64,000 nt of DNA, taken from NCBI GenBank assembly GCA_000023185.1, contig CP001623.1:620001-684000 (forward strand), in the 5' to 3' direction. Positions within the stretch are counted from its first letter, which is position 1, and every line of letters begins with the position of its first letter. Below are positions 1 through 64,000 of this stretch, one piece after another. The notes under the pieces were generated by a model that worked only from the letters and a program-made list of their open reading frames with translations, made no database searches and was not told the DNA's origin. The position numbers and the translations under genes are program-made. The DNA comes from Rhizobium leguminosarum bv. trifolii WSM1325 (GTDB lineage: Bacteria > Pseudomonadota > Alphaproteobacteria > Rhizobiales > Rhizobiaceae).

Positions 1-2
1 CC

Positions 3-281
3 GCTGCGCTGAAGGGAATGTATGAGATCGATCCAAGCTACGAACTCGCCATGCTGTGGAGCAAGCTGCCTGCGGATTGGCAGGATATCCTTCGGTCGAT
101 TCCCGCAAAGACCATCCATCTCGACTACAAGGCTCTGAGTATCGGGTTTCTCGAGGAGGCCGTGGGTCGCGGCATCTCGGTGCGGGCGTGGACCTGCAAC
201 GATCCCAAGCGGCTCGCATCATTCTGGGACGTGGGTTTGACCGGTGTGATAACAGACGACCCCAGTGTCTACCTCACGTAA
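3..281 (+). CDS. Glycerophosphodiester phosphodiesterase family protein, C-terminal fragment
   Basis: The frame is open from the window edge and stops at 281, leaving 92 residues. The tail reads VRAWTCNDPKRLASFWDVGL and then GVITDDP, which is the last beta-alpha unit of the GDPD TIM barrel, where V-x-x-W-T-x-N is followed by a G-(V/I)-x-T-D-x-P motif. Family members hydrolyse glycerophosphodiesters to glycerol 3-phosphate and an alcohol. The catalytic His-Glu residues lie upstream of the window and cannot be checked. The gene ends 9 bp before the DeoR regulator and probably shares its transcript. Family assignment is good; substrate is unknown. Confidence 0.8.
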   Translation, partial: AALKGMYEIDPSYELAMLWSKLPADWQDILRSIPAKTIHLDYKALSIGFLEEAVGRGISVRAWTCNDPKRLASFWDVGLTGVITDDPSVYLT

Positions 282-290
282 GGAGCGGCG

Positions 291-1076
291 ATGGGGCAGC
301 GGATCATATCGAGCCGACAACGTGAGATCCTTGCGCTGATCGAAACGGAAGGTGTTCAGTACATCGAGGAACTGGCACGTCGGTATGATCTGACGACACA
401 GACGATCCGTCGTGATATCAATGCATTATGCGATCTCGGGCACGCACGCCGCTTCCACGGCGGCGTCGACTTGCCGGTCGCGGGCAGCAACATCTCACTC
501 AATGCTCGCGCCCAGCTCAACCGACGGGCCAAGCGGCTGATCGCCAAGCGTGTCGCCGCCGACATAGGGGCAGACGCGACAGTGTTCCTCGGGATCGGCA
601 GCACGGTTCGGTTCGTCGCCGAGGCGCTGCGTGATCACCAGGGTCTGACGGTGATCACCAATAACATCCACGTCGCCTTGAGCCTTTGCGACGCGCCGAG
701 CGTCGAGGTCCATTTGACGGGCGGACTTTTGCGCCACGATGACCGCGACGTGGTGGGCACGGATGTGATCAGGTTCGTCGAAAAATTCTATGCGACTTAC
801 GCAGTCGTCGGCGCGGGCGCTTTGAGCCCGCTCAACGGTCTGATGGATTTCAGCTATAGCGAAGCCCAAATCACCAATGCCCTCCTTGAGAATTCACAAA
901 CGCAGATTCTGGCCGCAGACGTCAGCAAGTGGACGCGCAACGCGTCCGTGCGTGTTGCGCCATTCAGCAAACTCACCCGCTTCTACACCGATCGGCTGCC
1001 TGGCGAAGCTGCCGCCACCAATGCCCTCGCCGAGAGCGGCTTGGACGTGGTCACATGCAGCGAGGATATGACATGA
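291..1076 (+). CDS. DeoR/GlpR-family transcriptional regulator
   Basis: This is a 261-residue protein, the normal length for the family. Residues about 5-60 form the DeoR winged helix-turn-helix (RQREILALIETEG, then TTQTIRRDINALCDLG and the RFHGG wing). The rest is the DeoRC sensor domain of the ribose-5-phosphate-isomerase fold, with FLGIGSTV near residue 103, TNNIHVA, and ADVSKW, which replaces the usual ADxSK motif. Such proteins usually repress sugar operons and are released by a phosphorylated sugar. Its stop overlaps the start of the HAD gene (ATGA), so the two are translationally coupled. The target is presumably the adjacent sugar locus (inference). Confidence 0.93.
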   Translation: MGQRIISSRQREILALIETEGVQYIEELARRYDLTTQTIRRDINALCDLGHARRFHGGVDLPVAGSNISLNARAQLNRRAKRLIAKRVAADIGADATVFLGIGSTVRFVAEALRDHQGLTVITNNIHVALSLCDAPSVEVHLTGGLLRHDDRDVVGTDVIRFVEKFYATYAVVGAGALSPLNGLMDFSYSEAQITNALLENSQTQILAADVSKWTRNASVRVAPFSKLTRFYTDRLPGEAAATNALAESGLDVVTCSEDMT

Positions 1077-1918
1077 GCTATGTAGACCTTGCACCATCGG
1101 CTCGTGAGTTACAGGATGTGCGCTACCTGTTCACCGACATCGACGATACCCTGACCACCGAAGGCAAGCTTCTGCCGCAAACCTACGAAGCTCTCTGGGA
1201 TCTCAGCCGGGCGGGAATTGCCGTCGTGCCGGTCACGGGCGGCTCAGCCGGATGGTGCGAACATATCGTCCGCGCCTGGCCTGTGGCTGCCGTCATCGGC
1301 GAAAGCGGCGCATATTGCGTCACCCGTCAGGACGGCGAAGTGGTGTTCGACTATTGGGAGGATGGCGCCCTACAGGGTGAGCGCCAGCGCCAGCACCTGC
1401 AGACGATCAAAGAGCTGATCTCGCAAAATAGCCGGACGTTCAGAATTGCCCACGACCAGGTCTTCCGGCTGGCGGATGTCGCAATCGACATTCACGGTCA
1501 GGAACCGTATGAGGTCGAAGATCTGGCATCCAGCATTAGAGCCATGGGCGGAACGGTCGCGATCAGCTCCATCCACATCAACACGTGGATCGGCGATTAC
1601 AATAAGCGCTCGATGAGCGAGCGCGTTTTAACCGAGATGTTCGGTATCGATCCCGATCAAACAGCCGCCGTGACCGCCTTCGTCGGTGACTCTCGAAACG
1701 ATGCACCGATGTTTGGCTTTATCCGCAACTCTTTCGGGGTCAACAACATCATCCCGGTTCTTTCACAATTGCAATACGCGCCGAAATGGGTCTCCTCGCA
1801 GCCCGCCGGGCTTGGCTTTGCCGATATTGCCCAAACGATCTTGGACGCGGCTGGCGCAGGTTCTGAGACGTCTCGTCAGCTTTTGACCGAGCCGGCGGTC
1901 ATGCCTGCCAGGAAGTAG
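1073..1918 (+). CDS. HAD-superfamily hydrolase (class IIB-like sugar phosphatase)
   Basis: A 281-residue protein starting at the ATG that overlaps the DeoR stop; an upstream extension of the frame to 929 lies inside the regulator and is not used. HAD motif I is DIDDTLT (residues about 23-29), motif II is VTGG, a Lys follows in YNKRS, and motif IV is GDSRNDAPMF. The cap between motifs II and III fits class IIB phosphatases, which act on sugar phosphates. It may dephosphorylate an intermediate or the inducer sensed by the coupled DeoR protein (inference). Its last 43 bp overlap the 3' end of the convergent permease gene. Confidence 0.88.
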   Translation: MSYVDLAPSARELQDVRYLFTDIDDTLTTEGKLLPQTYEALWDLSRAGIAVVPVTGGSAGWCEHIVRAWPVAAVIGESGAYCVTRQDGEVVFDYWEDGALQGERQRQHLQTIKELISQNSRTFRIAHDQVFRLADVAIDIHGQEPYEVEDLASSIRAMGGTVAISSIHINTWIGDYNKRSMSERVLTEMFGIDPDQTAAVTAFVGDSRNDAPMFGFIRNSFGVNNIIPVLSQLQYAPKWVSSQPAGLGFADIAQTILDAAGAGSETSRQLLTEPAVMPARK

Positions 1919-2730
1919 CGTTGAGCAACCAGATAAAGGACCAGGAGGGGAAGGGAACCGAGCACGCTCATCGCCATCATCTCGTTCCATTCGAAGGCGT
2001 GCTGGCCCATCAGAAGCTGGATGCCGATCGGAACCGTCCTGAGGTCCATCGATTTTGTCAGCGTCAGCGCGAAGAGGAATTCGTTCCAGGCGAGCAGAAA
2101 GGTGTAGACCGCGGTGGCGACGATCCCGGGGATGGAGACCGGAACGATGACGCGCCAGAGCGCCGTCCAGCTCGAACCGCCGTCGACCAGGACGGCCTCG
2201 TCCAGCTCTTTCGGCAGGGTGTTGAGATAGCCTGTCATCAGCAGGACGGCGTAAGGCAGTGTGAAGACCATGTAGGTCAGGATCAGCGCCAGATAGGTAT
2301 CGAAGATCCTGAAGGCGACCACCATTCCGAAATAGGGAATGAGAAGGGTAATCGGCGGAACGGTCTGGGTGCTGATGATGAAGATGTTCAAGGTGTTCTT
2401 GAACCGGAACTGATAGCGGCTGAAGCCGTAGGCGGTCACGATCGCGACGAGGAGGGTCAGAATGGTGACAACGCCGGCGACAAAGTAGCTGTTGATAAAG
2501 AACCGCACTTTCACCGGATCGTTGAAAATCGTCAGATAGGCGGCCACCGTGAAATCATCCGGCAACAGCCGCGGCGGAAGGGCGAAGATTTCCGTATTCG
2601 ATTTCAGCGAGCTGAAAAACATCCACACGATCGGAAAAGCCGAAAAAACCAGGCCGATCGCCAGACCGAGATAGGTCAGGATGGTCGGCAATACCGAGCT
2701 TTTGAAGGAACGCTTTGCCATGGCGGTCAC
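1876..2730 (-). CDS. Sugar ABC transporter permease (MalG/CUT1 type)
   Basis: A 284-residue inner-membrane protein with about six hydrophobic segments. The EAA loop that contacts the ATPase is visible as LDEAVLVDGGSSWTALWRVI, followed by VPVSIPG. It pairs with the MalF-type permease, whose stop codon overlaps its GTG start (GTGA); an ATG three codons later is the alternative start. Together they form the membrane channel of a CUT1 carbohydrate importer. The C-terminal end overlaps the convergent HAD phosphatase gene by 43 bp. Confidence 0.94.
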   Translation of the reverse strand: MTAMAKRSFKSSVLPTILTYLGLAIGLVFSAFPIVWMFFSSLKSNTEIFALPPRLLPDDFTVAAYLTIFNDPVKVRFFINSYFVAGVVTILTLLVAIVTAYGFSRYQFRFKNTLNIFIISTQTVPPITLLIPYFGMVVAFRIFDTYLALILTYMVFTLPYAVLLMTGYLNTLPKELDEAVLVDGGSSWTALWRVIVPVSIPGIVATAVYTFLLAWNEFLFALTLTKSMDLRTVPIGIQLLMGQHAFEWNEMMAMSVLGSLPLLVLYLVAQRYFLAGMTAGSVKS

Positions 2731-3665
2731 CTGCGCTGCTGGTGTTTGATGTAGAAATAGGTGACGCTCATCGAGATGATGAGGATGATCATCGCGCTCG
2801 CCGAAGCCAGCGAGAATTCATACTGCGAGAAGGCGAGCTTGTAGGTGAAGGTGGAGAGCACTTCCGTCGAGTAGATCGGGCCGCCGCCCGTCGTCATCCA
2901 TACAAGCGGAAAAACCTGCATCGTCCAGATGAAGTCGAGAAGCGCGATGCTGATGATGATCGGCATCAGCTGCGGAATGGTGATGTACCAGAACTTTTGG
3001 AGTCCGTTGGCGCCGTCGATACCGGCCGCCTCGTAGAGCTCCTTCGAAATGCCCTGAAGGCCGGCGAGCAGGCTGACCATGTAGAGCGGATAACCCGCCC
3101 AGATGTTTGCGAAGGTCAAAGCGTGAATGGCGGTGCGCGTCGACGAAAACCACTCGACCTTGAAGTTGATGATATGGAGCGCCATCAGCACGCTGTTGAC
3201 GACGCCGTTCGGGTCGAGCAGCAGGCGCCAGATGATGGCGATGATGACGGCGGTGAACAGCCAGGGCAGGATGAAGAGCACACGCAGGATGCTGCGAATG
3301 AGTGGATCGACGCGGTTGGTGTTCAACAGCAGCGCGAATGCCAGGCCGATGATGAAGTGGAAGACGACGCTCATGATCGTGAAATAAAGCGTCTGCGCGA
3401 CCGACTGCCAGAAGACCGGATTTTCAAAGATGGTCACATAGTTCTGGAGCCCTGCGAAGGCAGCGGTCTTTTTCATGATGGCGCCGTCCATCAGAGAATA
3501 TTTGAAGACCATCACCATCGGGAACAGCATCAGCAGCACAAGCAGCAGGGTCGCCGGCGACACGTAGAAATACGGGACCAGCTTCCTCAAAGTGCTGTAA
3601 CGAAGCCATCCTTTTCTTCGCGCTTTGGGGTGCGCAGCGATCAGAGCCGTAGCCGAATGATTCAT
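2727..3665 (-). CDS. Sugar ABC transporter permease (MalF/CUT1 type)
   Basis: About 312 residues from the ATG at 3665. The frame is also open to a GTG at 3707, but that codon lies inside a stable inverted repeat, so the ATG preceded by GGAAAG is preferred. An N-terminal cytoplasmic stretch rich in Arg/Lys is followed by a long first membrane segment (PATLLLVLLMLFPMVMVF) and about five more. The EAA motif is ELYEAAGIDGANGLQKFWYI followed by TIPQL. It is the second gene of the binding-protein/permease operon read leftward. The ATPase partner is probably encoded at 13004. Confidence 0.94.
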   Translation of the reverse strand: MNHSATALIAAHPKARRKGWLRYSTLRKLVPYFYVSPATLLLVLLMLFPMVMVFKYSLMDGAIMKKTAAFAGLQNYVTIFENPVFWQSVAQTLYFTIMSVVFHFIIGLAFALLLNTNRVDPLIRSILRVLFILPWLFTAVIIAIIWRLLLDPNGVVNSVLMALHIINFKVEWFSSTRTAIHALTFANIWAGYPLYMVSLLAGLQGISKELYEAAGIDGANGLQKFWYITIPQLMPIIISIALLDFIWTMQVFPLVWMTTGGGPIYSTEVLSTFTYKLAFSQYEFSLASASAMIILIISMSVTYFYIKHQQRR

Positions 3666-3704
3666 GAGCTGTGACTTTCCATTCTGCCGAGATTTGACGA
3701 CTTG

Positions 3705-3734
3705 CACCGGCAGCGCCAGGTTGCGCTGCCGGTG
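3705..3734 (-). terminator. Intercistronic inverted repeat after the sugar-binding-protein gene
   Basis: Perfect 12-bp arms (CACCGGCAGCGC at 3705-3716, GCGCTGCCGGTG at 3723-3734) enclose a 6-nt loop. It lies 18 bp beyond the stop of the binding-protein gene and before the permease start, with no strong T-run. It probably stabilises the upstream mRNA end or attenuates read-through, as in maltose-type operons, giving more binding protein than permease (inference). Confidence 0.75.
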
Positions 3735-3752
3735 ATCGTGAAAGCGACGTGC

Positions 3753-5000
3753 TTAGAACTTCGCGAGCCACGCCTTCTGGGTATTGGCAGCTGCGTCCTT
3801 AGCCGACTGCCCGCCGTCGAACATCTTCTGGACTTCGACGTTCATGTCGCGCATCAGCTCTTCGGCAACCGGAAGACCGACGAATTCGTTGGCAGGATAG
3901 CCGCTCTGGAAGATTTTGAAAGCTTCCGCGAAAATCGGGTCCGAGGCCACGAAGTCCGGCTTGGCATGGACGTTGCCGGGGAAGGCATTGGCAATCGAGA
4001 CGAGACGGCCGTTAACGTCAGGGCTCATCAGGTATTCGACCAGCTTCCAGGCTTCTTCCTTGTGCTGGCTGCCTTCGCTGATGCCGATGCCCCAGGAGGC
4101 ATAGGGCATGCCGCGCTTGCCGGTGTAGCCGTCAGTGGCCGGCAAGGCGGAGATGCCGAAGTTGAGCTTCGGATTGCGCTCGCGGATGAGGTTCACATGG
4201 GCGAGGGAATCCACCATCATGCCGACGCGGCCGTTGACGAATTCTTCGACCTTGTCCTGTTCCTTCTTGGCGAAGATGCCGGGAGAAATCACGCCTTCCT
4301 TGTTGAGCGAGGCAAGATAATCGAGCGTGCCGACGACGGCGTCATTTTCGAGGTCAGGCTTGCCGTCCTTCAGCATCGAGGCGCCGGAGGCCCAGACCCA
4401 GGACATGACGTCGTTCTGGATTCCGCTCGGAGACTGCAGCGATAGCGGCAGAACCCAGCCGTACTGGTTCTTCGAGGCGTCGGTCATCTTCTTCGCGGCT
4501 TCAGCGAATTCCGTGCGCGTGGTCGGCAACTTGTCGACGCCGGCGGCCTTGGAGATATCCAGGTTCACGAAGACCGGGTAGACGAAGGATGCCAGCGGGA
4601 ACATCACGCTCTTGCCATCGACCTTGACGATATCGGTGATCTGGCTCTTGTCGTATTTCGCCTTCTCCATCAGTTCGTCCATGGAGGCGATCGCGCCCTG
4701 CTTGGCGAGCCCGTTTACCCAGGCACCATCGAGGCCGACCACGTCGCTGAGCGTTCCCGAGGCGGCGCCGACGACGATCTGGTCACGCGTCGTGGCATAG
4801 GGACCGCTGACAAGCGTCACCTTGATGCCGGGATTTTTGGCTTCGAAATCGTTCATAATGCCGCGCAAGGCGCCGGACGGCATTTCGGGTTCCCACCATT
4901 GAATGAACTCGATGGTGGTGTCGGCAAACGCGGATGTGGCGCAGAGCGCCCATACCGCTACGGCAGCCCGCATCGTCACGCCGAATTTTCTGATATTCAT
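3753..5000 (-). CDS. Sugar ABC transporter substrate-binding protein (CUT1 type)
   Basis: A 415-residue periplasmic protein. A Sec signal peptide is visible (basic start, hydrophobic AAVAVWALCATSAFA, cleavage near residue 26), and the mature protein begins TTIEFIQWWEP. The family-1 extracellular solute-binding features follow: FEAKNPGIKVTLV, GLDGAWV, PYASWGIGIS and a C-terminal region with EELMRDMN. It is the first gene of the operon with two permeases and is transcribed leftward from the 5001-5572 region shared with a lacI-type gene. The ligand is unknown; the neighbours point to a carbohydrate or glycoside. Confidence 0.94.
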   Translation of the reverse strand: MNIRKFGVTMRAAVAVWALCATSAFADTTIEFIQWWEPEMPSGALRGIMNDFEAKNPGIKVTLVSGPYATTRDQIVVGAASGTLSDVVGLDGAWVNGLAKQGAIASMDELMEKAKYDKSQITDIVKVDGKSVMFPLASFVYPVFVNLDISKAAGVDKLPTTRTEFAEAAKKMTDASKNQYGWVLPLSLQSPSGIQNDVMSWVWASGASMLKDGKPDLENDAVVGTLDYLASLNKEGVISPGIFAKKEQDKVEEFVNGRVGMMVDSLAHVNLIRERNPKLNFGISALPATDGYTGKRGMPYASWGIGISEGSQHKEEAWKLVEYLMSPDVNGRLVSIANAFPGNVHAKPDFVASDPIFAEAFKIFQSGYPANEFVGLPVAEELMRDMNVEVQKMFDGGQSAKDAAANTQKAWLAKF

Positions 5001-5572
5001 CTGTGCCTCCCAAAGATTGTCAGTTAATCGATCCTCCTCAAGATCGTAGGCAAAGTAGGTTCCCTGAAGGCCCTATCTGTCAATGAAGAACTGCGATCGG
5101 AAAAAGTTGGGAGGCCGGCATTCACGGCGTGCGTCGAGTTAAATCATTGATAAAAAATAATAAAATTGATTGACATTATCCGTATTTTTCTGCAGCATTT
5201 GTGTTGCTTGTGACGCATTTTTTCTTTACTTTCGTAAACAAATGAAAGTTTACCCAACAAAATGAAAAGCGTGGAACCCGGCGTCTTCACTGCAAATTTT
5301 CGAATTTGGGGCGCTGAAACAAGCACCTTTTGCAACCACGCGGCGCAAATGGCGCAAGTCGCAGTGAAGGGAATATTTCGATTTCGAAAGGGAGGGCAGG
5401 GCCCGCACCAAAAGTGACGGATCACGCCGGCTTACGTGGTGGGTTTCGACGATTGAGGATACGAAGATCACCTGTACAAATTGCCGAATGCGTGATTTGG
5501 CGCGTCAGAGGATTGGCCGTTGCGTCAAATCATACCCGATCAGTTGTCGTCGTCCCGCCGGTAAGGAATTGA
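5001..5572. promoter_or_regulatory. Divergent promoter region between sugar ABC operon and lacI-type gene
   Basis: This 572-bp stretch has no convincing gene. Its central part (about 5140-5260) is very AT-rich for this genome, as expected of promoters. It contains an inverted repeat GTAAAC-N8-GTTTAC at 5234-5253, the size of a LacI-family operator. A second, imperfect repeat (GATTTGGCGC at 5494-5503, GCGTCAAATC at 5522-5531, one mismatch) lies about 40 bp before the regulator start. Either could be the autoregulatory site. A TTGACA at 5170 has no good partner -10. Confidence 0.5.
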
Positions 5573-6607
5573 ATGGCCAAGAAAAATTATAAATCGATGG
5601 ACGACTTCGCGACCGCCGCCGGCGTATCGCGTCCGACCTTGTCGAAGTATTTCGACGATCCCTCACAGATCAAGGAGGTGACCCGCAAGCGTATCGAGGC
5701 GGCTCTCAAGAAGTCGCATTTCGAGCCGAACCTTTTCGCCCGGCATCTCAATCGCAAGCGGACCAGGAATATCGGGATTCTGGTCCCGACCATGTCGGAT
5801 CCCTTTTATGTGCAGGTCGTGTCGCTGATCGAGCTGGAGTTGCGCGAAAAGGGATTCTGGCCCGTCCAGATCTCTTCGCACACGCGGCCGGAGCTGGAGG
5901 CGGAGGCCGTGCGGACCTTGCTGTCGCTGAAGGTTGCAGGCGCGATCGTGGCGCCGCTCGGCGCCGGTTCACGCCGTTCCGCGCTGGAAAGACTAAGCGG
6001 CGCAATCCCCGTCGTCTGCTTCGACAACCCTGCCGGCGCTGACCTTCCCTATGTCGGAAACGATAACGCGCAAAGCATGGCAGCCATTGTGCAATATCTC
6101 TGCCGGTCCGGTGAGCCACCGATATTCCTGGAGATTCCACATTTGACCGAAAATGCTGGCGAGCGGCAGGAGAGCTACCGCGCGACCATGGCGAGGGAGG
6201 GGCATACTCCGCTGGTCATCGATTGCGACGCACCACCTTCCTGGGAATTCGAGCGTCTCGGATACGAGCAGATGCAGAGAATTCTTGCCAAAGACGGTCT
6301 TCCCGGCAAAACGCTGCTATGCGCCAATGACCGCTTCGCTTTCGGAGCAATGGCTGCCGCATTCGCTTCGGGACTGAAAATCGGTCGTAGCGACGCGTGC
6401 GACGTACGCATTGCCGGGCACGACGACCACCCGCTTAGCCGATACACCTGCCCGTCGCTGACGACCATGGCTCAGAACGCGCCGGAGATCGCCGCGAAAT
6501 CCGTGGAGCTTTTGCTGGCACATATCGAGAGCGAGGATGATGGAACGACCCCTGCGACGAATAAGGTGATCCTCGAGGCAACGCTGGTTATGCGCGAATC
6601 GGCTTGA
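5573..6607 (+). CDS. LacI-family transcriptional regulator
   Basis: A 344-residue protein. The N-terminal HTH is MDDFATAAGVSRPTLSKYFD (about residues 8-27), with a hinge around RKRIEAALKKSHFEPNLFAR, slightly different from the canonical V-S-x-x-T-V-S. The periplasmic-binding-like effector domain starts at NIGILVPTMSDPFY and ends ATLVMRESA. The start is an ATG after TAAGGAAT. It is divergent from the CUT1 importer across 572 bp, so it is the natural regulator of that operon. The effector is unknown. Confidence 0.93.
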   Translation: MAKKNYKSMDDFATAAGVSRPTLSKYFDDPSQIKEVTRKRIEAALKKSHFEPNLFARHLNRKRTRNIGILVPTMSDPFYVQVVSLIELELREKGFWPVQISSHTRPELEAEAVRTLLSLKVAGAIVAPLGAGSRRSALERLSGAIPVVCFDNPAGADLPYVGNDNAQSMAAIVQYLCRSGEPPIFLEIPHLTENAGERQESYRATMAREGHTPLVIDCDAPPSWEFERLGYEQMQRILAKDGLPGKTLLCANDRFAFGAMAAAFASGLKIGRSDACDVRIAGHDDHPLSRYTCPSLTTMAQNAPEIAAKSVELLLAHIESEDDGTTPATNKVILEATLVMRESA

Positions 6608-6627
6608 GGCCGGCACGGGTTCCTGCC

Positions 6628-7563
6628 TCAACGGGTAAGCGCAGGGTCCATGGCGCGCCATGCCATTGCGATGGCTTCGAGGGCCTCTTGTGCTTCCGGA
6701 ATAGCCCGTCGCTTCGATACGAAGCCATGGATCTGTCCGGGCCAGGTCCGGGTCGTTGCCTTCGCCTCGGTGCTGAGCCGCTCGGCATAAGCGGCCCCTT
6801 CGTCGAACAGCACGTCGTATCCGGCAAGGATCACGAGCGCCGGCGCCACGCCCGCCAGCGACGCTACGTTCAGCGGCGAGGCTCGCCAGTCCGACCGGCT
6901 CGTAGGTTCCGGCAGATAGTGGTCTCGGAACCATTTCATCGCCGCGGCCGTCAGGCCGAAATCCTCTTGGTAACGCAAGTAGCTGTCGCTTGTCTGCAAC
7001 TGATCGGTCACCGGATAGATCAGCACCTGTCCGATGACAGCCGGCACCTGTCCGTCCCGCGCCAACAGGGCGACGACGGCGGCCAGATTGCCACCGGCGC
7101 TATCGCCGGCGACGAGAATTCGCAAGGGATCGATGCCGAGCGCATCCGCCTGCTCCGTCATCCAGACGAATGTGGCGGCGCAGTCGTCAATGGCAGCGGG
7201 AAAGGGGTGTTCCGGGGCCAGGCGATAGTCGGGCGAAACCACGACGGCGCCTGCCATATTGGCAAGCGTCCGGCAGATATCCTCATGGGTTTCCGGCGCG
7301 CCGATGACAAAGCCGCCGCCATGGAGATAGAGCAAGGCCGGTGCGCCCTGGCGCGGCGCAGCGCGGCCGCGCCATATCTTCAACCGGATTGCGCCCGCAT
7401 GCCTTTCCAGGATCTCGGCTACGTCTTCGAGCGGCCGTTGAATGTCTGCGAAACTATCCAGATATTGCTGCCGCGCCAGCGCCGGCGTGCAGCTTTCGAC
7501 CGGCGTTTGGGGATCGCCGGGCCATGCAAGCGCACGTTTGGCGGATTCATCCAGTTGTGTCAT
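6628..7563 (-). CDS. Alpha/beta hydrolase (hormone-sensitive-lipase family esterase)
   Basis: A 311-residue protein of the HSL/carboxylesterase group IV. The oxyanion-hole motif HGGGFVIG (about residue 100) precedes the nucleophile elbow GDSAGGN. The acid is in YDVLFDEG and the catalytic His in GQIHGF. It would hydrolyse a carboxylic ester or lactone in the cytoplasm. It overlaps the upstream oxidoreductase gene by 4 bp (ATGA), so the two are coupled; deacylation of a sugar or opening of a sugar lactone made by the oxidoreductase is plausible (inference). Confidence 0.92.
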   Translation of the reverse strand: MTQLDESAKRALAWPGDPQTPVESCTPALARQQYLDSFADIQRPLEDVAEILERHAGAIRLKIWRGRAAPRQGAPALLYLHGGGFVIGAPETHEDICRTLANMAGAVVVSPDYRLAPEHPFPAAIDDCAATFVWMTEQADALGIDPLRILVAGDSAGGNLAAVVALLARDGQVPAVIGQVLIYPVTDQLQTSDSYLRYQEDFGLTAAAMKWFRDHYLPEPTSRSDWRASPLNVASLAGVAPALVILAGYDVLFDEGAAYAERLSTEAKATTRTWPGQIHGFVSKRRAIPEAQEALEAIAMAWRAMDPALTR

Positions 7564-8708
7564 GCCAGCAAACTCCTCGCTTCGTCTTCCCGCAATTCTT
7601 TTGGCTGCGCGACAATACCCGGAATGGTCTGCGCGACACCGGCTTCACCGGCACGCAGGATCGCTTCCATGACTTCGAGCACATGGAGAGCGAGATCGCC
7701 CGAAGCACGCGGCGCACGGCCCTCAATGATTGCGCGTGCGAGATCGGCAAGACCAAGCATGCGGTAGTTGGCACGATCAGGCGCTGCGATCGGCCAGTTG
7801 ACGGCGCCGAAGAGTTTGCCTGACGTATCCGTTTCCTGCCAGGGCGCGCCGCGACTGGAGAGCGCAACGGAGCCGCCGAAATTGTCGGGGTCAGGCAGGC
7901 GCAGCGAGCCTTCGGTCCCGTGGAGTTCGATGGGGTGATTGGAGTGGCGAAAGACGTCCCAGGAGGCGCCGAAGGTGACCTTGGCACCGCAATCGAATTC
8001 CAGCAACGACAGCACGCTGGTCGGCGTGCCGACCTTGAACGTGGTGCCCTGCTTCGGGCCCTCCGCCGTGATGAGCCGCTCGTCCTGCCCGCTTGTGGCG
8101 ACGGCCTGCACACGGCGGATAGGCCCCATCAGATTGACCATCATCGTCAGATAATAAGGCCCCATATCCATGACCGGGCCGGCGCCGGCCTGGTAATAAA
8201 AGCCGGGATCCGGATGCCAGTGCTCCATGCCGCGCCCCATCATGAAGGCTGTCCCGGTCACCGGCTTGCCGATGGCGCCGGCTTCCATCTGCCGCCGGGC
8301 ATGGCGTCCGGCCGCCCCCAGAAAAGTGTCTGGCGCCGAGCCGAGCATGAGGCCCTTTACGGCGGCGGCATCCACCAACCGGCGTCCTTCGGCGGCCGTG
8401 ACACCGAGCGGCTTCTCCGTGAAGACATGCTTGCCTGCAGACAGCGCCCGCATCGAAACGTCAAAATGCGCAGCCGGGATCGTCAGATTGAGGATGAGGT
8501 CGATGTTCCTGTCGTCGATGAGGCTGTCGACGTCAGCCGCGCGCAGATCGAACTCCGCTGCGCGGCGCTTGGCGGCGTCTGCGTTGAGGTCTGCACAGGC
8601 GATGATTTCGACGCCGCGAAACAGCGGCGCGTTGCGCATATAGGCGAGCGAAATGTTGCCGCATCCGACAATGCCGATCCTGAGTTTCATACCATTGGTC
8701 TGTGCCAT
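7560..8708 (-). CDS. Gfo/Idh/MocA-family NAD(P)-dependent oxidoreductase
   Basis: A 382-residue protein. The Rossmann motif is IGIVGCGNISLAY near residue 13, and the family motif HVFTEKPLGVTAAEG (about 92-106) carries the conserved EKP lysine. The C-terminal alpha/beta domain contains the GPVMDMGPYYLTMM helix with the Asp and Tyr usually found near the active site. The family oxidises or reduces sugars and cyclitols, often at C3. It is the first gene of a two-gene leftward operon with the HSL-type hydrolase. Substrate unknown. Confidence 0.92.
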   Translation of the reverse strand: MAQTNGMKLRIGIVGCGNISLAYMRNAPLFRGVEIIACADLNADAAKRRAAEFDLRAADVDSLIDDRNIDLILNLTIPAAHFDVSMRALSAGKHVFTEKPLGVTAAEGRRLVDAAAVKGLMLGSAPDTFLGAAGRHARRQMEAGAIGKPVTGTAFMMGRGMEHWHPDPGFYYQAGAGPVMDMGPYYLTMMVNLMGPIRRVQAVATSGQDERLITAEGPKQGTTFKVGTPTSVLSLLEFDCGAKVTFGASWDVFRHSNHPIELHGTEGSLRLPDPDNFGGSVALSSRGAPWQETDTSGKLFGAVNWPIAAPDRANYRMLGLADLARAIIEGRAPRASGDLALHVLEVMEAILRAGEAGVAQTIPGIVAQPKELREDEARSLLA

Positions 8709-8988
8709 CGAAGAACCTGATTTTGCCGTTGCGGGTGCGAAGGGTTGAGGGGTACGTTACATTTTAATCGCAAGGAATAAAATATATTGACGTACGCTAA
8801 CATTTGACCGAACGTAATGGCAAGACGCTGGCGTCGCAATCCCCGCTGAAGAGCCCGCCTTTCCGGCCTTCGGCCGCCTCCCAGGCGGAAGGAGTTTTGC
8901 AAGGTCGGCGAAGCCCCTGAGGATTGCCCGCGGGGAAGCCGCCGGCTCCGGTATCGGCTGTCATCAACGAATAGGTCAGGACCGCGAT
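8709..8988. promoter_or_regulatory. Divergent intergenic region with related AC-rich half-sites
   Basis: This 280-bp region separates the leftward oxidoreductase from a rightward TIM-barrel gene. Around 8750-8815 it is AT-rich and holds three related sequences on the minus strand, TGTAACGTACC, TGTTAGCGTACG and CATTACGTTCGG; the first two frame an inverted GTACGT/ACGTAC pair. These are candidate operator half-sites for one of the island regulators. No gene is seen in it. Confidence 0.4.
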
Positions 8989-9807
8989 ATGAAAAATGCT
9001 GAGCTGCAGATCGGCTGCCAAACATTCACCTGGGAGATGCTGGGCACGGGTTGGAGCGGCGGTCCGGACGATCTGGTGCGCGCCATTGCCGACGGCGGAT
9101 ATGCCGGTATCGAAATCACCGACACGATGATCGGTCACTACGCGCTGAAGCCCGCCGACTTTGCCCGCACCCTGACGGATGCCAGTTTGGCGCTGGTTTC
9201 CTTTGCCTTCGGCTCCGCCAGCGGATTCACGGTGGCGGAAAAGATTGCCTCCGATCTCGACGCGGCGCGGCGATGGGTCGATTTCGCAGCGAACTTTCCC
9301 GGCGCGATGATATCGATGGGATCGGCGACGGTCGTCTCGGATGGTCCGCGCGATGAGAAATTCGCCATTGCGGCGGAGTGCTACAATCATGCAACCGAGA
9401 TCGGACGGTCGGCTGGCGTCGCTGTAGCTGTCCATCCTTCCTCGCACCACAACACGCTGCTGTTCACGCGGAACGACTATGATCAGCTGTTTGCTCTCTT
9501 GGATCCACAGGTGGGTTGGGTGCCGGATACCGGTCATATCCTGCGTGGCGGCCAGCAGATCGGCGATACGCTGGCGGCCCACCGGGACCGGATCCGCTAC
9601 GTGCATCTGAAGGATGTCGACGCCGGCGGGACCTGGGCGATGCTGGGCGAAGGCGTCTGCGACGTGCCTGCCGTGGTTTCGACCGTTCGGGATGCGCCGA
9701 ACTTTATCGGCTGGATCGTGGTGGAAGAAGAATCGGACCATGCCGAAACCGATCCTGCCGCCGCCGTTCGAGCGAACCGCGAGACGCTTCGACGTCTGGG
9801 GTTTTAG
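8989..9807 (+). CDS. Sugar phosphate isomerase/epimerase family TIM-barrel protein (IolE-like)
   Basis: A 272-residue xylose-isomerase-like barrel. The N-terminus IGCQTFTWEMLG resembles IolE-type inosose dehydratases. Likely metal ligands are in GIEITDT, VAVHPSSHHNT, WVPDTGHI, VHLKDVD and a C-terminal VVEEESD. Members perform isomerisation, epimerisation or beta-elimination on keto-sugars and cyclitols. It is divergent from the oxidoreductase at 7560, suggesting successive steps on the same substrate, with oxidation first (inference). Confidence 0.88.
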   Translation: MKNAELQIGCQTFTWEMLGTGWSGGPDDLVRAIADGGYAGIEITDTMIGHYALKPADFARTLTDASLALVSFAFGSASGFTVAEKIASDLDAARRWVDFAANFPGAMISMGSATVVSDGPRDEKFAIAAECYNHATEIGRSAGVAVAVHPSSHHNTLLFTRNDYDQLFALLDPQVGWVPDTGHILRGGQQIGDTLAAHRDRIRYVHLKDVDAGGTWAMLGEGVCDVPAVVSTVRDAPNFIGWIVVEEESDHAETDPAAAVRANRETLRRLGF

Positions 9808-9899
9808 CCCATCTCGTATTCCGTGGCGTCGGCCAAAGCTATCCGTCGATGCCAGAGCCTCTCCTGTCTCTCTTGTAAATTGGAGCGGTGGACTGGAGG

Positions 9900-10661
9900 T
9901 CACGCGTAGCGAACCTCCACGCCCAGCTTGTCGAGCCTGTGGCGAATGCTGTGCGGCATGTTGCTGTCCGTGATGATCAAGTCGACGCGCGACAGCGAGA
10001 AGGCTTTGGAGGAGGCGCCGACGTCAAATTTGCTCGAATCCGCCACGAGGACGACACGCCGCGCCATGCGAACCAGGTTGCGCTTGGTCCGTGCCACGTC
10101 CTCGGAGACATCGACGACATCGAAGGCCTGATCGATCGCGTGGGCGCCGACAAAAGCCTGGTGGGCGACGAGGCCGCCGACCGCCTTGTCGGAGTCCTGT
10201 ACGATCGTGCTCACGGTGCTGGGAAACACGCGGCCGCCGATCATGTGCACGTCGAGCCCTGGCCGGTACATCAGATGCTGGGCGATGTTCATTGCCGTTG
10301 TCGCAACCACGACGTTGTTGACTGGTGGCATCTGCATGGCGACCTGCAGCAGCGTCGAGCCGCTGTCGAAGACGATCGACTGGTTATCGATGATCTGTCT
10401 CGCAGCCATCTGGGCGATGCGTCGCTTCGCATCGAAATTGCGTTGCATGCGTTCCTCGAAGGCTGCTGCCGGAGAGTCGGACGGCAGGGCGATTGCCCCG
10501 CCATGCGTTTTGATTAGCTGCTTCTTGGCGTCCATGATTTCGAGATCGGAGCGGATCGTCACTTCCGAGACCTCGAAGAATTCCGCGAGCTGGCGGGTGC
10601 GTGCCTGGCCAACCCGTTGAAGTTCCAGCATGATCTGCTGCCGCCTCTGTTCTGCAAGCAT
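9900..10661 (-). CDS. DeoR-family transcriptional regulator
   Basis: A 253-residue protein with the N-terminal DeoR HTH (RRQQIMLELQ, ARTRQLAEFFEVSEVTIRSDLEIM, then KTHGGAI). The DeoRC sensor domain contains VFDSGSTLLQVA, TTAMNIA, and ADSSKF. It is divergent from the aldolase/PfkB pair and is probably their repressor, derepressed by a phosphorylated intermediate. Two copies of AAAAACGAAAG in the 10662-10917 gap are candidate operators. Confidence 0.93.
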   Translation of the reverse strand: MLAEQRRQQIMLELQRVGQARTRQLAEFFEVSEVTIRSDLEIMDAKKQLIKTHGGAIALPSDSPAAAFEERMQRNFDAKRRIAQMAARQIIDNQSIVFDSGSTLLQVAMQMPPVNNVVVATTAMNIAQHLMYRPGLDVHMIGGRVFPSTVSTIVQDSDKAVGGLVAHQAFVGAHAIDQAFDVVDVSEDVARTKRNLVRMARRVVLVADSSKFDVGASSKAFSLSRVDLIITDSNMPHSIRHRLDKLGVEVRYA

Positions 10662-10701
10662 ATGTGATCCCGACTGCTGTTATGCGACACTGCGACTTTT
10701 G

Positions 10702-10805
10702 AAAAACGAAAGCTCGCTGTTTCATCCTACGGCTTCTGCTGTTGAAATAGCCGTTCAGCCACGAAAATGCACGTCAAAAATTCATCATTCATGTAAAAAC
10801 GAAAG
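10702..10805. promoter_or_regulatory. Candidate DeoR operator: direct repeats of AAAAACGAAAG
   Basis: The 11-mer AAAAACGAAAG occurs at 10702-10712 and exactly again at 10795-10805, with a related ATCGAAAT at about 10808 and TTTTCGAG on the other face at about 10833. The spacing is 93 bp. CGAAA-type repeats are typical of DeoR/GlpR operators, and the site lies between a deoR-type gene and the operon it should control. Confidence 0.5.
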
Positions 10806-10917
10806 AAATCGAAATATTGAATGTTTGTTTGTTTTCGAGTTAGGGTTTTTCCAGCATCGGCGCCGGCAATCGCAAGCCTGCAATCACAAAGTCGGCAATC
10901 ACAAAGGAAGTCTCGCC

Positions 10918-11718
10918 ATGGGTCTCGGAACCAAAATCCGCCTCGCACGCCTGTTCTCGAACCCATCGGGTCACTTGTTCGGAGGCGCCGTCGATCATTT
11001 TGTCGGTTATGGCAATGTGCGTGAGGGCGGGCTTGCCGACCTGCCGGGTGCGCTCAGACGCGTCATGGCGGGAGGCCCCGACTACATCAGCATCCAGCCT
11101 GGCGCGGCGCGCCACCTCTGGTCGGAATACGCCGGAAAGGCAGCGCTCGTCATTCAGGGCGGTTGCTTCACCGCCGACGACCGTATTCGCCAGCTCATTG
11201 CGACCCCGGAGGACGCGGTGCGTTATGGTGCGGACGCTCTGGCTGTCGCCATTCCCGTGCGCGGCGCCACCGAAGGAGAGTATATCCGCTGGCTCACCGA
11301 TACGGTCAACGCCGCCGCCCGCTTCGAGATGCCGGTCGTCGCCCACGTCTATCCCCGCGATTTCTCCGACGGCGGCAAGATCGTGTTCACCCCGGATGAA
11401 ATCGCTTACGCCGTGCGCATCGGCTTCGAGGCCGGCGTCGACGTGATCAAGGTCGGCTACACCGGCGATTTCGAGTCCTTCCGCGAGACCGTTGCGACTT
11501 GCCCGATTCCGGTCGTGATCGCCGGCGGCCCGAAGACCGATACGCTGCTCGGGGCGCTCGTCCAGACGTCGGAAGCACTGCGCGCTGGAGCCAAAGGCGC
11601 GGTCGTCGGTCGCAACCTCTGGGGTCACGGCGATACGACCATGGCCGCACGCGCCTTCAAGTTCGTCATTCATAAGGGGATGACGCCGGAGGATGCAATG
11701 GCGGCGGCCGGTGCTTGA
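10918..11718 (+). CDS. Class I fructose-bisphosphate-type aldolase (DhnA/FbaB/LsrF family)
   Basis: A 266-residue TIM barrel. The start is the ATG at 10918 after AAAGGAAG; the longer frame is rejected because it runs through the promoter. The N-terminus IRLARLFSNPSGHLFGGAVD fits the family opening, VVAHVYPRDF is a central strand, and VDVIKVGYTGD carries the probable Schiff-base lysine. VIAGGPK and VVGRNLW close the phosphate-binding part. It would cleave a ketose phosphate to two short fragments. It is followed 3 bp later by a PfkB kinase, which suggests that kinase product and aldolase substrate match. Confidence 0.9.
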   Translation: MGLGTKIRLARLFSNPSGHLFGGAVDHFVGYGNVREGGLADLPGALRRVMAGGPDYISIQPGAARHLWSEYAGKAALVIQGGCFTADDRIRQLIATPEDAVRYGADALAVAIPVRGATEGEYIRWLTDTVNAAARFEMPVVAHVYPRDFSDGGKIVFTPDEIAYAVRIGFEAGVDVIKVGYTGDFESFRETVATCPIPVVIAGGPKTDTLLGALVQTSEALRAGAKGAVVGRNLWGHGDTTMAARAFKFVIHKGMTPEDAMAAAGA

Positions 11719-11721
11719 GAC

Positions 11722-12663
11722 GTGTCGCGCCCTTTCCAGGTTCTGGGCTTCGGCGCCCTGGCAATCGATGACATCATCTATGTCGATCGGGGGCTGACGG
11801 CCGGCAAGGGGAAGGTGACGAAGCGCGCCACGGACCATGGCGGCAACGTGGCGACGGCCCTTGTTGCCGTCGCCCGGCTCGGCGGGCGGGCCGGCTTCAT
11901 CGGCTGGCTCGGCAATGAGACAACGGCCGACGTGGCGGGCAGCGAGCTCGAGCGGGACGGTGTCGATATATCGCTGGCTCCCCGCCACGCGGATGCCGCG
12001 CCGATCCGCTCCGTGATCACGGTCGGTCCCGACGGCGACCGGTTCATCGCTTATGACGACGATGTGCTGCACGGCACGTCGGATGCGCTGCCCGATGATG
12101 TTCTGATGCAAGCCCCGGTACTGTTGATCGATGGTTATGCCACACACTCGGAAAACGTCGTGGCGCGCGCACGCGCCATGGGCCTTGCCGTGATTGCCGA
12201 TATCGAATGGACGGTCGGCGCCGCGACCGACCGGATCCTGGCTCTTGCCGATCATCTGGTGCTGCCGATTGCCTTCGGGCGGGAGTACACCGGCGAGGGT
12301 GATCCAACGATGATCCTGGACAAGCTCTGGTCGGGGGATCGGTCCGCGGTTGTCCTGACTGATGGCGAACGAGGGACCTACCTCCGACAGAGAGGCGATG
12401 CCACCCGCTGGCATGTGCCGGCCTATCAAGTTCAGGCGGTCGACACGACCGGCGCCGGGGATTGTTTTCACGGTGCCTACGCCCTTGCTCTCGCAGAGGG
12501 TAAGAGCCCGTTTGATTGCACTGCCTATGCCGCGGCGGCGGCCGCCATTTCCGTGACCGCACGGGGAGGGCGCAGAGGCCTGCCGGATCACCTTATGTGC
12601 CTGGCATGGATGGCGGCGGAGAATGCGCCTGTGCCGATGCCGATGCCGGGATGCCAAAAATGA
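11722..12663 (+). CDS. PfkB-family carbohydrate kinase
   Basis: A 313-residue ribokinase-like protein starting at GTG 3 bp after the aldolase stop. The N-terminal GFGALAIDDIIYVDRG and GGNVATALVAVARLG match PfkB signature 1. The C-terminal VDTTGAGDCFHGAYALAL is signature 2, with the catalytic Asp and anion hole. The ending ARGGRRGLPD resembles the tail of sulfofructose and related ketose kinases, but this is only a similarity by eye. It probably phosphorylates a ketose for the adjacent aldolase. Confidence 0.92.
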   Translation: MSRPFQVLGFGALAIDDIIYVDRGLTAGKGKVTKRATDHGGNVATALVAVARLGGRAGFIGWLGNETTADVAGSELERDGVDISLAPRHADAAPIRSVITVGPDGDRFIAYDDDVLHGTSDALPDDVLMQAPVLLIDGYATHSENVVARARAMGLAVIADIEWTVGAATDRILALADHLVLPIAFGREYTGEGDPTMILDKLWSGDRSAVVLTDGERGTYLRQRGDATRWHVPAYQVQAVDTTGAGDCFHGAYALALAEGKSPFDCTAYAAAAAAISVTARGGRRGLPDHLMCLAWMAAENAPVPMPMPGCQK

Positions 12664-13003
12664 GCGCGGGCGGCGATGGGTGCCGGCACCGATCGACTGA
12701 CCGAGCAGAGCCTCACGGCTGGCGTGTCATTGAATCACTTTGAGCGATCTCTCAACAGCGGCAAGTTCGATCATAAAAGTTACGCGCGATAAAAAATATA
12801 ATTCCGCAGTTTATTTTTAATTTCTGGTAAAATAATGATACGTTTCAAATAGATATTAAGAGCGGCTGGTAATCTGCGGCGAAATATCATCGATTCTTTG
12901 GTTGACTTTGAAGCTCAGGCCTGAGCTTTCTTGTCAAAAGGATCGGACACGGCGGGGAGCGCCGTCTGAAGATATGATCCGGACTGGTACGGGAGGACGA
13001 GAC
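12664..13003. promoter_or_regulatory. Intergenic promoter region before the sugar ABC ATPase operon
   Basis: This 340-bp stretch holds no convincing gene. Its middle (about 12770-12870) is strongly AT-rich, with several TATAAT-like stretches, and probably carries the promoter for the long rightward operon beginning with the ATPase gene. No clear inverted repeat was recognised. Confidence 0.4.
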
Positions 13004-14149
13004 GTGGCTGTGGTTGTACTCGACAAAATCTGCAAGACCTATGGAAACAGCTACCATGCGATCAAGGATCTGAGCCTGACGATCCATGATGGCGAGTTTC
13101 TGATTCTGGTCGGGCCGTCCGGATGCGGAAAATCGACCGCTCTGCGCATGATTGCCGGGCTCGAGGAAATCAGCAGCGGAACATTGAGCATCGGCGGCCA
13201 GGACGTCGTGGATCTCGCGCCCAAGGACCGGGACATTGCCATGGTCTTTCAGAGCTATGCGCTTTATCCGCACATGACCGTCTTCGATAACATTGCCTTT
13301 TCGATGAAGCTGGCCGGAAAGAACAAGGCCGAACGCACCAAACGTGTCCACGAAATCGCCAAGATCCTGCAGCTGGAGCCCTTGCTGGGCAACAAGCCCG
13401 CGCAGCTTTCCGGCGGCCAGCGCCAGCGTGTTGCGATGGGCCGCGCCATGGTCCGCGAGCCCGCGGCATTCCTCATGGACGAACCGCTCTCGAACCTCGA
13501 TGCGAAGCTGCGTGTTCAGATGCGGGCAGAGATCGCCAGCCTGCAGAGACAGCTGGGCGTGACGACGATCTATGTGACGCACGACCAGACTGAAGCGCTG
13601 ACCATGGGCGATCGGGTCGCGGTGCTGAAGGGCGGCGTGCTGCAGCAGGTGGATACGCCCAAGGCTCTGTATCACCGCCCGGTCAATGCGTTTGTCGCCG
13701 GCTTTATCGGTTCGCCGTCGATGAACCTTTTCGAAGGGCGTCTGGCGGGCGGACGGATCCATCTGCCGGGCTTCTCCATCCCCTTGTCCGGCGGCGCCTT
13801 CGAGCGCTCTCCCGGTCTATCCGCTTTCGAGGGAAAGGATGTGATCTTTGGGGTCAGGCCCGAGGACCTCTACGACAGCCGGTTGCCATCTGGCGCCTCC
13901 CATCCGACGATCCCGGTTGTCGTGAAATCGATCGAGGAGCTTGGCTCCGAGCTGATCGTGCATTTGAAGATCGACGCGGTCCGCATCGACTCGGGCGACC
14001 CCGATGCCGTCGAGGACCTGAGCGGGGCCGCCAATGCCGTCGCGCGGTTCGAAGCGGTCAGCGCGGTCGAGACAGGCCAATCGATCGACCTGGCCATCGA
14101 CCCGGCGAAACTGCACTTTTTCCACCCTCAAACGCATATGGCGCTGTGA
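13004..14149 (+). CDS. Sugar ABC transporter ATP-binding protein (MalK/UgpC/MsmK type)
   Basis: About 381 residues from the GTG at 13004, which has GGGAGG 7 bp upstream; an upstream in-frame ATG at 12902 lacks such a site. Walker A is GPSGCGKST (about 37-45), the signature LSGGQRQR, Walker B AFLMDEPLSNLDA, and the switch His is in VTHDQTEA. The C-terminal MalK-type TOBE domain follows IGSPSMNLFEG. It should energise the permeases at 1876-3665, which lack their own ATPase gene. It heads the operon with the second oxidoreductase set. Confidence 0.93.
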   Translation: MAVVVLDKICKTYGNSYHAIKDLSLTIHDGEFLILVGPSGCGKSTALRMIAGLEEISSGTLSIGGQDVVDLAPKDRDIAMVFQSYALYPHMTVFDNIAFSMKLAGKNKAERTKRVHEIAKILQLEPLLGNKPAQLSGGQRQRVAMGRAMVREPAAFLMDEPLSNLDAKLRVQMRAEIASLQRQLGVTTIYVTHDQTEALTMGDRVAVLKGGVLQQVDTPKALYHRPVNAFVAGFIGSPSMNLFEGRLAGGRIHLPGFSIPLSGGAFERSPGLSAFEGKDVIFGVRPEDLYDSRLPSGASHPTIPVVVKSIEELGSELIVHLKIDAVRIDSGDPDAVEDLSGAANAVARFEAVSAVETGQSIDLAIDPAKLHFFHPQTHMAL

Positions 14150-14284
14150 CGTGACGAGGGAGAGCCGGCGAGCGTTGCTGGCAGTCCGGCCACAAGCCGT
14201 TGTCGACGTTCGATGTCTTGAAAGCATTCCATCCGACGCCGAAACCAGCGTTCATCTTCAGTATCCGACTTAAAGGGCTTATCG

Positions 14285-15361
14285 ATGCCAGCAAAACAGG
14301 AACGACGTCTCCGCATCGGCGTATTGGGAGCGGGCCAGATTGCCCAGGCCGCGCATTTCGAGAGCTGCACCAAGGCAGCCAATGCCGACCTTTATGCAAT
14401 TTGCGATGTTGCCGAAGATCTCCGCGAACGTATGGCCATCACCCATGGGGCGGAAAAAACCTATGACGACTACGACAAGATGCTGGCCGATCCCGACCTC
14501 GATGCCGTGGTCATCGCGACCGCCGACGCCTTTCACGTGCCTGCTTCCATTCGCGCCCTTCAGGCAGGCAAGCATGTGCTTTGCGAAAAACCCGTCGGTG
14601 TCACCATCGAGGAATGCCTTGAACTGAAGGCTGTGGTCGACACGTCGGGAAAGGTGTTTCAGGTCGGGCATATGAAGCGTTTCGACGCGGGGCTGCAGGC
14701 TGCCAAGTCCTTCATCCGCGATGAAATGGGCGAGATGGTCGCTCTGAAAGCATGGTATTGCGACAGCACGCACCGCTATCCGATGACCGATGCGGTTCAG
14801 CCCCTGATCGTCACCAGCGCCAATGCGAAGAAACCCTCCGCCAATCCGAAGGCCGACCTGCGGCGCTACTATATGCTTGCCCATGGTTGCCATCTGATCG
14901 ACACGGCCCGTTATTTCGCCGGCGACATCGTTTCCGTCAACGCTCGTCTGTCCGAGCGAGCCGGTATCTGGTGCTGGTTCGTGGACGTGGAATTTGCCTC
15001 CGGCACGCTCGGCCATCTCGATCTCACCGTCCAGGTGCGCATGGACTGGCACGAAGGCTTCCAGATCTATGGCAAGAACGGCAGCATTTTGGGCAAGACC
15101 TATAACCCGTGGTACTACAAGAGCAGTGAGGTCGACATTTTCCGGGAAGCGGACGGCGCCACACACCGTGTTCTCGGTGCCGACGGCCATTTCTACCGCC
15201 GCCAGGTCGAAGGCTTCGCCCGCACCATTCTGGATGGCGCGGTGATGGAAGGGGCCGATATCGATGATGGCCTCGCATCCGTCCGGGCCATGGTTGCCGT
15301 CGCGCGTTCCGCCGAAAGCGGCAAGGCGGTTGCGCTGTCCGACGTCACGGGTGGCGTGTGA
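14285..15361 (+). CDS. Gfo/Idh/MocA-family oxidoreductase
   Basis: A 358-residue protein with AAAGGG before the ATG. The Rossmann motif is IGVLGAGQIAQAAHFES, the cofactor strand CDVAEDLRERMA, and the EKP motif HVLCEKPVGVTIEE. C-terminal substrate-domain features include RRYYMLAHGCHLIDTARYF, where the His and Asp occupy the usual catalytic neighbourhood. The stop overlaps the start of the next gene (TGATG). With the TIM barrel and hydrolase that follow it forms a tightly coupled pathway unit. Confidence 0.92.
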   Translation: MPAKQERRLRIGVLGAGQIAQAAHFESCTKAANADLYAICDVAEDLRERMAITHGAEKTYDDYDKMLADPDLDAVVIATADAFHVPASIRALQAGKHVLCEKPVGVTIEECLELKAVVDTSGKVFQVGHMKRFDAGLQAAKSFIRDEMGEMVALKAWYCDSTHRYPMTDAVQPLIVTSANAKKPSANPKADLRRYYMLAHGCHLIDTARYFAGDIVSVNARLSERAGIWCWFVDVEFASGTLGHLDLTVQVRMDWHEGFQIYGKNGSILGKTYNPWYYKSSEVDIFREADGATHRVLGADGHFYRRQVEGFARTILDGAVMEGADIDDGLASVRAMVAVARSAESGKAVALSDVTGGV

Positions 15362-16206
15362 TGAAGCTCGGCATCTTCGCAAAGACCTTCGAGGGAACGG
15401 AACCCGTAACCGTTCTCAACTCGGTCGCTGGCGCCGGGTTCAGTTGCGCACAATACAATATGGCCTGCTCGGGCCTTGCGCCGATGCCGGAGATCATCAC
15501 GGAAGCCCAGGCCCGCGCAGTCGGCGAAGCGGCGCGTAGCAGCGGCGTCGAGATCGTTGCCGTTTCCGGCACCTTCAACATGATTCATCCGGATCTCGCC
15601 GTGCGCGAGGCCGGCCTTCGCAAACTGGCGACCCTGGCCGAGCGCTGCGCCGGCATGTCGACCACCTTGATCACGCTCTGCACCGGCACACGCGACCCCA
15701 TCGACCAGTGGAAGGCGCATGCCGACAACGACACGCCGGAGGCCTGGCGGGATCTCCTCGAGGCGATGGGCGCGGCCATCGAGATCGCCGAGCGTTACGA
15801 TGTCGATCTCGGCGTCGAGCCCGAGCTTGCCAATGTCGTCAACTCGGCTGAGAAAGCCCATCGGCTGATTACGGCACTGAAGAGCCCCCGCATCAAGATC
15901 GTGCTCGATCCAGCCAATCTCTTCGAGGTCGCGACGCTCGATGAGCAGCGGAACATTGTCTCTTCCGCCATCGACCTTCTGGCCGATCGGATCGTCATGG
16001 CACATGCGAAAGATCGCAATCCGGACGGTAGTTTCGCGACCGCCGGCAAGGGTGTGCTCGACTACGCGCATTATCTCGGCCGTCTCAAGGCGATCGGCTT
16101 CGAGGGCAGTCTCGTCACACATGGCCTTTCGGCTTCGGAGGCGGCCGGTGCGGCGAGTTTCCTGAAGAGCAGTCTCGGCGGCGAAGCTGTGGGGGCAGGA
16201 AGATGA
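15361..16206 (+). CDS. Sugar phosphate isomerase/epimerase family TIM-barrel protein
   Basis: A 281-residue xylose-isomerase-like barrel. The start is the ATG at 15361, one base into the preceding stop; a GTG one codon earlier is possible. Metal-site candidates are VEPE in LGVEPELANV, VLDPANL, and VMAHAKDRN. It is about as related to the copy at 8989 as the broad family allows, so it is not a recent duplicate. It likely isomerises or eliminates from the keto product of the upstream oxidoreductase (inference). ATGA overlap with the next gene. Confidence 0.88.
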   Translation: MKLGIFAKTFEGTEPVTVLNSVAGAGFSCAQYNMACSGLAPMPEIITEAQARAVGEAARSSGVEIVAVSGTFNMIHPDLAVREAGLRKLATLAERCAGMSTTLITLCTGTRDPIDQWKAHADNDTPEAWRDLLEAMGAAIEIAERYDVDLGVEPELANVVNSAEKAHRLITALKSPRIKIVLDPANLFEVATLDEQRNIVSSAIDLLADRIVMAHAKDRNPDGSFATAGKGVLDYAHYLGRLKAIGFEGSLVTHGLSASEAAGAASFLKSSLGGEAVGAGR

Positions 16207-17012
16207 GATGGGCTGAACCGTTCGAAACCAGCGACGGGACCATTCTCAATGTCGATATGGCGGGCGAGGGCGCGTCCATAATCTTCCAGCATGGCTTATG
16301 CGGCGACGCGGCGCAGACCGACGAAGCCTTTCCGCTCGAAGCGGGTTTTCGCCGGGTAACGATCGAAGCGCGCGGCCACGGCCATTCCCAAACCGGCAAT
16401 CCGGAGCAGCTGTCGATCGCGACCTTCTGCGATGATATCGCCGCCTATATCGAAAAGAACCTTATGCCGCCGATCGTGATCGGCGGCATCTCGATGGGCG
16501 CGGCGATCGCCCTGCGTCTCGCGGTCAAGCGGCCCGATCTTGTCAAGGCTCTGATCATAGCAAGGCCGGCCTGGCTGACGGCATCCGCGCCGGAGAATAT
16601 GGCACCCAACGCCGAAGTCGGGCGGCTTCTGAAAACTCTGCCACTGGGCGAAGCAAAGACCGCATTCCTTGCCGGGCCGGTGGGCGTGCGGCTCGCCGCC
16701 GAGGCGCCGGACAATCTGGCCTCGCTTGCCGGTTTTTTCTCCCGCACGCCTTTGGATGTGACCGCCGAACTGCTCACCAGGATTTCCAATGATGGTCCTG
16801 ATGTGACCGACGAGGAGGTCGGCAATCTCACCGTACCGACGCTGGTTATCGGCCATGATCGGGACAGCATTCATCCTCTCAGCCATGCGCGTGCTCTTGT
16901 CGAGCGGATTGCCGGCGCGCGCTTCGTGCAGATCACGCCGAAGACTGAGAGCCGTCCGCAATACGTCGCCGACTTCCGGCTTGCCATGGGCCATTTTCTG
17001 AAGGAGCTCTGA
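16203..17012 (+). CDS. Alpha/beta-fold hydrolase
   Basis: A 269-residue protein of the classical alpha/beta hydrolase fold. Oxyanion strand IIFQHGLCGD (about 26-35), nucleophile elbow IGGISMGAA (Ser about residue 98), acid in VIGHDRDSIHP. A canonical late catalytic His is not obvious, since the C-terminal segment reads ITPKTESRPQYVADF. It is coupled to the TIM-barrel gene by a 4-bp overlap. It may open a lactone or hydrolyse an acyl group in the same pathway. Distinct from the HSL-type hydrolase at 6628. Confidence 0.87.
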   Translation: MRWAEPFETSDGTILNVDMAGEGASIIFQHGLCGDAAQTDEAFPLEAGFRRVTIEARGHGHSQTGNPEQLSIATFCDDIAAYIEKNLMPPIVIGGISMGAAIALRLAVKRPDLVKALIIARPAWLTASAPENMAPNAEVGRLLKTLPLGEAKTAFLAGPVGVRLAAEAPDNLASLAGFFSRTPLDVTAELLTRISNDGPDVTDEEVGNLTVPTLVIGHDRDSIHPLSHARALVERIAGARFVQITPKTESRPQYVADFRLAMGHFLKEL

Positions 17013-17016
17013 AACA

Positions 17017-17718
17017 ATGACGACCCCCTCCAAGACCTGGATCGCCGATCTTCCGAAGGATCGCCTGATTGCCGAATTCTCGGTCTGGTCGGCCGATCTC
17101 GTGCATCTGGCGGATGATCTGGCGCGTGTCGATCCTCACGTCGACATCCTCCACATCGATGTCGCCGATGGCCATTTCGCGCCGGCCATGTTGTTTTTCC
17201 CCGATCTTGTTGCCGGCGTGCGCAAAGTGTCCGCGCGCCCGATCCATGTTCACCTGATGGTCGCCGACAGCATCCTCCTGTCGCAGATCGAGCAGTTCGC
17301 CGATGCGGGCAGCGACCTGATCAGTCTTCATGTCGAAAACGAAAGCGTCGCTGTCGAGGCTCTCGATCTTCTCGATCGCCGCGGTGTCGCTGCCGGCATG
17401 GTGCTCAAGGTCGACACCCCCGTCGAACGGGTCGAGAGATATGCTTCCCGGCTGCGCTTTGTGACGCTGCTCGGCACGGCGATTGGCGTGAAGGGCCAGG
17501 GCCTCGACGAAAAGGCTGGTGCGCGGCTTCAGCAGGCAAAGCAGATCATCGCCGGTTGCGGTGCGGCGCATCGAATCGTGCTGGCGGCCGACGGCGGTAT
17601 TCGCGAGCACACCGTGCCGCTTCTGCGCCAGTCGGGTGCGGAAACGGTGGTCCTCGGTTCCCTGGCTTTCAATGCGCCATCGCTAGACGAGCGGATGGCA
17701 TGGGTGCGCGCACTCTAA
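17017..17718 (+). CDS. Ribulose-phosphate 3-epimerase family protein (divergent)
   Basis: A 233-residue TIM barrel with AAGGAG before the ATG. Family landmarks are FSVWSADL, LHIDVADGHFAPAM (metal His and Asp), IHVHLMVAD, ISLHVEN and VLAADGGI with a C-terminal VLGSLAF. The usual SVNPGFGGQ loop is replaced by GTAIGVKGQGL, so the active-site loop differs and the substrate is probably not plain ribulose 5-phosphate. It lies 4 bp after the hydrolase and 14 bp before the ROK kinase. Confidence 0.87.
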   Translation: MTTPSKTWIADLPKDRLIAEFSVWSADLVHLADDLARVDPHVDILHIDVADGHFAPAMLFFPDLVAGVRKVSARPIHVHLMVADSILLSQIEQFADAGSDLISLHVENESVAVEALDLLDRRGVAAGMVLKVDTPVERVERYASRLRFVTLLGTAIGVKGQGLDEKAGARLQQAKQIIAGCGAAHRIVLAADGGIREHTVPLLRQSGAETVVLGSLAFNAPSLDERMAWVRAL

Positions 17719-17732
17719 CTCATGGTCTTCAC

Positions 17733-18698
17733 ATGCAGCAGGTTGCCATTGGAATCGACCTCGGTGGGACGCAGGTGCGCGCTGCCCTCGTCGACGAGCA
17801 GGGCAGGATTCTGGCGCGCGCAGCCGAACCGACGGATGCGTTGGCGGGCCCCGACCGCGTGCTCGCCCAAATCTGCGGCCTGACCGACGGACTGCTTGCA
17901 GCATCGAACCCCGCTTCGGTGGTGGGCGTCGGCGTATCCGCTCCGGGCCCGCTCGATACGGTCGCCGGTGTCGCCTCGAATATCCCGACCCTCTCCGGCT
18001 TTGTCGACTTTCCGCTGAAGGCGGAGTTGCAGAAGCGGTTTCCGTTTCCGGTCGACCTCGAGAATGATGCGATTGCCGCTGCCATCGGTGAGTGGCAGTT
18101 CGGAGCCGGAACGGGGCTCGACAATTTGGTGTATGTCACCGTGAGCACTGGCATTGGCGGTGGCGTTGTGTCGGATGGTCGCGTCGTGCGCGGCCGCAAG
18201 GGCATGGCAGCCCATGTTGGGCACATGTCGGTCGTGCCGAACGGAGAGCTTTGCCCCTGCGGCAACAGGGGTTGTTTCGAGGCCTACGGATCCGGAACGG
18301 CATTTGCGCGCCGCGCCCAAATCAGGGCTGTGGAATCCAGCGCGACGACAATAGGCAGCGATGGCGGCGCCATCGATAGCCGCAGCGTTTTTGCAGCAGC
18401 AAGAAATGGCGATCGTCTCGCAAATCAACTGATTGACGAGGAAGCGGAAATTCTCGGTCGCGGCTTCACCAGCCTGATCCATATCTTCAGTCCCGATATC
18501 ATCGTGATGGGAGGCGGTCTTTCCCACGAGTTCGACCGACTGCAACCCGGCATTCAAGGCTACATCACGCAATGGGCAATGCCGGCATTCAAGGATGTCA
18601 GGGTAATGCTGGCGGCGTTGGACCAGAACTCGGGCCTCGTCGGCGCAGCTGCTCTGGCGTTTCTGACCGGAAAGGTCCCGGCGGTCGATCAGATTTAG
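17733..18698 (+). CDS. ROK-family sugar kinase
   Basis: A 321-residue protein. The ATG at 17733 lies 14 bp after the epimerase stop; upstream extension is inside that gene. The ATP-binding motif is GIDLGGTQVRAAL, the catalytic Asp is in DLENDAIAA, and the zinc/ROK signature is GHMSVVPNGELCPCGNRGCF. No DNA-binding domain is present, so it is a kinase and not a repressor. It would phosphorylate a hexose or related sugar released by the pathway. Confidence 0.92.
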   Translation: MQQVAIGIDLGGTQVRAALVDEQGRILARAAEPTDALAGPDRVLAQICGLTDGLLAASNPASVVGVGVSAPGPLDTVAGVASNIPTLSGFVDFPLKAELQKRFPFPVDLENDAIAAAIGEWQFGAGTGLDNLVYVTVSTGIGGGVVSDGRVVRGRKGMAAHVGHMSVVPNGELCPCGNRGCFEAYGSGTAFARRAQIRAVESSATTIGSDGGAIDSRSVFAAARNGDRLANQLIDEEAEILGRGFTSLIHIFSPDIIVMGGGLSHEFDRLQPGIQGYITQWAMPAFKDVRVMLAALDQNSGLVGAAALAFLTGKVPAVDQI

Positions 18699-18786
18699 AA
18701 AAGCAGGCCGATCCTGCGTGCTGTAAACGCAATGACGCAAGGCCCCTCGAGACACGGGAACGGTTTGTGCGACGGGCAGGGTCGAA

Positions 18787-19023
18787 ATGGGCGCAGCCAA
18801 GACAATCGTCAACGTCCCCTTTCCGTATCGAGAGGTTGCTCTCCGTCAGGGCGGCGAGGCGATACTTAAGGTGCTGATCAACGGCGTCACGTGGGCCTAT
18901 AATCCCGAGGGGTCGTTGACTGGTATCACCGATGCTCCAAATGTGCCTGTAGAAAAAGCACTGGAGCCGATCGTCGAACGCGGCCCGAGACTGCACCAGG
19001 CCGGCGAAGCCGGTTACCGCTGA
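18787..19023 (+). CDS. Small hypothetical protein
   Basis: A 78-residue frame with AGGG near its ATG, in the 487-bp gap between the ROK kinase and an oxidoreductase. The sequence has no signal peptide or membrane segment that I recognise; the centre reads AILKVLINGVTWAYNPEGSL. It lies in the same direction as its neighbours. It may be a real small gene or a remnant; coding is uncertain. The rest of the gap (18699-18786 and 19024-19185) shows nothing I can name. Confidence 0.35.
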   Translation: MGAAKTIVNVPFPYREVALRQGGEAILKVLINGVTWAYNPEGSLTGITDAPNVPVEKALEPIVERGPRLHQAGEAGYR

Positions 19024-19185
19024 GGAACTGAAACACCGTCCTTGGGCGGGACGCCACGCATGCGGTCCGCCCGGCAAAACGCTGTGCTGACAGTCGTCGC
19101 TCTCCATTTGGCAAGACCATCTGGCGCTTGTGAAAGACGACGGTTCTGGCGCGAATGATTTCGATAAACGACCATGAGGACAAAA

Positions 19186-20223
19186 ATGCGCTTGATCATT
19201 CTCGGAACCGGAGGATGGGCAAACACCCATGCCATGAATTTTTCCGAAATCGCCGACGTGAAAATTGTTGCTGCTGTTGATACGGACGAGGTCCGGCTAC
19301 GGGCCTTCGCGCTAAGGCATGGTATCCCACTTACCTTCACGTCGCTTGATGACGCTCTTGCCTGGGGAGAGTTTGACGCCGTGACCAATGTCACGCCGGA
19401 TCGCGCGCATTATTCCACGACAATGAAGATACTCGGCGCCGGCAAGCATGTCCTCTGCGAGAAGCCGCTGGCGGTTAACTACCGCGAAGCCAAAGAGATG
19501 GCCGACGCTGCCGCTGCGTCCGGCAAGGTCACGATGGTAAACCTTACCTATCGTAATGTAGCGCCGCTGCAAGCAGCGCGTAAGATGGTGTTGGACGGAC
19601 GCCTCGGCGCGATCCGCCACTTCGAAGCATCCTATCTCCAGAGCTGGCTGGTCTCAAAGGCGTGGGGCGACTGGACCAAGGAATCGCAATGGCTTTGGCG
19701 GCTGTCGACAAAGCACGGCTCCAATGGCGTGCTGGGCGATGTCGGTATCCATATTCTCGACTTCGCGGTTTTTGCCGCCGGAAGTGACGTCAAGGCGGCT
19801 GCATCGCATCTTAAGGTGTTCGACAAGAGCCCCGGAAATCGGATCGGCGAGTATGATCTCGACGCCAACGACAGTTTCCTGATGATGGCTGAACTCGAAA
19901 ACGGTGCCGCTGGCGTCATCCACGCAACGCGCTGGGCAACCGGCCATCTGAACGAATTGCGCCTGCGCCTGCATGGAGACAAGGGCGCGCTGGAGGTGGT
20001 GCATACGCCTGAAGGTTCGACGCTCAGGGCCTGTGAAGGTCCCGATGCCGACAAGGCAATCTGGCGTAAGATCGACGTCGAACCGGTTATCACTAATTTC
20101 CAGCGCTTTGCAAACGCCGTGCAAAAGGGGCAGCTGGATGAGCCTGGTTTTGGCCACGCAGCCAAGCTGCAATTCGTTCTTGACCACGCAGTGAAGACGG
20201 CCGGCGCTCTGATCGAACTTTAA
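19186..20223 (+). CDS. Gfo/Idh/MocA-family oxidoreductase
   Basis: About 345 residues; the ATG at 19186 is preceded by TGAGGA at good spacing and is preferred to the ATG 12 bp upstream. The N-terminus MRLIILGTGGWANTHAMNF is the nucleotide-binding motif, with AVDTDEVRLRAFA and HVLCEKPLAVNYREA. The C-terminal domain has LGDVGIHILDFAVF with the conserved Asp and His. It is the third member of this family in 13 kb and stands alone at the end of the island. Confidence 0.9.
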   Translation: MRLIILGTGGWANTHAMNFSEIADVKIVAAVDTDEVRLRAFALRHGIPLTFTSLDDALAWGEFDAVTNVTPDRAHYSTTMKILGAGKHVLCEKPLAVNYREAKEMADAAAASGKVTMVNLTYRNVAPLQAARKMVLDGRLGAIRHFEASYLQSWLVSKAWGDWTKESQWLWRLSTKHGSNGVLGDVGIHILDFAVFAAGSDVKAAASHLKVFDKSPGNRIGEYDLDANDSFLMMAELENGAAGVIHATRWATGHLNELRLRLHGDKGALEVVHTPEGSTLRACEGPDADKAIWRKIDVEPVITNFQRFANAVQKGQLDEPGFGHAAKLQFVLDHAVKTAGALIEL

Positions 20224-20355
20224 GCAAAGGTGCTCCAGTTCAGTGCCACCTCGGCAGGTTGCTCGTCGTCTTAAGGCCAGGGTACCGGTTGCGCGGCCTC
20301 GTTGGAGCCGGCGCCGACAGCCTCGTATAAATTCCTCAAAGGGACGTCGGCTTGC

Positions 20356-20751
20356 TCAGATGCGCCGGTTCAACTCGTCTTCGCTGATCCCAAAGTGGTC
20401 GAGAATGATGCCGACGTTTCGGCGATGAGACTTGAAATAGACGTCGAAGATATCGCCGAGCAACGGAACCGTCCCGCCGGCGGCGTCGATCCCGAGATTG
20501 ACGGCCATGCGTGCGAGCTTTTGGGTGGGAATGCCGAGGCGTCTTGCCTCATCGATGATGAAAAGACCGATCAGGGATCCGGCAATGTCTCCGACGGCCG
20601 GGATAAGGCCGAGAATCGAGTCTGCACCGATCCGCACGCCGATGACAGGCAATCTGACCGCGGTATCCATCAGGCGCGCTATGGCGACGGCGCGCCGAAT
20701 TCTTCCAAGTTCGATGGAGGTCAGATGTTTGGTGCTGGCGGAGGCTGGCAT
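20356..20751 (-). CDS. DUF4112-domain membrane protein
   Basis: About 131 residues from the ATG at 20751, which has AAAGGT upstream. The sequence IGADSILGLIPAVGDIAGSL (hydrophobic, Gly/Pro-rich) and GGTVPLLGDIFDVYFKSHRRN are the DUF4112 hallmarks. Two weakly hydrophobic stretches suggest membrane association. Function unknown. It stands apart, convergent with the last oxidoreductase of the sugar island. Confidence 0.85.
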   Translation of the reverse strand: MPASASTKHLTSIELGRIRRAVAIARLMDTAVRLPVIGVRIGADSILGLIPAVGDIAGSLIGLFIIDEARRLGIPTQKLARMAVNLGIDAAGGTVPLLGDIFDVYFKSHRRNVGIILDHFGISEDELNRRI

Positions 20752-20922
20752 CAGCGACCTTTTGGCGCGAACGAACGTTCCGCCTCCTCCAGTGAGGGCG
20801 CGGCAAGAATGTCGTCGCATTGCTGCGAAATAGTCCGACGCAGCGAAAGCCCGGTGCCATCATCAGTTCCCATGGCCGTGAAACGCTGCAAACCCGATAA
20901 GGTTCGCCCGCTAAAGCAAGGA

Positions 20923-21996
20923 TCATCTCGCGTCGGGGACCACGACCAATTTGCCCACAAAGTTCTTCGCCATGAAATCGGTCTGCGCGCGGTGGAATTC
21001 CGATAGTGGATAGACGCCGCCGACGAGAGGCCGGATTTTCCGGCTTTCGATATAACCGACGATCCGACGAAAGTCGACGCGGCTTCCCTGGCTTGAGCCG
21101 TGCAGCTCCAGCTGCTTCAGATACATGGTCCGCAAATCGAGCTGAACGACCGGGCCGGCGATGGCGCCGGCTGTCGTGTAGCGGCCTTCGGGGCGCAGGA
21201 TCTTCAGGAGATCGTTGAACAGCGGTCCGCCGACGAGATCGGCGACGACATCGATCGGCTGGCCACGGCTGGCGGAATGGACGGCTTCGACCAGATCGCC
21301 CCTGCCGCGGGTCACCACCGCCTCGGCGCCGATATCGAGCATCGCCGCCTCCTTGCCGGGGCCGGCGACCGCGATCGGGATGGCGCCGCGGGCCCGTGCG
21401 AGCTGGATGATCGCCGAGCCGACGCCGCCCGAGGCGCCGGTCACCAGGACGCGTTCACCGGCGACAAGCCTTGCCCGTTCCAGCATGCGCTCGCCGGTCA
21501 GATAGGCGCAGCAAAAGGTGGCGAGTTCGACGTCGGTCAGATCGGTTGCGACGACATGGGCGTTCTCGGCCGGCAGTGCCATGTATTCGGCATAACCGCC
21601 GTCGCGGCCATGGCCCATGTAATCGATGTCGGCGAGGCTGTCGTCGTCGCGGTTATAGATCGAGAAGTCGACCATGACGCGTTCGCCGACGCGCGCCGGA
21701 TTAACGCCGGCGCCGACGCCGACGATATGGCCGACCGTATCGGTGCCCTGAATGCGCGGGAATGTCAGCGTATTGCCTTGCCTGCGCCATGTGGAGACGG
21801 CCGACGGATCGTCCTCGGTGCCGTAGGCGCCTTGGCGGACCCAGACGTCGGTATTGTTCATGCCGCAGGCCGTGACGCGGATCAGAACCTCGCCGTCCGC
21901 GGGTCTCGGGACGGGCACGTCCCTGTCATAGACGAGCTTGTCCAGACCGCCATGGCCGGTGAGCAATACGGCCGCCATCTTTTCCGGGATTGTCAT
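20923..21996 (-). CDS. MDR-family zinc-independent alcohol dehydrogenase / quinone oxidoreductase
   Basis: A 357-residue medium-chain dehydrogenase/reductase. The GroES-like domain reads EVLIRVTACGMNNTDVWVRQ with a following GTDTVGHIVGVG. The NADPH-binding motif is VLVTGASGGVGSAIIQLA. The structural-zinc cysteine cluster is absent, as in quinone oxidoreductases. It sits 14 bp after doeD and so is the last gene of the asnC-doeC-doeD operon. It is not a recognised step of ectoine breakdown; it might reduce an aldehyde or reactive side product (inference). Confidence 0.9.
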   Translation of the reverse strand: MTIPEKMAAVLLTGHGGLDKLVYDRDVPVPRPADGEVLIRVTACGMNNTDVWVRQGAYGTEDDPSAVSTWRRQGNTLTFPRIQGTDTVGHIVGVGAGVNPARVGERVMVDFSIYNRDDDSLADIDYMGHGRDGGYAEYMALPAENAHVVATDLTDVELATFCCAYLTGERMLERARLVAGERVLVTGASGGVGSAIIQLARARGAIPIAVAGPGKEAAMLDIGAEAVVTRGRGDLVEAVHSASRGQPIDVVADLVGGPLFNDLLKILRPEGRYTTAGAIAGPVVQLDLRTMYLKQLELHGSSQGSRVDFRRIVGYIESRKIRPLVGGVYPLSEFHRAQTDFMAKNFVGKLVVVPDAR

Positions 21997-22010
21997 GCCG
22001 ATCTTCTCCC

Positions 22011-23390
22011 TCAGATGTTCTTGAAGACGGTTTCAATCGTGTCCGCCGCGGCCTTGACCACGATGTCGGCCTCCTCGCGTGTCAGGCAGAGCGGTGGGGC
22101 GAAGCCGAGGATGTCGCCCTGCGGCATGGCGCGGCCGATGACGCCGCGTTCGAGGAGGGCGGAGGCAACCTGCGGGCCGATCTTGCGGCCGGCATCGAAG
22201 AACGTGCGGTCGTCCTTGTCCTCGACGAATTCGACGGCTGCCATCAGCCCGTCGCCGCGGACTTCGCCGACGTTGCGGTGGCCGCCGACGGCCTTTGCGA
22301 GTTCCGAGCGGAAATAGGCGCCGGTCGCCCCGGCATTCTCGACAATGCCGAGTTCGTCGATCAGTTCGAGATTGGCAATGCCTGCGGCAGCACAGATCGG
22401 ATGGGCGGAATAGGTCCAGCCGTGACCGATCGCGCCCATCTGATCGGAACCCTGCACCAGGACTTGCCACATCTTGTTCGAAACGATCGTACCGGAAAGG
22501 GGAGCGTAGGCCGAGGTCAGGCCCTTGGCGATGGTGATCAGGTCCGGCTTCATGCCGTAATGATCCGAACCGAACATCGTGCCGAGACGGCCGAAGCCGG
22601 TGACGACTTCATCGGCGACAAGCAGGATGTCATATTTGTCGAGCACGGCCTGGATCTTCTGCCAGTAGGTTTTCGGCGGCGGCACGATGCCGCCGGTGCC
22701 GAGGATGGGTTCGCCGATGAATGCGGCGACCGTTTCCGGACCTTCGGCGATGATCATCTCCTCGAGCTTGTCGGCGCAATATTGCGAGAACTGCTCCTCG
22801 CTCATCGACCGGTCCGGGCGGCGGAAATAATAGGGGGCTTCGGTGTGCAGCACCGGCGCCCGCGGCAGATCGAAAGCGTTGTGAAAAAGCGCAAGGCCGG
22901 TGAGGCTGCCGGTCATGACGCCGGAGCCGTGATAGCCGCGCCAGCGCGAGATGATCTTCTTCTTTTCCGGACGGCCGAGGATGTTGTTGTAGTACCAGAT
23001 GAGCTTGATGTTGGTCTCGTTGGCATCCGAGCCGGAGAGACCGAAATAGACGCGGCTCATGCCGGCGGGGGCGCGGTCGATGATCATCTTCGACAGCGTA
23101 ATCGAGGCTTCCGTGCCGTGGCCGACATAGGCGTGGTAATAGGCGAGGTTCTTTGCCTGCTCGGCGATCGCATCGGCAATCTTCTGGCGGCCGTAGCCGA
23201 CATTGACGCAATAGAGGCCGGCAAAGGCGTCGAGGCTTTTGCGGCCTGTCGTGTCGGTGATGTAGACGCCTTCGCCGCCGGCAACGACACGGGTCGGCGT
23301 CTCGCCGCGGGCATGCCCGCCCATATGGGTCGAGGGATGGAAGAAGTGATCGCGGTCCCAGGCGGTAAGTTCGTTGCTTCTGTCGAGCAT
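22011..23390 (-). CDS. doeD: Diaminobutyrate-type class III aminotransferase (ectoine catabolism)
   Basis: A 459-residue PLP enzyme of aminotransferase class III. The start is the ATG at 23390, preceded by AAGAGG. The N-terminus ends in HPSTHMGGHARGE, the cofactor region has YHGSGVMTGSLTG, and LVADEVVTGFGRLG precedes the PLP lysine in ITIAKGLTSAYAPL. In ectoine users the product (DoeD/Atf) converts L-2,4-diaminobutyrate to aspartate semialdehyde. The role rests on its place beside doeC and the ehu-eut operon; alone it would be called an omega-aminotransferase. Confidence 0.88.
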   Translation of the reverse strand: MLDRSNELTAWDRDHFFHPSTHMGGHARGETPTRVVAGGEGVYITDTTGRKSLDAFAGLYCVNVGYGRQKIADAIAEQAKNLAYYHAYVGHGTEASITLSKMIIDRAPAGMSRVYFGLSGSDANETNIKLIWYYNNILGRPEKKKIISRWRGYHGSGVMTGSLTGLALFHNAFDLPRAPVLHTEAPYYFRRPDRSMSEEQFSQYCADKLEEMIIAEGPETVAAFIGEPILGTGGIVPPPKTYWQKIQAVLDKYDILLVADEVVTGFGRLGTMFGSDHYGMKPDLITIAKGLTSAYAPLSGTIVSNKMWQVLVQGSDQMGAIGHGWTYSAHPICAAAGIANLELIDELGIVENAGATGAYFRSELAKAVGGHRNVGEVRGDGLMAAVEFVEDKDDRTFFDAGRKIGPQVASALLERGVIGRAMPQGDILGFAPPLCLTREEADIVVKAAADTIETVFKNI

Positions 23391-23433
23391 GTCTAGCCTC
23401 TTTCTTGAAAATGGGGGCTCACTTGAAATGGGG

Positions 23434-24936
23434 TCAGGCGGCCGTGTCGATGCAGAGATATTTGAGCTCGGTGAAGGCCTCGAGCCCATGGCGTGAACCC
23501 TCGCGGCCGAGGCCGGACTGCTTCCAGCCGCCGAAGGGAATGGGAGCGCCGGTGATTTTCACGCGGTTGACGGCGACCATGCCGTATTCGAGCGCGCGGC
23601 CGAGGCGCATCTGCCGGGCGCCGTTTTCCGTGACGATATAGGCGACAAGGCCGTATTCGGTATCGTTGGCGCGAGTGATGACCTCGTCTTCCGTATCGAA
23701 GGCGGTGATGGCCGCTACAGGGCCGAAGGTCTCCTCGTGCATGATCAGCGCATCCGCCGGCACGTCGCTCAGCAGCGTCGGCTCATAAAAAAGCCGGCCG
23801 GCCTTATGGCGCTTGCCGCCGGTAACGAGCCGCGCGCCGCGCGCCAGCGCGTCGGCGACCTGTTCTTCGACCTTGGCGACGGCGCGTTCATGCATGAGCG
23901 GCCCGATCTCGGCGCCATCCTCAAGACCCGGACCAACTTTCAGTTCGGCAATGCGGTCTGCGAAGGCCTTGGCGAAGCCATCGGCGATCCCCCGCTGGAC
24001 GAAAATGCGATTGGCGGCGAGGCAATCCTGGCCTGATGTGGCAAATTTGGCGTTGACGGCGATCTCGACCGCCTTTTCGATATCAGCGTCATCGAAGATG
24101 ATCAGCGGGGCGTGGCCGCCGAGTTCCATCACCAGCCGCTTCAGGGTCGGGGCGCATTGGGCGGCGATCAGCCGTCCGATTCCGGTGGAGCCGGTGAAGC
24201 TCATGGCGCGCACGCGGACATCGGCACACATCCGTCCGACGATCGTTGCGGCGTTGCCGGTGACCACGTTGAAGACGCCGGTGGGAATGCCTGCCCGCTC
24301 GCCGAGCTCGGCAAGCGCCAGTGCCGAAAGCGGCGTTTCTGAGGAGGGGTGGGCGACGACCGTGCAACCGGCGGCCAGCGCCGCGGCAGCCTTCCGGGTG
24401 AGCATGGCAGAGGGGAAATTCCAGGGCGTGACGATGCCGACGATGCCGAGCGCCTCACGCCGGACGATCATTTCCGCGCCGGGCAGATGGCTGGTGACGC
24501 TTTCGGCGTTCAGCCGTTTGCCTTCCTCGGCATACCATTCGACGAAGGAGGCGGCGTAATCGATCTCGCCGCGCGATTCCGCAAGCGGCTTGCCCTGTTC
24601 GAGCGTCATGATCAGCGCCAGATCCTCCTTGGCCGCAAGCATCAGCTCAAACCATTTGCGCAGGATCGCCGCGCGGCTCTGCGGCAGCATTGCGCGCCAG
24701 CCGGCAAAAGCCTCCGACGCAGCATCGATCGCCACTGCCGTCTCATCGGCGTCAAGGCTAGCAACCCAGGCCAGCGTCGCCGAAGAGGCGGGATCGGTGA
24801 CCTCGAAACTTTTCCCTGATTTGCCGGCGATCCACCGGCCGCCGACATAGGCCAGATCGCGCAGGAGATGACGGTCGGCGAGCCGCGACAGCGCGTCATG
24901 ATAGGCGGGGCGGGCAAAAACGGCGGTCATGTCCAT
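23434..24936 (-). CDS. doeC: Aldehyde dehydrogenase, succinate/aspartate-semialdehyde type (ectoine catabolism)
   Basis: A 500-residue NAD(P)-dependent aldehyde dehydrogenase of the GabD-like group. IVTPWNFPSAMLTRKAAAAL is the cofactor pocket, FTGSTGIGR the glycine motif, MELGGHAPLIIF the general-base Glu, and GQDCLAANR the catalytic Cys. In this context (DoeC/Ssd) it oxidises aspartate 4-semialdehyde to aspartate. It lies 43 bp before doeD and 114 bp after asnC; that 114-bp gap carries three regularly spaced repeats. Confidence 0.9.
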   Translation of the reverse strand: MDMTAVFARPAYHDALSRLADRHLLRDLAYVGGRWIAGKSGKSFEVTDPASSATLAWVASLDADETAVAIDAASEAFAGWRAMLPQSRAAILRKWFELMLAAKEDLALIMTLEQGKPLAESRGEIDYAASFVEWYAEEGKRLNAESVTSHLPGAEMIVRREALGIVGIVTPWNFPSAMLTRKAAAALAAGCTVVAHPSSETPLSALALAELGERAGIPTGVFNVVTGNAATIVGRMCADVRVRAMSFTGSTGIGRLIAAQCAPTLKRLVMELGGHAPLIIFDDADIEKAVEIAVNAKFATSGQDCLAANRIFVQRGIADGFAKAFADRIAELKVGPGLEDGAEIGPLMHERAVAKVEEQVADALARGARLVTGGKRHKAGRLFYEPTLLSDVPADALIMHEETFGPVAAITAFDTEDEVITRANDTEYGLVAYIVTENGARQMRLGRALEYGMVAVNRVKITGAPIPFGGWKQSGLGREGSRHGLEAFTELKYLCIDTAA

Positions 24937-24978
24937 TCTCCTCGTGGCGGTTGACGTCAGTCTTCCACGGGAGCGGGC

Positions 24979-25052
24979 GAGAGATTGTCTGTTGGCTGAT
25001 GCAAAAAGAGAGAGATGGTCTAAAGGATGGCGGCCTGACAGAGAGATTGTCT
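24979..25052. promoter_or_regulatory. Three 12-bp direct repeats with 31-bp spacing
   Basis: GAGAGATTGTCT at 24979-24990, GAGAGATGGTCT at 25010-25021 and GAGAGATTGTCT at 25041-25052 start exactly 31 bp apart, which is three helical turns. They fill the gap between asnC and doeC, and the third overlaps the asnC stop codon. The spacing suits a multimeric regulator such as an Lrp/AsnC protein that wraps DNA; AsnC itself is the first candidate. Confidence 0.6.
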
Positions 25053-25548
25053 ACGACGCGGCCTGTTCCTCGCCGGTGGCAGTGAAGGACGAGACCGGAA
25101 GGACTGTGTCCTCCTTGACCGTCTTGGTGACGATGTAGGTGAAGTAGCGGTCGATGCCGAGTTCGCGGTCGAGAAGCCCGTCGACCAGCCGCTGATAGGC
25201 ATCGATATCGGGCGCGATGATTTTCAGGATGTAATCGACGCCGCCGCCGACAGACCAGCAGGCGACGATCTCCGGGATTGCGCTGATGGCCCGCTCGAAG
25301 CGCTCGAAATCCGCCTGGCGATGGTTGGCGAGCGTCACTTCCATCATCACGCTGGCGACCGGCGCAATGCGCCGCGGCGCGATGCGTGCGTGATAGCCGG
25401 TGATGATCCCGGCCTTTTCGAGCTTTCGCAGCCGCATCCAGCACGGCGTCGGCGACAGCCCGGCCTTTTCGGCCAGCGCCAGTTTGGTGATGCGGCCGTC
25501 GCGCTGGACGGCGTCGAGAATGCGCAGGTCGATGGCGTCGAGCTTCAT
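25051..25548 (-). CDS. asnC: Lrp/AsnC-family regulator of ectoine catabolism
   Basis: A 165-residue protein. The N-terminal HTH reads LDAIDLRILDAVQRDG, then LALAEKAGLSPTPCWMRLRKLEKAGII. The C-terminal RAM domain begins VASVMMEVTL and contains WSVGGGVDYILKI. It is the first gene of asnC-doeC-doeD-QOR and divergent from enuR over 101 bp. In characterised ectoine-degrading bacteria an AsnC-type activator acts with EnuR on the catabolic genes. A TTTCT-TT-AGAAA palindrome sits just upstream of its start. Confidence 0.92.
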   Translation of the reverse strand: MKLDAIDLRILDAVQRDGRITKLALAEKAGLSPTPCWMRLRKLEKAGIITGYHARIAPRRIAPVASVMMEVTLANHRQADFERFERAISAIPEIVACWSVGGGVDYILKIIAPDIDAYQRLVDGLLDRELGIDRYFTYIVTKTVKEDTVLPVSSFTATGEEQAAS

Positions 25549-25649
25549 GGTGCTTTCTTTAGAAAGAAATCATTTCAAACGCAGGGAAAAGACAATGGGA
25601 GCGCATTTTGGCATTGTCAATTGAACTGATTTTCAGCAGTGTTGAAATC
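25549..25649. promoter_or_regulatory. Divergent asnC/enuR control region
   Basis: A 101-bp AT-rich gap. Near asnC it holds TTTCTTTAGAAA, a short palindrome of the Lrp-site kind. Near enuR it holds TTGTCAATTG, which resembles the TTGTCATGAT/TTGACATGAT pair found before ehuA and may be an autoregulatory EnuR half-site. Promoter elements were not resolved. Confidence 0.4.
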
Positions 25650-27035
25650 ATGACAAAGTGGCGCCCCGATCCCTCGCAACTTCGCCGGCCGGCCTATCTT
25701 TCGCTTGCCGAACAGATCGCAAACGCGATCACCGACGGCAAGCTCACCGACGGCACACAATTGCCGCCGCATCGCAAGCTGGCGGACGACCTGCATCTTT
25801 CCGTGCAGACGGTCAGCCGCGCCTATGACGAGCTGATCCGTCGGGGGCTGATATCAGGCGAGATCGGACGCGGCAGCTTCGTCCAGACCAGGCCGCGTGA
25901 ACCGGAGCCGCCCTATCTGCCGGAACGGCTGGGCGAGGTGATCGATCTGTCGATCCTGAAACCGGTCTGCGAGCAGATCCATTTGGAAAGGCTGCGGCAG
26001 GCCTTCGGCTGGCTTTCGGAAAACCTGCCTTCCAGCTCGGCGCTGTCGTTCAGGCCGAACATGGTGTTTCCGCGCCACCGCGCCGTCGCCACGGAATGGC
26101 TGGCGCGCTGCGGGCTGGAGATATCGCCGCTGAACATCAGCGTGACGAACGGTGCGACATCGGGCATGACCGTGGCGTTGATGAGCGTTGCCCCGCCCGG
26201 CTCGACGGTTGCGACCGAAGCCATCAGCCATCATACGCTCGTTCCGCTCTCGACCTATCTCGGTCTGCACCTGGAAGGGTTGGCGATCGACGAGGAGGGC
26301 ATGATCCCCGATGCGCTGGACGAAGCCTGCCGGAAGGGACCGATCCGGGCGATTTTCCTGCAGCCCTCGGTGATCAATCCGATGGCGGCGCTGATGAGCG
26401 CGGAACGCAGACAGGCGCTCGCCACTGTCGCCGCCAAACATGATATCGCGATCATCGAAAACGATATTCTCGGCCCGATGGTCGAGAATCGTGCGCCGCC
26501 GATGGCCGCGTTTGCGCCGGAGCGGACACTCTACGTTACGAGCTTCACGAAAATTACCGTTCCGGGCCTGCGGATCGGCTATCTCACCGCGCCTGACCGC
26601 TATGTCGCCGCCGTCGCCAACCGGCATCTCGTCTCCAACTGGATGGCGACGCCTGCCATGGCCGAGATCGCCACCCGCTGGGTCAGCGACGGCACGGCGA
26701 TGGAACTGGTCAACTGGCAGCGCCGCGCCCTTTTGAGCCGGCATGCGATCGCGGCGGAGATGCTGGCCGGCCAGCCATACCGGGCGCATCCGCAAAGCCT
26801 GCACGTCTGGCTGCCGCTCTCCGGCAACCATACCGAAGACGGGTTCGTATCGCAGGCAAGGCTGCGCGGCGTGGCGATCGCGCCCGGCAAATCGTTCCAC
26901 ACCACCGATCAGGGCTGGACGCCGGCCGTGCGCATCTCGCTCGGTTCGACGACCGAAAGCGAGCTGCGGACCGGGCTCGGCATCGTCGCCTCATTGGCGC
27001 AGGGAAATCCGCAAGAGCTGCTGCTCGCGATCTGA
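25650..27035 (+). CDS. enuR: MocR/GntR-type PLP-dependent regulator of ectoine utilisation
   Basis: About 461 residues from the ATG at 25650 (a TTG at 25608 is in frame but less likely). The N-terminal GntR winged helix is LSLAEQIANAITDGKLTDGT, with LADDLHLSVQTVSRAYDELI and GEIGRGSFV. The remainder is an aminotransferase class I fold, with the PLP lysine in TSFTKITVPGLRIGY. EnuR homologues repress the ectoine genes and are released when ectoine-derived metabolites such as diaminobutyrate react with the bound PLP. Position before ehuA supports the call. Confidence 0.92.
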   Translation: MTKWRPDPSQLRRPAYLSLAEQIANAITDGKLTDGTQLPPHRKLADDLHLSVQTVSRAYDELIRRGLISGEIGRGSFVQTRPREPEPPYLPERLGEVIDLSILKPVCEQIHLERLRQAFGWLSENLPSSSALSFRPNMVFPRHRAVATEWLARCGLEISPLNISVTNGATSGMTVALMSVAPPGSTVATEAISHHTLVPLSTYLGLHLEGLAIDEEGMIPDALDEACRKGPIRAIFLQPSVINPMAALMSAERRQALATVAAKHDIAIIENDILGPMVENRAPPMAAFAPERTLYVTSFTKITVPGLRIGYLTAPDRYVAAVANRHLVSNWMATPAMAEIATRWVSDGTAMELVNWQRRALLSRHAIAAEMLAGQPYRAHPQSLHVWLPLSGNHTEDGFVSQARLRGVAIAPGKSFHTTDQGWTPAVRISLGSTTESELRTGLGIVASLAQGNPQELLLAI

Positions 27036-27070
27036 TGCAAATGCCTTGCGTTTGAGCATATGCAGAATAA

Positions 27071-27103
27071 TTGTCATGATATTATTTTACGAATTGACAT
27101 GAT
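27071..27103. promoter_or_regulatory. Direct repeat before ehuA, candidate EnuR operator
   Basis: TTGTCATGAT (27071-27080) and TTGACATGAT (27094-27103) match at 9 of 10 bases and start 23 bp apart, about two helical turns. They lie in the 122-bp enuR-ehuA gap. MocR regulators commonly bind two direct repeats with such spacing, so this is the best candidate EnuR site. Confidence 0.5.
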
Positions 27104-27157
27104 TTTGATGGGCCGTCATCGTTAGGACATTGCTTGTCTCAACAGGGAGAGACATGA

Positions 27158-27943
27158 ATGCTTCCGCCCATCATCCGCATTGACAACATCGTCAAGAAAT
27201 ACGGCCCGCTGACCGTGCTCGACGGCCTGTCGATGAATGTCATGCCGGGCGAGAAGCTGGCGCTGATCGGGCCATCCGGCTCCGGCAAGACGACGATCCT
27301 GCGTATTCTGATGACGTTGGAGACGATCAGCGGCGGCCATATCGAAGTCGACGGCGAACAGCTCTACCATATGCCTGGTAGCAGTGGGCTGGTGCCGGCC
27401 GACGAACGGCACCTGCATCGGATGCGCGAAAAGATCGGCATGGTCTTTCAGCATTTCAATCTGTTCCCGCACAAATGCGTGCTCGACAACGTGACGCTGG
27501 CGCCGATGCTGACCAAGGGCATCAAGCGGCCCGTGGCGGAAAAACGGGCGATGGAGCTTCTCGACATGGTCGGCTTGGCCGACAAGGCTAAAAGTGTCCC
27601 GGCGCAGCTTTCCGGCGGGCAAAAGCAGCGCGTCGCCATTGCTAGGGCGCTGGCGCTATCGCCGAAGATCATGCTGTTCGACGAGGTGACCTCGGCGCTT
27701 GACCCGGAACTGGTCGAGGAGGTGCTGAACGTCATGCGGCGGCTGGCGTCCGAGAGCGACATGACCATGCTTCTCGTCACGCATGAAATGGGCTTCGCCC
27801 ATGATTTCGCCGACCGTGTGCTGTTCTTCGATCGCGGCAAAATCGTCGAGGAAGGCAAGCCGGGCGACATCTTTCGCAATCCGAAACAGGAGAGAACGCA
27901 GACCTTCCTGCGCAAGATCATTGCGGCGGGGCACCGCGTCTGA
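27158..27943 (+). CDS. ehuA: Ectoine/hydroxyectoine ABC transporter ATP-binding protein
   Basis: A 261-residue ATPase of the polar-amino-acid type. Walker [11 protein letters not shown]-loop [12 protein letters not shown], signature LSGGQKQR, Walker [15 protein letters not shown], switch [10 protein letters not shown]. It opens the ehuABCD-eut operon, in the order known from Sinorhizobium meliloti. It energises EhuC/EhuD. Confidence 0.93.
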
Positions 27944-27998
27944 CCTCAGACATTGCCCGCAAGAACAAACTCAAGGAAAATCAGAGGAGTTGGGAACG

Positions 27999-28847
27999 AT
28001 GAAAACACGATATCTTTTGAGCGCCGCCAGCCTGTCAGTGCTTCTGATCACGGCGGCTTCGCCTGCCTCCGCCGCCGATGACAAGCTCGAGCAGTTGAAG
28101 GAGCAAGGCTTTGCGCGTATCGCCATCGCCAACGAGCCGCCGTTCACCGCCGTCGGCGCCGACGGCAAGGTTTCCGGCGCGGCCCCCGATGTGGCGCGCG
28201 CAATATTCGAAAAGCTGGGCGTCAAGGAAGTGGTCGCCTCGATCTCGGAATATGGCGCAATGATCCCCGGCCTGCAGGCCGGCCGCCACGACGCGATCAC
28301 CGCAGGCCTCTTCATGAAGCCCGAGCGCTGCAACGCCGTCGCCTATTCCGAACCGATCCTTTGCGACGCCGAAGCTTTCGCGCTCAAGAAGGGCAACCCG
28401 CTGAAGCTGACGAGCTACAAGGACATCGCCGACAATCCGGACGCCAAGATCGGCGCGCCGGGCGGCGGTACCGAGGAGAAGCTGGCGCTTGAGGCCGGCG
28501 TGCCGCGCGATCGCGTCATCGTCGTTCCGGATGGCCAGAGCGGCATCAAGATGCTGCAGGACGGCCGCATCGACGTCTACTCGCTGCCGGTTCTGTCGAT
28601 CCACGATCTGATGGCCAAGGCGAACGATCCGAACCTCGAGACCGTCGCACCCGTCGTCAATGCGCCGGTCTATTGCGATGGCGCGGCCTTCCGCAAGCAG
28701 GACGTTGCGCTCCGCGACGCCTTCGATGTCGAGCTGAAGAAGCTGAAGGAATCCGGCGAATTCGCCAAGATCATCGAGCCCTACGGTTTCTCGGCCAAGG
28801 CGGCGATGTCGACGAGCCGCGAAAAGCTTTGCGCCGCGGCGAAGTAA
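27999..28847 (+). CDS. ehuB: Ectoine/hydroxyectoine ABC transporter substrate-binding protein
   Basis: A 282-residue periplasmic family-3 solute-binding protein, ATG after AGAGGAG. The signal peptide is MKTRYLLSAASLSVLLITAA, with cleavage after ASPASA. The mature part has ARIAIANEPPFTAVG, GAAPDVARAIFEKLG, and AMIPGLQAGRHDAITAGLFM, characteristic of EhuB. Phe residues in the pocket (NEPPF, GLFM) match the aromatic cage used for ectoines. A perfect hairpin and a repeat element lie between it and ehuC. Confidence 0.93.
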   Translation: MKTRYLLSAASLSVLLITAASPASAADDKLEQLKEQGFARIAIANEPPFTAVGADGKVSGAAPDVARAIFEKLGVKEVVASISEYGAMIPGLQAGRHDAITAGLFMKPERCNAVAYSEPILCDAEAFALKKGNPLKLTSYKDIADNPDAKIGAPGGGTEEKLALEAGVPRDRVIVVPDGQSGIKMLQDGRIDVYSLPVLSIHDLMAKANDPNLETVAPVVNAPVYCDGAAFRKQDVALRDAFDVELKKLKESGEFAKIIEPYGFSAKAAMSTSREKLCAAAK

Positions 28848-28861
28848 CAAGGGGTTAGCAG

Positions 28862-28886
28862 CCGGCCATGTCATGGACATGGCCGG
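28862..28886 (+). terminator. Hairpin between ehuB and ehuC
   Basis: Perfect 11-bp arms, CCGGCCATGTC (28862-28872) and GACATGGCCGG (28876-28886), around a 3-nt ATG loop, 14 bp after the ehuB stop. No T-tract follows. It probably protects ehuB mRNA or limits read-through into ehuC. Confidence 0.75.
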
Positions 28887-28907
28887 ATTGTCCCCGAACG
28901 ATCTTCC

Positions 28908-29010
28908 AAAGCGCGTCGCGATCTTTCAGATTGGCACCTCGCGCTTTAGGTCCTTGTTTTTACGCATGTCGTTCTCGCAAAAGCGCTGCACAGTTTTGCG
29001 CGACATGCTC
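28908..29010 (-). repeat. Rhizobial intergenic palindromic repeat, copy 1
   Basis: About 103 bp whose reverse complement matches the element at 60336-60440 with only scattered differences, including the shared blocks GCATGTCGCGCAAAA, CGACATGCGTAAAAACAA and AATCTGAAAGATCGCGAC. It is internally palindromic and resembles the RIME-type intergenic mosaic elements of Rhizobiaceae. It occupies most of the ehuB-ehuC gap. Confidence 0.8.
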
Positions 29011-29027
29011 GAAGAAGTGAGTTGCCG

Positions 29028-29687
29028 ATGTCGGTATGGTCCGGCTATCTGACACTGATCCTTGAGGGCGCCCTGGTGACGCTCGAACTGACGATCATGG
29101 GATCTGCGCTGGCGCTGGTGATGGCCTTCCTGGCGGGCCTCGGCCGGTTGTCGCGCTTCTTCGCCGTGCGCGCGTTGGCGACGGCCTATATCGAGTTCTT
29201 CCGCGGCACCTCGATCTTCGTCCAGCTCTTCTGGGTCTATTTCGTACTGCCTTTCGCGGGCTTGACCCTGACGCCGCTGCAGGCGGGCGTGTTGGCGCTC
29301 GGGCTGAATGTCGGCGCCTATGCGGCGGAAGTGGTGCGCGGCGCCGTCAAGGCCGTCGGGCGCGAACAGTCGGAAGCCTGCATCGCGCTCAACCTTTCGC
29401 GATACCAGCGCATGCGCCACGTCATCCTGCCGCAGGCGCTGCCGCTGATGCTGCCGACCTTCTGCAACAATGCGATCGAACTCTTGAAGGGCACGGCCGT
29501 CGTGTCGCTGATCTCGCTGACCGATATGACGTTCCAGGCGCAGGTAGTGCGGGCCCAAACCGGCAACACGCTGGTGCCCTTCGCGACGATCCTCATCCTC
29601 TATTTTCTCATGGCCTCGGCGATCTCCGCGACGATGCGCTGGCTGGAGCGACGGATGGCGCGCAGCCTCGACGGCATAAGGACCTGA
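29028..29687 (+). CDS. ehuC: Ectoine/hydroxyectoine ABC transporter permease
   Basis: A 219-residue HisMQ-type permease. The ATG at 29028 is chosen over a TTG two codons earlier. About five hydrophobic segments; the family motif FFRGTSIFVQLFWVYF follows the second segment, and the EAA loop is EQSEACIALNLSRYQRMRHV. It forms the membrane channel with EhuD, whose gene begins 4 bp downstream. Confidence 0.92.
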   Translation: MSVWSGYLTLILEGALVTLELTIMGSALALVMAFLAGLGRLSRFFAVRALATAYIEFFRGTSIFVQLFWVYFVLPFAGLTLTPLQAGVLALGLNVGAYAAEVVRGAVKAVGREQSEACIALNLSRYQRMRHVILPQALPLMLPTFCNNAIELLKGTAVVSLISLTDMTFQAQVVRAQTGNTLVPFATILILYFLMASAISATMRWLERRMARSLDGIRT

Positions 29688-29691
29688 TCAG

Positions 29692-30351
29692 ATGGAATGG
29701 GATTGGGACTTCGTCTGGCAGATCATGCCGACCCTTCTCGAAGGGTTCAAGATCACTCTTCTCGCGACCATCCTCGGCGCTGCCGTCGCCATGATCGTCG
29801 GCCTGGGGCTCGCCATTGCGCGACGCTCACCGGTCGCCGGCATTTCCAGGACGGTCGCTTTCGTCTCGGAATTCATCCGCGGCACGCCATTGCTGGTGCA
29901 GCTCTACTTCATCTTCTACGTGCTGCCGGATATCGGCATTCGGCTGGCGCCGCTGGTCGCCGGCGTCATCGGCATGGGCATTCACTATGCGACCTATACC
30001 GCCGAGGTCTATCGCGCCGGCATCGAGAACGTGCCGCGCGGCCAATGGGAGGCGGCCAAGGCCACCAATTTGACGACGCGCCAGGCCTGGATCCACGTGA
30101 TCCTGCCGCAGGCGATCCCGCCGATGATCCCGGCGCTCGCCAATTATTTCATCGCCATGTTCAAGGAAACGCCGCTGCTTTCGGCGATCACCGTGCTCGA
30201 ACTCATGAACCAGGCAAAGAGCATCGCCAACAGCAACTACCGCTACATCGAGCCGATGACGCTGGTCGGTGTCTTCTTCCTCGTCATCAGCCTGATCTCG
30301 GTCGTGGGATTACGCTGGCTCGAAGAACGCTACGCCAGGATGGATGACTGA
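29692..30351 (+). CDS. ehuD: Ectoine/hydroxyectoine ABC transporter permease
   Basis: A 219-residue HisMQ-type permease. FIRGTPLLVQLYFIFYVLPD is the family block and GQWEAAKATNLTTRQAWIHV the EAA loop that docks on EhuA. Five membrane segments. It lies 2 bp before eutA, so transport and catabolic genes are one transcript. Confidence 0.93.
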   Translation: MEWDWDFVWQIMPTLLEGFKITLLATILGAAVAMIVGLGLAIARRSPVAGISRTVAFVSEFIRGTPLLVQLYFIFYVLPDIGIRLAPLVAGVIGMGIHYATYTAEVYRAGIENVPRGQWEAAKATNLTTRQAWIHVILPQAIPPMIPALANYFIAMFKETPLLSAITVLELMNQAKSIANSNYRYIEPMTLVGVFFLVISLISVVGLRWLEERYARMDD

Positions 30352-30353
30352 CC

Positions 30354-31133
30354 ATGACCGCAGAGATCGAGATCATCCCGGCCGGCCGGCTGCCGCGGCT
30401 GGAGGACCGGCCGCTGGAAAAGCGCATCGGCCTGGTCATCCTCGCGACGGACCATACAACGGAAGTCGACTTCCAGCGTATGGTCGCCAGCGATCGCCTC
30501 GGCGTCTATGTCAGCCGCATCCACTATGCCAATCCGGTCACGCCGGAAAACCTCTTGAAGATGCAGCCGTCGCTGACGGAAGGCGCGGCACTGATCCTGC
30601 CGGGCGAGGCGCTCGATGCCATCGTCTATTCCTGCACCTCCGCCTCGGTGGTGATCGGCGACCGGAACATCGAGGCGGCGATCCATGCGGGCAAACCCGG
30701 CGTTCCCGTCGTGACGCCGACGGCTGCCGCCGTAACCGGCCTGAAGGCGCTGGGCGCCAGGCGGATTTCGGTGCTGACGCCCTATACGATCGAGACCAGC
30801 CGGCCGATGGCGGATTATTTCGCGGAGCTTGGCTTTGCTATCGACCGCTTCACCTGTCTCGGCCTGACCGATGATCGCGAGATGGCGCGGATCGCGCCGG
30901 ACGAGATCCTTGCCTTCGCACGCCAGGCGCTGGCGCCGCAGTCGGACGCGCTGTTTATTTCCTGTACGGCCGTGCGGGCAGCAGAGGTCGCGGCCCGGAT
31001 CGAGGCTGAAGTCGGCAAGCCGGTGGTCACTAGCAATCTCGCGACCGCCTGGGCTTGCCTGCGGCTTTGCGGCGATGATCGGGCGCGGCCCGAACTCGGT
31101 CAATTGATGACCAAGCCCTATCGGGAAGGCTGA
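30354..31133 (+). CDS. eutA: Ectoine utilisation protein EutA (Asp/Glu racemase/maleate isomerase fold)
   Basis: A 259-residue protein of the Asp/Glu racemase superfamily. The two active-site Cys motifs are YSCTSASVVIGD and FISCTAVRAAEV. VVTPTAAAVTGLKALG is the central helix region. EutA with EutB and EutC is thought to convert 5-hydroxyectoine or its breakdown product toward the ectoine route; the exact chemistry is not settled. Confidence 0.9.
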   Translation: MTAEIEIIPAGRLPRLEDRPLEKRIGLVILATDHTTEVDFQRMVASDRLGVYVSRIHYANPVTPENLLKMQPSLTEGAALILPGEALDAIVYSCTSASVVIGDRNIEAAIHAGKPGVPVVTPTAAAVTGLKALGARRISVLTPYTIETSRPMADYFAELGFAIDRFTCLGLTDDREMARIAPDEILAFARQALAPQSDALFISCTAVRAAEVAARIEAEVGKPVVTSNLATAWACLRLCGDDRARPELGQLMTKPYREG

Positions 31134-31137
31134 GATC

Positions 31138-32139
31138 ATGGTGAGCACCTTGCCCGTTTCGCTGGAGGATATCCACGCCGCGGCCCGCCGGATTGCCGGC
31201 CGCGTGCTCTGTACATCGATGGTGCAGTCCGCTTCACTTGGCGAATTGGCCGGCGCGCCTGTCCATCTCAAGCTCGAACATCATCAGACGACCGGCAGTT
31301 TCAAGCTGCGCGGAGCGACCAACGCGGTGCTTTCTTTGTCGCCGGCGGAGCGCTCGCGCGGCTTCGTCGCGGCCTCGACCGGAAATCACGGCCGTGCACT
31401 TGCCTATGCGGCAAAGGCGGAAGGTGCCGTCGCGACCATCTGCATGTCGCGGCTGGTGCCGGAGAACAAGGTTTCGGAAATCCGCCGCCTCGGTGCCGAT
31501 GTCCGTATCATCGGAAGGTCGCAAGACGAAGCGCAGCAGGAGGTCGACCGGCTGGTGCGCGAGGAGGGGCTGGTGATGGTCCCGCCCTTTGATGATCCTG
31601 ATGTCGTGGCCGGGCAGGGGACACTGGGGCTTGAAATCATCGACACCTTGCCGGAGGCGGCAATCGTGCTGGTGCCGCTCTCGGGCGGCGGCCTGGCGGC
31701 CGGCGTTGCCGCCGCGGTCAAAGGCATCAGCTCGAAGACCAAAGTGATCGGCCTGACGATGGAGAAGGGTGCCGCGATGAAGGCAAGCCTCGATGCTAGA
31801 CGGCCGGTGCAGGTCGAGGAGGTATCGAGCCTTGCCGACTCGCTCGGCGGCGGCATCGGCCTCGACAATCGCGTGACCTTGGCCATGTGCCGAGACCTTC
31901 TCGACGAGGTCATCCTGCTGACGGAAGCGGAAATCGCCGCCGGCATGCGCCATGCCTATGCCTGCGAACGCCAAATCGTCGAAGGCGCGGGCGCGGTCGG
32001 CATTGCAGCGCTTCTTGCCGGGAAAATTGTGGGGAACGGTCCCATCGTCGCGATCCTGTCCGGGCAGAATGTCGACATGGAACAGCACAGGCGGGTGATC
32101 AATGGCAAGGCGGCACTCTGTGGGGAGGAGGGACCATGA
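31138..32139 (+). CDS. eutB: Hydroxyectoine utilisation dehydratase EutB (threonine-dehydratase-like)
   Basis: A 333-residue fold-type II PLP enzyme. The PLP lysine is in GSFKLRGATNAVL, the substrate loop is STGNHGRALAYAA, and the phosphate-binding loop is SGGGLAAGVA. In the eut operon it is believed to remove the hydroxyl group of the hydroxyectoine-derived intermediate. Its end overlaps the eutC start by 4 bp. Confidence 0.92.
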   Translation: MVSTLPVSLEDIHAAARRIAGRVLCTSMVQSASLGELAGAPVHLKLEHHQTTGSFKLRGATNAVLSLSPAERSRGFVAASTGNHGRALAYAAKAEGAVATICMSRLVPENKVSEIRRLGADVRIIGRSQDEAQQEVDRLVREEGLVMVPPFDDPDVVAGQGTLGLEIIDTLPEAAIVLVPLSGGGLAAGVAAAVKGISSKTKVIGLTMEKGAAMKASLDARRPVQVEEVSSLADSLGGGIGLDNRVTLAMCRDLLDEVILLTEAEIAAGMRHAYACERQIVEGAGAVGIAALLAGKIVGNGPIVAILSGQNVDMEQHRRVINGKAALCGEEGP

Positions 32140-33128
32140 GCCGGATGATCATTCTGACGGAAGCGGAACTGCGGAAAGTCATCGCGCTTGATCGCGATGC
32201 GGTTGATTGCGTCGAGGCCGCTTTCGCAGCGCTTGCGACCAAGGCTGTCGCCATGCCGCCGATCCTGCGGCTCGACATTCCGGAATATCGGGGCGAAGTC
32301 GACGTAAAGACCGCCTATGTGCCCGGCATCGAGGGCTTCGCAATCAAGATCAGCCCCGGCTTCTTCGACAACCCCAAGATCGGCCTGCCGAGCACCAACG
32401 GCATGATGGTGCTGCTGTCGAGCCGAACCGGACTGGTGCAGGCGCTGCTCTTGGACAACGGCTATCTCACCGACGTGCGCACCGCAGCGGCCGGCGCCGT
32501 CGCGGCAAAACATCTGTCGCGGGAAAATGCGTCCGTGGCCGCGATCTTCGGCGCCGGCATGCAGGCGCGGCTGCAGCTCGAGGCACTGACGCTGGTCCGG
32601 CCGATCCGCGAAGCGAGGATATGGGCGCGCGATTCTGCCAAGGCGCAAAGCGTGGCAGCGGAACTGGCCGCAAAGCTCGGCTTTTCCGTCACCGCCACAC
32701 CGGACGCCAGAGGCGCAGTGACCGGCGCCGATCTCATCGTTACCACCACGCCTTCCGAAACCCCGATCATCGAGGCCGGGTGGCTGGAACCCGGACAGCA
32801 TCTGACGGCCATGGGCTCGGACACCGAACACAAGAACGAGATCGATCCGGCCGCCATTGCGGTTGCTGACCTCTACGTCGCCGACAGCCTGAAGCAGACG
32901 CGCCGTCTCGGCGAGTTGCATCACGCAATCGATGGCGGCCTGGTCGCAGATGACGCGATCTTTGCCGAGCTCGGCCAGATCGTTGCCGGCCGGACGCGGG
33001 GACGGACGCGCAACGACCAGATCACCATTGCGGACCTGACCGGAACCGGCATCCAGGACACCGCCATCGCCACGCTCGCCTTTACCCGCGCCGGCGCGGC
33101 CAATGCCGGGACCACATTCGAAAGCTGA
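32136..33128 (+). CDS. eutC: Ectoine utilisation protein EutC (ornithine cyclodeaminase/mu-crystallin family)
   Basis: A 330-residue protein starting at the ATG inside the eutB stop, with GGAGGAGG upstream. Family motifs are PPILRLDIPE, VDVKTAYVPGIEGFAIKIS, LLDNGYLTDVRTAAAGAVA and the NAD site AIFGAGMQARLQL. It likely works with EutB on hydroxyectoine-derived intermediates, as an imine reductase-type step. A 32-bp gap separates it from doeA. Confidence 0.92.
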   Translation: MSRMIILTEAELRKVIALDRDAVDCVEAAFAALATKAVAMPPILRLDIPEYRGEVDVKTAYVPGIEGFAIKISPGFFDNPKIGLPSTNGMMVLLSSRTGLVQALLLDNGYLTDVRTAAAGAVAAKHLSRENASVAAIFGAGMQARLQLEALTLVRPIREARIWARDSAKAQSVAAELAAKLGFSVTATPDARGAVTGADLIVTTTPSETPIIEAGWLEPGQHLTAMGSDTEHKNEIDPAAIAVADLYVADSLKQTRRLGELHHAIDGGLVADDAIFAELGQIVAGRTRGRTRNDQITIADLTGTGIQDTAIATLAFTRAGAANAGTTFES

Positions 33129-33160
33129 CCGGCGCGGCGCCGGAAGAGAAGGGAAGAAAC

Positions 33161-34342
33161 ATGACAAAGCCCAAACTCAAATTCTCGCTCGGCGAATATG
33201 CCGCGCGGCTGGAAAAGACACGGCGTGCCATGGAGGCGAAGGGTGTCGACCTGCTGATCGTCAGCGATCCGTCGAATATGGCCTGGCTGACCGGCTATGA
33301 CGGCTGGTCCTTCTACGTGCACCAGGCGGTGATCGTGCCGCCGCAGGGCGAGCCGATCTGGTTCGGCCGCGGCCAGGATGCCAACGGCGCCAAATTCACT
33401 GCCTATCTGAAGCACGACAACATCGTCGGTTATCCCGATCACTACGTGCAGTCGACCGAGCGCCACCCGATGGACTACCTCTCGGGCATCCTGACCGAGC
33501 GCGGCTTCGGCAAGCTGACGATCGGTGTCGAGATGGACAATTACTGGTTTTCGGCGGCGGCCTTTGCGGCGCTGCAAAAACATTTGCCGAACGCGCGCTT
33601 TGTCGACGCGACCGCCCTCGTCAACTGGCAGCGAGCCGTCAAGAGCGACACCGAGATCGGCTATATGCGCAATGCCGCCCGAATCGTCGAGGCGATGCAC
33701 GCCCGCATCTTCGACAAGATCGAAGTCGGCATGCGCAAGTGCGATCTGGTCGCGGAAATCTATGATGCCGGCACCCGCGGCGTCGACGGCATCGGCGGTG
33801 ATTATCCGGCGATCGTGCCGCTGCTGCCGTCCGGCGTCGAGGCATCGGCACCGCACCTGACCTGGGACGACCGGCCGCTGAAGAAGGGCGAGGGCACCTT
33901 CTTCGAGATCGCCGGCTGCTACAACCGCTATCACCTGCCGCTGTCGCGCACCGTCTTCCTCGGCAAGCCGACGCAGGCCTTTCTTGATGCCGAAAAGGCG
34001 ACGCTGGAAGGCATGGAAGCCGGTCTTGCAGTCGCCAGACCCGGCAATACCTGCGAGGATATTGCCAACGCCTTCTTCGCGGTGCTGAAGAAATACGGGA
34101 TCGTCAAGGATAACCGCACCGGTTATCCGATCGGCCTTTCCTATCCGCCGGACTGGGGCGAGCGCACTATGAGCCTGCGACCGGGCGATCGGACGGAGCT
34201 GAAGCCCGGCATGACCTTCCATTTCATGACCGGTCTCTGGCTCGACGACATGGGTTTCGAAACGACCGAGAGCATCCTCATCACCGACAGCGGCGTCGAG
34301 TGCTTCGCCAAAGTGCCGCGCAGGCTGATGGTCAAGGATTGA
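33161..34342 (+). CDS. doeA: Ectoine hydrolase (M24 peptidase-like)
   Basis: A 393-residue protein with AGGGAAG before the ATG. The N-terminal creatinase-like domain (LLIVSDPSNMAWLTGYDGWSF) precedes the M24 pita-bread domain, which has GIGGDYPAIVPLLPSGVEAS and YNRYHLPLSRTVFLG. The usual five metal ligands of M24 peptidases are largely absent, as known for DoeA. It opens the ectoine ring to N-acetyl-diaminobutyrate. Also named eutD. Confidence 0.93.
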   Translation: MTKPKLKFSLGEYAARLEKTRRAMEAKGVDLLIVSDPSNMAWLTGYDGWSFYVHQAVIVPPQGEPIWFGRGQDANGAKFTAYLKHDNIVGYPDHYVQSTERHPMDYLSGILTERGFGKLTIGVEMDNYWFSAAAFAALQKHLPNARFVDATALVNWQRAVKSDTEIGYMRNAARIVEAMHARIFDKIEVGMRKCDLVAEIYDAGTRGVDGIGGDYPAIVPLLPSGVEASAPHLTWDDRPLKKGEGTFFEIAGCYNRYHLPLSRTVFLGKPTQAFLDAEKATLEGMEAGLAVARPGNTCEDIANAFFAVLKKYGIVKDNRTGYPIGLSYPPDWGERTMSLRPGDRTELKPGMTFHFMTGLWLDDMGFETTESILITDSGVECFAKVPRRLMVKD

Positions 34343-34349
34343 GGCTGTC

Positions 34350-35357
34350 ATGACAGAGATTGGCTTGCGGCCGTCGCCGATCAGCGCGACGGTCAATTTC
34401 GCCGCCGAGGGCATCCAGCACGGCTTCCTGCGTCTGCCTTACAGCCGCGACGATTCCGCCTGGGGATCGGTGATGGTGCCGATAACGGTCGTCCGGAACG
34501 GCACGGGCCCCACGGCCCTTCTGACCGGCGGCAACCACGGCGACGAGTATGAAGGACCGATCGCGCTCTTCGATCTTGCCCGCACGCTGAAGGCCGAAGA
34601 GGTGAGGGGCGCAGTCATCATCGTGCCGGCCATGAATTATCCGGCATTCCAAGCGGGAACCAGAACCTCGCCGATCGACAGGGGCAACATGAACCGCAGC
34701 TTCCCGGGCCGGCCGGACGGCACGGTGACCGAGAAGATCGCCGACTATTTCAGCCGTGTGCTTCTGCCGATGGCGGATCTCGTCCTCGACTTCCATTCCG
34801 GCGGCAAGACGCTCGATTTTCTGCCGTTCTGCGCAGCCCACGTCCTGCCGAACAAGCAGCAGCAGGAAAAAGCTTTCGAATTCGTGAGAGCGTTTGCGGC
34901 ACCCTATTCGATGAAGATGCTGGAGATCGATGCGGTCGGCATGTACGACACCGCGGCCGAGGAGATGGGCAAGATCTTCATCACCACGGAACTCGGCGGC
35001 GGCGGCACCGCCACGGCCAAAAGTGCGGCGATTGCCAAGCGCGGCACCACGAACGTGCTACGCCACGCAGGGATTGTCGCCGGCGCCGTCGATCCCGGTC
35101 CGACGACTTGGCTCAACATGCCGGACGGCCGCTGCTTCTCCTTCGCGGAAGAGGGAGGTCTGATCGAACCTGTCATCGATCTCGGTGAAGCCGTCACTGA
35201 CGATGCGGTGATCGCGCGCATCTATCCGACCGGGCGGACCGGGGTGGCGCCGCGCGAGATTCGCGCCGGCATGAACGGTATTCTCTGTGCCCGGCATTTC
35301 CCGGGGCTGGTCAAGGCTGGTGACTGTGTTGCCGTCGTGGCGATCGTCGACGACTAA
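34350..35357 (+). CDS. doeB: N-alpha-acetyl-L-2,4-diaminobutyrate deacetylase
   Basis: A 335-residue zinc enzyme of the AstE/aspartoacylase (M14-like) family. The zinc site is GGNHGDEYEG (His, Glu) and DFHSGG (His); the catalytic Glu is in TTELGGGGT. It removes acetate to give diaminobutyrate, the substrate of DoeD. It ends the 10-gene ehu-eut operon. Also called eutE. Confidence 0.93.
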   Translation: MTEIGLRPSPISATVNFAAEGIQHGFLRLPYSRDDSAWGSVMVPITVVRNGTGPTALLTGGNHGDEYEGPIALFDLARTLKAEEVRGAVIIVPAMNYPAFQAGTRTSPIDRGNMNRSFPGRPDGTVTEKIADYFSRVLLPMADLVLDFHSGGKTLDFLPFCAAHVLPNKQQQEKAFEFVRAFAAPYSMKMLEIDAVGMYDTAAEEMGKIFITTELGGGGTATAKSAAIAKRGTTNVLRHAGIVAGAVDPGPTTWLNMPDGRCFSFAEEGGLIEPVIDLGEAVTDDAVIARIYPTGRTGVAPREIRAGMNGILCARHFPGLVKAGDCVAVVAIVDD

Positions 35358-35376
35358 GGTAGATCGACGATCACAC

Positions 35377-35402
35377 GTCAAGCCGCTTTCTGCGGTCTTG
35401 AC
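35377..35402. terminator. Shared hairpin between convergent doeB and chemoreceptor genes
   Basis: GTCAAGCCGC (35377-35386) pairs with GCGGTCTTGAC (35392-35402) with a one-base bulge. It overlaps the 3' end of the minus-strand chemoreceptor gene and lies 20 bp after doeB, a position suited to bidirectional termination. Confidence 0.55.
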
Positions 35403-37195
35403 CCGCCGGCCGCCGCGTCGATCTGAAAGCGGTTTACCACCCCTTCCAACGTCTGCGTTTGGCTGCCAAGCGCCCGGCAGGCCGAGGCGGTTTCGACGGC
35501 CATGGCTGCGTTGCGTTGCGTTACCTGATCGAGGGCGTTGACGGAGGCGTTAATCTCACCGATCGCCACCGCCTGCTCGGCGGACACCGAAACGATGCGG
35601 GCGATCAGCCCGGCAACCTGCTCGACCTGTCCTTCGATTTCCAGCAGCGCTTTGCCGGTGCGGTTGACAAGCTGCACCCCGCTGGAGACCTGAGACGAAG
35701 AGGTGGAAATCAGTGCTCTGATCTCCTTGGCGGCGTTGGCCGAGCGCAAAGCGAGTTCGCGCACTTCCTGCGCCACCACGGCAAAACCCTTGCCCGCCTC
35801 GCCCGCACGGGCGGCTTCAACCCCGGCATTGAGTGCCAGAAGATTGGTCTGGAAGGCGATTTCATCGATGACATTGACGATATCGCCGATCTGGGAGGAC
35901 GAGCCTTCGATCCTTTCCATGGCGGCGATTGCTTCGCGAACGACGGCTGCCGAATGTTCGGCGCTGGTGCGGGTCTCGGCCATCATACCGGTTGCCTTGC
36001 CGGCATGAGCGGAGGCGTCTTTCGCCTTGGTATTCATCTCATCGAGCGCGGCTGTGGCCTCCTCGAGCATTGCGGCTTGCTGTTCCGTGCGCGACGCAAG
36101 ACTGTCGGCCGCATCGGTGATGCCGGCCGAGGAACTGCCCACTTGCTTGGAGGTCTGGGCGATCTCCGCCATCGAAGCGCAAAGCGCGTCCATACTGTCG
36201 TTGAACTTGGCGCGCAAAGTCTCGTAGGCGGCGGCGAACGGCGTCGTGATCCGGCAATCGAGATTGCCGGTCGACAGCTGTTCCAGGCCGTATGTCAACC
36301 GATCGATCACCGTTTCGCGGATCTGCTCCTCGGCGGCTCTTTCGGCCAGTTGGCTGCGTTCGCGCTCAAATTCCGCGTCGCGAAGTGCGGTCTCGCGCTT
36401 CTGCGCCTCCTGCCGTTCGAGCGCGTTGCGGCGGAATACCGCCACGGCCTTGGACATGGCTCCGATCTCGTCGGACCGCTTGGCATAGGGAACATCGGTC
36501 GAAAAGTCGCCTTCGGCAAGGTTGCCCATATAGGCCTTCATGCCATCGAGCGGCACGATCGCCCGTCGACGCAGGAGATAAAGCCCCACCAGCAAAAGCC
36601 CGAACGATCCGAAGCCTGCAGCACCCGCATAGATCGTCCAGGTGACGATCTCCGAGGCGGCATTGCGCTCCTCGCCCTTCAGGAAGGCGTCGGAATTGGC
36701 AACGAGTTTCTCGACCGCGTCCTGGTGCGAATGAAAGGCGACGCGCAGCTGCTCGATCGCACCATGCGCCTTGTCTTCGTCCTTGGCATTCAGGGCCGGG
36801 ATGATCTCACGGTTCATCACTCCCCAGAATGCATCGCCCTTGGCGATGACATCGTTTTCAAGCTCGTCCTTCAAAGCCTGCGGCAGCCGGGTGGTTTTCC
36901 AATAGGCACGGCGGTCGTCGTAAGCGGCTTTGAGATTTGCGATCTTGGCAAGATTGGTTTCTGTGAGCTCTGGAAATTTGCTCGCCTCGAAGGACAGCAT
37001 GTAGGATTCCACCACAAACAGTGGCGGCGGCAGAATATCGGCGATCAAATCCTTGCCGTAGACGACCTGTTCGTACACCGGCCCGTTGACTTTCAGCCTT
37101 TCGAGCGCCGACTGCTGCAATCCAATCGACATGAAAAGGCCTGCTGAAACGGCGACACCAAACGCAACCAAACTACGGGCAATAGTGAATGCCAA
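35378..37195 (-). CDS. Methyl-accepting chemotaxis protein, transmembrane
   Basis: A 605-residue chemoreceptor. TM1 is about residues 4-27, a helical periplasmic sensor of the 4-helix-bundle type spans about 28-185, TM2 is [14 protein letters not shown] (about 192-209), then HAMP ([23 protein letters not shown]) and a second HAMP-like segment near 310. The signalling tip is [20 protein letters not shown], with the hallmark [15 protein letters not shown]. It lacks a CheR-binding pentapeptide (ends RPQKAA). Ligand unknown; convergent with the ectoine operon. Confidence 0.95.
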
Positions 37196-37602
37196 GGACT
37201 GTCTCCCGAATAATATGGCTTCTCCGGTTCGAGACGCCTGATCCCTGGTGCAGTATTATGTCGTGAGAACACTGAAATATGGTTAATTATTTTGGAGATC
37301 TAGGCGGAATAAGAGCCATGAATACTTGTGGTATCAAGCCATCATTTGTCATCCTTGATGGCTGACAGGTTAATGCTGCGCACACAGGTGAAGGGACACC
37401 AACTTGGCTGAACCTCTTGCTGCTCGTCGAGGGCGTGGAATGTCGGCTCCAGATGGCATGATAGCCGCGATTGCGCGGGTTAGAGGCGGTCGGCTTGCGA
37501 CGTGAAACCTGTAGGACTTTGCGACCACAGATCTTGAGTTGATCTCACCATGGCAATTTTGAATTCCCGAAACATGCTTTGCGTTCGTAGCTGAGAGGCC
37601 TT
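37196..37602. other. Intergenic stretch without a clear gene
   Basis: The 407 bp hold the upstream region of the chemoreceptor gene (AT-rich near 37250-37300) and an inverted repeat AGCCATCA (37337-37344) / TGATGGCT (37356-37363) with an 11-nt loop. No frame looks coding. Confidence 0.4.
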
Positions 37603-37824
37603 TCAGGCCAAACGCATGAGCTTTTCGTTCAGGCTGCCGATCTCGCGCAGGAGCTCGACCAATCTGTCCGTGTTTTCCTGGCTGAGCCGGCCCGTTTCGC
37701 CGCTGCCGTTCCAAAGATCTTGAAATTCCTGGCTCATGGTGCGTGCGCTGCTCATAATTTCGATGATTTGAGCGCGGTTTTCCCAGGTTGCAACAATGGT
37801 CGGTTCGTCCATCTCCATCGACAT
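37603..37824 (-). CDS. Small hypothetical protein (73 aa, helical)
   Basis: The sequence from MSMEMDEPTIVATWENRA to LNEKLMRLA is acidic and strongly helical, without signal or membrane segments. The frame extends upstream to 38088, but that part is compositionally unlike coding sequence, so the Met cluster at 37812-37824 is taken as the start. No strong ribosome site is seen. I do not recognise the family. It lies downstream of the palindrome at 38063. Confidence 0.5.
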   Translation of the reverse strand: MSMEMDEPTIVATWENRAQIIEIMSSARTMSQEFQDLWNGSGETGRLSQENTDRLVELLREIGSLNEKLMRLA

Positions 37825-38062
37825 GTCCGGTTCGCGTTCCAGCAAAAACAATTCCTGATTCCTCTTGGGCGATGACGGTTTGGTTCGGATGGCGCCATCC
37901 AGCCTACGGGATGGGCCATTCCTGCGATGACTCAGGAGCATGGGTTTGACAGTCTCGGCATGATTGAAAATCAAACGATTGGCTAGCGGGTGTGGGGCGG
38001 ACACGTTAGCCAATCGGCAAACCCTTCCTGGAATCACCCGGAGTAGAATTCGCATGAACAAT

Positions 38063-38083
38063 AAATGGGAAAATTTCCCATTT
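38063..38083. promoter_or_regulatory. Perfect 21-bp palindrome (10-bp arms)
   Basis: Arms AAATGGGAAA and TTTCCCATTT flank one central A. It lies between the DUF5666 gene (ends 38106) and the small gene at 37603-37824. The symmetry and the absence of a loop fit a dimeric-regulator site better than a terminator. The cognate regulator is unknown. Confidence 0.5.
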
Positions 38084-38105
38084 GTCAATGCCGATGACAG
38101 CGTTT

Positions 38106-39179
38106 TCAGTGCGGACCCGGCCCCGGGGGCGGCGGCCCAGGAGGCGGGCCGTCCTGCGGTGGCGCCCCGCCTCTATCCGGAGCAGGAAAATCTCGGTCCG
38201 GCCCGCCTCTGCCGAAGGGCGAACGATCGGGAGGCGGTCGATCCGAAGGGCCACCTGGACGTCGCGAACCGAAGTCGTGCGGAATGCGCCCGTCGGGAAA
38301 GCCGGTCATTCTGCTTGAGTCCCGCACGCCGACATCGACGAAGCCATGACCATCAGGAGATGGCGGCGTCGTACCGAAAGGCGCGGAGCCTCTGGGTCCC
38401 GCGCCCGGCCTGTCCTTATCCGTCGGCTGGAAGGTCTCGACGTTGACGATGCCTTGTTTCAAGCCCGGCACCAGGGGTTCAGCCTGAATGCGCGTGATGA
38501 TTAATCGATCGGCGACGGCCTTGAGACGCACGAGCGTTTGCTTGCCGGCCAGATATCCATGCGTGCTTCCAAGCGAAAGGCCGCCGATCAGGACGCGATT
38601 GCTGCTCTTGACAGGGATGCCGCGAACATGGGCGCCTTCGGAAACGGAGCGAGGCTCGATGCGCCGGGCAATGATCGTGCCGTCAGGTTTGCGGATGCCG
38701 AACACGGCGACCCGCTTGCCCTTGCGCAGGCCCTTCGTCGCGACACCCGTCGTGTCGATCGTTTGCCCCAGTACGGTCATGCCGGTCTTGTCTATCCGGT
38801 CGATGCGGCCCTGGACTTCGCTGACGATGGTGATGCGGGCGGCAAGCTTGCCCGTCAGCAGTACCCGGGCGACATGACCGACCTTCATTGCGCTGGCGCG
38901 AACGCGCCGGCCGTCGATTTCGATCGGTGTCGTCGCGCTGAACGGTATGTGGATGTTGTTGACGATGATGCTTCCAAAGCCCTGGATAGTTCCGACGATG
39001 CCCGTTCCGCCGATGCCGTGATCTTCGTTTTCCCCACCGCCCTGGATGGAAAGTCCGGATCCGCCGATGCCGTGATCGCTGGTGCCCGTCGGCTGCGCGG
39101 CGGCAATCTTCGGCCCCAGGACCTGAAGCGCTATTCCGGCCAGCAGAAATTGCCTTCTCGAGATCGCCGACGGGGTCAT
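38106..39179 (-). CDS. Secreted DUF5666-domain protein with twin-arginine signal
   Basis: A 357-residue protein. The N-terminus MTPSAISRRQFLLAGIALQV has an RR motif followed by a hydrophobic core and AAAQP, a Tat-type signal. The middle carries repeated OB-like beta units (GFGSIIVNNIHIPFSATTPI; VQGRIDRIDKTGMTVLGQTI) typical of DUF5666. The last about 100 residues are rich in Pro, Gly, Asp and Arg. Its start overlaps the stop of the DUF6502 gene, so both are cotranscribed. Function unknown. Confidence 0.85.
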   Translation of the reverse strand: MTPSAISRRQFLLAGIALQVLGPKIAAAQPTGTSDHGIGGSGLSIQGGGENEDHGIGGTGIVGTIQGFGSIIVNNIHIPFSATTPIEIDGRRVRASAMKVGHVARVLLTGKLAARITIVSEVQGRIDRIDKTGMTVLGQTIDTTGVATKGLRKGKRVAVFGIRKPDGTIIARRIEPRSVSEGAHVRGIPVKSSNRVLIGGLSLGSTHGYLAGKQTLVRLKAVADRLIITRIQAEPLVPGLKQGIVNVETFQPTDKDRPGAGPRGSAPFGTTPPSPDGHGFVDVGVRDSSRMTGFPDGRIPHDFGSRRPGGPSDRPPPDRSPFGRGGPDRDFPAPDRGGAPPQDGPPPGPPPPGPGPH

Positions 39180-40039
39180 TCGCCCGTCTCCGTCTTCGAT
39201 GCGGCGTCTGGCTGAAGATCGGCCTCGCCCTCCTCGGTCATGACATAGAGCCCGGTGATCCAGCGGCTGCTGCCGCCGGGGTCGTCCTTGATGGCCTGAT
39301 GGGCGATCTTGTTGAGTTTCAGGAGCAGCGCCATCCCCTCCTGCCGCGCAATCTCGTCGAGCCGGGCCGCCAGCTCGGGGGACATCCCGTCGTAGTGAAC
39401 CGCACGTTCGAAGTAGGGTGGAGGCTCGTTCATCAGGTTCATGACCGACGCCTGCACATGGTCACGGAGGTTGCGCGTAAAATAATGCCGGCGGGCTTCG
39501 TCACCGGCATTGGGAACTATTGAGGAGAGCTCGAGCTGGATCCAGCCGTTCTGATCGACAACGACGATGCCTTTATCCAGCCAGTCGTCCAGAATGGAGC
39601 GGGGATGGACGTCCTTGGTGATGTCGCTCACCAGGCTCTCGAATGACGGACCGCCGTCGCTGGAGGTCCGGGGCAGGGCGCTCGGCCGATCGTCCGCATC
39701 GCAATAAAACGGATCGGCAAGCCATCTGGCGAGAATGCGGCTTGTCTGCGAAACGCCGGTGGTCAGGAAGGATGCCGCAAGCACCTGTCCGCGCAGCCGG
39801 TTGACGTCCTTGCGGTGAATGCCGGTCAGAAGCGAGATGCGGCTATCCGTCTGGTTCTTGTTCGGCAGCGCAAATTCCTTCTCTGCGACCTCGATATAGA
39901 GGCGGCGAAGAACGGTCGAAAACGAGATGAAGTTGAAGCCGGAGGCGAGTGCGAGCTTGACCAGCGGGCGAAGCACGCGGATCAGCATGGCCTGCAAGGT
40001 CTCTTCGGAGAACGGAAGCTTTGCGCGCGGCTTTGACAT
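39176..40039 (-). CDS. DUF6502-family protein
   Basis: About 287 residues from the ATG at 40039 (MSKPRAKLPF); an ATG ten codons upstream is in frame. It is cytoplasmic, with helical segments LQAMLIRVLRPLVKLALASG and an HTH-like stretch SLLTGIHRKDVNRLRG near residue 70, followed by ILARWLADPFYCD. These match proteins annotated DUF6502. The HTH-like part suggests, but does not prove, DNA binding. Coupled to the DUF5666 secreted protein. Confidence 0.75.
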   Translation of the reverse strand: MSKPRAKLPFSEETLQAMLIRVLRPLVKLALASGFNFISFSTVLRRLYIEVAEKEFALPNKNQTDSRISLLTGIHRKDVNRLRGQVLAASFLTTGVSQTSRILARWLADPFYCDADDRPSALPRTSSDGGPSFESLVSDITKDVHPRSILDDWLDKGIVVVDQNGWIQLELSSIVPNAGDEARRHYFTRNLRDHVQASVMNLMNEPPPYFERAVHYDGMSPELAARLDEIARQEGMALLLKLNKIAHQAIKDDPGGSSRWITGLYVMTEEGEADLQPDAASKTETGE

Positions 40040-40224
40040 TAACAACACACTCGGTCTCTGAAAGACCATTGCCGGCAGACCTTCGACAATCGTCTTCAGT
40101 CTCCCCTATGGGAAAGTCCAGACTGCCGCAACGGACGAGCCATATGCAAGACCGGTTTATGCCATGCTTCCTGGTGGCGCGGCCGTGATCGCGCCGCTAT
40201 TCGGAAGATATTTTTCGCCTTCTG

Positions 40225-40599
40225 TCAATGCGTTACCGGATGCGGTTCGGGTGACAGCACTGCGCCATGGCGCCAGTCGATCAGCCGGTCGATGCGCGCA
40301 ATCTTGTGGAAAACCTCAAAAACGTCGAAGGACGTGCCTTTCTCGATGTGGGCTGCCAGCAGCTCGCAAAGCTCAAATATTTCAGGGGGCGTACCGGTCA
40401 TCTCGACGCCGTCATCCGTGAAGACACCCGATCGTGGCCATGCCCGCGTCTGTTGCTCGTCGAGTTTGCTGCCGACGAAGGGGATCGTATCGATGATGCC
40501 GGAAGCAAGCGCGAAGGCCGCTTCCGCCACGATTTCGGAACACGTCGTGTTGGGCTCCCTCGCTAAGGCCGGTATTTGCATCCGCTTGAATTCCCGCAT
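40225..40599 (-). CDS. Hypothetical protein downstream of flgL
   Basis: A 124-residue frame starting 11 bp after flgL, same strand. The sequence (EIVAEAAFALASGIIDTIPF; EIFELCELLAAHIEKG) is mixed helical without signal peptide. It does not resemble FlaF, FlbT or FlgD, the usual genes after flgL in rhizobia. Probable last gene of the flgEKL operon; function unknown. Confidence 0.5.
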   Translation of the reverse strand: MREFKRMQIPALAREPNTTCSEIVAEAAFALASGIIDTIPFVGSKLDEQQTRAWPRSGVFTDDGVEMTGTPPEIFELCELLAAHIEKGTSFDVFEVFHKIARIDRLIDWRHGAVLSPEPHPVTH

Positions 40600-40610
40600 T
40601 TTTCAATCCG

Positions 40611-41657
40611 TCAGAGATAGTTGACCAGGCTCAGGCTCTGGAGTTTCGAGACGAGCGTGTAGGCCGTTTCCAATTGCGTCTGCAGCTGGTTGACGAGCGT
40701 CGAAGCCTCATAGGTATCCACACCCTGGAGATCGACGAGGTTTCCCTGAAGCAGAGTGGATTGAGCGTCGAGGGCGTCATTTGCCTTTTCGAGCCGCTCT
40801 TGCGCGAGGCCGAGTTCGCTTTGCTGCGTCACGATCCCGGAGGTCGCCTGCGCCGCATAGGCGATCGCCTTGGATGCGACGGTGCTCTGTGCGTCGGAGC
40901 TGAGATCCTGGCCGAAGAGGGCGGAGACGACGACGGATGCCAGCGCGAGATAACGCATGCCTTCGGAATTGGCGTTGGTCGACGAGGTGATGGTTTCCGA
41001 TCCGCTGATCCGGCTCGTCATGTCGGTGCTGGAAGCGGTCGACCAGCCGTCGGAAGTGTCCGTCCAGGCGCTCTCGGAGAACATCGGCTCGACCGTGTCC
41101 GTGATGAAGCTGCCAATTTCCTCGCCTGTCAACTCGTTGACGTCTTTTCCGAGACCGGTTGCATAATCGTTCAGCGCCGAAACGATCGCATCCGAGACCG
41201 CCGAGGATTGATCGCTCAGAGGCTGGCTGTCGAGGTTCGTCCCGCCGAACAGGAATTCGCCATTGACCGACGTGTTTGCCGTCGAGACCAACTGCGAAAT
41301 CGTGGCGCCCGCCGTCTGCAGGGCAACGGCGATGCTTGTCGTATCCTGGCTCGCCTGGAGCGCCGTCAGATTCGAGACCAGGCTGTCGCCGGCATCCTTG
41401 AGGCTCGAAAGGGCGGCTTGCGATGCGTCCATCCGCAACTCGACGACGGCATTGCTCGTCTTGAACGAGGCAGCCTGGGCGATAGCGCTGGTGAGATTGA
41501 TCGACTTTGCAGCGCCGTTGCCGAGGGATACGCCGATATCGGCGTAAGTTCCCGTCGTTGCTTCCGTCGAGGCCTGCTGCAGCTTGTTTTGGGACTGGCT
41601 GATGGTGAGCCGCAAAACATTCTGCATCGCCGATGATGAGACAAAAGATGCTTTCAT
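40611..41657 (-). CDS. flgL: Flagellar hook-associated protein 3 (FlgL)
   Basis: A 348-residue flagellin-like junction protein. The N-terminal coiled region is MQNVLRLTISQSQNKLQQAS and the C-terminal helix ends QLETAYTLVSKLQSLSLVNYL, the D0/D1 features of FlgL. It joins the hook to the filament together with FlgK. It starts 2 bp after the flgK stop. Confidence 0.92.
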   Translation of the reverse strand: MKASFVSSSAMQNVLRLTISQSQNKLQQASTEATTGTYADIGVSLGNGAAKSINLTSAIAQAASFKTSNAVVELRMDASQAALSSLKDAGDSLVSNLTALQASQDTTSIAVALQTAGATISQLVSTANTSVNGEFLFGGTNLDSQPLSDQSSAVSDAIVSALNDYATGLGKDVNELTGEEIGSFITDTVEPMFSESAWTDTSDGWSTASSTDMTSRISGSETITSSTNANSEGMRYLALASVVVSALFGQDLSSDAQSTVASKAIAYAAQATSGIVTQQSELGLAQERLEKANDALDAQSTLLQGNLVDLQGVDTYEASTLVNQLQTQLETAYTLVSKLQSLSLVNYL

Positions 41658-41659
41658 GA

Positions 41660-43120
41660 CTAGCTCGCTATGTCGAGGAGCGACTGGAACATCTCGTCGA
41701 TGACGTTCAGGATCTTCGTCGCCGCTTTGTAGGATTGTTCGATGTCGAGAAGCAGCGTCAGTTCCTCGTCGAGGTTGACGCCGGTTTCGTTGGAATAGGC
41801 CTCGTCGGAGCGTGACAAGGCCGCAGCCGTTGTTTCGGAGGCCGACGTGGCATCGCTTCGATATTGTTCGAGCCAGCCGATGGAGGCGCTGGCGTAGTCC
41901 GTCAGGCTTTGTGACGTGGAGAGACCGGCGTCGGAAGAGAACGAGCGCTGTTCCGTCAGCGCCTGATACAGGGCGTCGAGATTGTCCGAGAAGCCGCTGT
42001 CTCCCGCGGTGTTGAGATCGGTGATGCCGCTGATGGAGCCATCGCGCAGCTTTGTCGCATCACCGCCCTCGCTCGTGACGACGGCTAGATTGACCGAGAT
42101 GGTGGAGGCGATCCCTGTCGTATCGTCGGAAGCAGCAGGTGTTGCCCCGGTTGCGCCCGACGCCGTCGTCCACACGAAAAGTCCCGGCGCGCTCGTGCTG
42201 CCGTCGGTTTCCGAGAAGATCTGGACGAGCGATTTGGCGATCTCGTCGAGTTGGGCCTGGAATGTCGGGGCGATCTCGTCGCGAAGCTGCAGCAGCGCCT
42301 GCAGGCTGCCCGAGGCACTCGTCGTCGATCCCTCGCCGGCGTCGAGCGCAACACCGTCGATATAGATGGAATTGCCTTCGGTTCCGGCAACGTAGGTTGC
42401 CGTCGGAGCGAACGTGACGGTGCGGGGAATGGTCTCGAACAGCACGGTGCCATCAGAGGTATAGAGCGCCATATCGTTATTGTCGCGCACGGTTGAGGTG
42501 ACGCCGACGATCGAGGAGATCTGCTTCAGCAGCTTTTCACGCTCGTCGAGTGCCGAGGATGTATCGGTGCCGGTCGCTGTCGCCAGCTTGACTGCATTGT
42601 TGGCCGCCTCGAACTGCGACAGCAGCGTATTCAAGGTGGAGACCTGTGTGGCGATCTCCGCATCCGCCTCGGCTCTGATCGACTGGACGCCGTCGCTTGC
42701 GGTATTTAGCGAATTGGCGAGATCCTGCGCGGCGGTCACGGCCGATTGCGCGGCGGTCGTGCTGCTCGGCGACGTGCCGAATGTCTGGAGCGCCTGCTGG
42801 AATGCCGTGAGATAGGTACTCGGCGAGGTCTCGTAGTCATTGCCGCCCACCAGCGACTTCAGGCTTTCGAGACCGGTCACCAGCGTCTGCTGGGCGCTGT
42901 CCTTGGCATTCGTTTGCAGATACTGGGCAAGCAGCGCAGTTTCCTGCGCCCGGCTGATGCTGACGACCTGGGCGCCGGAAAGAGACGTCGTAACCGACGC
43001 CTCCCGTCTCACATAGTCGGAATTTCCGACATTGGCGATATTCGTCGAGATGACGCTGCTTTGCTGGCCCGTATTGTTGAAAATACTTTGCACGCTGTTC
43101 AAGGCGGAGGTGAGCGACAT
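41660..43120 (-). CDS. flgK: Flagellar hook-associated protein 1 (FlgK)
   Basis: A 486-residue protein with AGGGAGG before the ATG. N-terminal SLTSALNSVQSIFNNTGQQS and TNIANVGNSDYVRRE are the conserved rod/hook-family start; the C-terminus ends in a helix DIEQSYKAATKILNVIDEMF. The middle is Ser/Thr/Ala-rich. It forms the first hook-filament junction layer. Confidence 0.93.
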   Translation of the reverse strand: MSLTSALNSVQSIFNNTGQQSSVISTNIANVGNSDYVRREASVTTSLSGAQVVSISRAQETALLAQYLQTNAKDSAQQTLVTGLESLKSLVGGNDYETSPSTYLTAFQQALQTFGTSPSSTTAAQSAVTAAQDLANSLNTASDGVQSIRAEADAEIATQVSTLNTLLSQFEAANNAVKLATATGTDTSSALDEREKLLKQISSIVGVTSTVRDNNDMALYTSDGTVLFETIPRTVTFAPTATYVAGTEGNSIYIDGVALDAGEGSTTSASGSLQALLQLRDEIAPTFQAQLDEIAKSLVQIFSETDGSTSAPGLFVWTTASGATGATPAASDDTTGIASTISVNLAVVTSEGGDATKLRDGSISGITDLNTAGDSGFSDNLDALYQALTEQRSFSSDAGLSTSQSLTDYASASIGWLEQYRSDATSASETTAAALSRSDEAYSNETGVNLDEELTLLLDIEQSYKAATKILNVIDEMFQSLLDIAS

Positions 43121-43133
43121 GCCGGCGCCCTCC

Positions 43134-44426
43134 CTATCGTTTCAGATTGACGAGGACATCCATGATATCGGAGCCGGTCTGAAACACCTTGGAATTGGCG
43201 GTATAGCTTCGCTGCGCCTCGATCATCTCCGTCAGTTCGCCGGCGAGATCGACGTTCGAGCTTTCGAGAGCGCCGGACTGGATGGAGCCGAGCCCGTTCG
43301 TCTGCGGGAAGCCGGTGACCGTGACGCCGGACAATCCGTTGGCACTGTAGACGTTGCCGCTGAGCAGCGTCAGATTGTCGGGGCTGGCAACCGTCGCGAG
43401 AGGGATCTGATAGAGAGCCTTTGTCGCGCCGTTCGCATAGGAGACCGACACCACGCCGTCCGTGCCGATAGACACCGAACTCACGGCACTTGCGGCCTGG
43501 CCGTCTGCTGAGCCCGTTGCCGAGAAGTCGGAGGAAAGCTGGGTGAAGTCGGAATAATCCATGGTGATCGTCTTGGCCGTCACCGGATCGACGATGTCGG
43601 TGTCGGTTGCCGAGGTCAGCTGGCCATCGGCGTCGAAGGAGAGCGTGGCAACGCTCACGGCATCGGAAGAGTAGGGAAAGGACGTCGTGCTGCCGGTGGA
43701 TGCATCGGCATTGCGGTAAACGGCAACCTCCCAAGTGCTGCCGGTGACCGCGCCGCTCGCGTCCGTCGTGACGCCGGTCTTGGTGAAGTAATAGTCGTAC
43801 TGGACGGTGCCGCCAAGGCTGTCATAGGCAACCAGCGACATCTTCTGCGTGTCGTCGGTGACGCTTGCCGTGTTGGCGCTCGGCAGCGTCGTCGTATCCG
43901 TGACGACGGTCGCTTCGGAGTTCAGGTTGCCGCTGAAGTAAGCGCTGCTCGAAGCGACGGCGCTCAAGCCCGATTGGGATACGTTGACCGGCACCAGGCC
44001 GTCGAAGCCGTTGACGACCACCGCCGGCACGCCGGAGTCATAGGAATATCCCATCAGCGTGAAACCGGCGCCGTTGACGAGATTGCCGTCGCTGTCGACC
44101 GAGAAGTCGCCGGCCCGGGTAAGCACAGGCGTGCCGTCGGCGCTTTCCACGATGAAGAACCCGTCTCCCGAGATCGCCAGGTCGTAGGCCGAGGTCGTAT
44201 AGGAAATGTCGCCTTGCTGAGAAATCGCCTGGCGCACGGATGTCTGAACGCCGCCTGAATTATAATTGCCCGAGGAAGACGGCAGAACCAGTGACGAAAA
44301 GGAAGTGGAAACGGCTTTGTAGCCGGTGGTGTTCGCATTGGCGATATTGTCGGAGACCGTGCTCAGCCGGTTTGCCTGGGCGCTCATGCCGGAGACGGCG
44401 GTTTTCATGCTTCCAAAAATGCTCAT
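43134..44426 (-). CDS. flgE: Flagellar hook protein FlgE
   Basis: A 430-residue protein with AAAGGA before the ATG. The N-terminus MSIFGSMKTAVSGMSAQANR and the ANANTTGYK motif define the family; ISGDGFFIV is the FlgE core; the C-terminus ELTEMIEAQRSYTANSKVFQ and DIMDVLVNLKR completes the D0 coil. It is the first gene of flgE-flgK-flgL. The rest of a flagellar operon (flgD, fliR and so on) is absent here. Confidence 0.95.
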   Translation of the reverse strand: MSIFGSMKTAVSGMSAQANRLSTVSDNIANANTTGYKAVSTSFSSLVLPSSSGNYNSGGVQTSVRQAISQQGDISYTTSAYDLAISGDGFFIVESADGTPVLTRAGDFSVDSDGNLVNGAGFTLMGYSYDSGVPAVVVNGFDGLVPVNVSQSGLSAVASSSAYFSGNLNSEATVVTDTTTLPSANTASVTDDTQKMSLVAYDSLGGTVQYDYYFTKTGVTTDASGAVTGSTWEVAVYRNADASTGSTTSFPYSSDAVSVATLSFDADGQLTSATDTDIVDPVTAKTITMDYSDFTQLSSDFSATGSADGQAASAVSSVSIGTDGVVSVSYANGATKALYQIPLATVASPDNLTLLSGNVYSANGLSGVTVTGFPQTNGLGSIQSGALESSNVDLAGELTEMIEAQRSYTANSKVFQTGSDIMDVLVNLKR

Positions 44427-44753
44427 GGCTCGATTCCTTTATGGTCTGGGAACATGCCATGTGACGAGGGGCTTCCAGGGCGCCGGGATTGCGGGCGCAC
44501 GACATCGCTGGCGCCGGGCAAGGCCGACACCGGTCGATGATCTGATTGTCTGGACTGACCCCGTGATGGCGATAGGCGCTTCGGCTCATCCGCGCGCTGG
44601 TTATCCGTACGCCTGTGACGGCGCACCATTCGAACGTTTCCATATTTCGCAAGCGACCCGACTGAAGGCTCTGCCGGCTCGACTGCCGGTTCGCTTTAAA
44701 ACCGTCTCAGTGCGGATCCTCCAGCGCCCGCAATGGCGACGGCTTAACGACCG
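44427..44753. other. Intergenic stretch before flgE
   Basis: The 327 bp between the EF-hand gene end and flgE should contain the flgE promoter on the minus strand. I could not place a -35/-10 pair with confidence, and no frame here looks coding. Confidence 0.35.
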
Positions 44754-45632
44754 TCAGCTCGTGGACTGTGCAGACAATAAACCGGTGCCTGACGCGTCGA
44801 GCAGACTAAAGAGCTGGCTCGCCTGGCTTTCGGTGACGTCGTCCGACTCACCCGCCATAAACTCGTCCAATGTCACAAGCCCGTCTCCGTCCGTATCGAG
44901 ATCGGAGAGCAGGGATGCAAACTGGTCATCGTCATCGTCAGCGGACGGCGGCGGTCCTTCGGGACGTTCCGACCGCTGAGCGGACATGGCCTCGGTCAGC
45001 GTATCAACCGATAGCGAGCCGGAACTTTCGCTGTCGAAGCTGTCGAACAGCGTGCCGGCCTGCTCCTCGCTCACATCGGACGGCCGACCTGCAACGAACT
45101 CGGCTTTGCTCAGCTGCCCGTCGCCGTCGGTATCGAGATCGGAGAGCATGGATGTAAGATCGTCATCGTCGGAAGGTGGCGGGGGTGGCGGCCCCTCGGC
45201 ACGTTCCGACTGCTGAGCGGACATGGCCTCGGTCAGCGCATCGACCGACAGCGAGCCGGAACCTTCGCTGTCGAAGCTGTCGAACAGCGTGCCGGCTTCA
45301 TCCTCCGACACATCGGACGGCCGGGCTGTGACGAACTCGGCCTTGCTCACGTACCCGTCGCCATCGCTGTCCAGCTGCGCAACGTCCATGTCTGCGCCGC
45401 CGTCCTGCTGCTCGCTGGAAGCGGACTGACCGGCGAGGCCGTTCATCGTCAACGACATCAACTGCGACATGAGTTTCTCAGCGCTGTTGGTCGCGTCTTC
45501 GCTGCGCTGCTGGCTTGCGGTTGATTTTTTTGCCGAAACCGTATTACAGGATAGGATGTCCTGGGATGCTGACGTCGAACTCTTGCTATAGGAATAGGAA
45601 GAGATCGACGTTGCGGCAGAAATGGTCGTCAT
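44754..45632 (-). CDS. Six-EF-hand calcium-binding repeat protein
   Basis: A 292-residue acidic protein. The N-terminal about 65 residues are Ser/Thr/Ala-rich with no Sec signal. Calcium-loop motifs follow in pairs: DSDGDGYVSKAE with a degenerate DSEGSGSLSVDA, DTDGDGQLSKAE with DSESSGSLSVDT, and DTDGDGLVTLDE with DASGTGLLS. Pairs are joined by Pro/Asp-rich linkers. Two copies of a 79-residue unit are close at DNA level (start-to-start 237 bp), pointing to recent internal duplication. Position upstream of flgE suggests a flagellar or surface role (inference). Confidence 0.85.
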   Translation of the reverse strand: MTTISAATSISSYSYSKSSTSASQDILSCNTVSAKKSTASQQRSEDATNSAEKLMSQLMSLTMNGLAGQSASSEQQDGGADMDVAQLDSDGDGYVSKAEFVTARPSDVSEDEAGTLFDSFDSEGSGSLSVDALTEAMSAQQSERAEGPPPPPPSDDDDLTSMLSDLDTDGDGQLSKAEFVAGRPSDVSEEQAGTLFDSFDSESSGSLSVDTLTEAMSAQRSERPEGPPPSADDDDDQFASLLSDLDTDGDGLVTLDEFMAGESDDVTESQASQLFSLLDASGTGLLSAQSTS

Positions 45633-45672
45633 AAGCGCTCCATCGATAGAGGGTGGGGATGCAACGCATTAC

Positions 45673-45688
45673 AGAACTGATGAGTTCT
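45673..45688. promoter_or_regulatory. Short inverted repeat in EF-hand/tetR divergent region
   Basis: AGAACT-GATG-AGTTCT lies in the 163-bp gap between the leftward EF-hand gene and the rightward TetR regulator. It is a plausible operator for that regulator; arms are only 6 bp. Confidence 0.35.
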
Positions 45689-45795
45689 CTAAATCGAAAT
45701 TACTAATGCCACAACCGAAAAAATCGTCCCTCAGAAATCGTAGTCTCCTTTCTGCGGGCGTCGGCTTGCGCTTCGTTGAGGCGGTCTAGATCATC

Positions 45796-46443
45796 ATGGA
45801 TGTTGCCGACGAGCCCGTAGATGAGCCGCGCAAGCGAGGCCGGCCGAAAGTCTCCAGCGACGAGGACAAGCGGGCGCATATCGTCGAAATTGCCCGCCGC
45901 GTTTTTGTAAAATGCGGCTATGCCGGAAGTACGACCGCAGTCGTCGCCAGCGAGGCGGGTGTTTCAAAACAGACGCTTTACAAGCTGTTTCAGAGCAAGG
46001 AAGAGCTGTTTGCCGCTGTGGTCGGCGCGCATCGGCGCCTGATGCTCGACCTGCCGCGGCCTGCTGAAGATATCTCGATCGCCGAGAGCCTCGAACGCAT
46101 CTTCATGATCGATATGGATGAGGACAAGGACGCGGATCGTGCCGGTTTCCTGCAACTCGTCTTTCGCGAGGCGGGGCAGTTTCCCGAGCTCGTCGATATT
46201 CTGCAGCGCGAAGGCATGCTTGCCAGCCGGCAGGACCTCACCGACTGGCTGAGCCACCGTAGGGCGGAAGGCAAGTTGTCGCTTGATGATCCGGCCAGCG
46301 GAGCCCGGATGCTGATGGATATGATTTTCGGCGGCATGGGTCCGCCGGAAGGGCGCGCTCAGGCCTGGCCTGATCGGGCGGTGCTGCTTGCCCATCTCAG
46401 GCGTTGCATTGCAATCTTTTCGGCGGGCGTCGGGGCCGCTTAA
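45796..46443 (+). CDS. TetR-family transcriptional regulator
   Basis: A 215-residue protein. An N-terminal basic tail (EPRKRGRPK) precedes the TetR HTH HIVEIARRVFVKCGYAGSTT, AVVASEAGVSKQTLYKLFQSKEEL. The C-terminal ligand domain (AefR-like TetR C) is less conserved. It lies between the EF-hand gene (divergent) and the DUF1217 gene. Confidence 0.92.
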   Translation: MDVADEPVDEPRKRGRPKVSSDEDKRAHIVEIARRVFVKCGYAGSTTAVVASEAGVSKQTLYKLFQSKEELFAAVVGAHRRLMLDLPRPAEDISIAESLERIFMIDMDEDKDADRAGFLQLVFREAGQFPELVDILQREGMLASRQDLTDWLSHRRAEGKLSLDDPASGARMLMDMIFGGMGPPEGRAQAWPDRAVLLAHLRRCIAIFSAGVGAA

Positions 46444-46652
46444 CGCGATGGAGCCGCGATCCCTCGGCTTTCGACCTCCTATTGCATTTTCGAATAATTA
46501 TAGTACCATGCGGTTCTATTAAATTGATTCGGCCGCATGAAATGCGGTCCGTATGCGCCATGAGCGGCGGCAAACATCTCAGCAAACATGAAAAGTTTCA
46601 ACCGTGACTGCCGGCAGGCTTTCGCGCGCGCGCTCATGCAAAGGGACAGACG

Positions 46653-48836
46653 ATGGTTTCCACCTATGTGAGCTACCTCTCGGTCGCCAGAAATCTGAAC
46701 GCCAGTCTCTCGAGTGTGGCTTCGCAGGCAACGGTTTCCCGCGACAGTGCCTATTACAAGGAAAACATCGACAAGGTCACGACCGTCGACGAGTTCATGA
46801 GCGATTACAAGCTCTATTCCTATGCCATGAAGGCCTACGGCCTTGAAGACATGACATATGCCAAGGCCTTCATGACGAAGGTGCTGGAGAGTGACCTCAG
46901 CGATTCATCGAGCTTCGCCAACAGCTTGAGCGACACCCGCTATGCCGAGTTTGCCGCCGCCTTCAAATTCGCCGGCGAGACGAAGACGGCGCAATCGGAC
47001 GTGCAGCGGGACAATCTGCTCGATGCTTATGAGGAGTCCTTCGACACCGAGGCGGACGACATCGCGGACGCGACGGACTATTTCGAAGAGAATATCTCGT
47101 CGATCACCTCGGTCGACGATCTCCTGTCGAGTTCGAAGCTGAAGAACTATGTGCTGACGGCTTTCGGGCTCAGCACCGAATATACTTCGACCAGCTTCCT
47201 GAAGAGTGTTTTGACGAGCGATCTCGAAGACGCCGATAGTTTCGTCAACCAGCTCGACGACGCGGTCTATGTCAACCTGGCGAAGGCCTTCAACTTCAAC
47301 GAGGACGGCTCGACCGACGGCGACGTGATGTCGGAAGATCAGATCTCGCTGGTCACGAGCGCTTATGCGGTGGCCTCGGCGACGATCGCTTCCTCGGAAA
47401 CCGGGGAGGCCTATGACACCTACTTCGCGGCGCAAATCGGCAACATCACCTCCGTCGATGAGTTGATGAGCGACGACAAACTGGTTTCCTATCTGAGAAC
47501 TGCCTACGGGCTTACCGATAGCGAGACCGACAACTTCATTTCCGCGGCGCTAAAAAGCGCCGACGTCGCCGACGCGATCGGCTTGTCCGACCTGCACGAC
47601 GCCTTCAATTTCGATGAGGACGGCGATCTTGCCGATGGCGACACCGCCCAGACTTCAGACCAGACCGCCACGACCACGGCAGCCTTCGACGAAAATTATC
47701 AGGTGCTGGTCGCCAACGCCAGCACGGAAGATGCCACCGACAACTATACGACACGCATCGCCAGCGTCACCTCGATCGATGATTTCCTGGTATCGAACGA
47801 TGACGATGATGACGACGACAACGACGATCTTCCGGAACTGTGGGAAATGGCGTTGCGCGCCTATGACATAGACCCGGACAGCGTTTCGAGAAGCGAAGTT
47901 CGGAAAATTCTCGAAAGCGATCCCGCGGACTCGAAAAGTTATGTCAACAGCCTCGACGACGACCGGTTCGTAGCCTTTCGCAAAGCCTTCAACTTCGACG
48001 ACAATGGTGATGTCACCGTTCCCTTGCAGGCCATGTCGGAATCCGTCGTCGACGACTATGCCGCCTATTACAAGCAGAACAAAATCCGCTACCTCGAAGG
48101 CGCCGAACTGACCGAGGCGACCGATGCAGCGAATGACGAGATCACCTATTTTCGCGAGCAGATGGCGACGATCACGACGGCCAGCGAATTTCTGGCCGAC
48201 GATCGCCTGGTTAGCTTTGCGCTTGAGGCGAAGGGGCTCGACCCTGATGATGTCACGTCGGACGAGTTGGAGAAGATGTTTTCTTCCGACCTCGACGACG
48301 AAGACAGTTATGTCAACAAGCTGGACGACAATCGTTTCGCCGAACTCGTCGGCGCGTTCAATTTCGATCAGGACGGCAATATTTCCGCCGATCCGACCGG
48401 GACTGTGCAGCAGCGCGGCGATGTGCTGGAGACGATCGACGCCTATGTCAGGCTGACGCTCGAAGACGACCAAGGCGATAGCAACACCGGCGTGCGCCTT
48501 GCCCTTTACTTCCAGCGCAAGGCGCCGGAGATATCGAGCGCCTATAACATTCTAGGCGACAGCGCGCTCTTCGAGTTCTTTACGACGACCTTCAACCTGT
48601 CCAGTTACGTCTCGAACATGGACGTCGACAAGCAAGCCGAGATGGTCGACAATTTCATCGACATGAAGGATCTGTCGGATCCTGACAAAGTCGACGATCT
48701 GATCAAACGCTTCACCGCCATGTATGACATGGCCAACGGCACGGGCACCACGTCGTCAGCCCTTTCGATCCTGACCGGCTCGGCGACGATAAGCGCCGAT
48801 ACGCTGCTTGCTATGGCGCAATTGAAAAGCGGTTGA
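46653..48836 (+). CDS. DUF1217-family flagellum-associated repeat protein
   Basis: A 727-residue acidic protein with AAAGGGA before the ATG and no Sec signal. The N-terminus VSTYVSYLSVARNLNASLSS is typical of DUF1217. About six repeats of roughly 95-130 residues share Y-F/K-x-x-I-x-x-(I/V)-T-(T/S)-(V/I)-D-(E/D)-(F/L)-(M/L)-x-(D/S), then a Leu/Tyr helix, SDLxDxxSFVNxLDDxRYxxLxxAFNF and an (E/D)DG tail. An Asp run lies near residue 390. DUF1217 genes sit in flagellar clusters of Rhizobiales; six repeats is unusually many. Role unknown. Confidence 0.88.
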   Translation: MVSTYVSYLSVARNLNASLSSVASQATVSRDSAYYKENIDKVTTVDEFMSDYKLYSYAMKAYGLEDMTYAKAFMTKVLESDLSDSSSFANSLSDTRYAEFAAAFKFAGETKTAQSDVQRDNLLDAYEESFDTEADDIADATDYFEENISSITSVDDLLSSSKLKNYVLTAFGLSTEYTSTSFLKSVLTSDLEDADSFVNQLDDAVYVNLAKAFNFNEDGSTDGDVMSEDQISLVTSAYAVASATIASSETGEAYDTYFAAQIGNITSVDELMSDDKLVSYLRTAYGLTDSETDNFISAALKSADVADAIGLSDLHDAFNFDEDGDLADGDTAQTSDQTATTTAAFDENYQVLVANASTEDATDNYTTRIASVTSIDDFLVSNDDDDDDDNDDLPELWEMALRAYDIDPDSVSRSEVRKILESDPADSKSYVNSLDDDRFVAFRKAFNFDDNGDVTVPLQAMSESVVDDYAAYYKQNKIRYLEGAELTEATDAANDEITYFREQMATITTASEFLADDRLVSFALEAKGLDPDDVTSDELEKMFSSDLDDEDSYVNKLDDNRFAELVGAFNFDQDGNISADPTGTVQQRGDVLETIDAYVRLTLEDDQGDSNTGVRLALYFQRKAPEISSAYNILGDSALFEFFTTTFNLSSYVSNMDVDKQAEMVDNFIDMKDLSDPDKVDDLIKRFTAMYDMANGTGTTSSALSILTGSATISADTLLAMAQLKSG

Positions 48837-49058
48837 GCGGCAAGCCCCCTTCCTCGGGGAGCCTGACAGAGGTGCATTACCATCCACGGCAGGGCAGGGG
48901 GCCGGCTGCCTTTGCCAGGATGTGCCTGATCAACGCAGCGCTGGTTGAAAAGAAAATATCCTGCGCGTTATATTCATAATTAAATCCCCGTTAATAAGCA
49001 TAAGCGAATATTTCCGACATGGCTGGCCCAACAGCAATGAAATCTAGGGGGATTGCGC

Positions 49059-50846
49059 GTGAGTATTCTTGATCGTGGAGCAAATGCTGTGGCGGCTCTT
49101 GCCGCTTTATCAAATTCGCAGGCCATGATCGAGTTTGACTTATCGGGCAAGATCCTCACCGCGAATGAAAACTTCTGCCGGGCGCTCGGCTACGAGTTGA
49201 GGGAGATCGTCGGAAAACATCACAGCATGTTTGTCGAACCTGCCTACGCATCCTCGGCGGAATACACGGCTTTCTGGACAAAGCTGTCAGCGGGGAAATT
49301 CGATCAACAACAATATAAGCGGGTCGGAAAAGGCGGGCGCGAGGTCTGGATCGAGGCATCCTACAATCCCGTGTTCCGACGCGGGAAGCCGGTCAAGGTT
49401 ATCAAGATTGCAACTGACATCACTGCGCAGAAGCTGAAGTCTGCCGAGGATTCGGGCAAGATCGACGCATTGTCCCGGGCTCAGGCGATCATCGAATTCA
49501 CGCCGGTCGGCGAAATCCTGACCGCGAACGACAACTTCCTGTCCGCGCTAGGTTATTCGCTTGCCGAAATCCAGGGCAAACATCATTCGATGTTCTGTGA
49601 AGCCGACTACTCGAGGTCGGAGGCTTATAAGGAATTCTGGCGGAGACTTGCGAGCGGTCAGCTGGTCGCCGACGAATTCATGCGCGTGGGCAAGGGCGGA
49701 CGGAAGGTCTACATCCAGGCTTCCTACAATCCGATTTTCGACCTGAACGGCAAAGTGTTCAAAGTCGTGAAGTTCGCAACCGATGTCACGGCGCGCGTCG
49801 AAAATGTCGAACAACTTGCCCGTTGCCTGACGAATCTTGCGGACGGTGACCTGTCGCAGATGATCCAGAAGCCTTTCATTCCTTCGCTGGAAAGGCTGCG
49901 TGCCGACTTCAACAGCGCCTCGGAAAAGTTGAAGGGTGCAATGGCAACGGTTGCCGAAAATGCCAAGGCGATCTCAGCCGGTTCCAACGAAATCCGCACA
50001 GCGGCCGACGACCTGGCAAAGCGTACCGAGCAGCAAGCGGCATCCGTCGAGGAGACGGCCGCCGCCCTTGAGGAAATCACGACGACGGTCAAGGATTCGA
50101 GCCGCCGCGCCGAGGAAGCCGGTCAACTCGTGGGGCGCGCCAGAAATCACGCCGAGCATTCCGGCCAGGTGGTGCGTGACGCCATCGGAGCGATGGACCA
50201 GATTGAAAACTCGTCACGGGAAATTTCCAATATCATCGGTGTCATCGATGAGATTGCCTTCCAGACGAACCTTTTGGCGCTCAATGCCGGCGTCGAGGCG
50301 GCACGAGCTGGGGAGGCTGGCAAGGGGTTTGCGGTCGTTGCCCAGGAGGTTCGTGAGCTGGCGCAGCGGTCGGCGAAAGCTGCCAAGGAGATAAAGAGCC
50401 TGATCACAGCGTCCGGTTCCCATGTCGCAAACGGCGTCGCCCTTGTCACGAATGCCGGATCCGCGCTCCAGGAAATCGCCACTCAGGTTCACGAAATCAA
50501 TACCAACGTCACGGCGATCGTGGAGGCGGCGCGCGAGCAATCGACTGCGCTCGGTGGGATCAGCCAGTCCATCAACACCGTCGACCAGGGAACGCAGCAG
50601 AATGCCGCAATGGTCGAAGAGCAGACGGCTGCAAGCCATGGTCTCGCACGAGAGGCTGCCGCGCTCTTCGAGCTTCTTGAACAGTTCCGTTTCAACGATG
50701 CGCCGAGATCCAGGACTTCGTTTGCGCCGGCGGATCGTCACCCTGCCCCACCGACGCCTTTGAAAGTCGTTCGTACTTCGCCCCTCGCGTCCATCCAGCG
50801 CGGTTCGGCCTCCGTCGCGCTGAAGTCCGACTGGGAAGAGTTCTGA
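49059..50846 (+). CDS. Soluble chemoreceptor with two PAS domains
   Basis: About 595 residues from the GTG at 49059, which has TAGGGGGA upstream. No transmembrane segment. PAS 1 (about 20-125: MIEFDLSGKILTANENFCRA to KVIKIATDIT) and PAS 2 (about 140-248: AIIEFTPVGEILTANDNFLS to VVKFATDVT) are near duplicates. The signalling domain tip is [20 protein letters not shown]. The protein ends DWEEF, which fits the C-terminal xWxxF tether for CheR/CheB. It likely senses cytoplasmic redox or a small ligand. Confidence 0.94.
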   Translation: MSILDRGANAVAALAALSNSQAMIEFDLSGKILTANENFCRALGYELREIVGKHHSMFVEPAYASSAEYTAFWTKLSAGKFDQQQYKRVGKGGREVWIEASYNPVFRRGKPVKVIKIATDITAQKLKSAEDSGKIDALSRAQAIIEFTPVGEILTANDNFLSALGYSLAEIQGKHHSMFCEADYSRSEAYKEFWRRLASGQLVADEFMRVGKGGRKVYIQASYNPIFDLNGKVFKVVKFATDVTARVENVEQLARCLTNLADGDLSQMIQKPFIPSLERLRADFNSASEKLKGAMATVAENAKAISAGSNEIRTAADDLAKRTEQQAASVEETAAALEEITTTVKDSSRRAEEAGQLVGRARNHAEHSGQVVRDAIGAMDQIENSSREISNIIGVIDEIAFQTNLLALNAGVEAARAGEAGKGFAVVAQEVRELAQRSAKAAKEIKSLITASGSHVANGVALVTNAGSALQEIATQVHEINTNVTAIVEAAREQSTALGGISQSINTVDQGTQQNAAMVEEQTAASHGLAREAAALFELLEQFRFNDAPRSRTSFAPADRHPAPPTPLKVVRTSPLASIQRGSASVALKSDWEEF

Positions 50847-50885
50847 TTACGCTGGCTGAGCCATTCTCAGCAGTATTGGCGACAA

Positions 50886-51689
50886 TCAATCGAGCGACCA
50901 CGAGCCGGGATAGTTCGGCTTGCGGCGCTCGATCCACGCGTCGAGCCCTTCGCGCAGATCGGCGGTTGGCGCCATGCGGGCGAATTGTTCGCCTTCGATT
51001 AGCAGCCCCTCGGCAATGCTCTGGTTGATGCCGCGCGTCACCGCCGTCAAAATGCTCGCCGCCGCCAGCGGTGAATGACGCAGAATGCGCCGCGCGAGGT
51101 CGTGGGCTGCCGGCATGAGAGCGTCATGCGGGACAAGCTGGTTGACAAGGCCGAGTTCGAGGGCGCGCTGCGGGGAGAATGCATCGCCCGTCAACAGCAA
51201 TTCGAGCGCGCGCTTACGCCCGGCCAGCCTTGGCAAACGCTGCGTTCCGCCAAAGGTCGGCGGCATTGCGAGATTGATCTCGGGCTTGGCGAACAGGGCG
51301 CGTTCGCTGGCGATGGCGAGGGGCACTGCCTCGGTGATCTCGCAGCCTCCGCCAAAGGCAAGACCGTTGACGGCGGCGATGACGGGTTTGTGGTAGGCTT
51401 CCAACCGCGCTGTCAATCGCTGCCCGCGCGCGACGAAATCGCGCATGGCGACATCGGCGCCCTGCGCCACGCTTTCTGAGAATTCGTAGATATCGCCGCC
51501 CGCCGAGAATGCCCGCTCGCCGGAGCCGGTGAGGATGACCACCCGGATTGATCTGTCGGTTTCGATGGCGTCGAGGATCGCGAGCAAGCGGTCTATCAAG
51601 GCGTAATTTAGCGCATTGAGTTTTTCCGGGCGATTGAGAGTGAGCGTGGCGATTCCGTCGCGGCTGTCGATCAAAACAGTGTCGGCCAT
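50886..51689 (-). CDS. Enoyl-CoA hydratase/isomerase family protein
   Basis: About 267 residues from the ATG at 51689 (MADTVLIDSRDGIATLTLNR); upstream extension runs across the operator and into the divergent gene. The crotonase oxyanion motifs are GERAFSAGGDI (about 61-71) and AVNGLAFGGGCEI (about 106-118). One catalytic Glu position is in EINLAMPPTFGG. It would hydrate or isomerise an acyl-CoA. Divergent from a TetR regulator that probably controls it. Confidence 0.92.
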   Translation of the reverse strand: MADTVLIDSRDGIATLTLNRPEKLNALNYALIDRLLAILDAIETDRSIRVVILTGSGERAFSAGGDIYEFSESVAQGADVAMRDFVARGQRLTARLEAYHKPVIAAVNGLAFGGGCEITEAVPLAIASERALFAKPEINLAMPPTFGGTQRLPRLAGRKRALELLLTGDAFSPQRALELGLVNQLVPHDALMPAAHDLARRILRHSPLAAASILTAVTRGINQSIAEGLLIEGEQFARMAPTADLREGLDAWIERRKPNYPGSWSLD

Positions 51690-51746
51690 TCGGTTTTCCT
51701 TTCCGGTATGCTGCGTCAGGAGAAGTATGCCGCCGCCCGATGCTTG

Positions 51747-51770
51747 TGTATACTCACTAGTCGGTATACA
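51747..51770. promoter_or_regulatory. 24-bp palindromic TetR operator
   Basis: TGTATAC (51747-51753) and GTATACA (51764-51770) flank a central ACTAGT; 20 of 24 positions obey the dyad. It lies between the two divergent starts, 7 bp before the tetR ATG and 57 bp before the hydratase ATG, so it can control both genes. Confidence 0.75.
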
Positions 51771-51777
51771 TAGCGGC

Positions 51778-52362
51778 ATGATCTCACCTGCAGTTCCAAC
51801 GCGCGAACGCATCATCTCAGCCGCCGCCAAGCTGTTTTACAACGAGGGCATCAGAAGCGTCAGCGTCGATGCGGTGGCTGAAGAGGCCGGCGTCACCAAA
51901 CGCACCCTTTACTACCATTTCGCCAGCAAGGACGATCTCATCGGGGCATATCTGGAGGCGCGCGATCAGCCCAACCTCTCTCTATTCAAGCGCTGGTACG
52001 CGGAAACGGCGGGCGAACCGGCGGATAAGGTCCAAGGCATTTTTCGCAATCTCGCCCGCGCGGCCCGCCATCCGAAATGGAAGGGCTGCGGCTTCCTGCG
52101 CACCTCTGCGGAACTCGTCAATATGCCCGGCCATCCAGCCATGAAAGTCGGGATTGAACACAAGAGGAGGGTCGAGGCGTGGTTGCGGGTCACATTCGAG
52201 GCGGCCGGGATCAAGACGGAAGCGCCGCAGCTCGCCCGGCAGATCGTCCTGCTGCTCGATGGCTCGTTCGCCGTCGTTCTGTTGCATCGCGACCCGACCT
52301 ACATGGAAGCCGCCGGCGAGGCGGCGGGTTCACTGATCCGCGCTGCAATCGCAAACCGGTAA
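51778..52362 (+). CDS. TetR-family transcriptional regulator
   Basis: About 194 residues from the ATG at 51778; an open frame to 51616 crosses the operator and is rejected. HTH: TRERIISAAAKLFYNEGIRS, VDAVAEEAGVTKRTLYYHFASKDDL. The C-terminal domain includes KGCGFLRTSAEL. Divergent from the enoyl-CoA hydratase with a clear palindromic operator between them; likely senses an acyl-CoA or aromatic compound. Confidence 0.93.
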   Translation: MISPAVPTRERIISAAAKLFYNEGIRSVSVDAVAEEAGVTKRTLYYHFASKDDLIGAYLEARDQPNLSLFKRWYAETAGEPADKVQGIFRNLARAARHPKWKGCGFLRTSAELVNMPGHPAMKVGIEHKRRVEAWLRVTFEAAGIKTEAPQLARQIVLLLDGSFAVVLLHRDPTYMEAAGEAAGSLIRAAIANR

Positions 52363-52565
52363 GGCGCCGGATCCTGAGACGCTCGCCGTAAAGAGCACAT
52401 CTTGCGCCCTCGGCATGGCCTGAGGTCGCTGAGCGGGAAGGGCATGATGTTGAGCCTCTAAACAACAGAACAATGCTGCACTGCCGAAAAAATCGCCACG
52501 CGCGCCACTGCGCGTTTTTTCAGCATGGCCCATTGACAATTCACCCTTGATGGCACTTGATAACG

Positions 52566-52607
52566 TTGTTCCAGTAAAACAGACATGCGTCCATTATACT
52601 GGAACAA
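52566..52607. promoter_or_regulatory. Perfect inverted repeat before the amino-acid ABC operon
   Basis: TTGTTCCAGTA (52566-52576) and TACTGGAACAA (52597-52607) are perfect 11-bp arms separated by 20 nt, with start-to-start spacing of 31 bp. The second arm includes a TATACT that could be a -10. A TTGACA at 52533 may be a -35 for an upstream start. It lies 26 bp before the binding-protein start and looks like a two-site operator. Confidence 0.65.
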
Positions 52608-52632
52608 TAGAAACCATGATAAGGGGAACGCC

Positions 52633-53472
52633 ATGACTATTTCCTTTCGCACCGGCGTGATGTCGCTGGCCGTCGCCGCTCTGTTGTCCACCCCTGCGCT
52701 GGCCGACGGCAGCAAGCTCGATGAAGTGCTGGCCCGCGGCCATCTCGTCCTCGGCACCGGCAGCACCAATGCGCCCTGGCACTTCAAAAGCGCCGACGAC
52801 AAGCTTCAGGGCTTTGACGTCGACATGGGCCATATCATCGCCAAGGCGCTCTTCGGCGATCCTGAGAAGATCGAATATGTGAACCAGTCCTCCGACGCCC
52901 GCATCCCGAACATCACCACCGACAAAGTCGACATTACCTGCCAGTTCATGACCGTTACCGGCGAGCGCGCCCAGCAGGTTGCCTTCACCATTCCCTATTA
53001 TCGCGAGGGTGTCGGACTGATGCTCAAGGCGGACGGAAAATATGCCGACTACGCAGCCCTCAAGGCGGCCGGTTCCTCCGTCACCATCTCGGTTCTCCAG
53101 AACGTCTATGCCGAGGCGATGGTGCATGCGGCGTTGCCGGAGGCGACCGTCGATCAGTACGATTCCGTCGACCTGATCTATCAGGCGCTGGAATCGGGAC
53201 GCGCCGATGCAGTTGCCACCGACCAGTCGTCGCTCGCCTGGTACATGACGCAGAATCCGGGCCGCTACAAAGATGCCGGCTATGGCTGGAATCCGCAGAC
53301 CTACGCCTGCGCCGTCAAGCGCGGCGATCAGGATTGGCTGAACTTCGTCAACACCGCCCTGCACGAAGCCATGACCGGCGTTGAATTCGACTTTTACGCC
53401 AAGTCCTTCAAGACCTGGTTTGGCAAAGATCTGACGCCGCCGCAGATCGGCTTCCCGGTCGAATTCAAGTAA
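52633..53472 (+). CDS. Polar amino-acid ABC transporter substrate-binding protein
   Basis: A 279-residue family-3 solute-binding protein, ATG after AAGGGGAA. The signal peptide runs through VMSLAVAALLSTPALA. The mature part has LVLGTGSTNAPWHFKSADDK, LQGFDVDMGHIIAKALFGD and a TVTGERAQQVAFTIPYY segment typical of polar amino-acid binders. It heads an SBP-permease-permease-ATPase operon. Substrate unknown. Confidence 0.93.
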   Translation: MTISFRTGVMSLAVAALLSTPALADGSKLDEVLARGHLVLGTGSTNAPWHFKSADDKLQGFDVDMGHIIAKALFGDPEKIEYVNQSSDARIPNITTDKVDITCQFMTVTGERAQQVAFTIPYYREGVGLMLKADGKYADYAALKAAGSSVTISVLQNVYAEAMVHAALPEATVDQYDSVDLIYQALESGRADAVATDQSSLAWYMTQNPGRYKDAGYGWNPQTYACAVKRGDQDWLNFVNTALHEAMTGVEFDFYAKSFKTWFGKDLTPPQIGFPVEFK

Positions 53473-53477
53473 CAGCC

Positions 53478-53509
53478 ATGCGGAGCGGGACATGTTTCCC
53501 GCTCCGCAT
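53478..53509 (+). terminator. Hairpin after the amino-acid binding-protein gene
   Basis: Perfect 13-bp arms ATGCGGAGCGGGA (53478-53490) and TCCCGCTCCGCAT (53497-53509), 6-nt loop, starting 6 bp after the stop. It is followed by TTTAA, only a weak T-run, so mRNA-end protection or partial termination is likely. Confidence 0.78.
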
Positions 53510-53521
53510 TTAAAGAGTGAA

Positions 53522-53567
53522 AGCATGACGCCGTCCGAAAACCGCTCATATTTTTCGGCATCCTGCT
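53522..53567. repeat. REP-like palindromic element
   Basis: Outer arms AGCATGACGCCG / CGGCATCCTGCT are imperfectly complementary, and inner arms CCGAAAA (53535-53541) / TTTTCGG (53552-53558) are perfect. It resembles short palindromic intergenic elements common in rhizobia and sits between the hairpin and the first permease gene. Confidence 0.55.
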
Positions 53568-53589
53568 CTGGTCTGAAAGGGCGGCCCGT

Positions 53590-54252
53590 ATGGGTTACAC
53601 GTTGAATTTCGCTGCCGTCTGGCGCAACTTCGATTATCTTTTGAGCGGGCTCGCGCTCAGTCTCGGCCTTGCGGTGATCTCGATCCTGATCGGGGCCGCG
53701 ATCGGCCTTGTGGTGGCCTTCGCGCTGACCTCCAAAAGCCGCTTTGCGGTGGTGCCGGCGCGAGTTTATGTCACTGTCATTCGCAACCTGCCGATTCTCG
53801 TCCTGGTGCTTTTCGTCTTTTTCGCGCTGCCGCAAATGGGTTTGCGCCTCGACAAGATAAAAAGCTTCGTCCTGGTTCTGTCGCTTTATTCCGGCGCCTA
53901 TCTGGCAGAAGTGTTCCGCGCCGGGCTGCTGTCTATTCCAAGAGGGTTGACGGAAGCGGGGCTTGCCATCGGCCTGACGGGGATGCAGATCCGCAGCTCC
54001 ATCATCGCTCCGCTGATGCTGCGCAACGTGCTGCCATCACTGTCCTCGACGATCATCTCGCTCTTCAAGGACACCTCGCTCGCCGCCGCCATCGCCGTGC
54101 CCGAACTGACGTTTGCTGCCCGCAAGATCAATGTCGAGAGCTTCCGCGTCATAGAGACCTGGATGGTGACGTCAGCGCTCTATGTCGCGGCCTGTTTCCT
54201 CATCGCCGCCGTGATGCGCGTCGTCGAGCGCAGTCTGGCCCTGCCGAGATAG
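53590..54252 (+). CDS. Amino-acid ABC transporter permease (HisMQ type)
   Basis: A 220-residue membrane protein with about five segments. VIRNLPILVLVLFVFFALPQ is the family block and GLTEAGLAIGLTGMQIRSSI the EAA loop. Start ATG 53590. It pairs with the permease 5 bp downstream. Confidence 0.93.
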   Translation: MGYTLNFAAVWRNFDYLLSGLALSLGLAVISILIGAAIGLVVAFALTSKSRFAVVPARVYVTVIRNLPILVLVLFVFFALPQMGLRLDKIKSFVLVLSLYSGAYLAEVFRAGLLSIPRGLTEAGLAIGLTGMQIRSSIIAPLMLRNVLPSLSSTIISLFKDTSLAAAIAVPELTFAARKINVESFRVIETWMVTSALYVAACFLIAAVMRVVERSLALPR

Positions 54253-54257
54253 ACCTG

Positions 54258-54917
54258 ATGTCCCACACTTTTCTCGAACAACTCTGGATCGCCCGATACG
54301 TCATCATGAACGGCATCGGCGTGACCGTGTCGATCTCCCTGCTGGCCATCCTTGCGGGTTCCATACTTGGCGTTTTCGTCGGTTTGGCGCTCGTCTATGG
54401 CGGCGTTGTTTTGCGGCTGGCCGTGCGTGCCTATACGGATATCATCCGTGGCACGCCGGTGCTCGTACTGGTGCTGGCGAGCTACTACGTCTCCGCCGCC
54501 GTCGGCCTCGATCTCGGGCCGTTCTCGGCCGGGGTGCTCGCCCTTGCCGTCTTCTGCTCCTCCCATGTCGGCGAAATCGTGCGCGGAGCGCTTCAGGCAA
54601 TCCCGAAGGGCCAGACCGAAGCCGCCAAGGCGATCGGCCTGACCTTTACCCAGACTTTCACCTCTGTGCTGTGGCCGCAGGCCATGCGCCAATGCCTGCC
54701 GGCCTGGGTGAATACGGCGGCCGAGATGGTGAAAGCCTCGACGCTGCTCTCCGTCATCGGCGTTGCGGAGCTTCTCCTACGCACGCAGGAGATCATCTCC
54801 CGCAATTTCATGAGCCTCCAGTTCTACTTCCTGGCCGGTGGTCTCTATTTCATCATCAACTACGGCATCGAGCACTTCGGCAAATATGTCGAGCGCAAGA
54901 CCGCCCTGCCGTCCTGA
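54258..54917 (+). CDS. Amino-acid ABC transporter permease (HisMQ type)
   Basis: A 219-residue membrane protein. IIRGTPVLVLVLASYYVSAA is the family block and GQTEAAKAIGLTFTQTFTSV the EAA loop. It is the second membrane subunit; the ATPase gene follows after 12 bp with a GAGGAG site. Confidence 0.93.
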   Translation: MSHTFLEQLWIARYVIMNGIGVTVSISLLAILAGSILGVFVGLALVYGGVVLRLAVRAYTDIIRGTPVLVLVLASYYVSAAVGLDLGPFSAGVLALAVFCSSHVGEIVRGALQAIPKGQTEAAKAIGLTFTQTFTSVLWPQAMRQCLPAWVNTAAEMVKASTLLSVIGVAELLLRTQEIISRNFMSLQFYFLAGGLYFIINYGIEHFGKYVERKTALPS

Positions 54918-54929
54918 GGAGTTCCCCCG

Positions 54930-55700
54930 ATGGCCAAGACCATTCTCGACATCCAGGGTCTGCGTAAGACTTACGGCATCCACGAAGTCCTCAAGGGCGT
55001 CGATTGCGCCGTTGAGGAGGGCGAAGTCATTTCCATCATCGGCTCGTCCGGCTCCGGAAAGACCACCTTGCTGCGCTGCATCAACATGCTTGAGGAATTC
55101 CAGGGTGGCACGATCAGCCTCGACGGCGAGGAGATCGGCTACCGCGCCGAAGGCGCAACGCGGCGCCGCAAGAGCGAGAAGGAGATTGCACGCCAGCGCG
55201 CGCTGACCGGCATGGCGTTTCAGCAGTTCAATCTCTTCCCGCATATGAGTGCCGCTGAAAATGTCATGCTCGGCCTCGTCAAGGTGAAGAAGATGACGAA
55301 GCCGGATGCCCGCGCCATCGCGGAAAAATGGCTCGATCGTGTCGGCCTTTCCGCCCGCTCGAGCCATTATCCCGGCCAGCTTTCAGGCGGCCAGCAACAG
55401 CGCGTCGCGATCGCCCGTGCCATCGCCATGTCGCCGAGGCTGATGCTGTTCGACGAAGTGACCTCGGCGCTCGACCCGGAACTGGTTGGCGAAGTGCTCC
55501 AGGTCATCAAGGGGCTTGCCGCCGACGGCATGACCATGCTGCTCGTCACCCACGAGATGCGCTTTGCCTACGACGTTTCGTCACGCGTCATCTTCATGAA
55601 CCAGGGCGTCATCTGCGAGGAGGGCGATCCGAAGGACATGTTCGTGCATCCGAAGACCGAACGGCTGGCGGAATTCCTCAAAACCTCGAGTTTCAACTAG
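54930..55700 (+). CDS. Amino-acid ABC transporter ATP-binding protein
   Basis: A 256-residue ATPase. Walker [11 protein letters not shown]-loop [12 protein letters not shown], signature LSGGQQQR, Walker [15 protein letters not shown], switch THEMRFAYD. An Arg/Lys-rich insert ([14 protein letters not shown]) before the Q-loop is seen in a subset of GlnQ-like proteins. Last gene of the operon. Confidence 0.94.
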
Positions 55701-55736
55701 ACGAAAAGATCCCGTGGCGGTCCGCTCTGTGGATCG

Positions 55737-56165
55737 TCACGGGCGCTCGGTCCAAGGGTGGACAAGCTCGATCCCAAGGCCCTCGAAATCCTTTATATTG
55801 CGCGTGGCGAGGGTGAGATCGTGAGCAATCGCGGTGGCGCCAATTAAGCCGTCCATTGACGATAAGCCGCGTCCGCTTCGCTTTGCGAGCCCCATCAGGT
55901 CGCCCCAGGCTATCGCAACCGGCTGGTGCACAGGGATGACGCGCTGCTCGAAGCGCTGCGGCAGATCCTGGGCAAGCCATTCAGCCAGCGCGTCGCGCTT
56001 TCGCCCGCTTTCCATCAATGCGACACCACGCCGGATCTCCGCGATCGATACGGTGCTGATGAATGAGCGATCCTCGTCGAGACTGTCCAGCCATTGTAAG
56101 ACATGTGCATCGGGACGCGGCCTTGTCACCTCGGAAAGCACATTGGTGTCGAGCAGAACTCTCAC
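55737..56165 (-). CDS. vapC: VapC-type PIN-domain toxin
   Basis: A 142-residue PIN-domain ribonuclease. Acidic active-site residues: Asp in MRVLLDTNVLSE, Glu in SIAEIRRGV, Asp in SSMDGLIGATAIAHD and Asp in TRNIKDFEGLG. It would cleave RNA when free of antitoxin. Its start overlaps the antitoxin stop (ATGA). Confidence 0.92.
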   Translation of the reverse strand: MRVLLDTNVLSEVTRPRPDAHVLQWLDSLDEDRSFISTVSIAEIRRGVALMESGRKRDALAEWLAQDLPQRFEQRVIPVHQPVAIAWGDLMGLAKRSGRGLSSMDGLIGATAIAHDLTLATRNIKDFEGLGIELVHPWTERP

Positions 56166-56428
56166 AGCTGGAGATCACGCGGTTCGTCGCGTTCACGCTC
56201 GAGATCGAGATCGGCGCCCCGCAGCGGCGATTGCATCAGAAACTCTGCGAGGGTGCCCTTGCGCGCGGTCTTCCGCTGCCATTCCTCGGCTGAAACGACG
56301 ACGACGCTTGGTTTACCATTGCGCATGATCGTTTGCGGCGTTGCTTGCGCGCGTTGGATAACCTCAGACAGTTTGGCCTTCGCACTGGCGACGGTCCAAC
56401 TTTTATCCTCTGGTCGTGATGGCTGCAT
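56162..56428 (-). CDS. Phd/YefM-type antitoxin
   Basis: An 88-residue protein. WTVASAKAKLSEVIQRAQAT and IMRNGKPSVVVVSAEEW are the Phd/YefM DNA-binding fold; the acidic C-terminus (ADLDLERERDEPRDLQL) should wrap the toxin. First gene of the pair. The promoter region 56429-56470 has repeated TGACTATA and CTATAT elements for autoregulation. Confidence 0.9.
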   Translation of the reverse strand: MQPSRPEDKSWTVASAKAKLSEVIQRAQATPQTIMRNGKPSVVVVSAEEWQRKTARKGTLAEFLMQSPLRGADLDLERERDEPRDLQL

Positions 56429-56431
56429 TCG

Positions 56432-56468
56432 CTATATCCTGACTATAGTGACTAACATGACTATATAG
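56432..56468. promoter_or_regulatory. Antitoxin promoter with repeated TGACTATA/CTATAT elements
   Basis: TGACTATA occurs at 56440-56447 and 56458-56465, and CTATAT (56432-56437) faces ATATAG (56463-56468). This AT-rich block just before the antitoxin start is the probable autoregulatory operator. Confidence 0.5.
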
Positions 56469-56686
56469 GTCGAGCCGGTCTTGCCGCAAGCAACTCTTCC
56501 GATAGGGAAGGGGCTTCGTCGGTTTCGCGCGGCCGGCGCTGATTGGGGCTTGCAAGGAATTGCGGGCATGCGCTCAAATTACGCCCAGTCTGCATTCCCA
56601 GCGTGCAAATTCCAGGGGAGGGATCCGAGACATCTTGGAAGTCCTGAACGCCGAATTTTGGCACGAGCTTTGCTTTCCTGTCTTGT

Positions 56687-57589
56687 ATGCAAGATAGCCA
56701 GACATCTGAGACCACGCAGAAGACCATCGAGGAGACGATCGTCTCCGGGATTCTTTCAGCCAGGATTCGGCCTGGGACGCGTCTCAGTGAAAACCAGCTG
56801 GCAACGCTCTTCAGCGTGTCTCGAACCCGCGTCCGTGAAGCCATGATGCGCTTGGAAACACGCGGTATCGTGCATGTCAGTCCGAGACGAGGCTGGTTTG
56901 TTGTCGAGCCGTCCGCTGAAGAGGCGATCGCGGTCTATGAGGCACGGCGCGTCATCGAGGCGGGATTGTTGCGCAGCATGCGCGTATTGACGAACGAGGG
57001 ACGCGAAGCTCTCGACGCGCATTTGAACGAGGAAAAAAGCGCAATGGCTGCGGGCGACCGCCAGCGCCTGACCTATTTGATGGGCGATTTCCACATCCGC
57101 ATCGCAGAATTGAGCGGGAACGCCATCATCGTCGATATCCTCCGTGATCTCACCGCGAGGACGATCCTCATTTCGATGCTCTATCAGTCTGAATTTCATG
57201 CAGCACAGTCCCATGACGGACACTGCCGCATCTTCGAGGCCATGCAAGCGGGCTATTTCGTCAGAGCTGCCGAGCTCTCTATCGAACATCTGGACGAAGT
57301 GGAAATGGGCCTCGACCTCACCACACGGCCCGATCCGCTCTCGGAACTGCGGAATTCCCTGTCACTTCCTCCCAAGGCCGTGCCCTCGGTCTCCCAACTG
57401 TCAGACCCAAAAAACCACAACTTCAAAGGAGCAATTAAACATGCTGACAAGACGAGTCTTCTTCGCAATCGCGACCCTGGCTGCAACCTTCGGCTTCGGC
57501 TCCGCGTCTTACGCCGATGCTCTTGCCGACATCACGGCGCGCGGTACGCTGCGTGTCGCCGTCCCGCAGGATTTTCCGCCCTTCGGTAG
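56687..57589 (+). CDS. GntR-family (FCD) regulator with an overlapping, extended 3' end
   Basis: The 300-residue frame starts with a GntR HTH (TIEETIVSGILSARIRPGTR; LATLFSVSRTRVREAMMRLE) and an FCD effector domain with GDFHIRIAELSGN and the metal His in AAQSHDGHCRIF. A normal family member ends near residue 230-240, at about LSELRNSLS. Here no in-frame stop occurs until 57589, so the last about 50 residues are read from another frame of the downstream binding-protein gene. A natural frameshift or lost stop is likely. It probably controls the importer that follows. Confidence 0.88.
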   Translation: MQDSQTSETTQKTIEETIVSGILSARIRPGTRLSENQLATLFSVSRTRVREAMMRLETRGIVHVSPRRGWFVVEPSAEEAIAVYEARRVIEAGLLRSMRVLTNEGREALDAHLNEEKSAMAAGDRQRLTYLMGDFHIRIAELSGNAIIVDILRDLTARTILISMLYQSEFHAAQSHDGHCRIFEAMQAGYFVRAAELSIEHLDEVEMGLDLTTRPDPLSELRNSLSLPPKAVPSVSQLSDPKNHNFKGAIKHADKTSLLRNRDPGCNLRLRLRVLRRCSCRHHGARYAACRRPAGFSALR

Positions 57590-58226
57590 TGTCGGCACCG
57601 ATATGGCGCCGATGGGCTACGATATCGATGTGGCCAATCTCATTGCCGAAAAGCTCGGCGTCAAGACCGAGCTCGTGCCGGTCACCAGCGCCAACCGCGT
57701 TCCCTATCTGCAGACGAACAAAGTCGATCTGGTCATATCAAGCCTCGGCAAGAATGCGGAGCGCGAAAAGGTGATCGATTTCACCACGGCCTACGCACCC
57801 TTCTTCAACGGCGTGTTCGCACCGGCCGATGTTTCGATCGCCAAGGTGGAAGATCTCGCCGGCAAGAGCATCGGCGTCACGCGCGGCGCTGTCGAAGATC
57901 TCGAGCTGACGAAGATCGCGCCGGCCGACGCTACGATCAAGCGTTACGAGGACAACAACGGCACTATCTCGGCCTTCCTGTCCGGCCAGGTCGACACCAT
58001 CGCCACCGGCAACGTCGTGGCCGCTGCGATCCTCGCCAAAAATCCTCCCAAGCGCCCTGAGATGAAGTTCCTCATCAAGAACTCGCCCTGCTACATCGGT
58101 CTCAACAAGGAACAGACGGCCCTTCTGGAGAAGGTGAACGGCATTATCGCCGCCGCAAAAACCGATGGCGCGCTGAACGCCATATCGCAGAAGTGGCTCG
58201 GCGCCGATCTCCCGTCGGATCTCTAA
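57441..58226 (+). CDS. Polar amino-acid ABC transporter substrate-binding protein
   Basis: A 261-residue family-3 solute-binding protein. The ATG at 57441 follows AAAGGAG, so it is a strong start even though the gntR frame still runs over it. Signal peptide MLTRRVFFAIATLAATFGFG, cleavage near ASYA. Mature features are LRVAVPQDFPPFGSVG, MGYDIDVANLIAEKLGVKTE, and TSANRVPYLQTNKVDLVIS. It heads the SBP-permease-permease-ATPase operon. Confidence 0.94.
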   Translation: MLTRRVFFAIATLAATFGFGSASYADALADITARGTLRVAVPQDFPPFGSVGTDMAPMGYDIDVANLIAEKLGVKTELVPVTSANRVPYLQTNKVDLVISSLGKNAEREKVIDFTTAYAPFFNGVFAPADVSIAKVEDLAGKSIGVTRGAVEDLELTKIAPADATIKRYEDNNGTISAFLSGQVDTIATGNVVAAAILAKNPPKRPEMKFLIKNSPCYIGLNKEQTALLEKVNGIIAAAKTDGALNAISQKWLGADLPSDL

Positions 58227-58241
58227 GGACCGGTCTCACGG

Positions 58242-58273
58242 ATGTCATCCCGCGCCCGCGCGCGGGACGACAT
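58242..58273 (+). terminator. Hairpin after the second amino-acid binding-protein gene
   Basis: Arms ATGTCATCCCGCGC (58242-58255) and GCGCGGGACGACAT (58260-58273) pair over 14 positions with one G-T-type mismatch, 4-nt loop, 15 bp after the stop. No T-run; same placement as in the other importers of the window. Confidence 0.72.
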
Positions 58274-58305
58274 GACGCTCCGTCGCCACAAGAGGGGACA
58301 ATTCC

Positions 58306-58977
58306 TTGAGTTACCATTTCGAATTCGGCTGGCTGCTTGAATATTATCCTGAGATCATCAAGGGCATACTGATCACGCTGGAGCTTATCGCCATCGGCGG
58401 AGTGCTCGGCATATCGCTCGGCATCTTCTGTGCCTGGGCGCGTGCACTCGGCCCGGCCTGGCTGAAGCCTGTCGTTGCGACCTATGTCGAACTGATCCGC
58501 AACACGCCGTTCCTGATCCAGCTCTTTTTCATCTTCTTCGGCCTTCCGTCGCTCGGCTTCAAGCTTTCCGAACTGACGGCCGCCAACCTCGCGATGGTCG
58601 TCAACCTCGGCGCCTATAGCTGCGAAATTATCCGCGCGGGCATCCAGGCAACCCCGAAGGGCCAGTTCGAGGCAGGCGAGAGCCTTGCCATGACGCGCTT
58701 CGAAACCTTCCGGCATGTCGTTCTCGTGCCATCCCTGCAGCGCATCTGGCCGGCACTGTCGTCGCAAGTGGTCATCGTCATGCTCGGCTCATCAGTCGTC
58801 TCGCAGATCGCCGCCGAGGATCTGACCTTTGCCGCGAACTTCATACAATCGCGAACCTTCCGCGCCTTCGAGGCCTACATCGTCTCGACAGCCATCTATC
58901 TTGTGCTGGCGATCCTGCTTCGGCAGCTGCTGGCGGTGGTCGGCGGGTTCATTTTCCCGAGGAGAGCAGCACGATGA
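58306..58977 (+). CDS. Amino-acid ABC transporter permease, TTG start
   Basis: A 223-residue HisMQ-type permease. No ATG is available early; translation is taken from TTG at 58306 with AGAGGGGA about 8 bp upstream, giving MSYHFEFGWLLEYYPEIIKG. LIRNTPFLIQLFFIFFGLPS is the family block and GQFEAGESLAMTRFETFRHV the EAA loop. Overlaps the next permease start by 4 bp (ATGA). Confidence 0.92.
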   Translation: MSYHFEFGWLLEYYPEIIKGILITLELIAIGGVLGISLGIFCAWARALGPAWLKPVVATYVELIRNTPFLIQLFFIFFGLPSLGFKLSELTAANLAMVVNLGAYSCEIIRAGIQATPKGQFEAGESLAMTRFETFRHVVLVPSLQRIWPALSSQVVIVMLGSSVVSQIAAEDLTFAANFIQSRTFRAFEAYIVSTAIYLVLAILLRQLLAVVGGFIFPRRAAR

Positions 58978-59633
58978 TCGAGTTCACACTCTGGGACATC
59001 CTGCGCAACCTGCTGCTCGCCACCCGCTGGACGATCCTGCTTTCGCTGGTCTCGTTCATCGGCGGCGGCGTGGTCGGGCTGGGGCTGCTGTTCCTGCGTA
59101 TCAGCAAGCGCAAGGCATTCAGGACAGTCGCGAAATATTATATCGAGCTCTTCCAGGGCACGCCGTTGCTGATGCAGCTCTTCATCGCCTTTTTCGGTCT
59201 CGGCCTCTTCGGGATAGACGTGCCGGCCTGGCTTGCTGCGGGTTTCGCGCTGATCTTGTGGAGCGCTGCCTTCCTCGCCGAAATCTGGCGAGGCTGCGTC
59301 GAAGCGGTCGTGAAGGGTCAGTGGGAAGCCTCCGCCAGCCTCGGCATGGGCCGGTTGCAGCAGATGCGTTATGTCATCCTCCCGCAGGCGCTGAGGGTCG
59401 CCATACCGCCGACGGTCGGTTTCTCCGTTCAAATCGTCAAGGGAACGGCGCTGACCTCGATCATCGGTTTCGTCGAATTGTCGAAAGCCGGCACGGTCGT
59501 CACCAATGCCACTTTCCAGCCCTTCACCGTCTACGGGCTCGTCGCTCTCATCTACTTCGCCCTTTGCTGGCCTTTGTCAAAAAGCAGCCAGATCCTGGAA
59601 AGGAAGCTCAATGTCGCTCATCGAAATCACTGA
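58974..59633 (+). CDS. Amino-acid ABC transporter permease (HisMQ type)
   Basis: A 219-residue membrane protein with LFQGTPLLMQLFIAFFGLGL and the EAA loop GQWEASASLGMGRLQQMRYV. Its last 23 bp overlap the ATPase gene start, giving tight coupling. Confidence 0.93.
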   Translation: MIEFTLWDILRNLLLATRWTILLSLVSFIGGGVVGLGLLFLRISKRKAFRTVAKYYIELFQGTPLLMQLFIAFFGLGLFGIDVPAWLAAGFALILWSAAFLAEIWRGCVEAVVKGQWEASASLGMGRLQQMRYVILPQALRVAIPPTVGFSVQIVKGTALTSIIGFVELSKAGTVVTNATFQPFTVYGLVALIYFALCWPLSKSSQILERKLNVAHRNH

Positions 59634-60336
59634 AGTCCGCAAGAGCTTTGGCACCACCGAGGTGCTGAAAGGCATCAATCTCGATGTGGAGGCTGGCGAA
59701 GTCATCGCCATTATCGGCAAGAGCGGTTCGGGCAAATCGACCCTGCTTCGCTGCATCAACGGCCTGGAGACCATCACTGACGGCTCCATCTCCGTGGCCG
59801 GCGCGCAGCTCCTCGATGATGAAGTGCATCTGAAGGCACTGCGCCTCAAGGTCGGCATGATCTTTCAGCAGTTCAACCTCTTCCCGCACCTGACCGTCGG
59901 CGGCAACGTCATGCTGTCGCAGACCGTGGTCAAGAAGACGCCGAAAGCCGAAGCCGAGGCGACCGCCCGCAAGATGCTGGAGCGGGTAGGGCTGGGTCAC
60001 AGGTTCGACGCCTATCCGGACGAGCTCTCGGGCGGCCAGCAGCAGCGTGTCGCCATCGCCCGCGCGCTCGCCATGCAGCCGACAGCACTTCTCTGCGACG
60101 AAATCACCTCCGCGCTCGATCCGGAACTGGTCGCCGAAGTTCTGGCCGTCGTGCGCGAACTCGCCGCCGAGGGAATGACCCTCCTGATGGTGACGCACGA
60201 GATGAAGTTCGCCCGCGACGTCTGCAACCGCGTCGTCTTCATGCACCAGGGCCGAGTCCATGAAGCAGGCCCGCCGGAGGAAGTCTTTGCCAATCCGCAG
60301 ACAGCGGAGTTGAAGCAATTTCTCGGGGTCAACTAA
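59611..60336 (+). CDS. Amino-acid ABC transporter ATP-binding protein
   Basis: A 241-residue ATPase from the ATG at 59611, preceded by AAAGGAAG. Walker A GKSGSGKST, Q-loop [12 protein letters not shown], signature LSGGQQQR, Walker B ALLCDEITSALDPE, switch THEMKFARD. The Cys in place of a hydrophobic residue before DE in Walker B is slightly unusual. Ends the operon right before a palindromic repeat element. Confidence 0.94.
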   Translation: MSLIEITEVRKSFGTTEVLKGINLDVEAGEVIAIIGKSGSGKSTLLRCINGLETITDGSISVAGAQLLDDEVHLKALRLKVGMIFQQFNLFPHLTVGGNVMLSQTVVKKTPKAEAEATARKMLERVGLGHRFDAYPDELSGGQQQRVAIARALAMQPTALLCDEITSALDPELVAEVLAVVRELAAEGMTLLMVTHEMKFARDVCNRVVFMHQGRVHEAGPPEEVFANPQTAELKQFLGVN

Positions 60337-60440
60337 AGCATGTCGCGCAAAAGTGCGCAGCGGTTTTGCGACAACGACATGCGTAAAAACAAAGAGCTAA
60401 AGCGCGACAAGCGAATCTGAAAGATCGCGACACGCTTTAG
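60336..60440 (+). repeat. Rhizobial intergenic palindromic repeat, copy 2
   Basis: About 105 bp directly after the ATPase stop, homologous to the inverted element at 28908-29010. It is internally palindromic (for example GCATGTCGCGCAAAA against TTTTGCGACAACGACATGC, and TAAAGCGCGAC against TCGCGACACGCTTTA), so it could also fold as a 3' mRNA structure. Confidence 0.8.
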
Positions 60441-60543
60441 GAGGCAGTGAGAATAGCCGACTTGGCGGATCGAGCATTTTTATGGCGTGCTGCGTTTGCG
60501 CGTCGACTATCCGCTTGGTCTCGGTAAGCGGGGCGCCTCTCGC

Positions 60544-60978
60544 CTATCTAACGCGGCTTGCTGCTCGATCTGCTGCCGCGCCGCCGGTGATCGCGGCCGA
60601 CCGTCCTAAGGACTTCGGCCGAGGATGTCCCATCAACGCATCATACTCTCTGTCGGTCAATCGTTCGATTGTCCTCAGCTGTGCGGGAATATCCATCCGC
60701 TCATGCAAGACCGCGGCAATGACGAAGGTTGAGTCGTCAACGACGATGTATACGGCGTAATGGTGCTCTATCTTGTGGAGCCGGAAGAGCGAATTCCCGG
60801 CGCGCTCGTCTTTCTTTATCCTTACGCGGGCGTAGGCTTCGGGGATGCCTTCAAATCCCGCCCGCAGCAAGCGGCTATATGCTTTGGCCTGTTCGGTGGA
60901 CCATTTTCGCGCCGTTTCGCGGACTGCCAGACGGTAGTTATCAAGGGCGGTCGGCAGGATGAGAACGCGAGGAGCCAC
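60544..60978 (-). CDS. parE: RelE/ParE-family toxin
   Basis: A 144-residue protein from a GTG that overlaps the antitoxin TAG by one base. The RelE/ParE core covers about residues 5-100 (YRLAVRETARKWSTEQAKAY; SLFRLHKIEHHYAVYIVV; AAVLHERMDIPAQL). The usual toxin is about 95-105 residues; here about 40 residues follow, ending SAAITGGAAADRAASRVR. ParE-type toxins poison gyrase, RelE-type cut mRNA; which applies is not clear. Confidence 0.87.
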   Translation of the reverse strand: MAPRVLILPTALDNYRLAVRETARKWSTEQAKAYSRLLRAGFEGIPEAYARVRIKKDERAGNSLFRLHKIEHHYAVYIVVDDSTFVIAAVLHERMDIPAQLRTIERLTDREYDALMGHPRPKSLGRSAAITGGAAADRAASRVR

Positions 60979-61235
60979 TAGCGCAGTTCTTCATCCAGCT
61001 CCGCGTCGATAGCATCCAGAGCGGAAAGGGGCAGCATCTCTCCGCGCCGGAATTCCTCTTCCGCCCGCAGCAGCGAGCGGATGGCATAGCGGCGATCTTC
61101 TTCGCGTGCCATATCTTCGCGAATAAGGGCGCGTACATATTCGCTCGGCGTCGTGTACTGGCTCTTCCCGTTGGCGCGCATATCGACGAAGGCACGCATT
61201 TCATCGGGCAAGCTTACATGCAGGCTGCTGGTCAT
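60978..61235 (-). CDS. parD: ParD-type ribbon-helix-helix antitoxin
   Basis: An 85-residue protein. SSLHVSLPDEMRAFVDMRA is the RHH strand and first helix, with YTTPSEYVRALIREDM the second helix; the acidic C-terminal helix (LDAIDAELDEELR) binds the toxin. It is the first gene of the pair and its own repressor in the family. Confidence 0.9.
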   Translation of the reverse strand: MTSSLHVSLPDEMRAFVDMRANGKSQYTTPSEYVRALIREDMAREEDRRYAIRSLLRAEEEFRRGEMLPLSALDAIDAELDEELR

Positions 61236-61344
61236 GAAGCACCCTCCTTATCAAATTCCTGAAATTGTTCTGCATCCGGGTCGCGATGTCAATATTTGAC
61301 ATTGAATACGGTCCCTTCCAAATAGCCCCGTGGCTCCAAGACGT

Positions 61345-61851
61345 TCATGACGTGGGCGGATGCAGCCGCGTATCGAGGGCAAATGACTCCTGGAACTTCA
61401 GTGCATAGGCGCCCGTCGCACCGCCTGCCAGAAAAATCAGGTTCCAGCTATGCCGCGAGACCGCGCTCGGGATCGCAACGAAACGATGTTGTCGAAGCAA
61501 ATCGTCTCCGAAGATCTGCTGTCCGGCGCTGGGAATGCCCGGGCGCAACCAGTTGGGATTGGGCACGTTTCCCGGATCGACAACATGGATATCGCCAGCA
61601 TCGGCAATGACAGCTGCCGTCATCCTGTGCGCCACGGTGTCGAGCGCCCGGAACCCGTTGTGGACCGCGACTTCAAGGATCGCCGTCGCGGGATCGAGCG
61701 AGCAGTAGACCGCGCGAACCCCCTTGCTGTTCCAGCGGCCGCCAAACCGATAGGCGCCTTCTCCGCTATCCCAAGTCGGCGCATGGACAGCCTGATCGAG
61801 CCGCCACGCGACCAGCTCGGTCCCGCCGAGCGCGATCGGCAAAAGGGTCAT
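61345..61851 (-). CDS. RES-domain toxin
   Basis: A 168-residue protein. The RES landmarks are AWRLDQAVHA, YRFGGRWNSKGVRAVYCS with the conserved Arg, and PATAILEVAVH with the conserved Glu. RES toxins degrade NAD+. The start overlaps the antitoxin stop (ATGA). Length fits the family. Confidence 0.92.
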   Translation of the reverse strand: MTLLPIALGGTELVAWRLDQAVHAPTWDSGEGAYRFGGRWNSKGVRAVYCSLDPATAILEVAVHNGFRALDTVAHRMTAAVIADAGDIHVVDPGNVPNPNWLRPGIPSAGQQIFGDDLLRQHRFVAIPSAVSRHSWNLIFLAGGATGAYALKFQESFALDTRLHPPTS

Positions 61852-62333
61852 GCATAGACGCCGTATTCCAGGCGATCGAGATGATCCTCGACAAGCTCGA
61901 CACCAGCGGGCGTCCCGAGAAGATCGATCGGGCGGCGCTGCTCAAGTCCGACTGCCGGACGCTCCAGCCATTGTTCGGCTTCTGCTTGCGATCCGAAGAT
62001 ATCCGTTGCCTTTGCGAGGATCTCGGCGAATTTCCACGCGCGGCCGCTCTGTTCCTGGCTGAGCGGCTTGGAAGGCGTGTCCTTCCGCCGCTGCCAGGTG
62101 CGCAAGCTCATGCCCACCGCCTTTTCGAGGGACTCGTTCTTGCCGAGGACGACGAGAGTGCCGACAAGATGATCCAGTGCTGTTGCAGGCAGGCCGTGCA
62201 GGAGCAGCTCATGGGCGTCGAGGGCATTGGTCAGGCTACGCGACAGAATGCGCGAACCGCCGAGCAATGCTTCGATTTTTTGCAGTTCACCACCGCCTGC
62301 CGCTGAAGAGGGTGCTTTTGCTGCGACGGCCAT
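61848..62333 (-). CDS. Xre/MbcA/ParS-family antitoxin
   Basis: A 161-residue protein with GGAGAAAG before the ATG. VVLGKNESLEKAVGMSLRTW is the Xre-like HTH and the C-terminal part (WKFAEILAKATDIFGSQAEA, EQWLERPAVGLEQRRPIDLL) is the MbcA/ParS toxin-binding (DUF2384) domain. First gene of the pair. Confidence 0.92.
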   Translation of the reverse strand: MAVAAKAPSSAAGGGELQKIEALLGGSRILSRSLTNALDAHELLLHGLPATALDHLVGTLVVLGKNESLEKAVGMSLRTWQRRKDTPSKPLSQEQSGRAWKFAEILAKATDIFGSQAEAEQWLERPAVGLEQRRPIDLLGTPAGVELVEDHLDRLEYGVYA

Positions 62334-62353
62334 GATCTTTCTCCTGCGTCATC

Positions 62354-62384
62354 TGTCGCTTTTTATATGTCATGTGTCGCGACA
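62354..62384. promoter_or_regulatory. Antitoxin operator with TGTCGCGACA palindrome
   Basis: A perfect 10-bp palindrome TGTCGCGACA (62375-62384) and a half-site TGTCGC (62354-62359) lie 21-51 bp before the Xre-type antitoxin start. This is the expected place for autoregulation. The rest of 62385-62603 shows no gene. Confidence 0.5.
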
Positions 62385-62603
62385 AATTTCAAGATCTGAC
62401 GGGCGTATCCGGCGTATCGGCCGCGGAACCGTGCCTTTCTCGCTGCCGGCGCCAAACAAGCGGGCAGGCGTCGATGGCACCGCCTGCCAAGGGCAGCTTG
62501 CAGCGGATTGAAATGCCGCGATCCCCACAGAGGCTGGGTCGCGGCGCTCCAATTCCGTAAGCGCGCGCGGGAATGGCAGGCAGGGCTGCCGCTCCCGGGA
62601 TTA

Positions 62604-63338
62604 TCAGTCTTTTTTGCTGGTCGGCGCTGGCAGCAAGATGGGCTCTACCGAATGTTTCGGTGCCATCAGCTGTGCAAGAATGTCATCGGCCGAGTGGCTC
62701 GAACTGCCAATGCCGGCCTCGCGCAGTTGACGATCGAGGTCGCTGCCGTTTTCCAGCGCGGCCAGTTCAGCACCGGCTTCGATGCGGCCGGCAGTGATTT
62801 CCTGGCGTTTCTTGATGCGTTCGAGACTCTCGACGGCGCTACCGAGGCGGGTATTGATGCCCGACTGGCTATGGGCGATCGCCGATTGAGCGCGCAGCAG
62901 CGATTCATTGGCTTTGACATTCCCCACCTCGCGCTTCATCTGAGCAATGCGCGCTTCGGTCTCCTGGATCGTGCGCAGCATCTGCTGCTGGCGAGGCAGC
63001 AGCCGGTCGAGCTCTTCCTGGTCGCGCTGCACTTCGGCACGGATACTAGCAATGCGCTGAGCCAGACCTTGAGCGAGATCCGTGCGGTTCGCGGAGATCG
63101 CAGCGCGAGCGCTGTCGGTATCCTTGGTCTCCTTGGCGCGGTTTTCGTCAAGTCGGCGCATGACGCTCTTGTTGGACGCCATGATGCCGGCAAGATCGGA
63201 TCGCGCACTGCGCAGCGACTGTTCAGCGTCGCGGATTTCTTGATCAAGGACGCGCATGGACTGGCTGTCGGCGGCCGCTTCCGCTGCCTCGTTAATGCCG
63301 CCGCGAATGGCGGTGAAAATCTTGCCCCAAGTGCTCAC
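62604..63338 (-). CDS. PspA/IM30-family protein
   Basis: A 244-residue all-helical protein starting at GTG 63338 with GGGGAGA upstream; an ATG 24 bp earlier is less well placed. STWGKIFTAIRGGINEAAEA is the N-terminal amphipathic helix, followed by long coiled coil (RVLDQEIRDAEQSLRSARSD to LERIKKRQEITAGRIEAGAE). PspA proteins bind stressed inner membrane and remodel it. The start overlaps the DUF2170 stop, matching the E. coli yjfI-yjfJ order. Confidence 0.88.
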   Translation of the reverse strand: MSTWGKIFTAIRGGINEAAEAAADSQSMRVLDQEIRDAEQSLRSARSDLAGIMASNKSVMRRLDENRAKETKDTDSARAAISANRTDLAQGLAQRIASIRAEVQRDQEELDRLLPRQQQMLRTIQETEARIAQMKREVGNVKANESLLRAQSAIAHSQSGINTRLGSAVESLERIKKRQEITAGRIEAGAELAALENGSDLDRQLREAGIGSSSHSADDILAQLMAPKHSVEPILLPAPTSKKD

Positions 63339-63781
63339 GCTGCAATCTCCCCGCTTTTCCACTCTTCAATCATGTGTGCCGCATCGACGGCATTGGCAGC
63401 CAGAATCGCGACTTCCTCGACCACCGTCTCGGCCGGCGAGCGTGCTGACAGCGAGCCGAACAATTCATACCATTCCTCACCGTCGATTGTGGTGATGCCG
63501 AAGCTGGAGAGCGGCACGAACTTATGGGTCTTCAGCACCATCCGTTCGAAGGCTTCTCGATTGGACACGTCCTTGCACGGCACCAGAACAGCGCTGACGA
63601 GGATGTCGCGCTCCCCGCTCACCGCGACGAAGACGTCGAGATCGCCCTTTTCCTTAAGAGTCACGCATATGACGTCGCCCTGTTCGGGTACGGCTACATC
63701 CACATCGCCCAGTGCGTCGGGATCGGCGGCGAACAGGCGCGTTAAAGTGGTGAGGTTCCAGGTCTCCAAAAAGTCCTCCAT
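63335..63781 (-). CDS. DUF2170-family protein (YjfI-like)
   Basis: About 148 residues from the ATG at 63781; the frame also opens at a TTG at 63820. VAVPEQGDVICVTLKEKGDL, FVAVSGERDILVSAVLVP and VPLSSFGI are the DUF2170 features. It is the partner of the PspA-like gene in many genomes; molecular function unknown. Confidence 0.82.
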   Translation of the reverse strand: MEDFLETWNLTTLTRLFAADPDALGDVDVAVPEQGDVICVTLKEKGDLDVFVAVSGERDILVSAVLVPCKDVSNREAFERMVLKTHKFVPLSSFGITTIDGEEWYELFGSLSARSPAETVVEEVAILAANAVDAAHMIEEWKSGEIAA

Positions 63782-63884
63782 CGGTTGGAACGTCAAAATA
63801 TTTGGGTAATCGGTTTGCAACTTAAAGATCTGGTGCGCTAAATAAATTTCGCTAGGGTACGCGTTGGGAACGGGGGCGAATCGC

Positions 63885-64000
63885 TTGCCATTTATCGCTT
63901 CATTGATGCGGCGTGTATATCTCTCGCTCAGCGAATTGGCCTGGTCAGCCCTTTTTGTTATCCTCGTGATCCACCTGGTCGCTTCTTACCTGCTCTTCAT
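63885..64000 (+). CDS. Membrane protein, probable ion-channel family, truncated by the window end
   Basis: An open frame runs off the right end, from TTG 63885 (GGGGGCG upstream) or ATG 63906 (MRRVYLSLSELAWSALF, then a hydrophobic ILVIHLVASYLLF). This is one transmembrane helix after a short basic start, as in two-helix potassium-channel-like proteins that occur beside DUF2170-PspA genes. Divergent from DUF2170. Only 32-39 residues are visible, so the family is inferred from context. Confidence 0.5.
   Translation, partial: MPFIASLMRRVYLSLSELAWSALFVILVIHLVASYLLF

Follow-up and report, generated by a model that had tools for sequence, protein, structure and literature searches.

A conserved sugar uptake and breakdown locus of rhizobia built from three gene blocks, with a candidate keto-sugar route

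We analysed a window of 64,000 nucleotides from plasmid pR132501 of Rhizobium leguminosarum bv. trifolii WSM1325, in which 19 genes at positions 1-20223 had been flagged as a single sugar island. Sixteen of them (1876-18698, hereafter the core) form a genuine sugar uptake and breakdown locus common to many rhizobia. The core is very probably one conserved catabolic unit, and its composition is best explained by three blocks: block A, a LacI regulator adjoining HSL, Gfo1, and TIM1; cassette B, Gfo2-TIM2-ABH2-RpeL-ROK; and block C, which comprises a CUT1 importer (MalG, MalF, a solute-binding protein [SBP], and a UgpC-type ATPase), the regulator DeoR2, a class I aldolase, and a PfkB kinase (Table 1). 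The core enzymes resemble, without matching, known pathways for oxidised sugars. Our best reading, which we hold tentatively, is a route that would oxidise, eliminate or isomerise, phosphorylate, and 3-epimerise a sugar into fructose-6-phosphate.

All 19 flagged genes are open frames with the expected Pfam domains and annotation, and the gene inventory of the original prediction is thus real. With 34 Gfo/Idh/MocA matches across the 7,418,122 bases of the genome, a stretch of 20 kb should hold about 0.09; the three seen here are well above a random spread. The predicted 20-kb island did not hold together as one unit, since three genes fall to neighbouring operons: the HAD hydrolase and first DeoR gene go with ugp, and ThuB accounts for the third Gfo, which breaks up the proposed full set of enzymes. 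Membership of known separate operons, the outcome that had been named as refuting the prediction, holds by neighbourhood comparison for only these three and leaves the 16-gene core as a conserved locus. Likewise, the proposed pairing of Gfo/Idh/MocA and TIM barrel genes stands within that locus, though not over the whole of 1-20223.

Table 1. Features of the window (. = no strand)
Feature	Position	Strand	Remarks
DeoR/GlpR regulator	291..1076	+	outside core; trails ugp operon
HAD-IIB hydrolase	1073..1918	+	outside core; overlaps DeoR gene, same ugp-linked run
MalG-type CUT1 permease	1876..2730 (annotated 1876-2721)	-	PF00528
MalF-type CUT1 permease	2727..3665	-	PF00528
Solute-binding protein (SBP)	3753..5000	-	SBP_bac_1
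GAAATCGAAAT word, candidate DeoR2 box	5375..5385	-	SBP/LacI gap; word picked after the fact
LacI-family regulator	5573..6607	+	domain/model matches
HSL, hormone-sensitive-lipase-type esterase	6628..7563	-	Abhydrolase_3
Gfo1 dehydrogenase	7560..8708	-	Pfam Gfo/Idh/MocA
Block conserved between orthologues	8787..8828	.	divergent Gfo1/TIM1 promoter region
TIM1, xylose-isomerase-like barrel, IolE-like	8989..9807	+	PF01261
DeoR2 regulator (block C)	9900..10661	-	domain/model matches
GAAATCGAAAT word, candidate DeoR2 box	10805..10815	+	DeoR2/aldolase gap
DhnA/FBA-I-type (DeoC-family) class I aldolase	10918..11718	+	PF01791
PfkB-family kinase	11722..12663	+	PF00294
MalK/UgpC-type importer ATPase (block C)	13004..14149	+	NF008653 441 bits, cut-off 432
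Gfo2 dehydrogenase	14285..15361	+	PF01408
TIM2, ketose-3-epimerase-like barrel	15361..16206	+	PF01261; E153/D183/H215/H254
ABH2, alpha/beta hydrolase	16203..17012	+	Abhydrolase_1
RpeL, ribulose/allulose-phosphate-3-epimerase-like	17017..17718	+	PF00834 (Ribul_P_3_epim)
ROK-family sugar kinase	17733..18698	+	PF00480
thuA stub, 3' end only	18868..19023 (end approximate)	+	outside core
ThuB, third Gfo/Idh/MocA	19186..20223	+	thuEFGKAB orphan, outside core

On the left, the DeoR and HAD genes (the latter 64.5 bits on TIGR01484, cut-off 41.8) are contiguous and on the same strand, right behind ugpBAEC and a glycerophosphodiesterase gene; in both WSM1325 and strain 3841 the DeoR/GlpR gene begins about 10 bases past the latter. 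For 13 of the 40 listed plasmid records, the match lacks the DeoR/GlpR gene and begins at window position 1869-1876. The two genes thus appear to be trailers of a ugp/glycerophosphodiester operon. On the right, window positions 18810-18867 align to 26841-26898 of locus L002 and positions 18868-20400 to 31918-33463, leaving 5,019 bases of L002 missing from the window. The gene ahead of thuB in L002 carries a ThuA domain, and in strain 3841 a gene 99% identical to our ThuB comes after genes for an SBP, two permeases, an ATPase, and a ThuA-domain protein. The thuEFGKAB operon of rhizobia, reportedly described by Ampomah in 2013, is said to serve a 3-keto-trehalose route. By these alignments it appears degraded in WSM1325, with about 5 kb lost compared to strain 3841 and only the thuA stub left of the missing part. 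ThuB scores 126.5 bits on the levoglucosan dehydrogenase model NF052479 (cut-off 650).

The gene content, conservation, and linkage of the core are observations across genomes. The core enzyme genes occur in one order in 24 of 80 fetched loci. Among 120 Rhizobium genomes, the 31 aldolase carriers are nested within the 53 carriers of TIM1, and these within the 69 carriers of TIM2; the aldolase is on a separate contig in two of the 31. One of seven genomes in the family sample (G079) has TIM1 without TIM2, and genome G088 has the two on different contigs. Around many B loci there is neither an aldolase nor a second kinase. Gfo2-TIM2-ABH2-RpeL-ROK is a portable cassette and occurs next to several importers.

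Of 14 loci scanned, 12 have the GAAATCGAAAT word, picked after the fact, with at most one mismatch in or beside the DeoR2/aldolase gap. The conserved block between Gfo1 and TIM1 is clear in nine of ten sequences, the exception being L095. We found no operator common to all intergenic regions of the core. Among solved chains, the nearest to the SBP is SmoF (7nbz, E 1.1e-19).

In block A, at least 97% of the 25 HSL sequences aligned share HGGG, GDSAG, D250, and H279. Gfo1 keeps EKP, and Tyr185 replaces the His of its four best-aligned solved relatives (DgpA1, two entries for scyllo-inositol/L-glucose dehydrogenase, and LGDH). TIM1 has invariant H149, D180, H206, and E246/E247. In cassette B, Gfo2 keeps EKP and H203, and the Asp four residues ahead of H203 is missing. 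The predicted TIM2 model (pLDDT 95.3) has fold matches that, among those listed, are mainly epimerases, a likeness that does not by itself establish function; His254, which at least 97% of the 87 sequences share, replaces Glu as fourth metal ligand and argues against ordinary epimerase chemistry. ABH2 keeps Ser97 and Asp221, and its catalytic-His column holds no His, with a conserved Lys247 two residues ahead; any role for it in the route is a guess. RpeL (pRL120033 in strain 3841) is 27% identical to the sole other match in the genome and 31% identical to AlsE, and gets 134.7 bits from the generic rpe model against 107.9 bits from that for AlsE, below both cut-offs. Unusual conserved residues are a feature of TIM2, ABH2, and RpeL. 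ROK conserves an ENDA-type Asp112 and a CxCGxxGC zinc motif and is closer to glucokinase-type ROK proteins (213 bits) than to AlsK (115.7 bits).

In block C, the aldolase has conserved Lys178 and Tyr145 and corresponds to pRL120027 of strain 3841 by the tag in the excerpted text of PMC5118466. The same excerpts give both pRL120027 and pRL120033 a neutral INSeq call, on mannitol as well as on rich medium, which neither supports nor excludes a catabolic reading.

Our best reading would begin with import of a glycoside, anhydrosugar, or acylated sugar, from which HSL may remove an ester or open a lactone. Gfo1 and Gfo2 would form a keto-sugar and reduce it at a later step. TIM1, with a His/Asp/His/Glu-type metal site like that of the eliminase AtOGE, might eliminate, hydrate, or dehydrate, and TIM2, with His as fourth ligand in place of Glu, might move or invert the centre beside the keto group to give a ketohexose. 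ROK would phosphorylate this ketohexose, RpeL would invert C3 of the ketose phosphate, as AlsE does, to give fructose-6-phosphate, and PfkB and the aldolase would handle a second product. That B ends in ketohexose-phosphate 3-epimerisation is only a little short of an even bet, whereas the oxidise-eliminate/isomerise scheme as drawn is more tentative than the reading as a whole. Points against the best reading are the RpeL and ROK scores, the Glu-to-His change of TIM2, the B loci that lack an aldolase and second kinase, the lack of an operator common to all intergenic regions, and the genomes in which TIM1 occurs without TIM2 or in which TIM1 and TIM2, or the aldolase, lie on separate contigs. 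Oxidation at C3 with beta-elimination is possible; the paired Gfo proteins and paired TIM barrels are compatible with elimination and hydration as well as with an epimerisation like that of YcjQRS. A bolder proposal, which we consider doubtful, is that Gfo2-TIM2-ABH2-RpeL(-ROK) would be a new, horizontally portable "keto-sugar relay" of alpha- and betaproteobacteria, with A, C, and other importers as front ends. From a hexose derivative it would produce a rare ketohexose, to be phosphorylated, epimerised at C3, and passed into central metabolism; TIM2 would be a new type of isomerase with a Glu/Asp/His/His site, and ABH2 would act without the usual catalytic His.

Several alternatives divide the same genes differently. 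A deglycosylation by C3 oxidation and beta-elimination, equivalent to lgdA-B1-B2-C or GlycDH-AtOGE-AtHYD-Gfo, would have Gfo1 oxidise, TIM1 eliminate the aglycone, TIM2 hydrate 2-hydroxy-3-keto-glucal, Gfo2 reduce 3-keto-glucose, and ROK phosphorylate glucose. We regard this as unlikely: a glucose endpoint needs neither RpeL nor PfkB and the aldolase, yet RpeL accompanies TIM2 in 72 of 80 loci; the proposed eliminase TIM1 is in just 25 of 80; Gfo1 and Gfo2 score 75 and 70 bits on the levoglucosan dehydrogenase model (cut-off 650); and Pfam finds no FAD-dependent C3 glycoside dehydrogenase (GMC/FAD oxidoreductase domain) among the 19 genes. A tagatose-type route is given the same low probability. 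ROK would make a ketohexose-6-phosphate, RpeL tagatose-6-phosphate, PfkB the 1,6-bisphosphate, and the class I aldolase two triose phosphates, a single chain that accounts for all four proteins. Near B cassettes in other alphaproteobacteria are tagatose-kinase-like PfkB (15/80 loci), GatZ/KbaZ-like (9/80), and DeoC-family proteins (11/80; the L084 member scores 145 bits on the tagatose-1,6-diphosphate aldolase model, cut-off 184), and L031, with all three blocks, carries the first two directly past ROK. However, the window PfkB reaches just 74.1 bits on the tagatose kinase model NF049991 (cut-off 420), and B is widespread without an aldolase or PfkB close by, a setting in which tagatose-6-phosphate would lead nowhere unless enzymes encoded elsewhere took it up.

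Less probable still is Ycj-like stereochemical editing, in which an unusual hexoside would be oxidised at C3 by a Gfo, inverted at the adjacent carbon by a TIM barrel, and reduced at C3 by a Gfo to leave an ordinary sugar for ROK. This leaves the presence of RpeL unexplained; the beta8 Glu of YcjR is His254 in TIM2, TIM2 and TIM1 are only weakly similar to YcjR by profile (hhalign probabilities 83.8 and 66.6, respectively), and YcjQ-, YcjT-, and YcjU-like genes are absent among the core genes by Pfam. We give the lowest probability to a route through an aldonate, for which apionate catabolism is the comparison case; the oxidative D-apiose pathway uses an apiose dehydrogenase, lactonase, oxidoisomerase, and decarboxylase. 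Here Gfo1 would oxidise C1, a hydrolase open the lactone, Gfo2 oxidise C3, TIM2 decarboxylate the 3-keto acid, and ROK and RpeL deliver a pentulose to the pentose phosphate pathway. Consistent with this are Tyr185 of Gfo1, the top score of RpeL on the rpe model, and two potential lactonases, HSL and ABH2 (best NCBIfam match 3-oxoadipate enol-lactonase, 74 bits, below the cut-off of 256). A separate RpeL would, however, be redundant with the genome's other epimerase, and the TIM2 fold matches listed are mainly epimerases, though fold does not prove function.

If the preferred route is true, it would give a function to a locus of R. leguminosarum (including model strain 3841), Shinella, Sinorhizobium, and relatives, reveal a substrate for which plant-associated bacteria compete, and, through cassette B, extend the 3-keto-sugar toolbox for glycoside cleavage and rare-sugar making by enzymes whose active sites are unusual. 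The corrected operon boundaries keep ThuB and the ugp-linked regulator and phosphatase out of any such pathway.

The claim that no known pathway has this set of enzymes found support for the core: none of its enzymes reaches the cut-off of a curated NCBIfam model, and a full-text search of open-licence papers found no functional paper on the locus. The operon thuEFGKAB shares with the flagged set only the third Gfo, its own ThuB, and is separate from the core and degraded in WSM1325. The levoglucosan pathway lgdA-lgdB1-lgdB2-lgdC of Bacillus smithii, as outlined in excerpts of PMC7676230 and PMC10066097, likewise has two Gfo/Idh/MocA proteins and two PF01261 barrels by a sugar importer; compared to that outline, the core has additional kinase, epimerase, and aldolase genes, and Gfo1 and Gfo2 score 75.0 and 70.1 bits on the LgdA model NF052479. 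In the Agrobacterium O-glucoside pathway GlycDH-AtOGE-AtHYD-Gfo, a flavoprotein does the first oxidation (excerpts of PMC10628242). That pathway also combines oxidoreductases with two TIM barrels; AtHYD is among the TIM2 fold matches, and TIM1 has AtOGE-type metal residues. According to the same excerpts, AtOGE has a His/Asp/His/Glu metal site and a catalytic His two residues past the first ligand, where TIM1 has Ser151, with His at 153 and 154.

E. coli ycjMNOPQRSTUVW resembles the core in its LacI repressor, CUT1 importer, Gfo YcjS, and TIM barrel YcjR. YcjQRS converts a guloside to a glucoside, YcjR acting on 3-keto-glucosides. The zinc alcohol dehydrogenase-type YcjQ has no Pfam counterpart in the core genes and no blastp match in the window at E 1e-3; TIM1 keeps the beta8 Glu of YcjR that is His254 in TIM2, yet matches YcjR weakly. 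For inositol (iol) catabolism, Gfo2 and Gfo1 score 135.9 and 58.7 bits on IolG (TIGR04380, cut-off 355), and TIM1 75.7 bits on IolE (TIGR04379, cut-off 290). The E. coli D-allose operon alsRBACEK similarly places a ROK kinase by a ketose-phosphate 3-epimerase; unlike the core, it has a ribose-type importer and neither Gfo nor TIM barrel, and RpeL and ROK fall below the AlsE (NF007266, cut-off 271) and AlsK (NF007251, cut-off 253) models. In how it works, the preferred route would parallel the pathways for levoglucosan, O-glucosides, and allose and the Ycj pathway while being a member of none.

The first 20,300 bases of the window match plasmid pR132501 of WSM1325 (NC_012848.1) at 100% identity, and 19 genes lie within positions 1-20223. 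Every gene family named in the original prediction was present among them. The single unit that it had drawn over this whole stretch did not hold, since the DeoR regulator and HAD phosphatase genes at one end and the third Gfo/Idh/MocA gene (ThuB) at the other belong to neighbouring operons. In both WSM1325 and strain 3841, the DeoR and HAD genes are on the same strand as, and directly 3′ of, ugpB-A-E-C and a gene for a GDPD-domain glycerophosphodiesterase. One pathway comprising all 19 genes is ruled out by these ugp-linked genes and by ThuB at the ends. Among the matches listed, the match begins at 1869-1876, without DeoR and HAD, in 13 of 40 plasmid records and stops at 18667-18710, right at the ROK kinase gene, in 17 of 40. 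Because the DeoR/HAD and thuB ends do not belong, the natural unit is the stretch between them, which we call the core (see table). Rfam and tRNA scans of the window gave no matches.

At the thuB end, strain 3841 carries a 99% identical Gfo gene as the last in a run of genes for a solute-binding protein (SBP), two permeases, an ATPase, a ThuA-domain protein and Gfo. This run corresponds to thuEFGKAB. The alignment runs to window position 18867 (26898 in L002, the strain 3841 locus) and restarts at 18868 (31918 in L002); the window thus lacks 5,019 bases of L002, which hold thuEFGK and the greater part of thuA. Transcription of the orphan thuB may now come from the ROK operon that precedes it.

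The core comprises three blocks. Block A encodes a LacI regulator, an HSL-type esterase, the dehydrogenase Gfo1 and the xylose-isomerase-like barrel TIM1. Cassette B encodes the dehydrogenase Gfo2, the ketose-3-epimerase-like barrel TIM2, the alpha/beta hydrolase ABH2, the epimerase-like RpeL and the ROK kinase. Block C encodes a CUT1 importer (MalG, MalF, SBP and a UgpC-type ATPase), the regulator DeoR2, a class I aldolase and a PfkB kinase.

Features of the window and gene arrangements of related loci
Locus	Window position	Feature or arrangement	Remark
WSM1325	291-1918	DeoR and HAD genes	ugp-linked
WSM1325	about 1876-18698	Core	Natural unit
WSM1325	8787-8828	Divergent Gfo1/TIM1 promoter region: TTGACG.ACG.TAACATT, then a ACGTAATG-like stretch	Conserved in orthologues
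WSM1325	16203-17012	ABH2	
WSM1325	18868-20223	Orphan thuB behind a short thuA 3′ stub	After ~5 kb loss relative to strain 3841
WSM1325	about 27-33 kb	ehuABCD-eutABC, annotated as ectoine/hydroxyectoine genes	Adjoin the region
WSM1325		Block C split	DeoR2-aldolase-PfkB-ATPase part between TIM1 and Gfo2
Sinorhizobium sp. B11		[MalF-SBP-UgpC-PfkB-aldolase]<- DeoR2-> LacI-> [HSL-Gfo1]<- [TIM1-Gfo2-TIM2-ABH2-RpeL-ROK]->	TIM2 51% identity
R. tropici CIAT 899		LacI, HSL, Gfo1, SBP with MalF-/MalG-like permeases, then TIM1-Gfo2-TIM2-ABH2-RpeL-ROK	Permeases 33-35% identity; block C not found in the stretch examined
Agrobacterium, R. lentis, Rhizobium SL42		Cassette B	Without blocks A and C
Mesorhizobium jarvisii, Paraburkholderia, Shinella zoogloeoides		Gfo2-TIM2-ABH2 and a ROK	No RpeL match

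A profile-guided contig search yielded 422 TIM2 relatives, including some in Rhodobacterales and Burkholderiales; the best 80 of the 422 were kept for neighbourhood counts, with gene presence scored by identity and coverage thresholds. Within these 80 loci, Gfo2, TIM2 and ABH2 occurred together in 75, RpeL in 72 and ROK in 60; TIM1 was detected in 25, and the aldolase in 24. The neighbourhood comparison that the original prediction had proposed found the enzyme genes of the core in one order in 24 of the 80: HSL<- Gfo1<- TIM1-> aldolase-> PfkB-> Gfo2-> TIM2-> ABH2-> RpeL-> ROK->. All ten genes were detected in 21 of the 24, and the other three lacked one or two, owing to the threshold or a contig end. 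Hosts were Rhizobium, Shinella, Agrobacterium sp. a22-2, Rhizobiales and one Rhizobium MAG. Importer genes fall outside most of these fetched stretches; plasmid records matching 1876-18677 in one stretch do contain them.

Across 120 Rhizobium genomes, uncorrected for kinship, all 31 aldolase carriers were among the 53 TIM1 carriers, which were all among the 69 TIM2 carriers. The spacing of TIM1 and TIM2 was about 1.9 kb in 32 genomes and about 6.4 kb in 21, and 29 of the 31 aldolase carriers had this gene no more than 8 kb from TIM1 (the other two had it on a separate contig). A family-wide sample of 151 genomes contained the aldolase in 4, TIM1 in 7 and TIM2 in 17; the exceptions to nesting were one genome (G079) with TIM1 but no TIM2 at threshold and one (G088) with the genes on different contigs. 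In three even draws over the class (385 genomes each), the genome of origin alone matched; these draws say little about distribution, because the first look scored at most six candidates per genome and relatives are known in Rhodobacterales and Burkholderiales. We regard the core as a real, conserved catabolic unit. The competing outcome, that the genes belong to several separate known operons, applies only to DeoR, HAD and ThuB.

The importers beside cassette B change. They include the block C type, further sets of CUT1 type (clusters c16-c18, each in 14 loci) and one set of ribose type with a BPD_transp_2 domain (c15, 15 loci). Because B persists while importers vary, it is best read as acting on a common intermediate. 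In R. lentis and Agrobacterium loci (L005 and L004, 4-7 kb), lrgA/lrgB-type genes and a ROK-family protein gene precede B with a CUT1 importer, and R. lentis additionally has an RbsD/FucU gene upstream. Larger clusters surround B in L062 (2-19 kb), L065, L072 and L077, with a ribose-type importer, a SorC-type regulator, a ROK-AAA fusion kinase, a DeoC-type aldolase, a tagatose-kinase-like PfkB, a GatZ-like protein, two SDRs and a GMC oxidoreductase.

No operator common to all intergenic regions, those of blocks A, B and C included, was found. The 11-base word GAAATCGAAAT, selected after the fact, has exactly two copies in the first 21 kb, in the SBP/LacI and DeoR2/aldolase gaps. Of 14 loci scanned, 12 carried it, with at most one mismatch, in or beside the DeoR2/aldolase gap; no copy was seen close to the aldolase in L052 or L053. 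This placement fits a possible single DeoR2 regulon for the split block C. The conserved block between Gfo1 and TIM1 is a candidate LacI operator or promoter.

Just two of the 19 proteins reached an NCBIfam cut-off, HAD, on a model for a broad subfamily, and the ATPase of the importer, on that for the UgpC subfamily; none of the core enzymes did. For TIM2, a structure model was built from 44 sequences, and a single-sequence model (pLDDT 37.3) was set aside. The Agrobacterium eliminase AtOGE (8BVK) was absent from the 50 matches listed by Foldseek and VIA alike, an absence that excludes nothing. In ABH2 and its homologues in L016-L095, the nucleophile Ser and the Asp are kept and the catalytic-His column contains no His, with E, L, R or T in four homologues. 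Lys247 is conserved. As it lies two residues before that column, it was rejected as a direct substitute for the His.

We found no functional study of the locus in the open-licence literature, including by the strain 3841 tags pRL120015, pRL120017-031, pRL120033 and pRL120034. Two of the tags searched appear in a single open-licence paper, in which INSeq scored the aldolase (pRL120027) and RpeL (pRL120033) genes neutral on mannitol as well as on rich medium (PMC5118466). A rhizosphere RB-TnSeq study names other pRL12 genes (PMC11103875).

The ROK-RpeL pair gives the best indication of how the route ends. A ketose-phosphate 3-epimerase beside a kinase recalls AlsK-AlsE of the D-allose (als) system, and RpeL is probably not a redundant Rpe. 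In other alphaproteobacteria, a PfkB lay near B in 15 of the best 80 of 422 loci; the tagatose-kinase model was the top match for all eight tested, with two above cut-off (L062 and L039) and L031 at 407 against a cut-off of 420. GatZ-like proteins, a type able to act as tagatose-6-phosphate 4-epimerases, lay near B in 9 of the 80, and two of five tested exceeded the TIGR02810 cut-off. The L039 PfkB and GatZ-like pair, 6-8 kb from TIM2, may be unrelated to B. Given these neighbours, ketohexose metabolism is a plausible theme of B. On that model, the PfkB of the window itself does not score as a tagatose kinase.

Membership in the levoglucosan (lgd), als, inositol (iol), tagatose-kinase and YcjQRS (ycj) systems was rejected, as cut-offs were missed or parts were missing. 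In its chemistry the core follows a known type, a keto-sugar dehydrogenase with a TIM barrel; what is new is the gene combination and the residues of cassette B. We retain the reading that the core would work like such systems without belonging to them.
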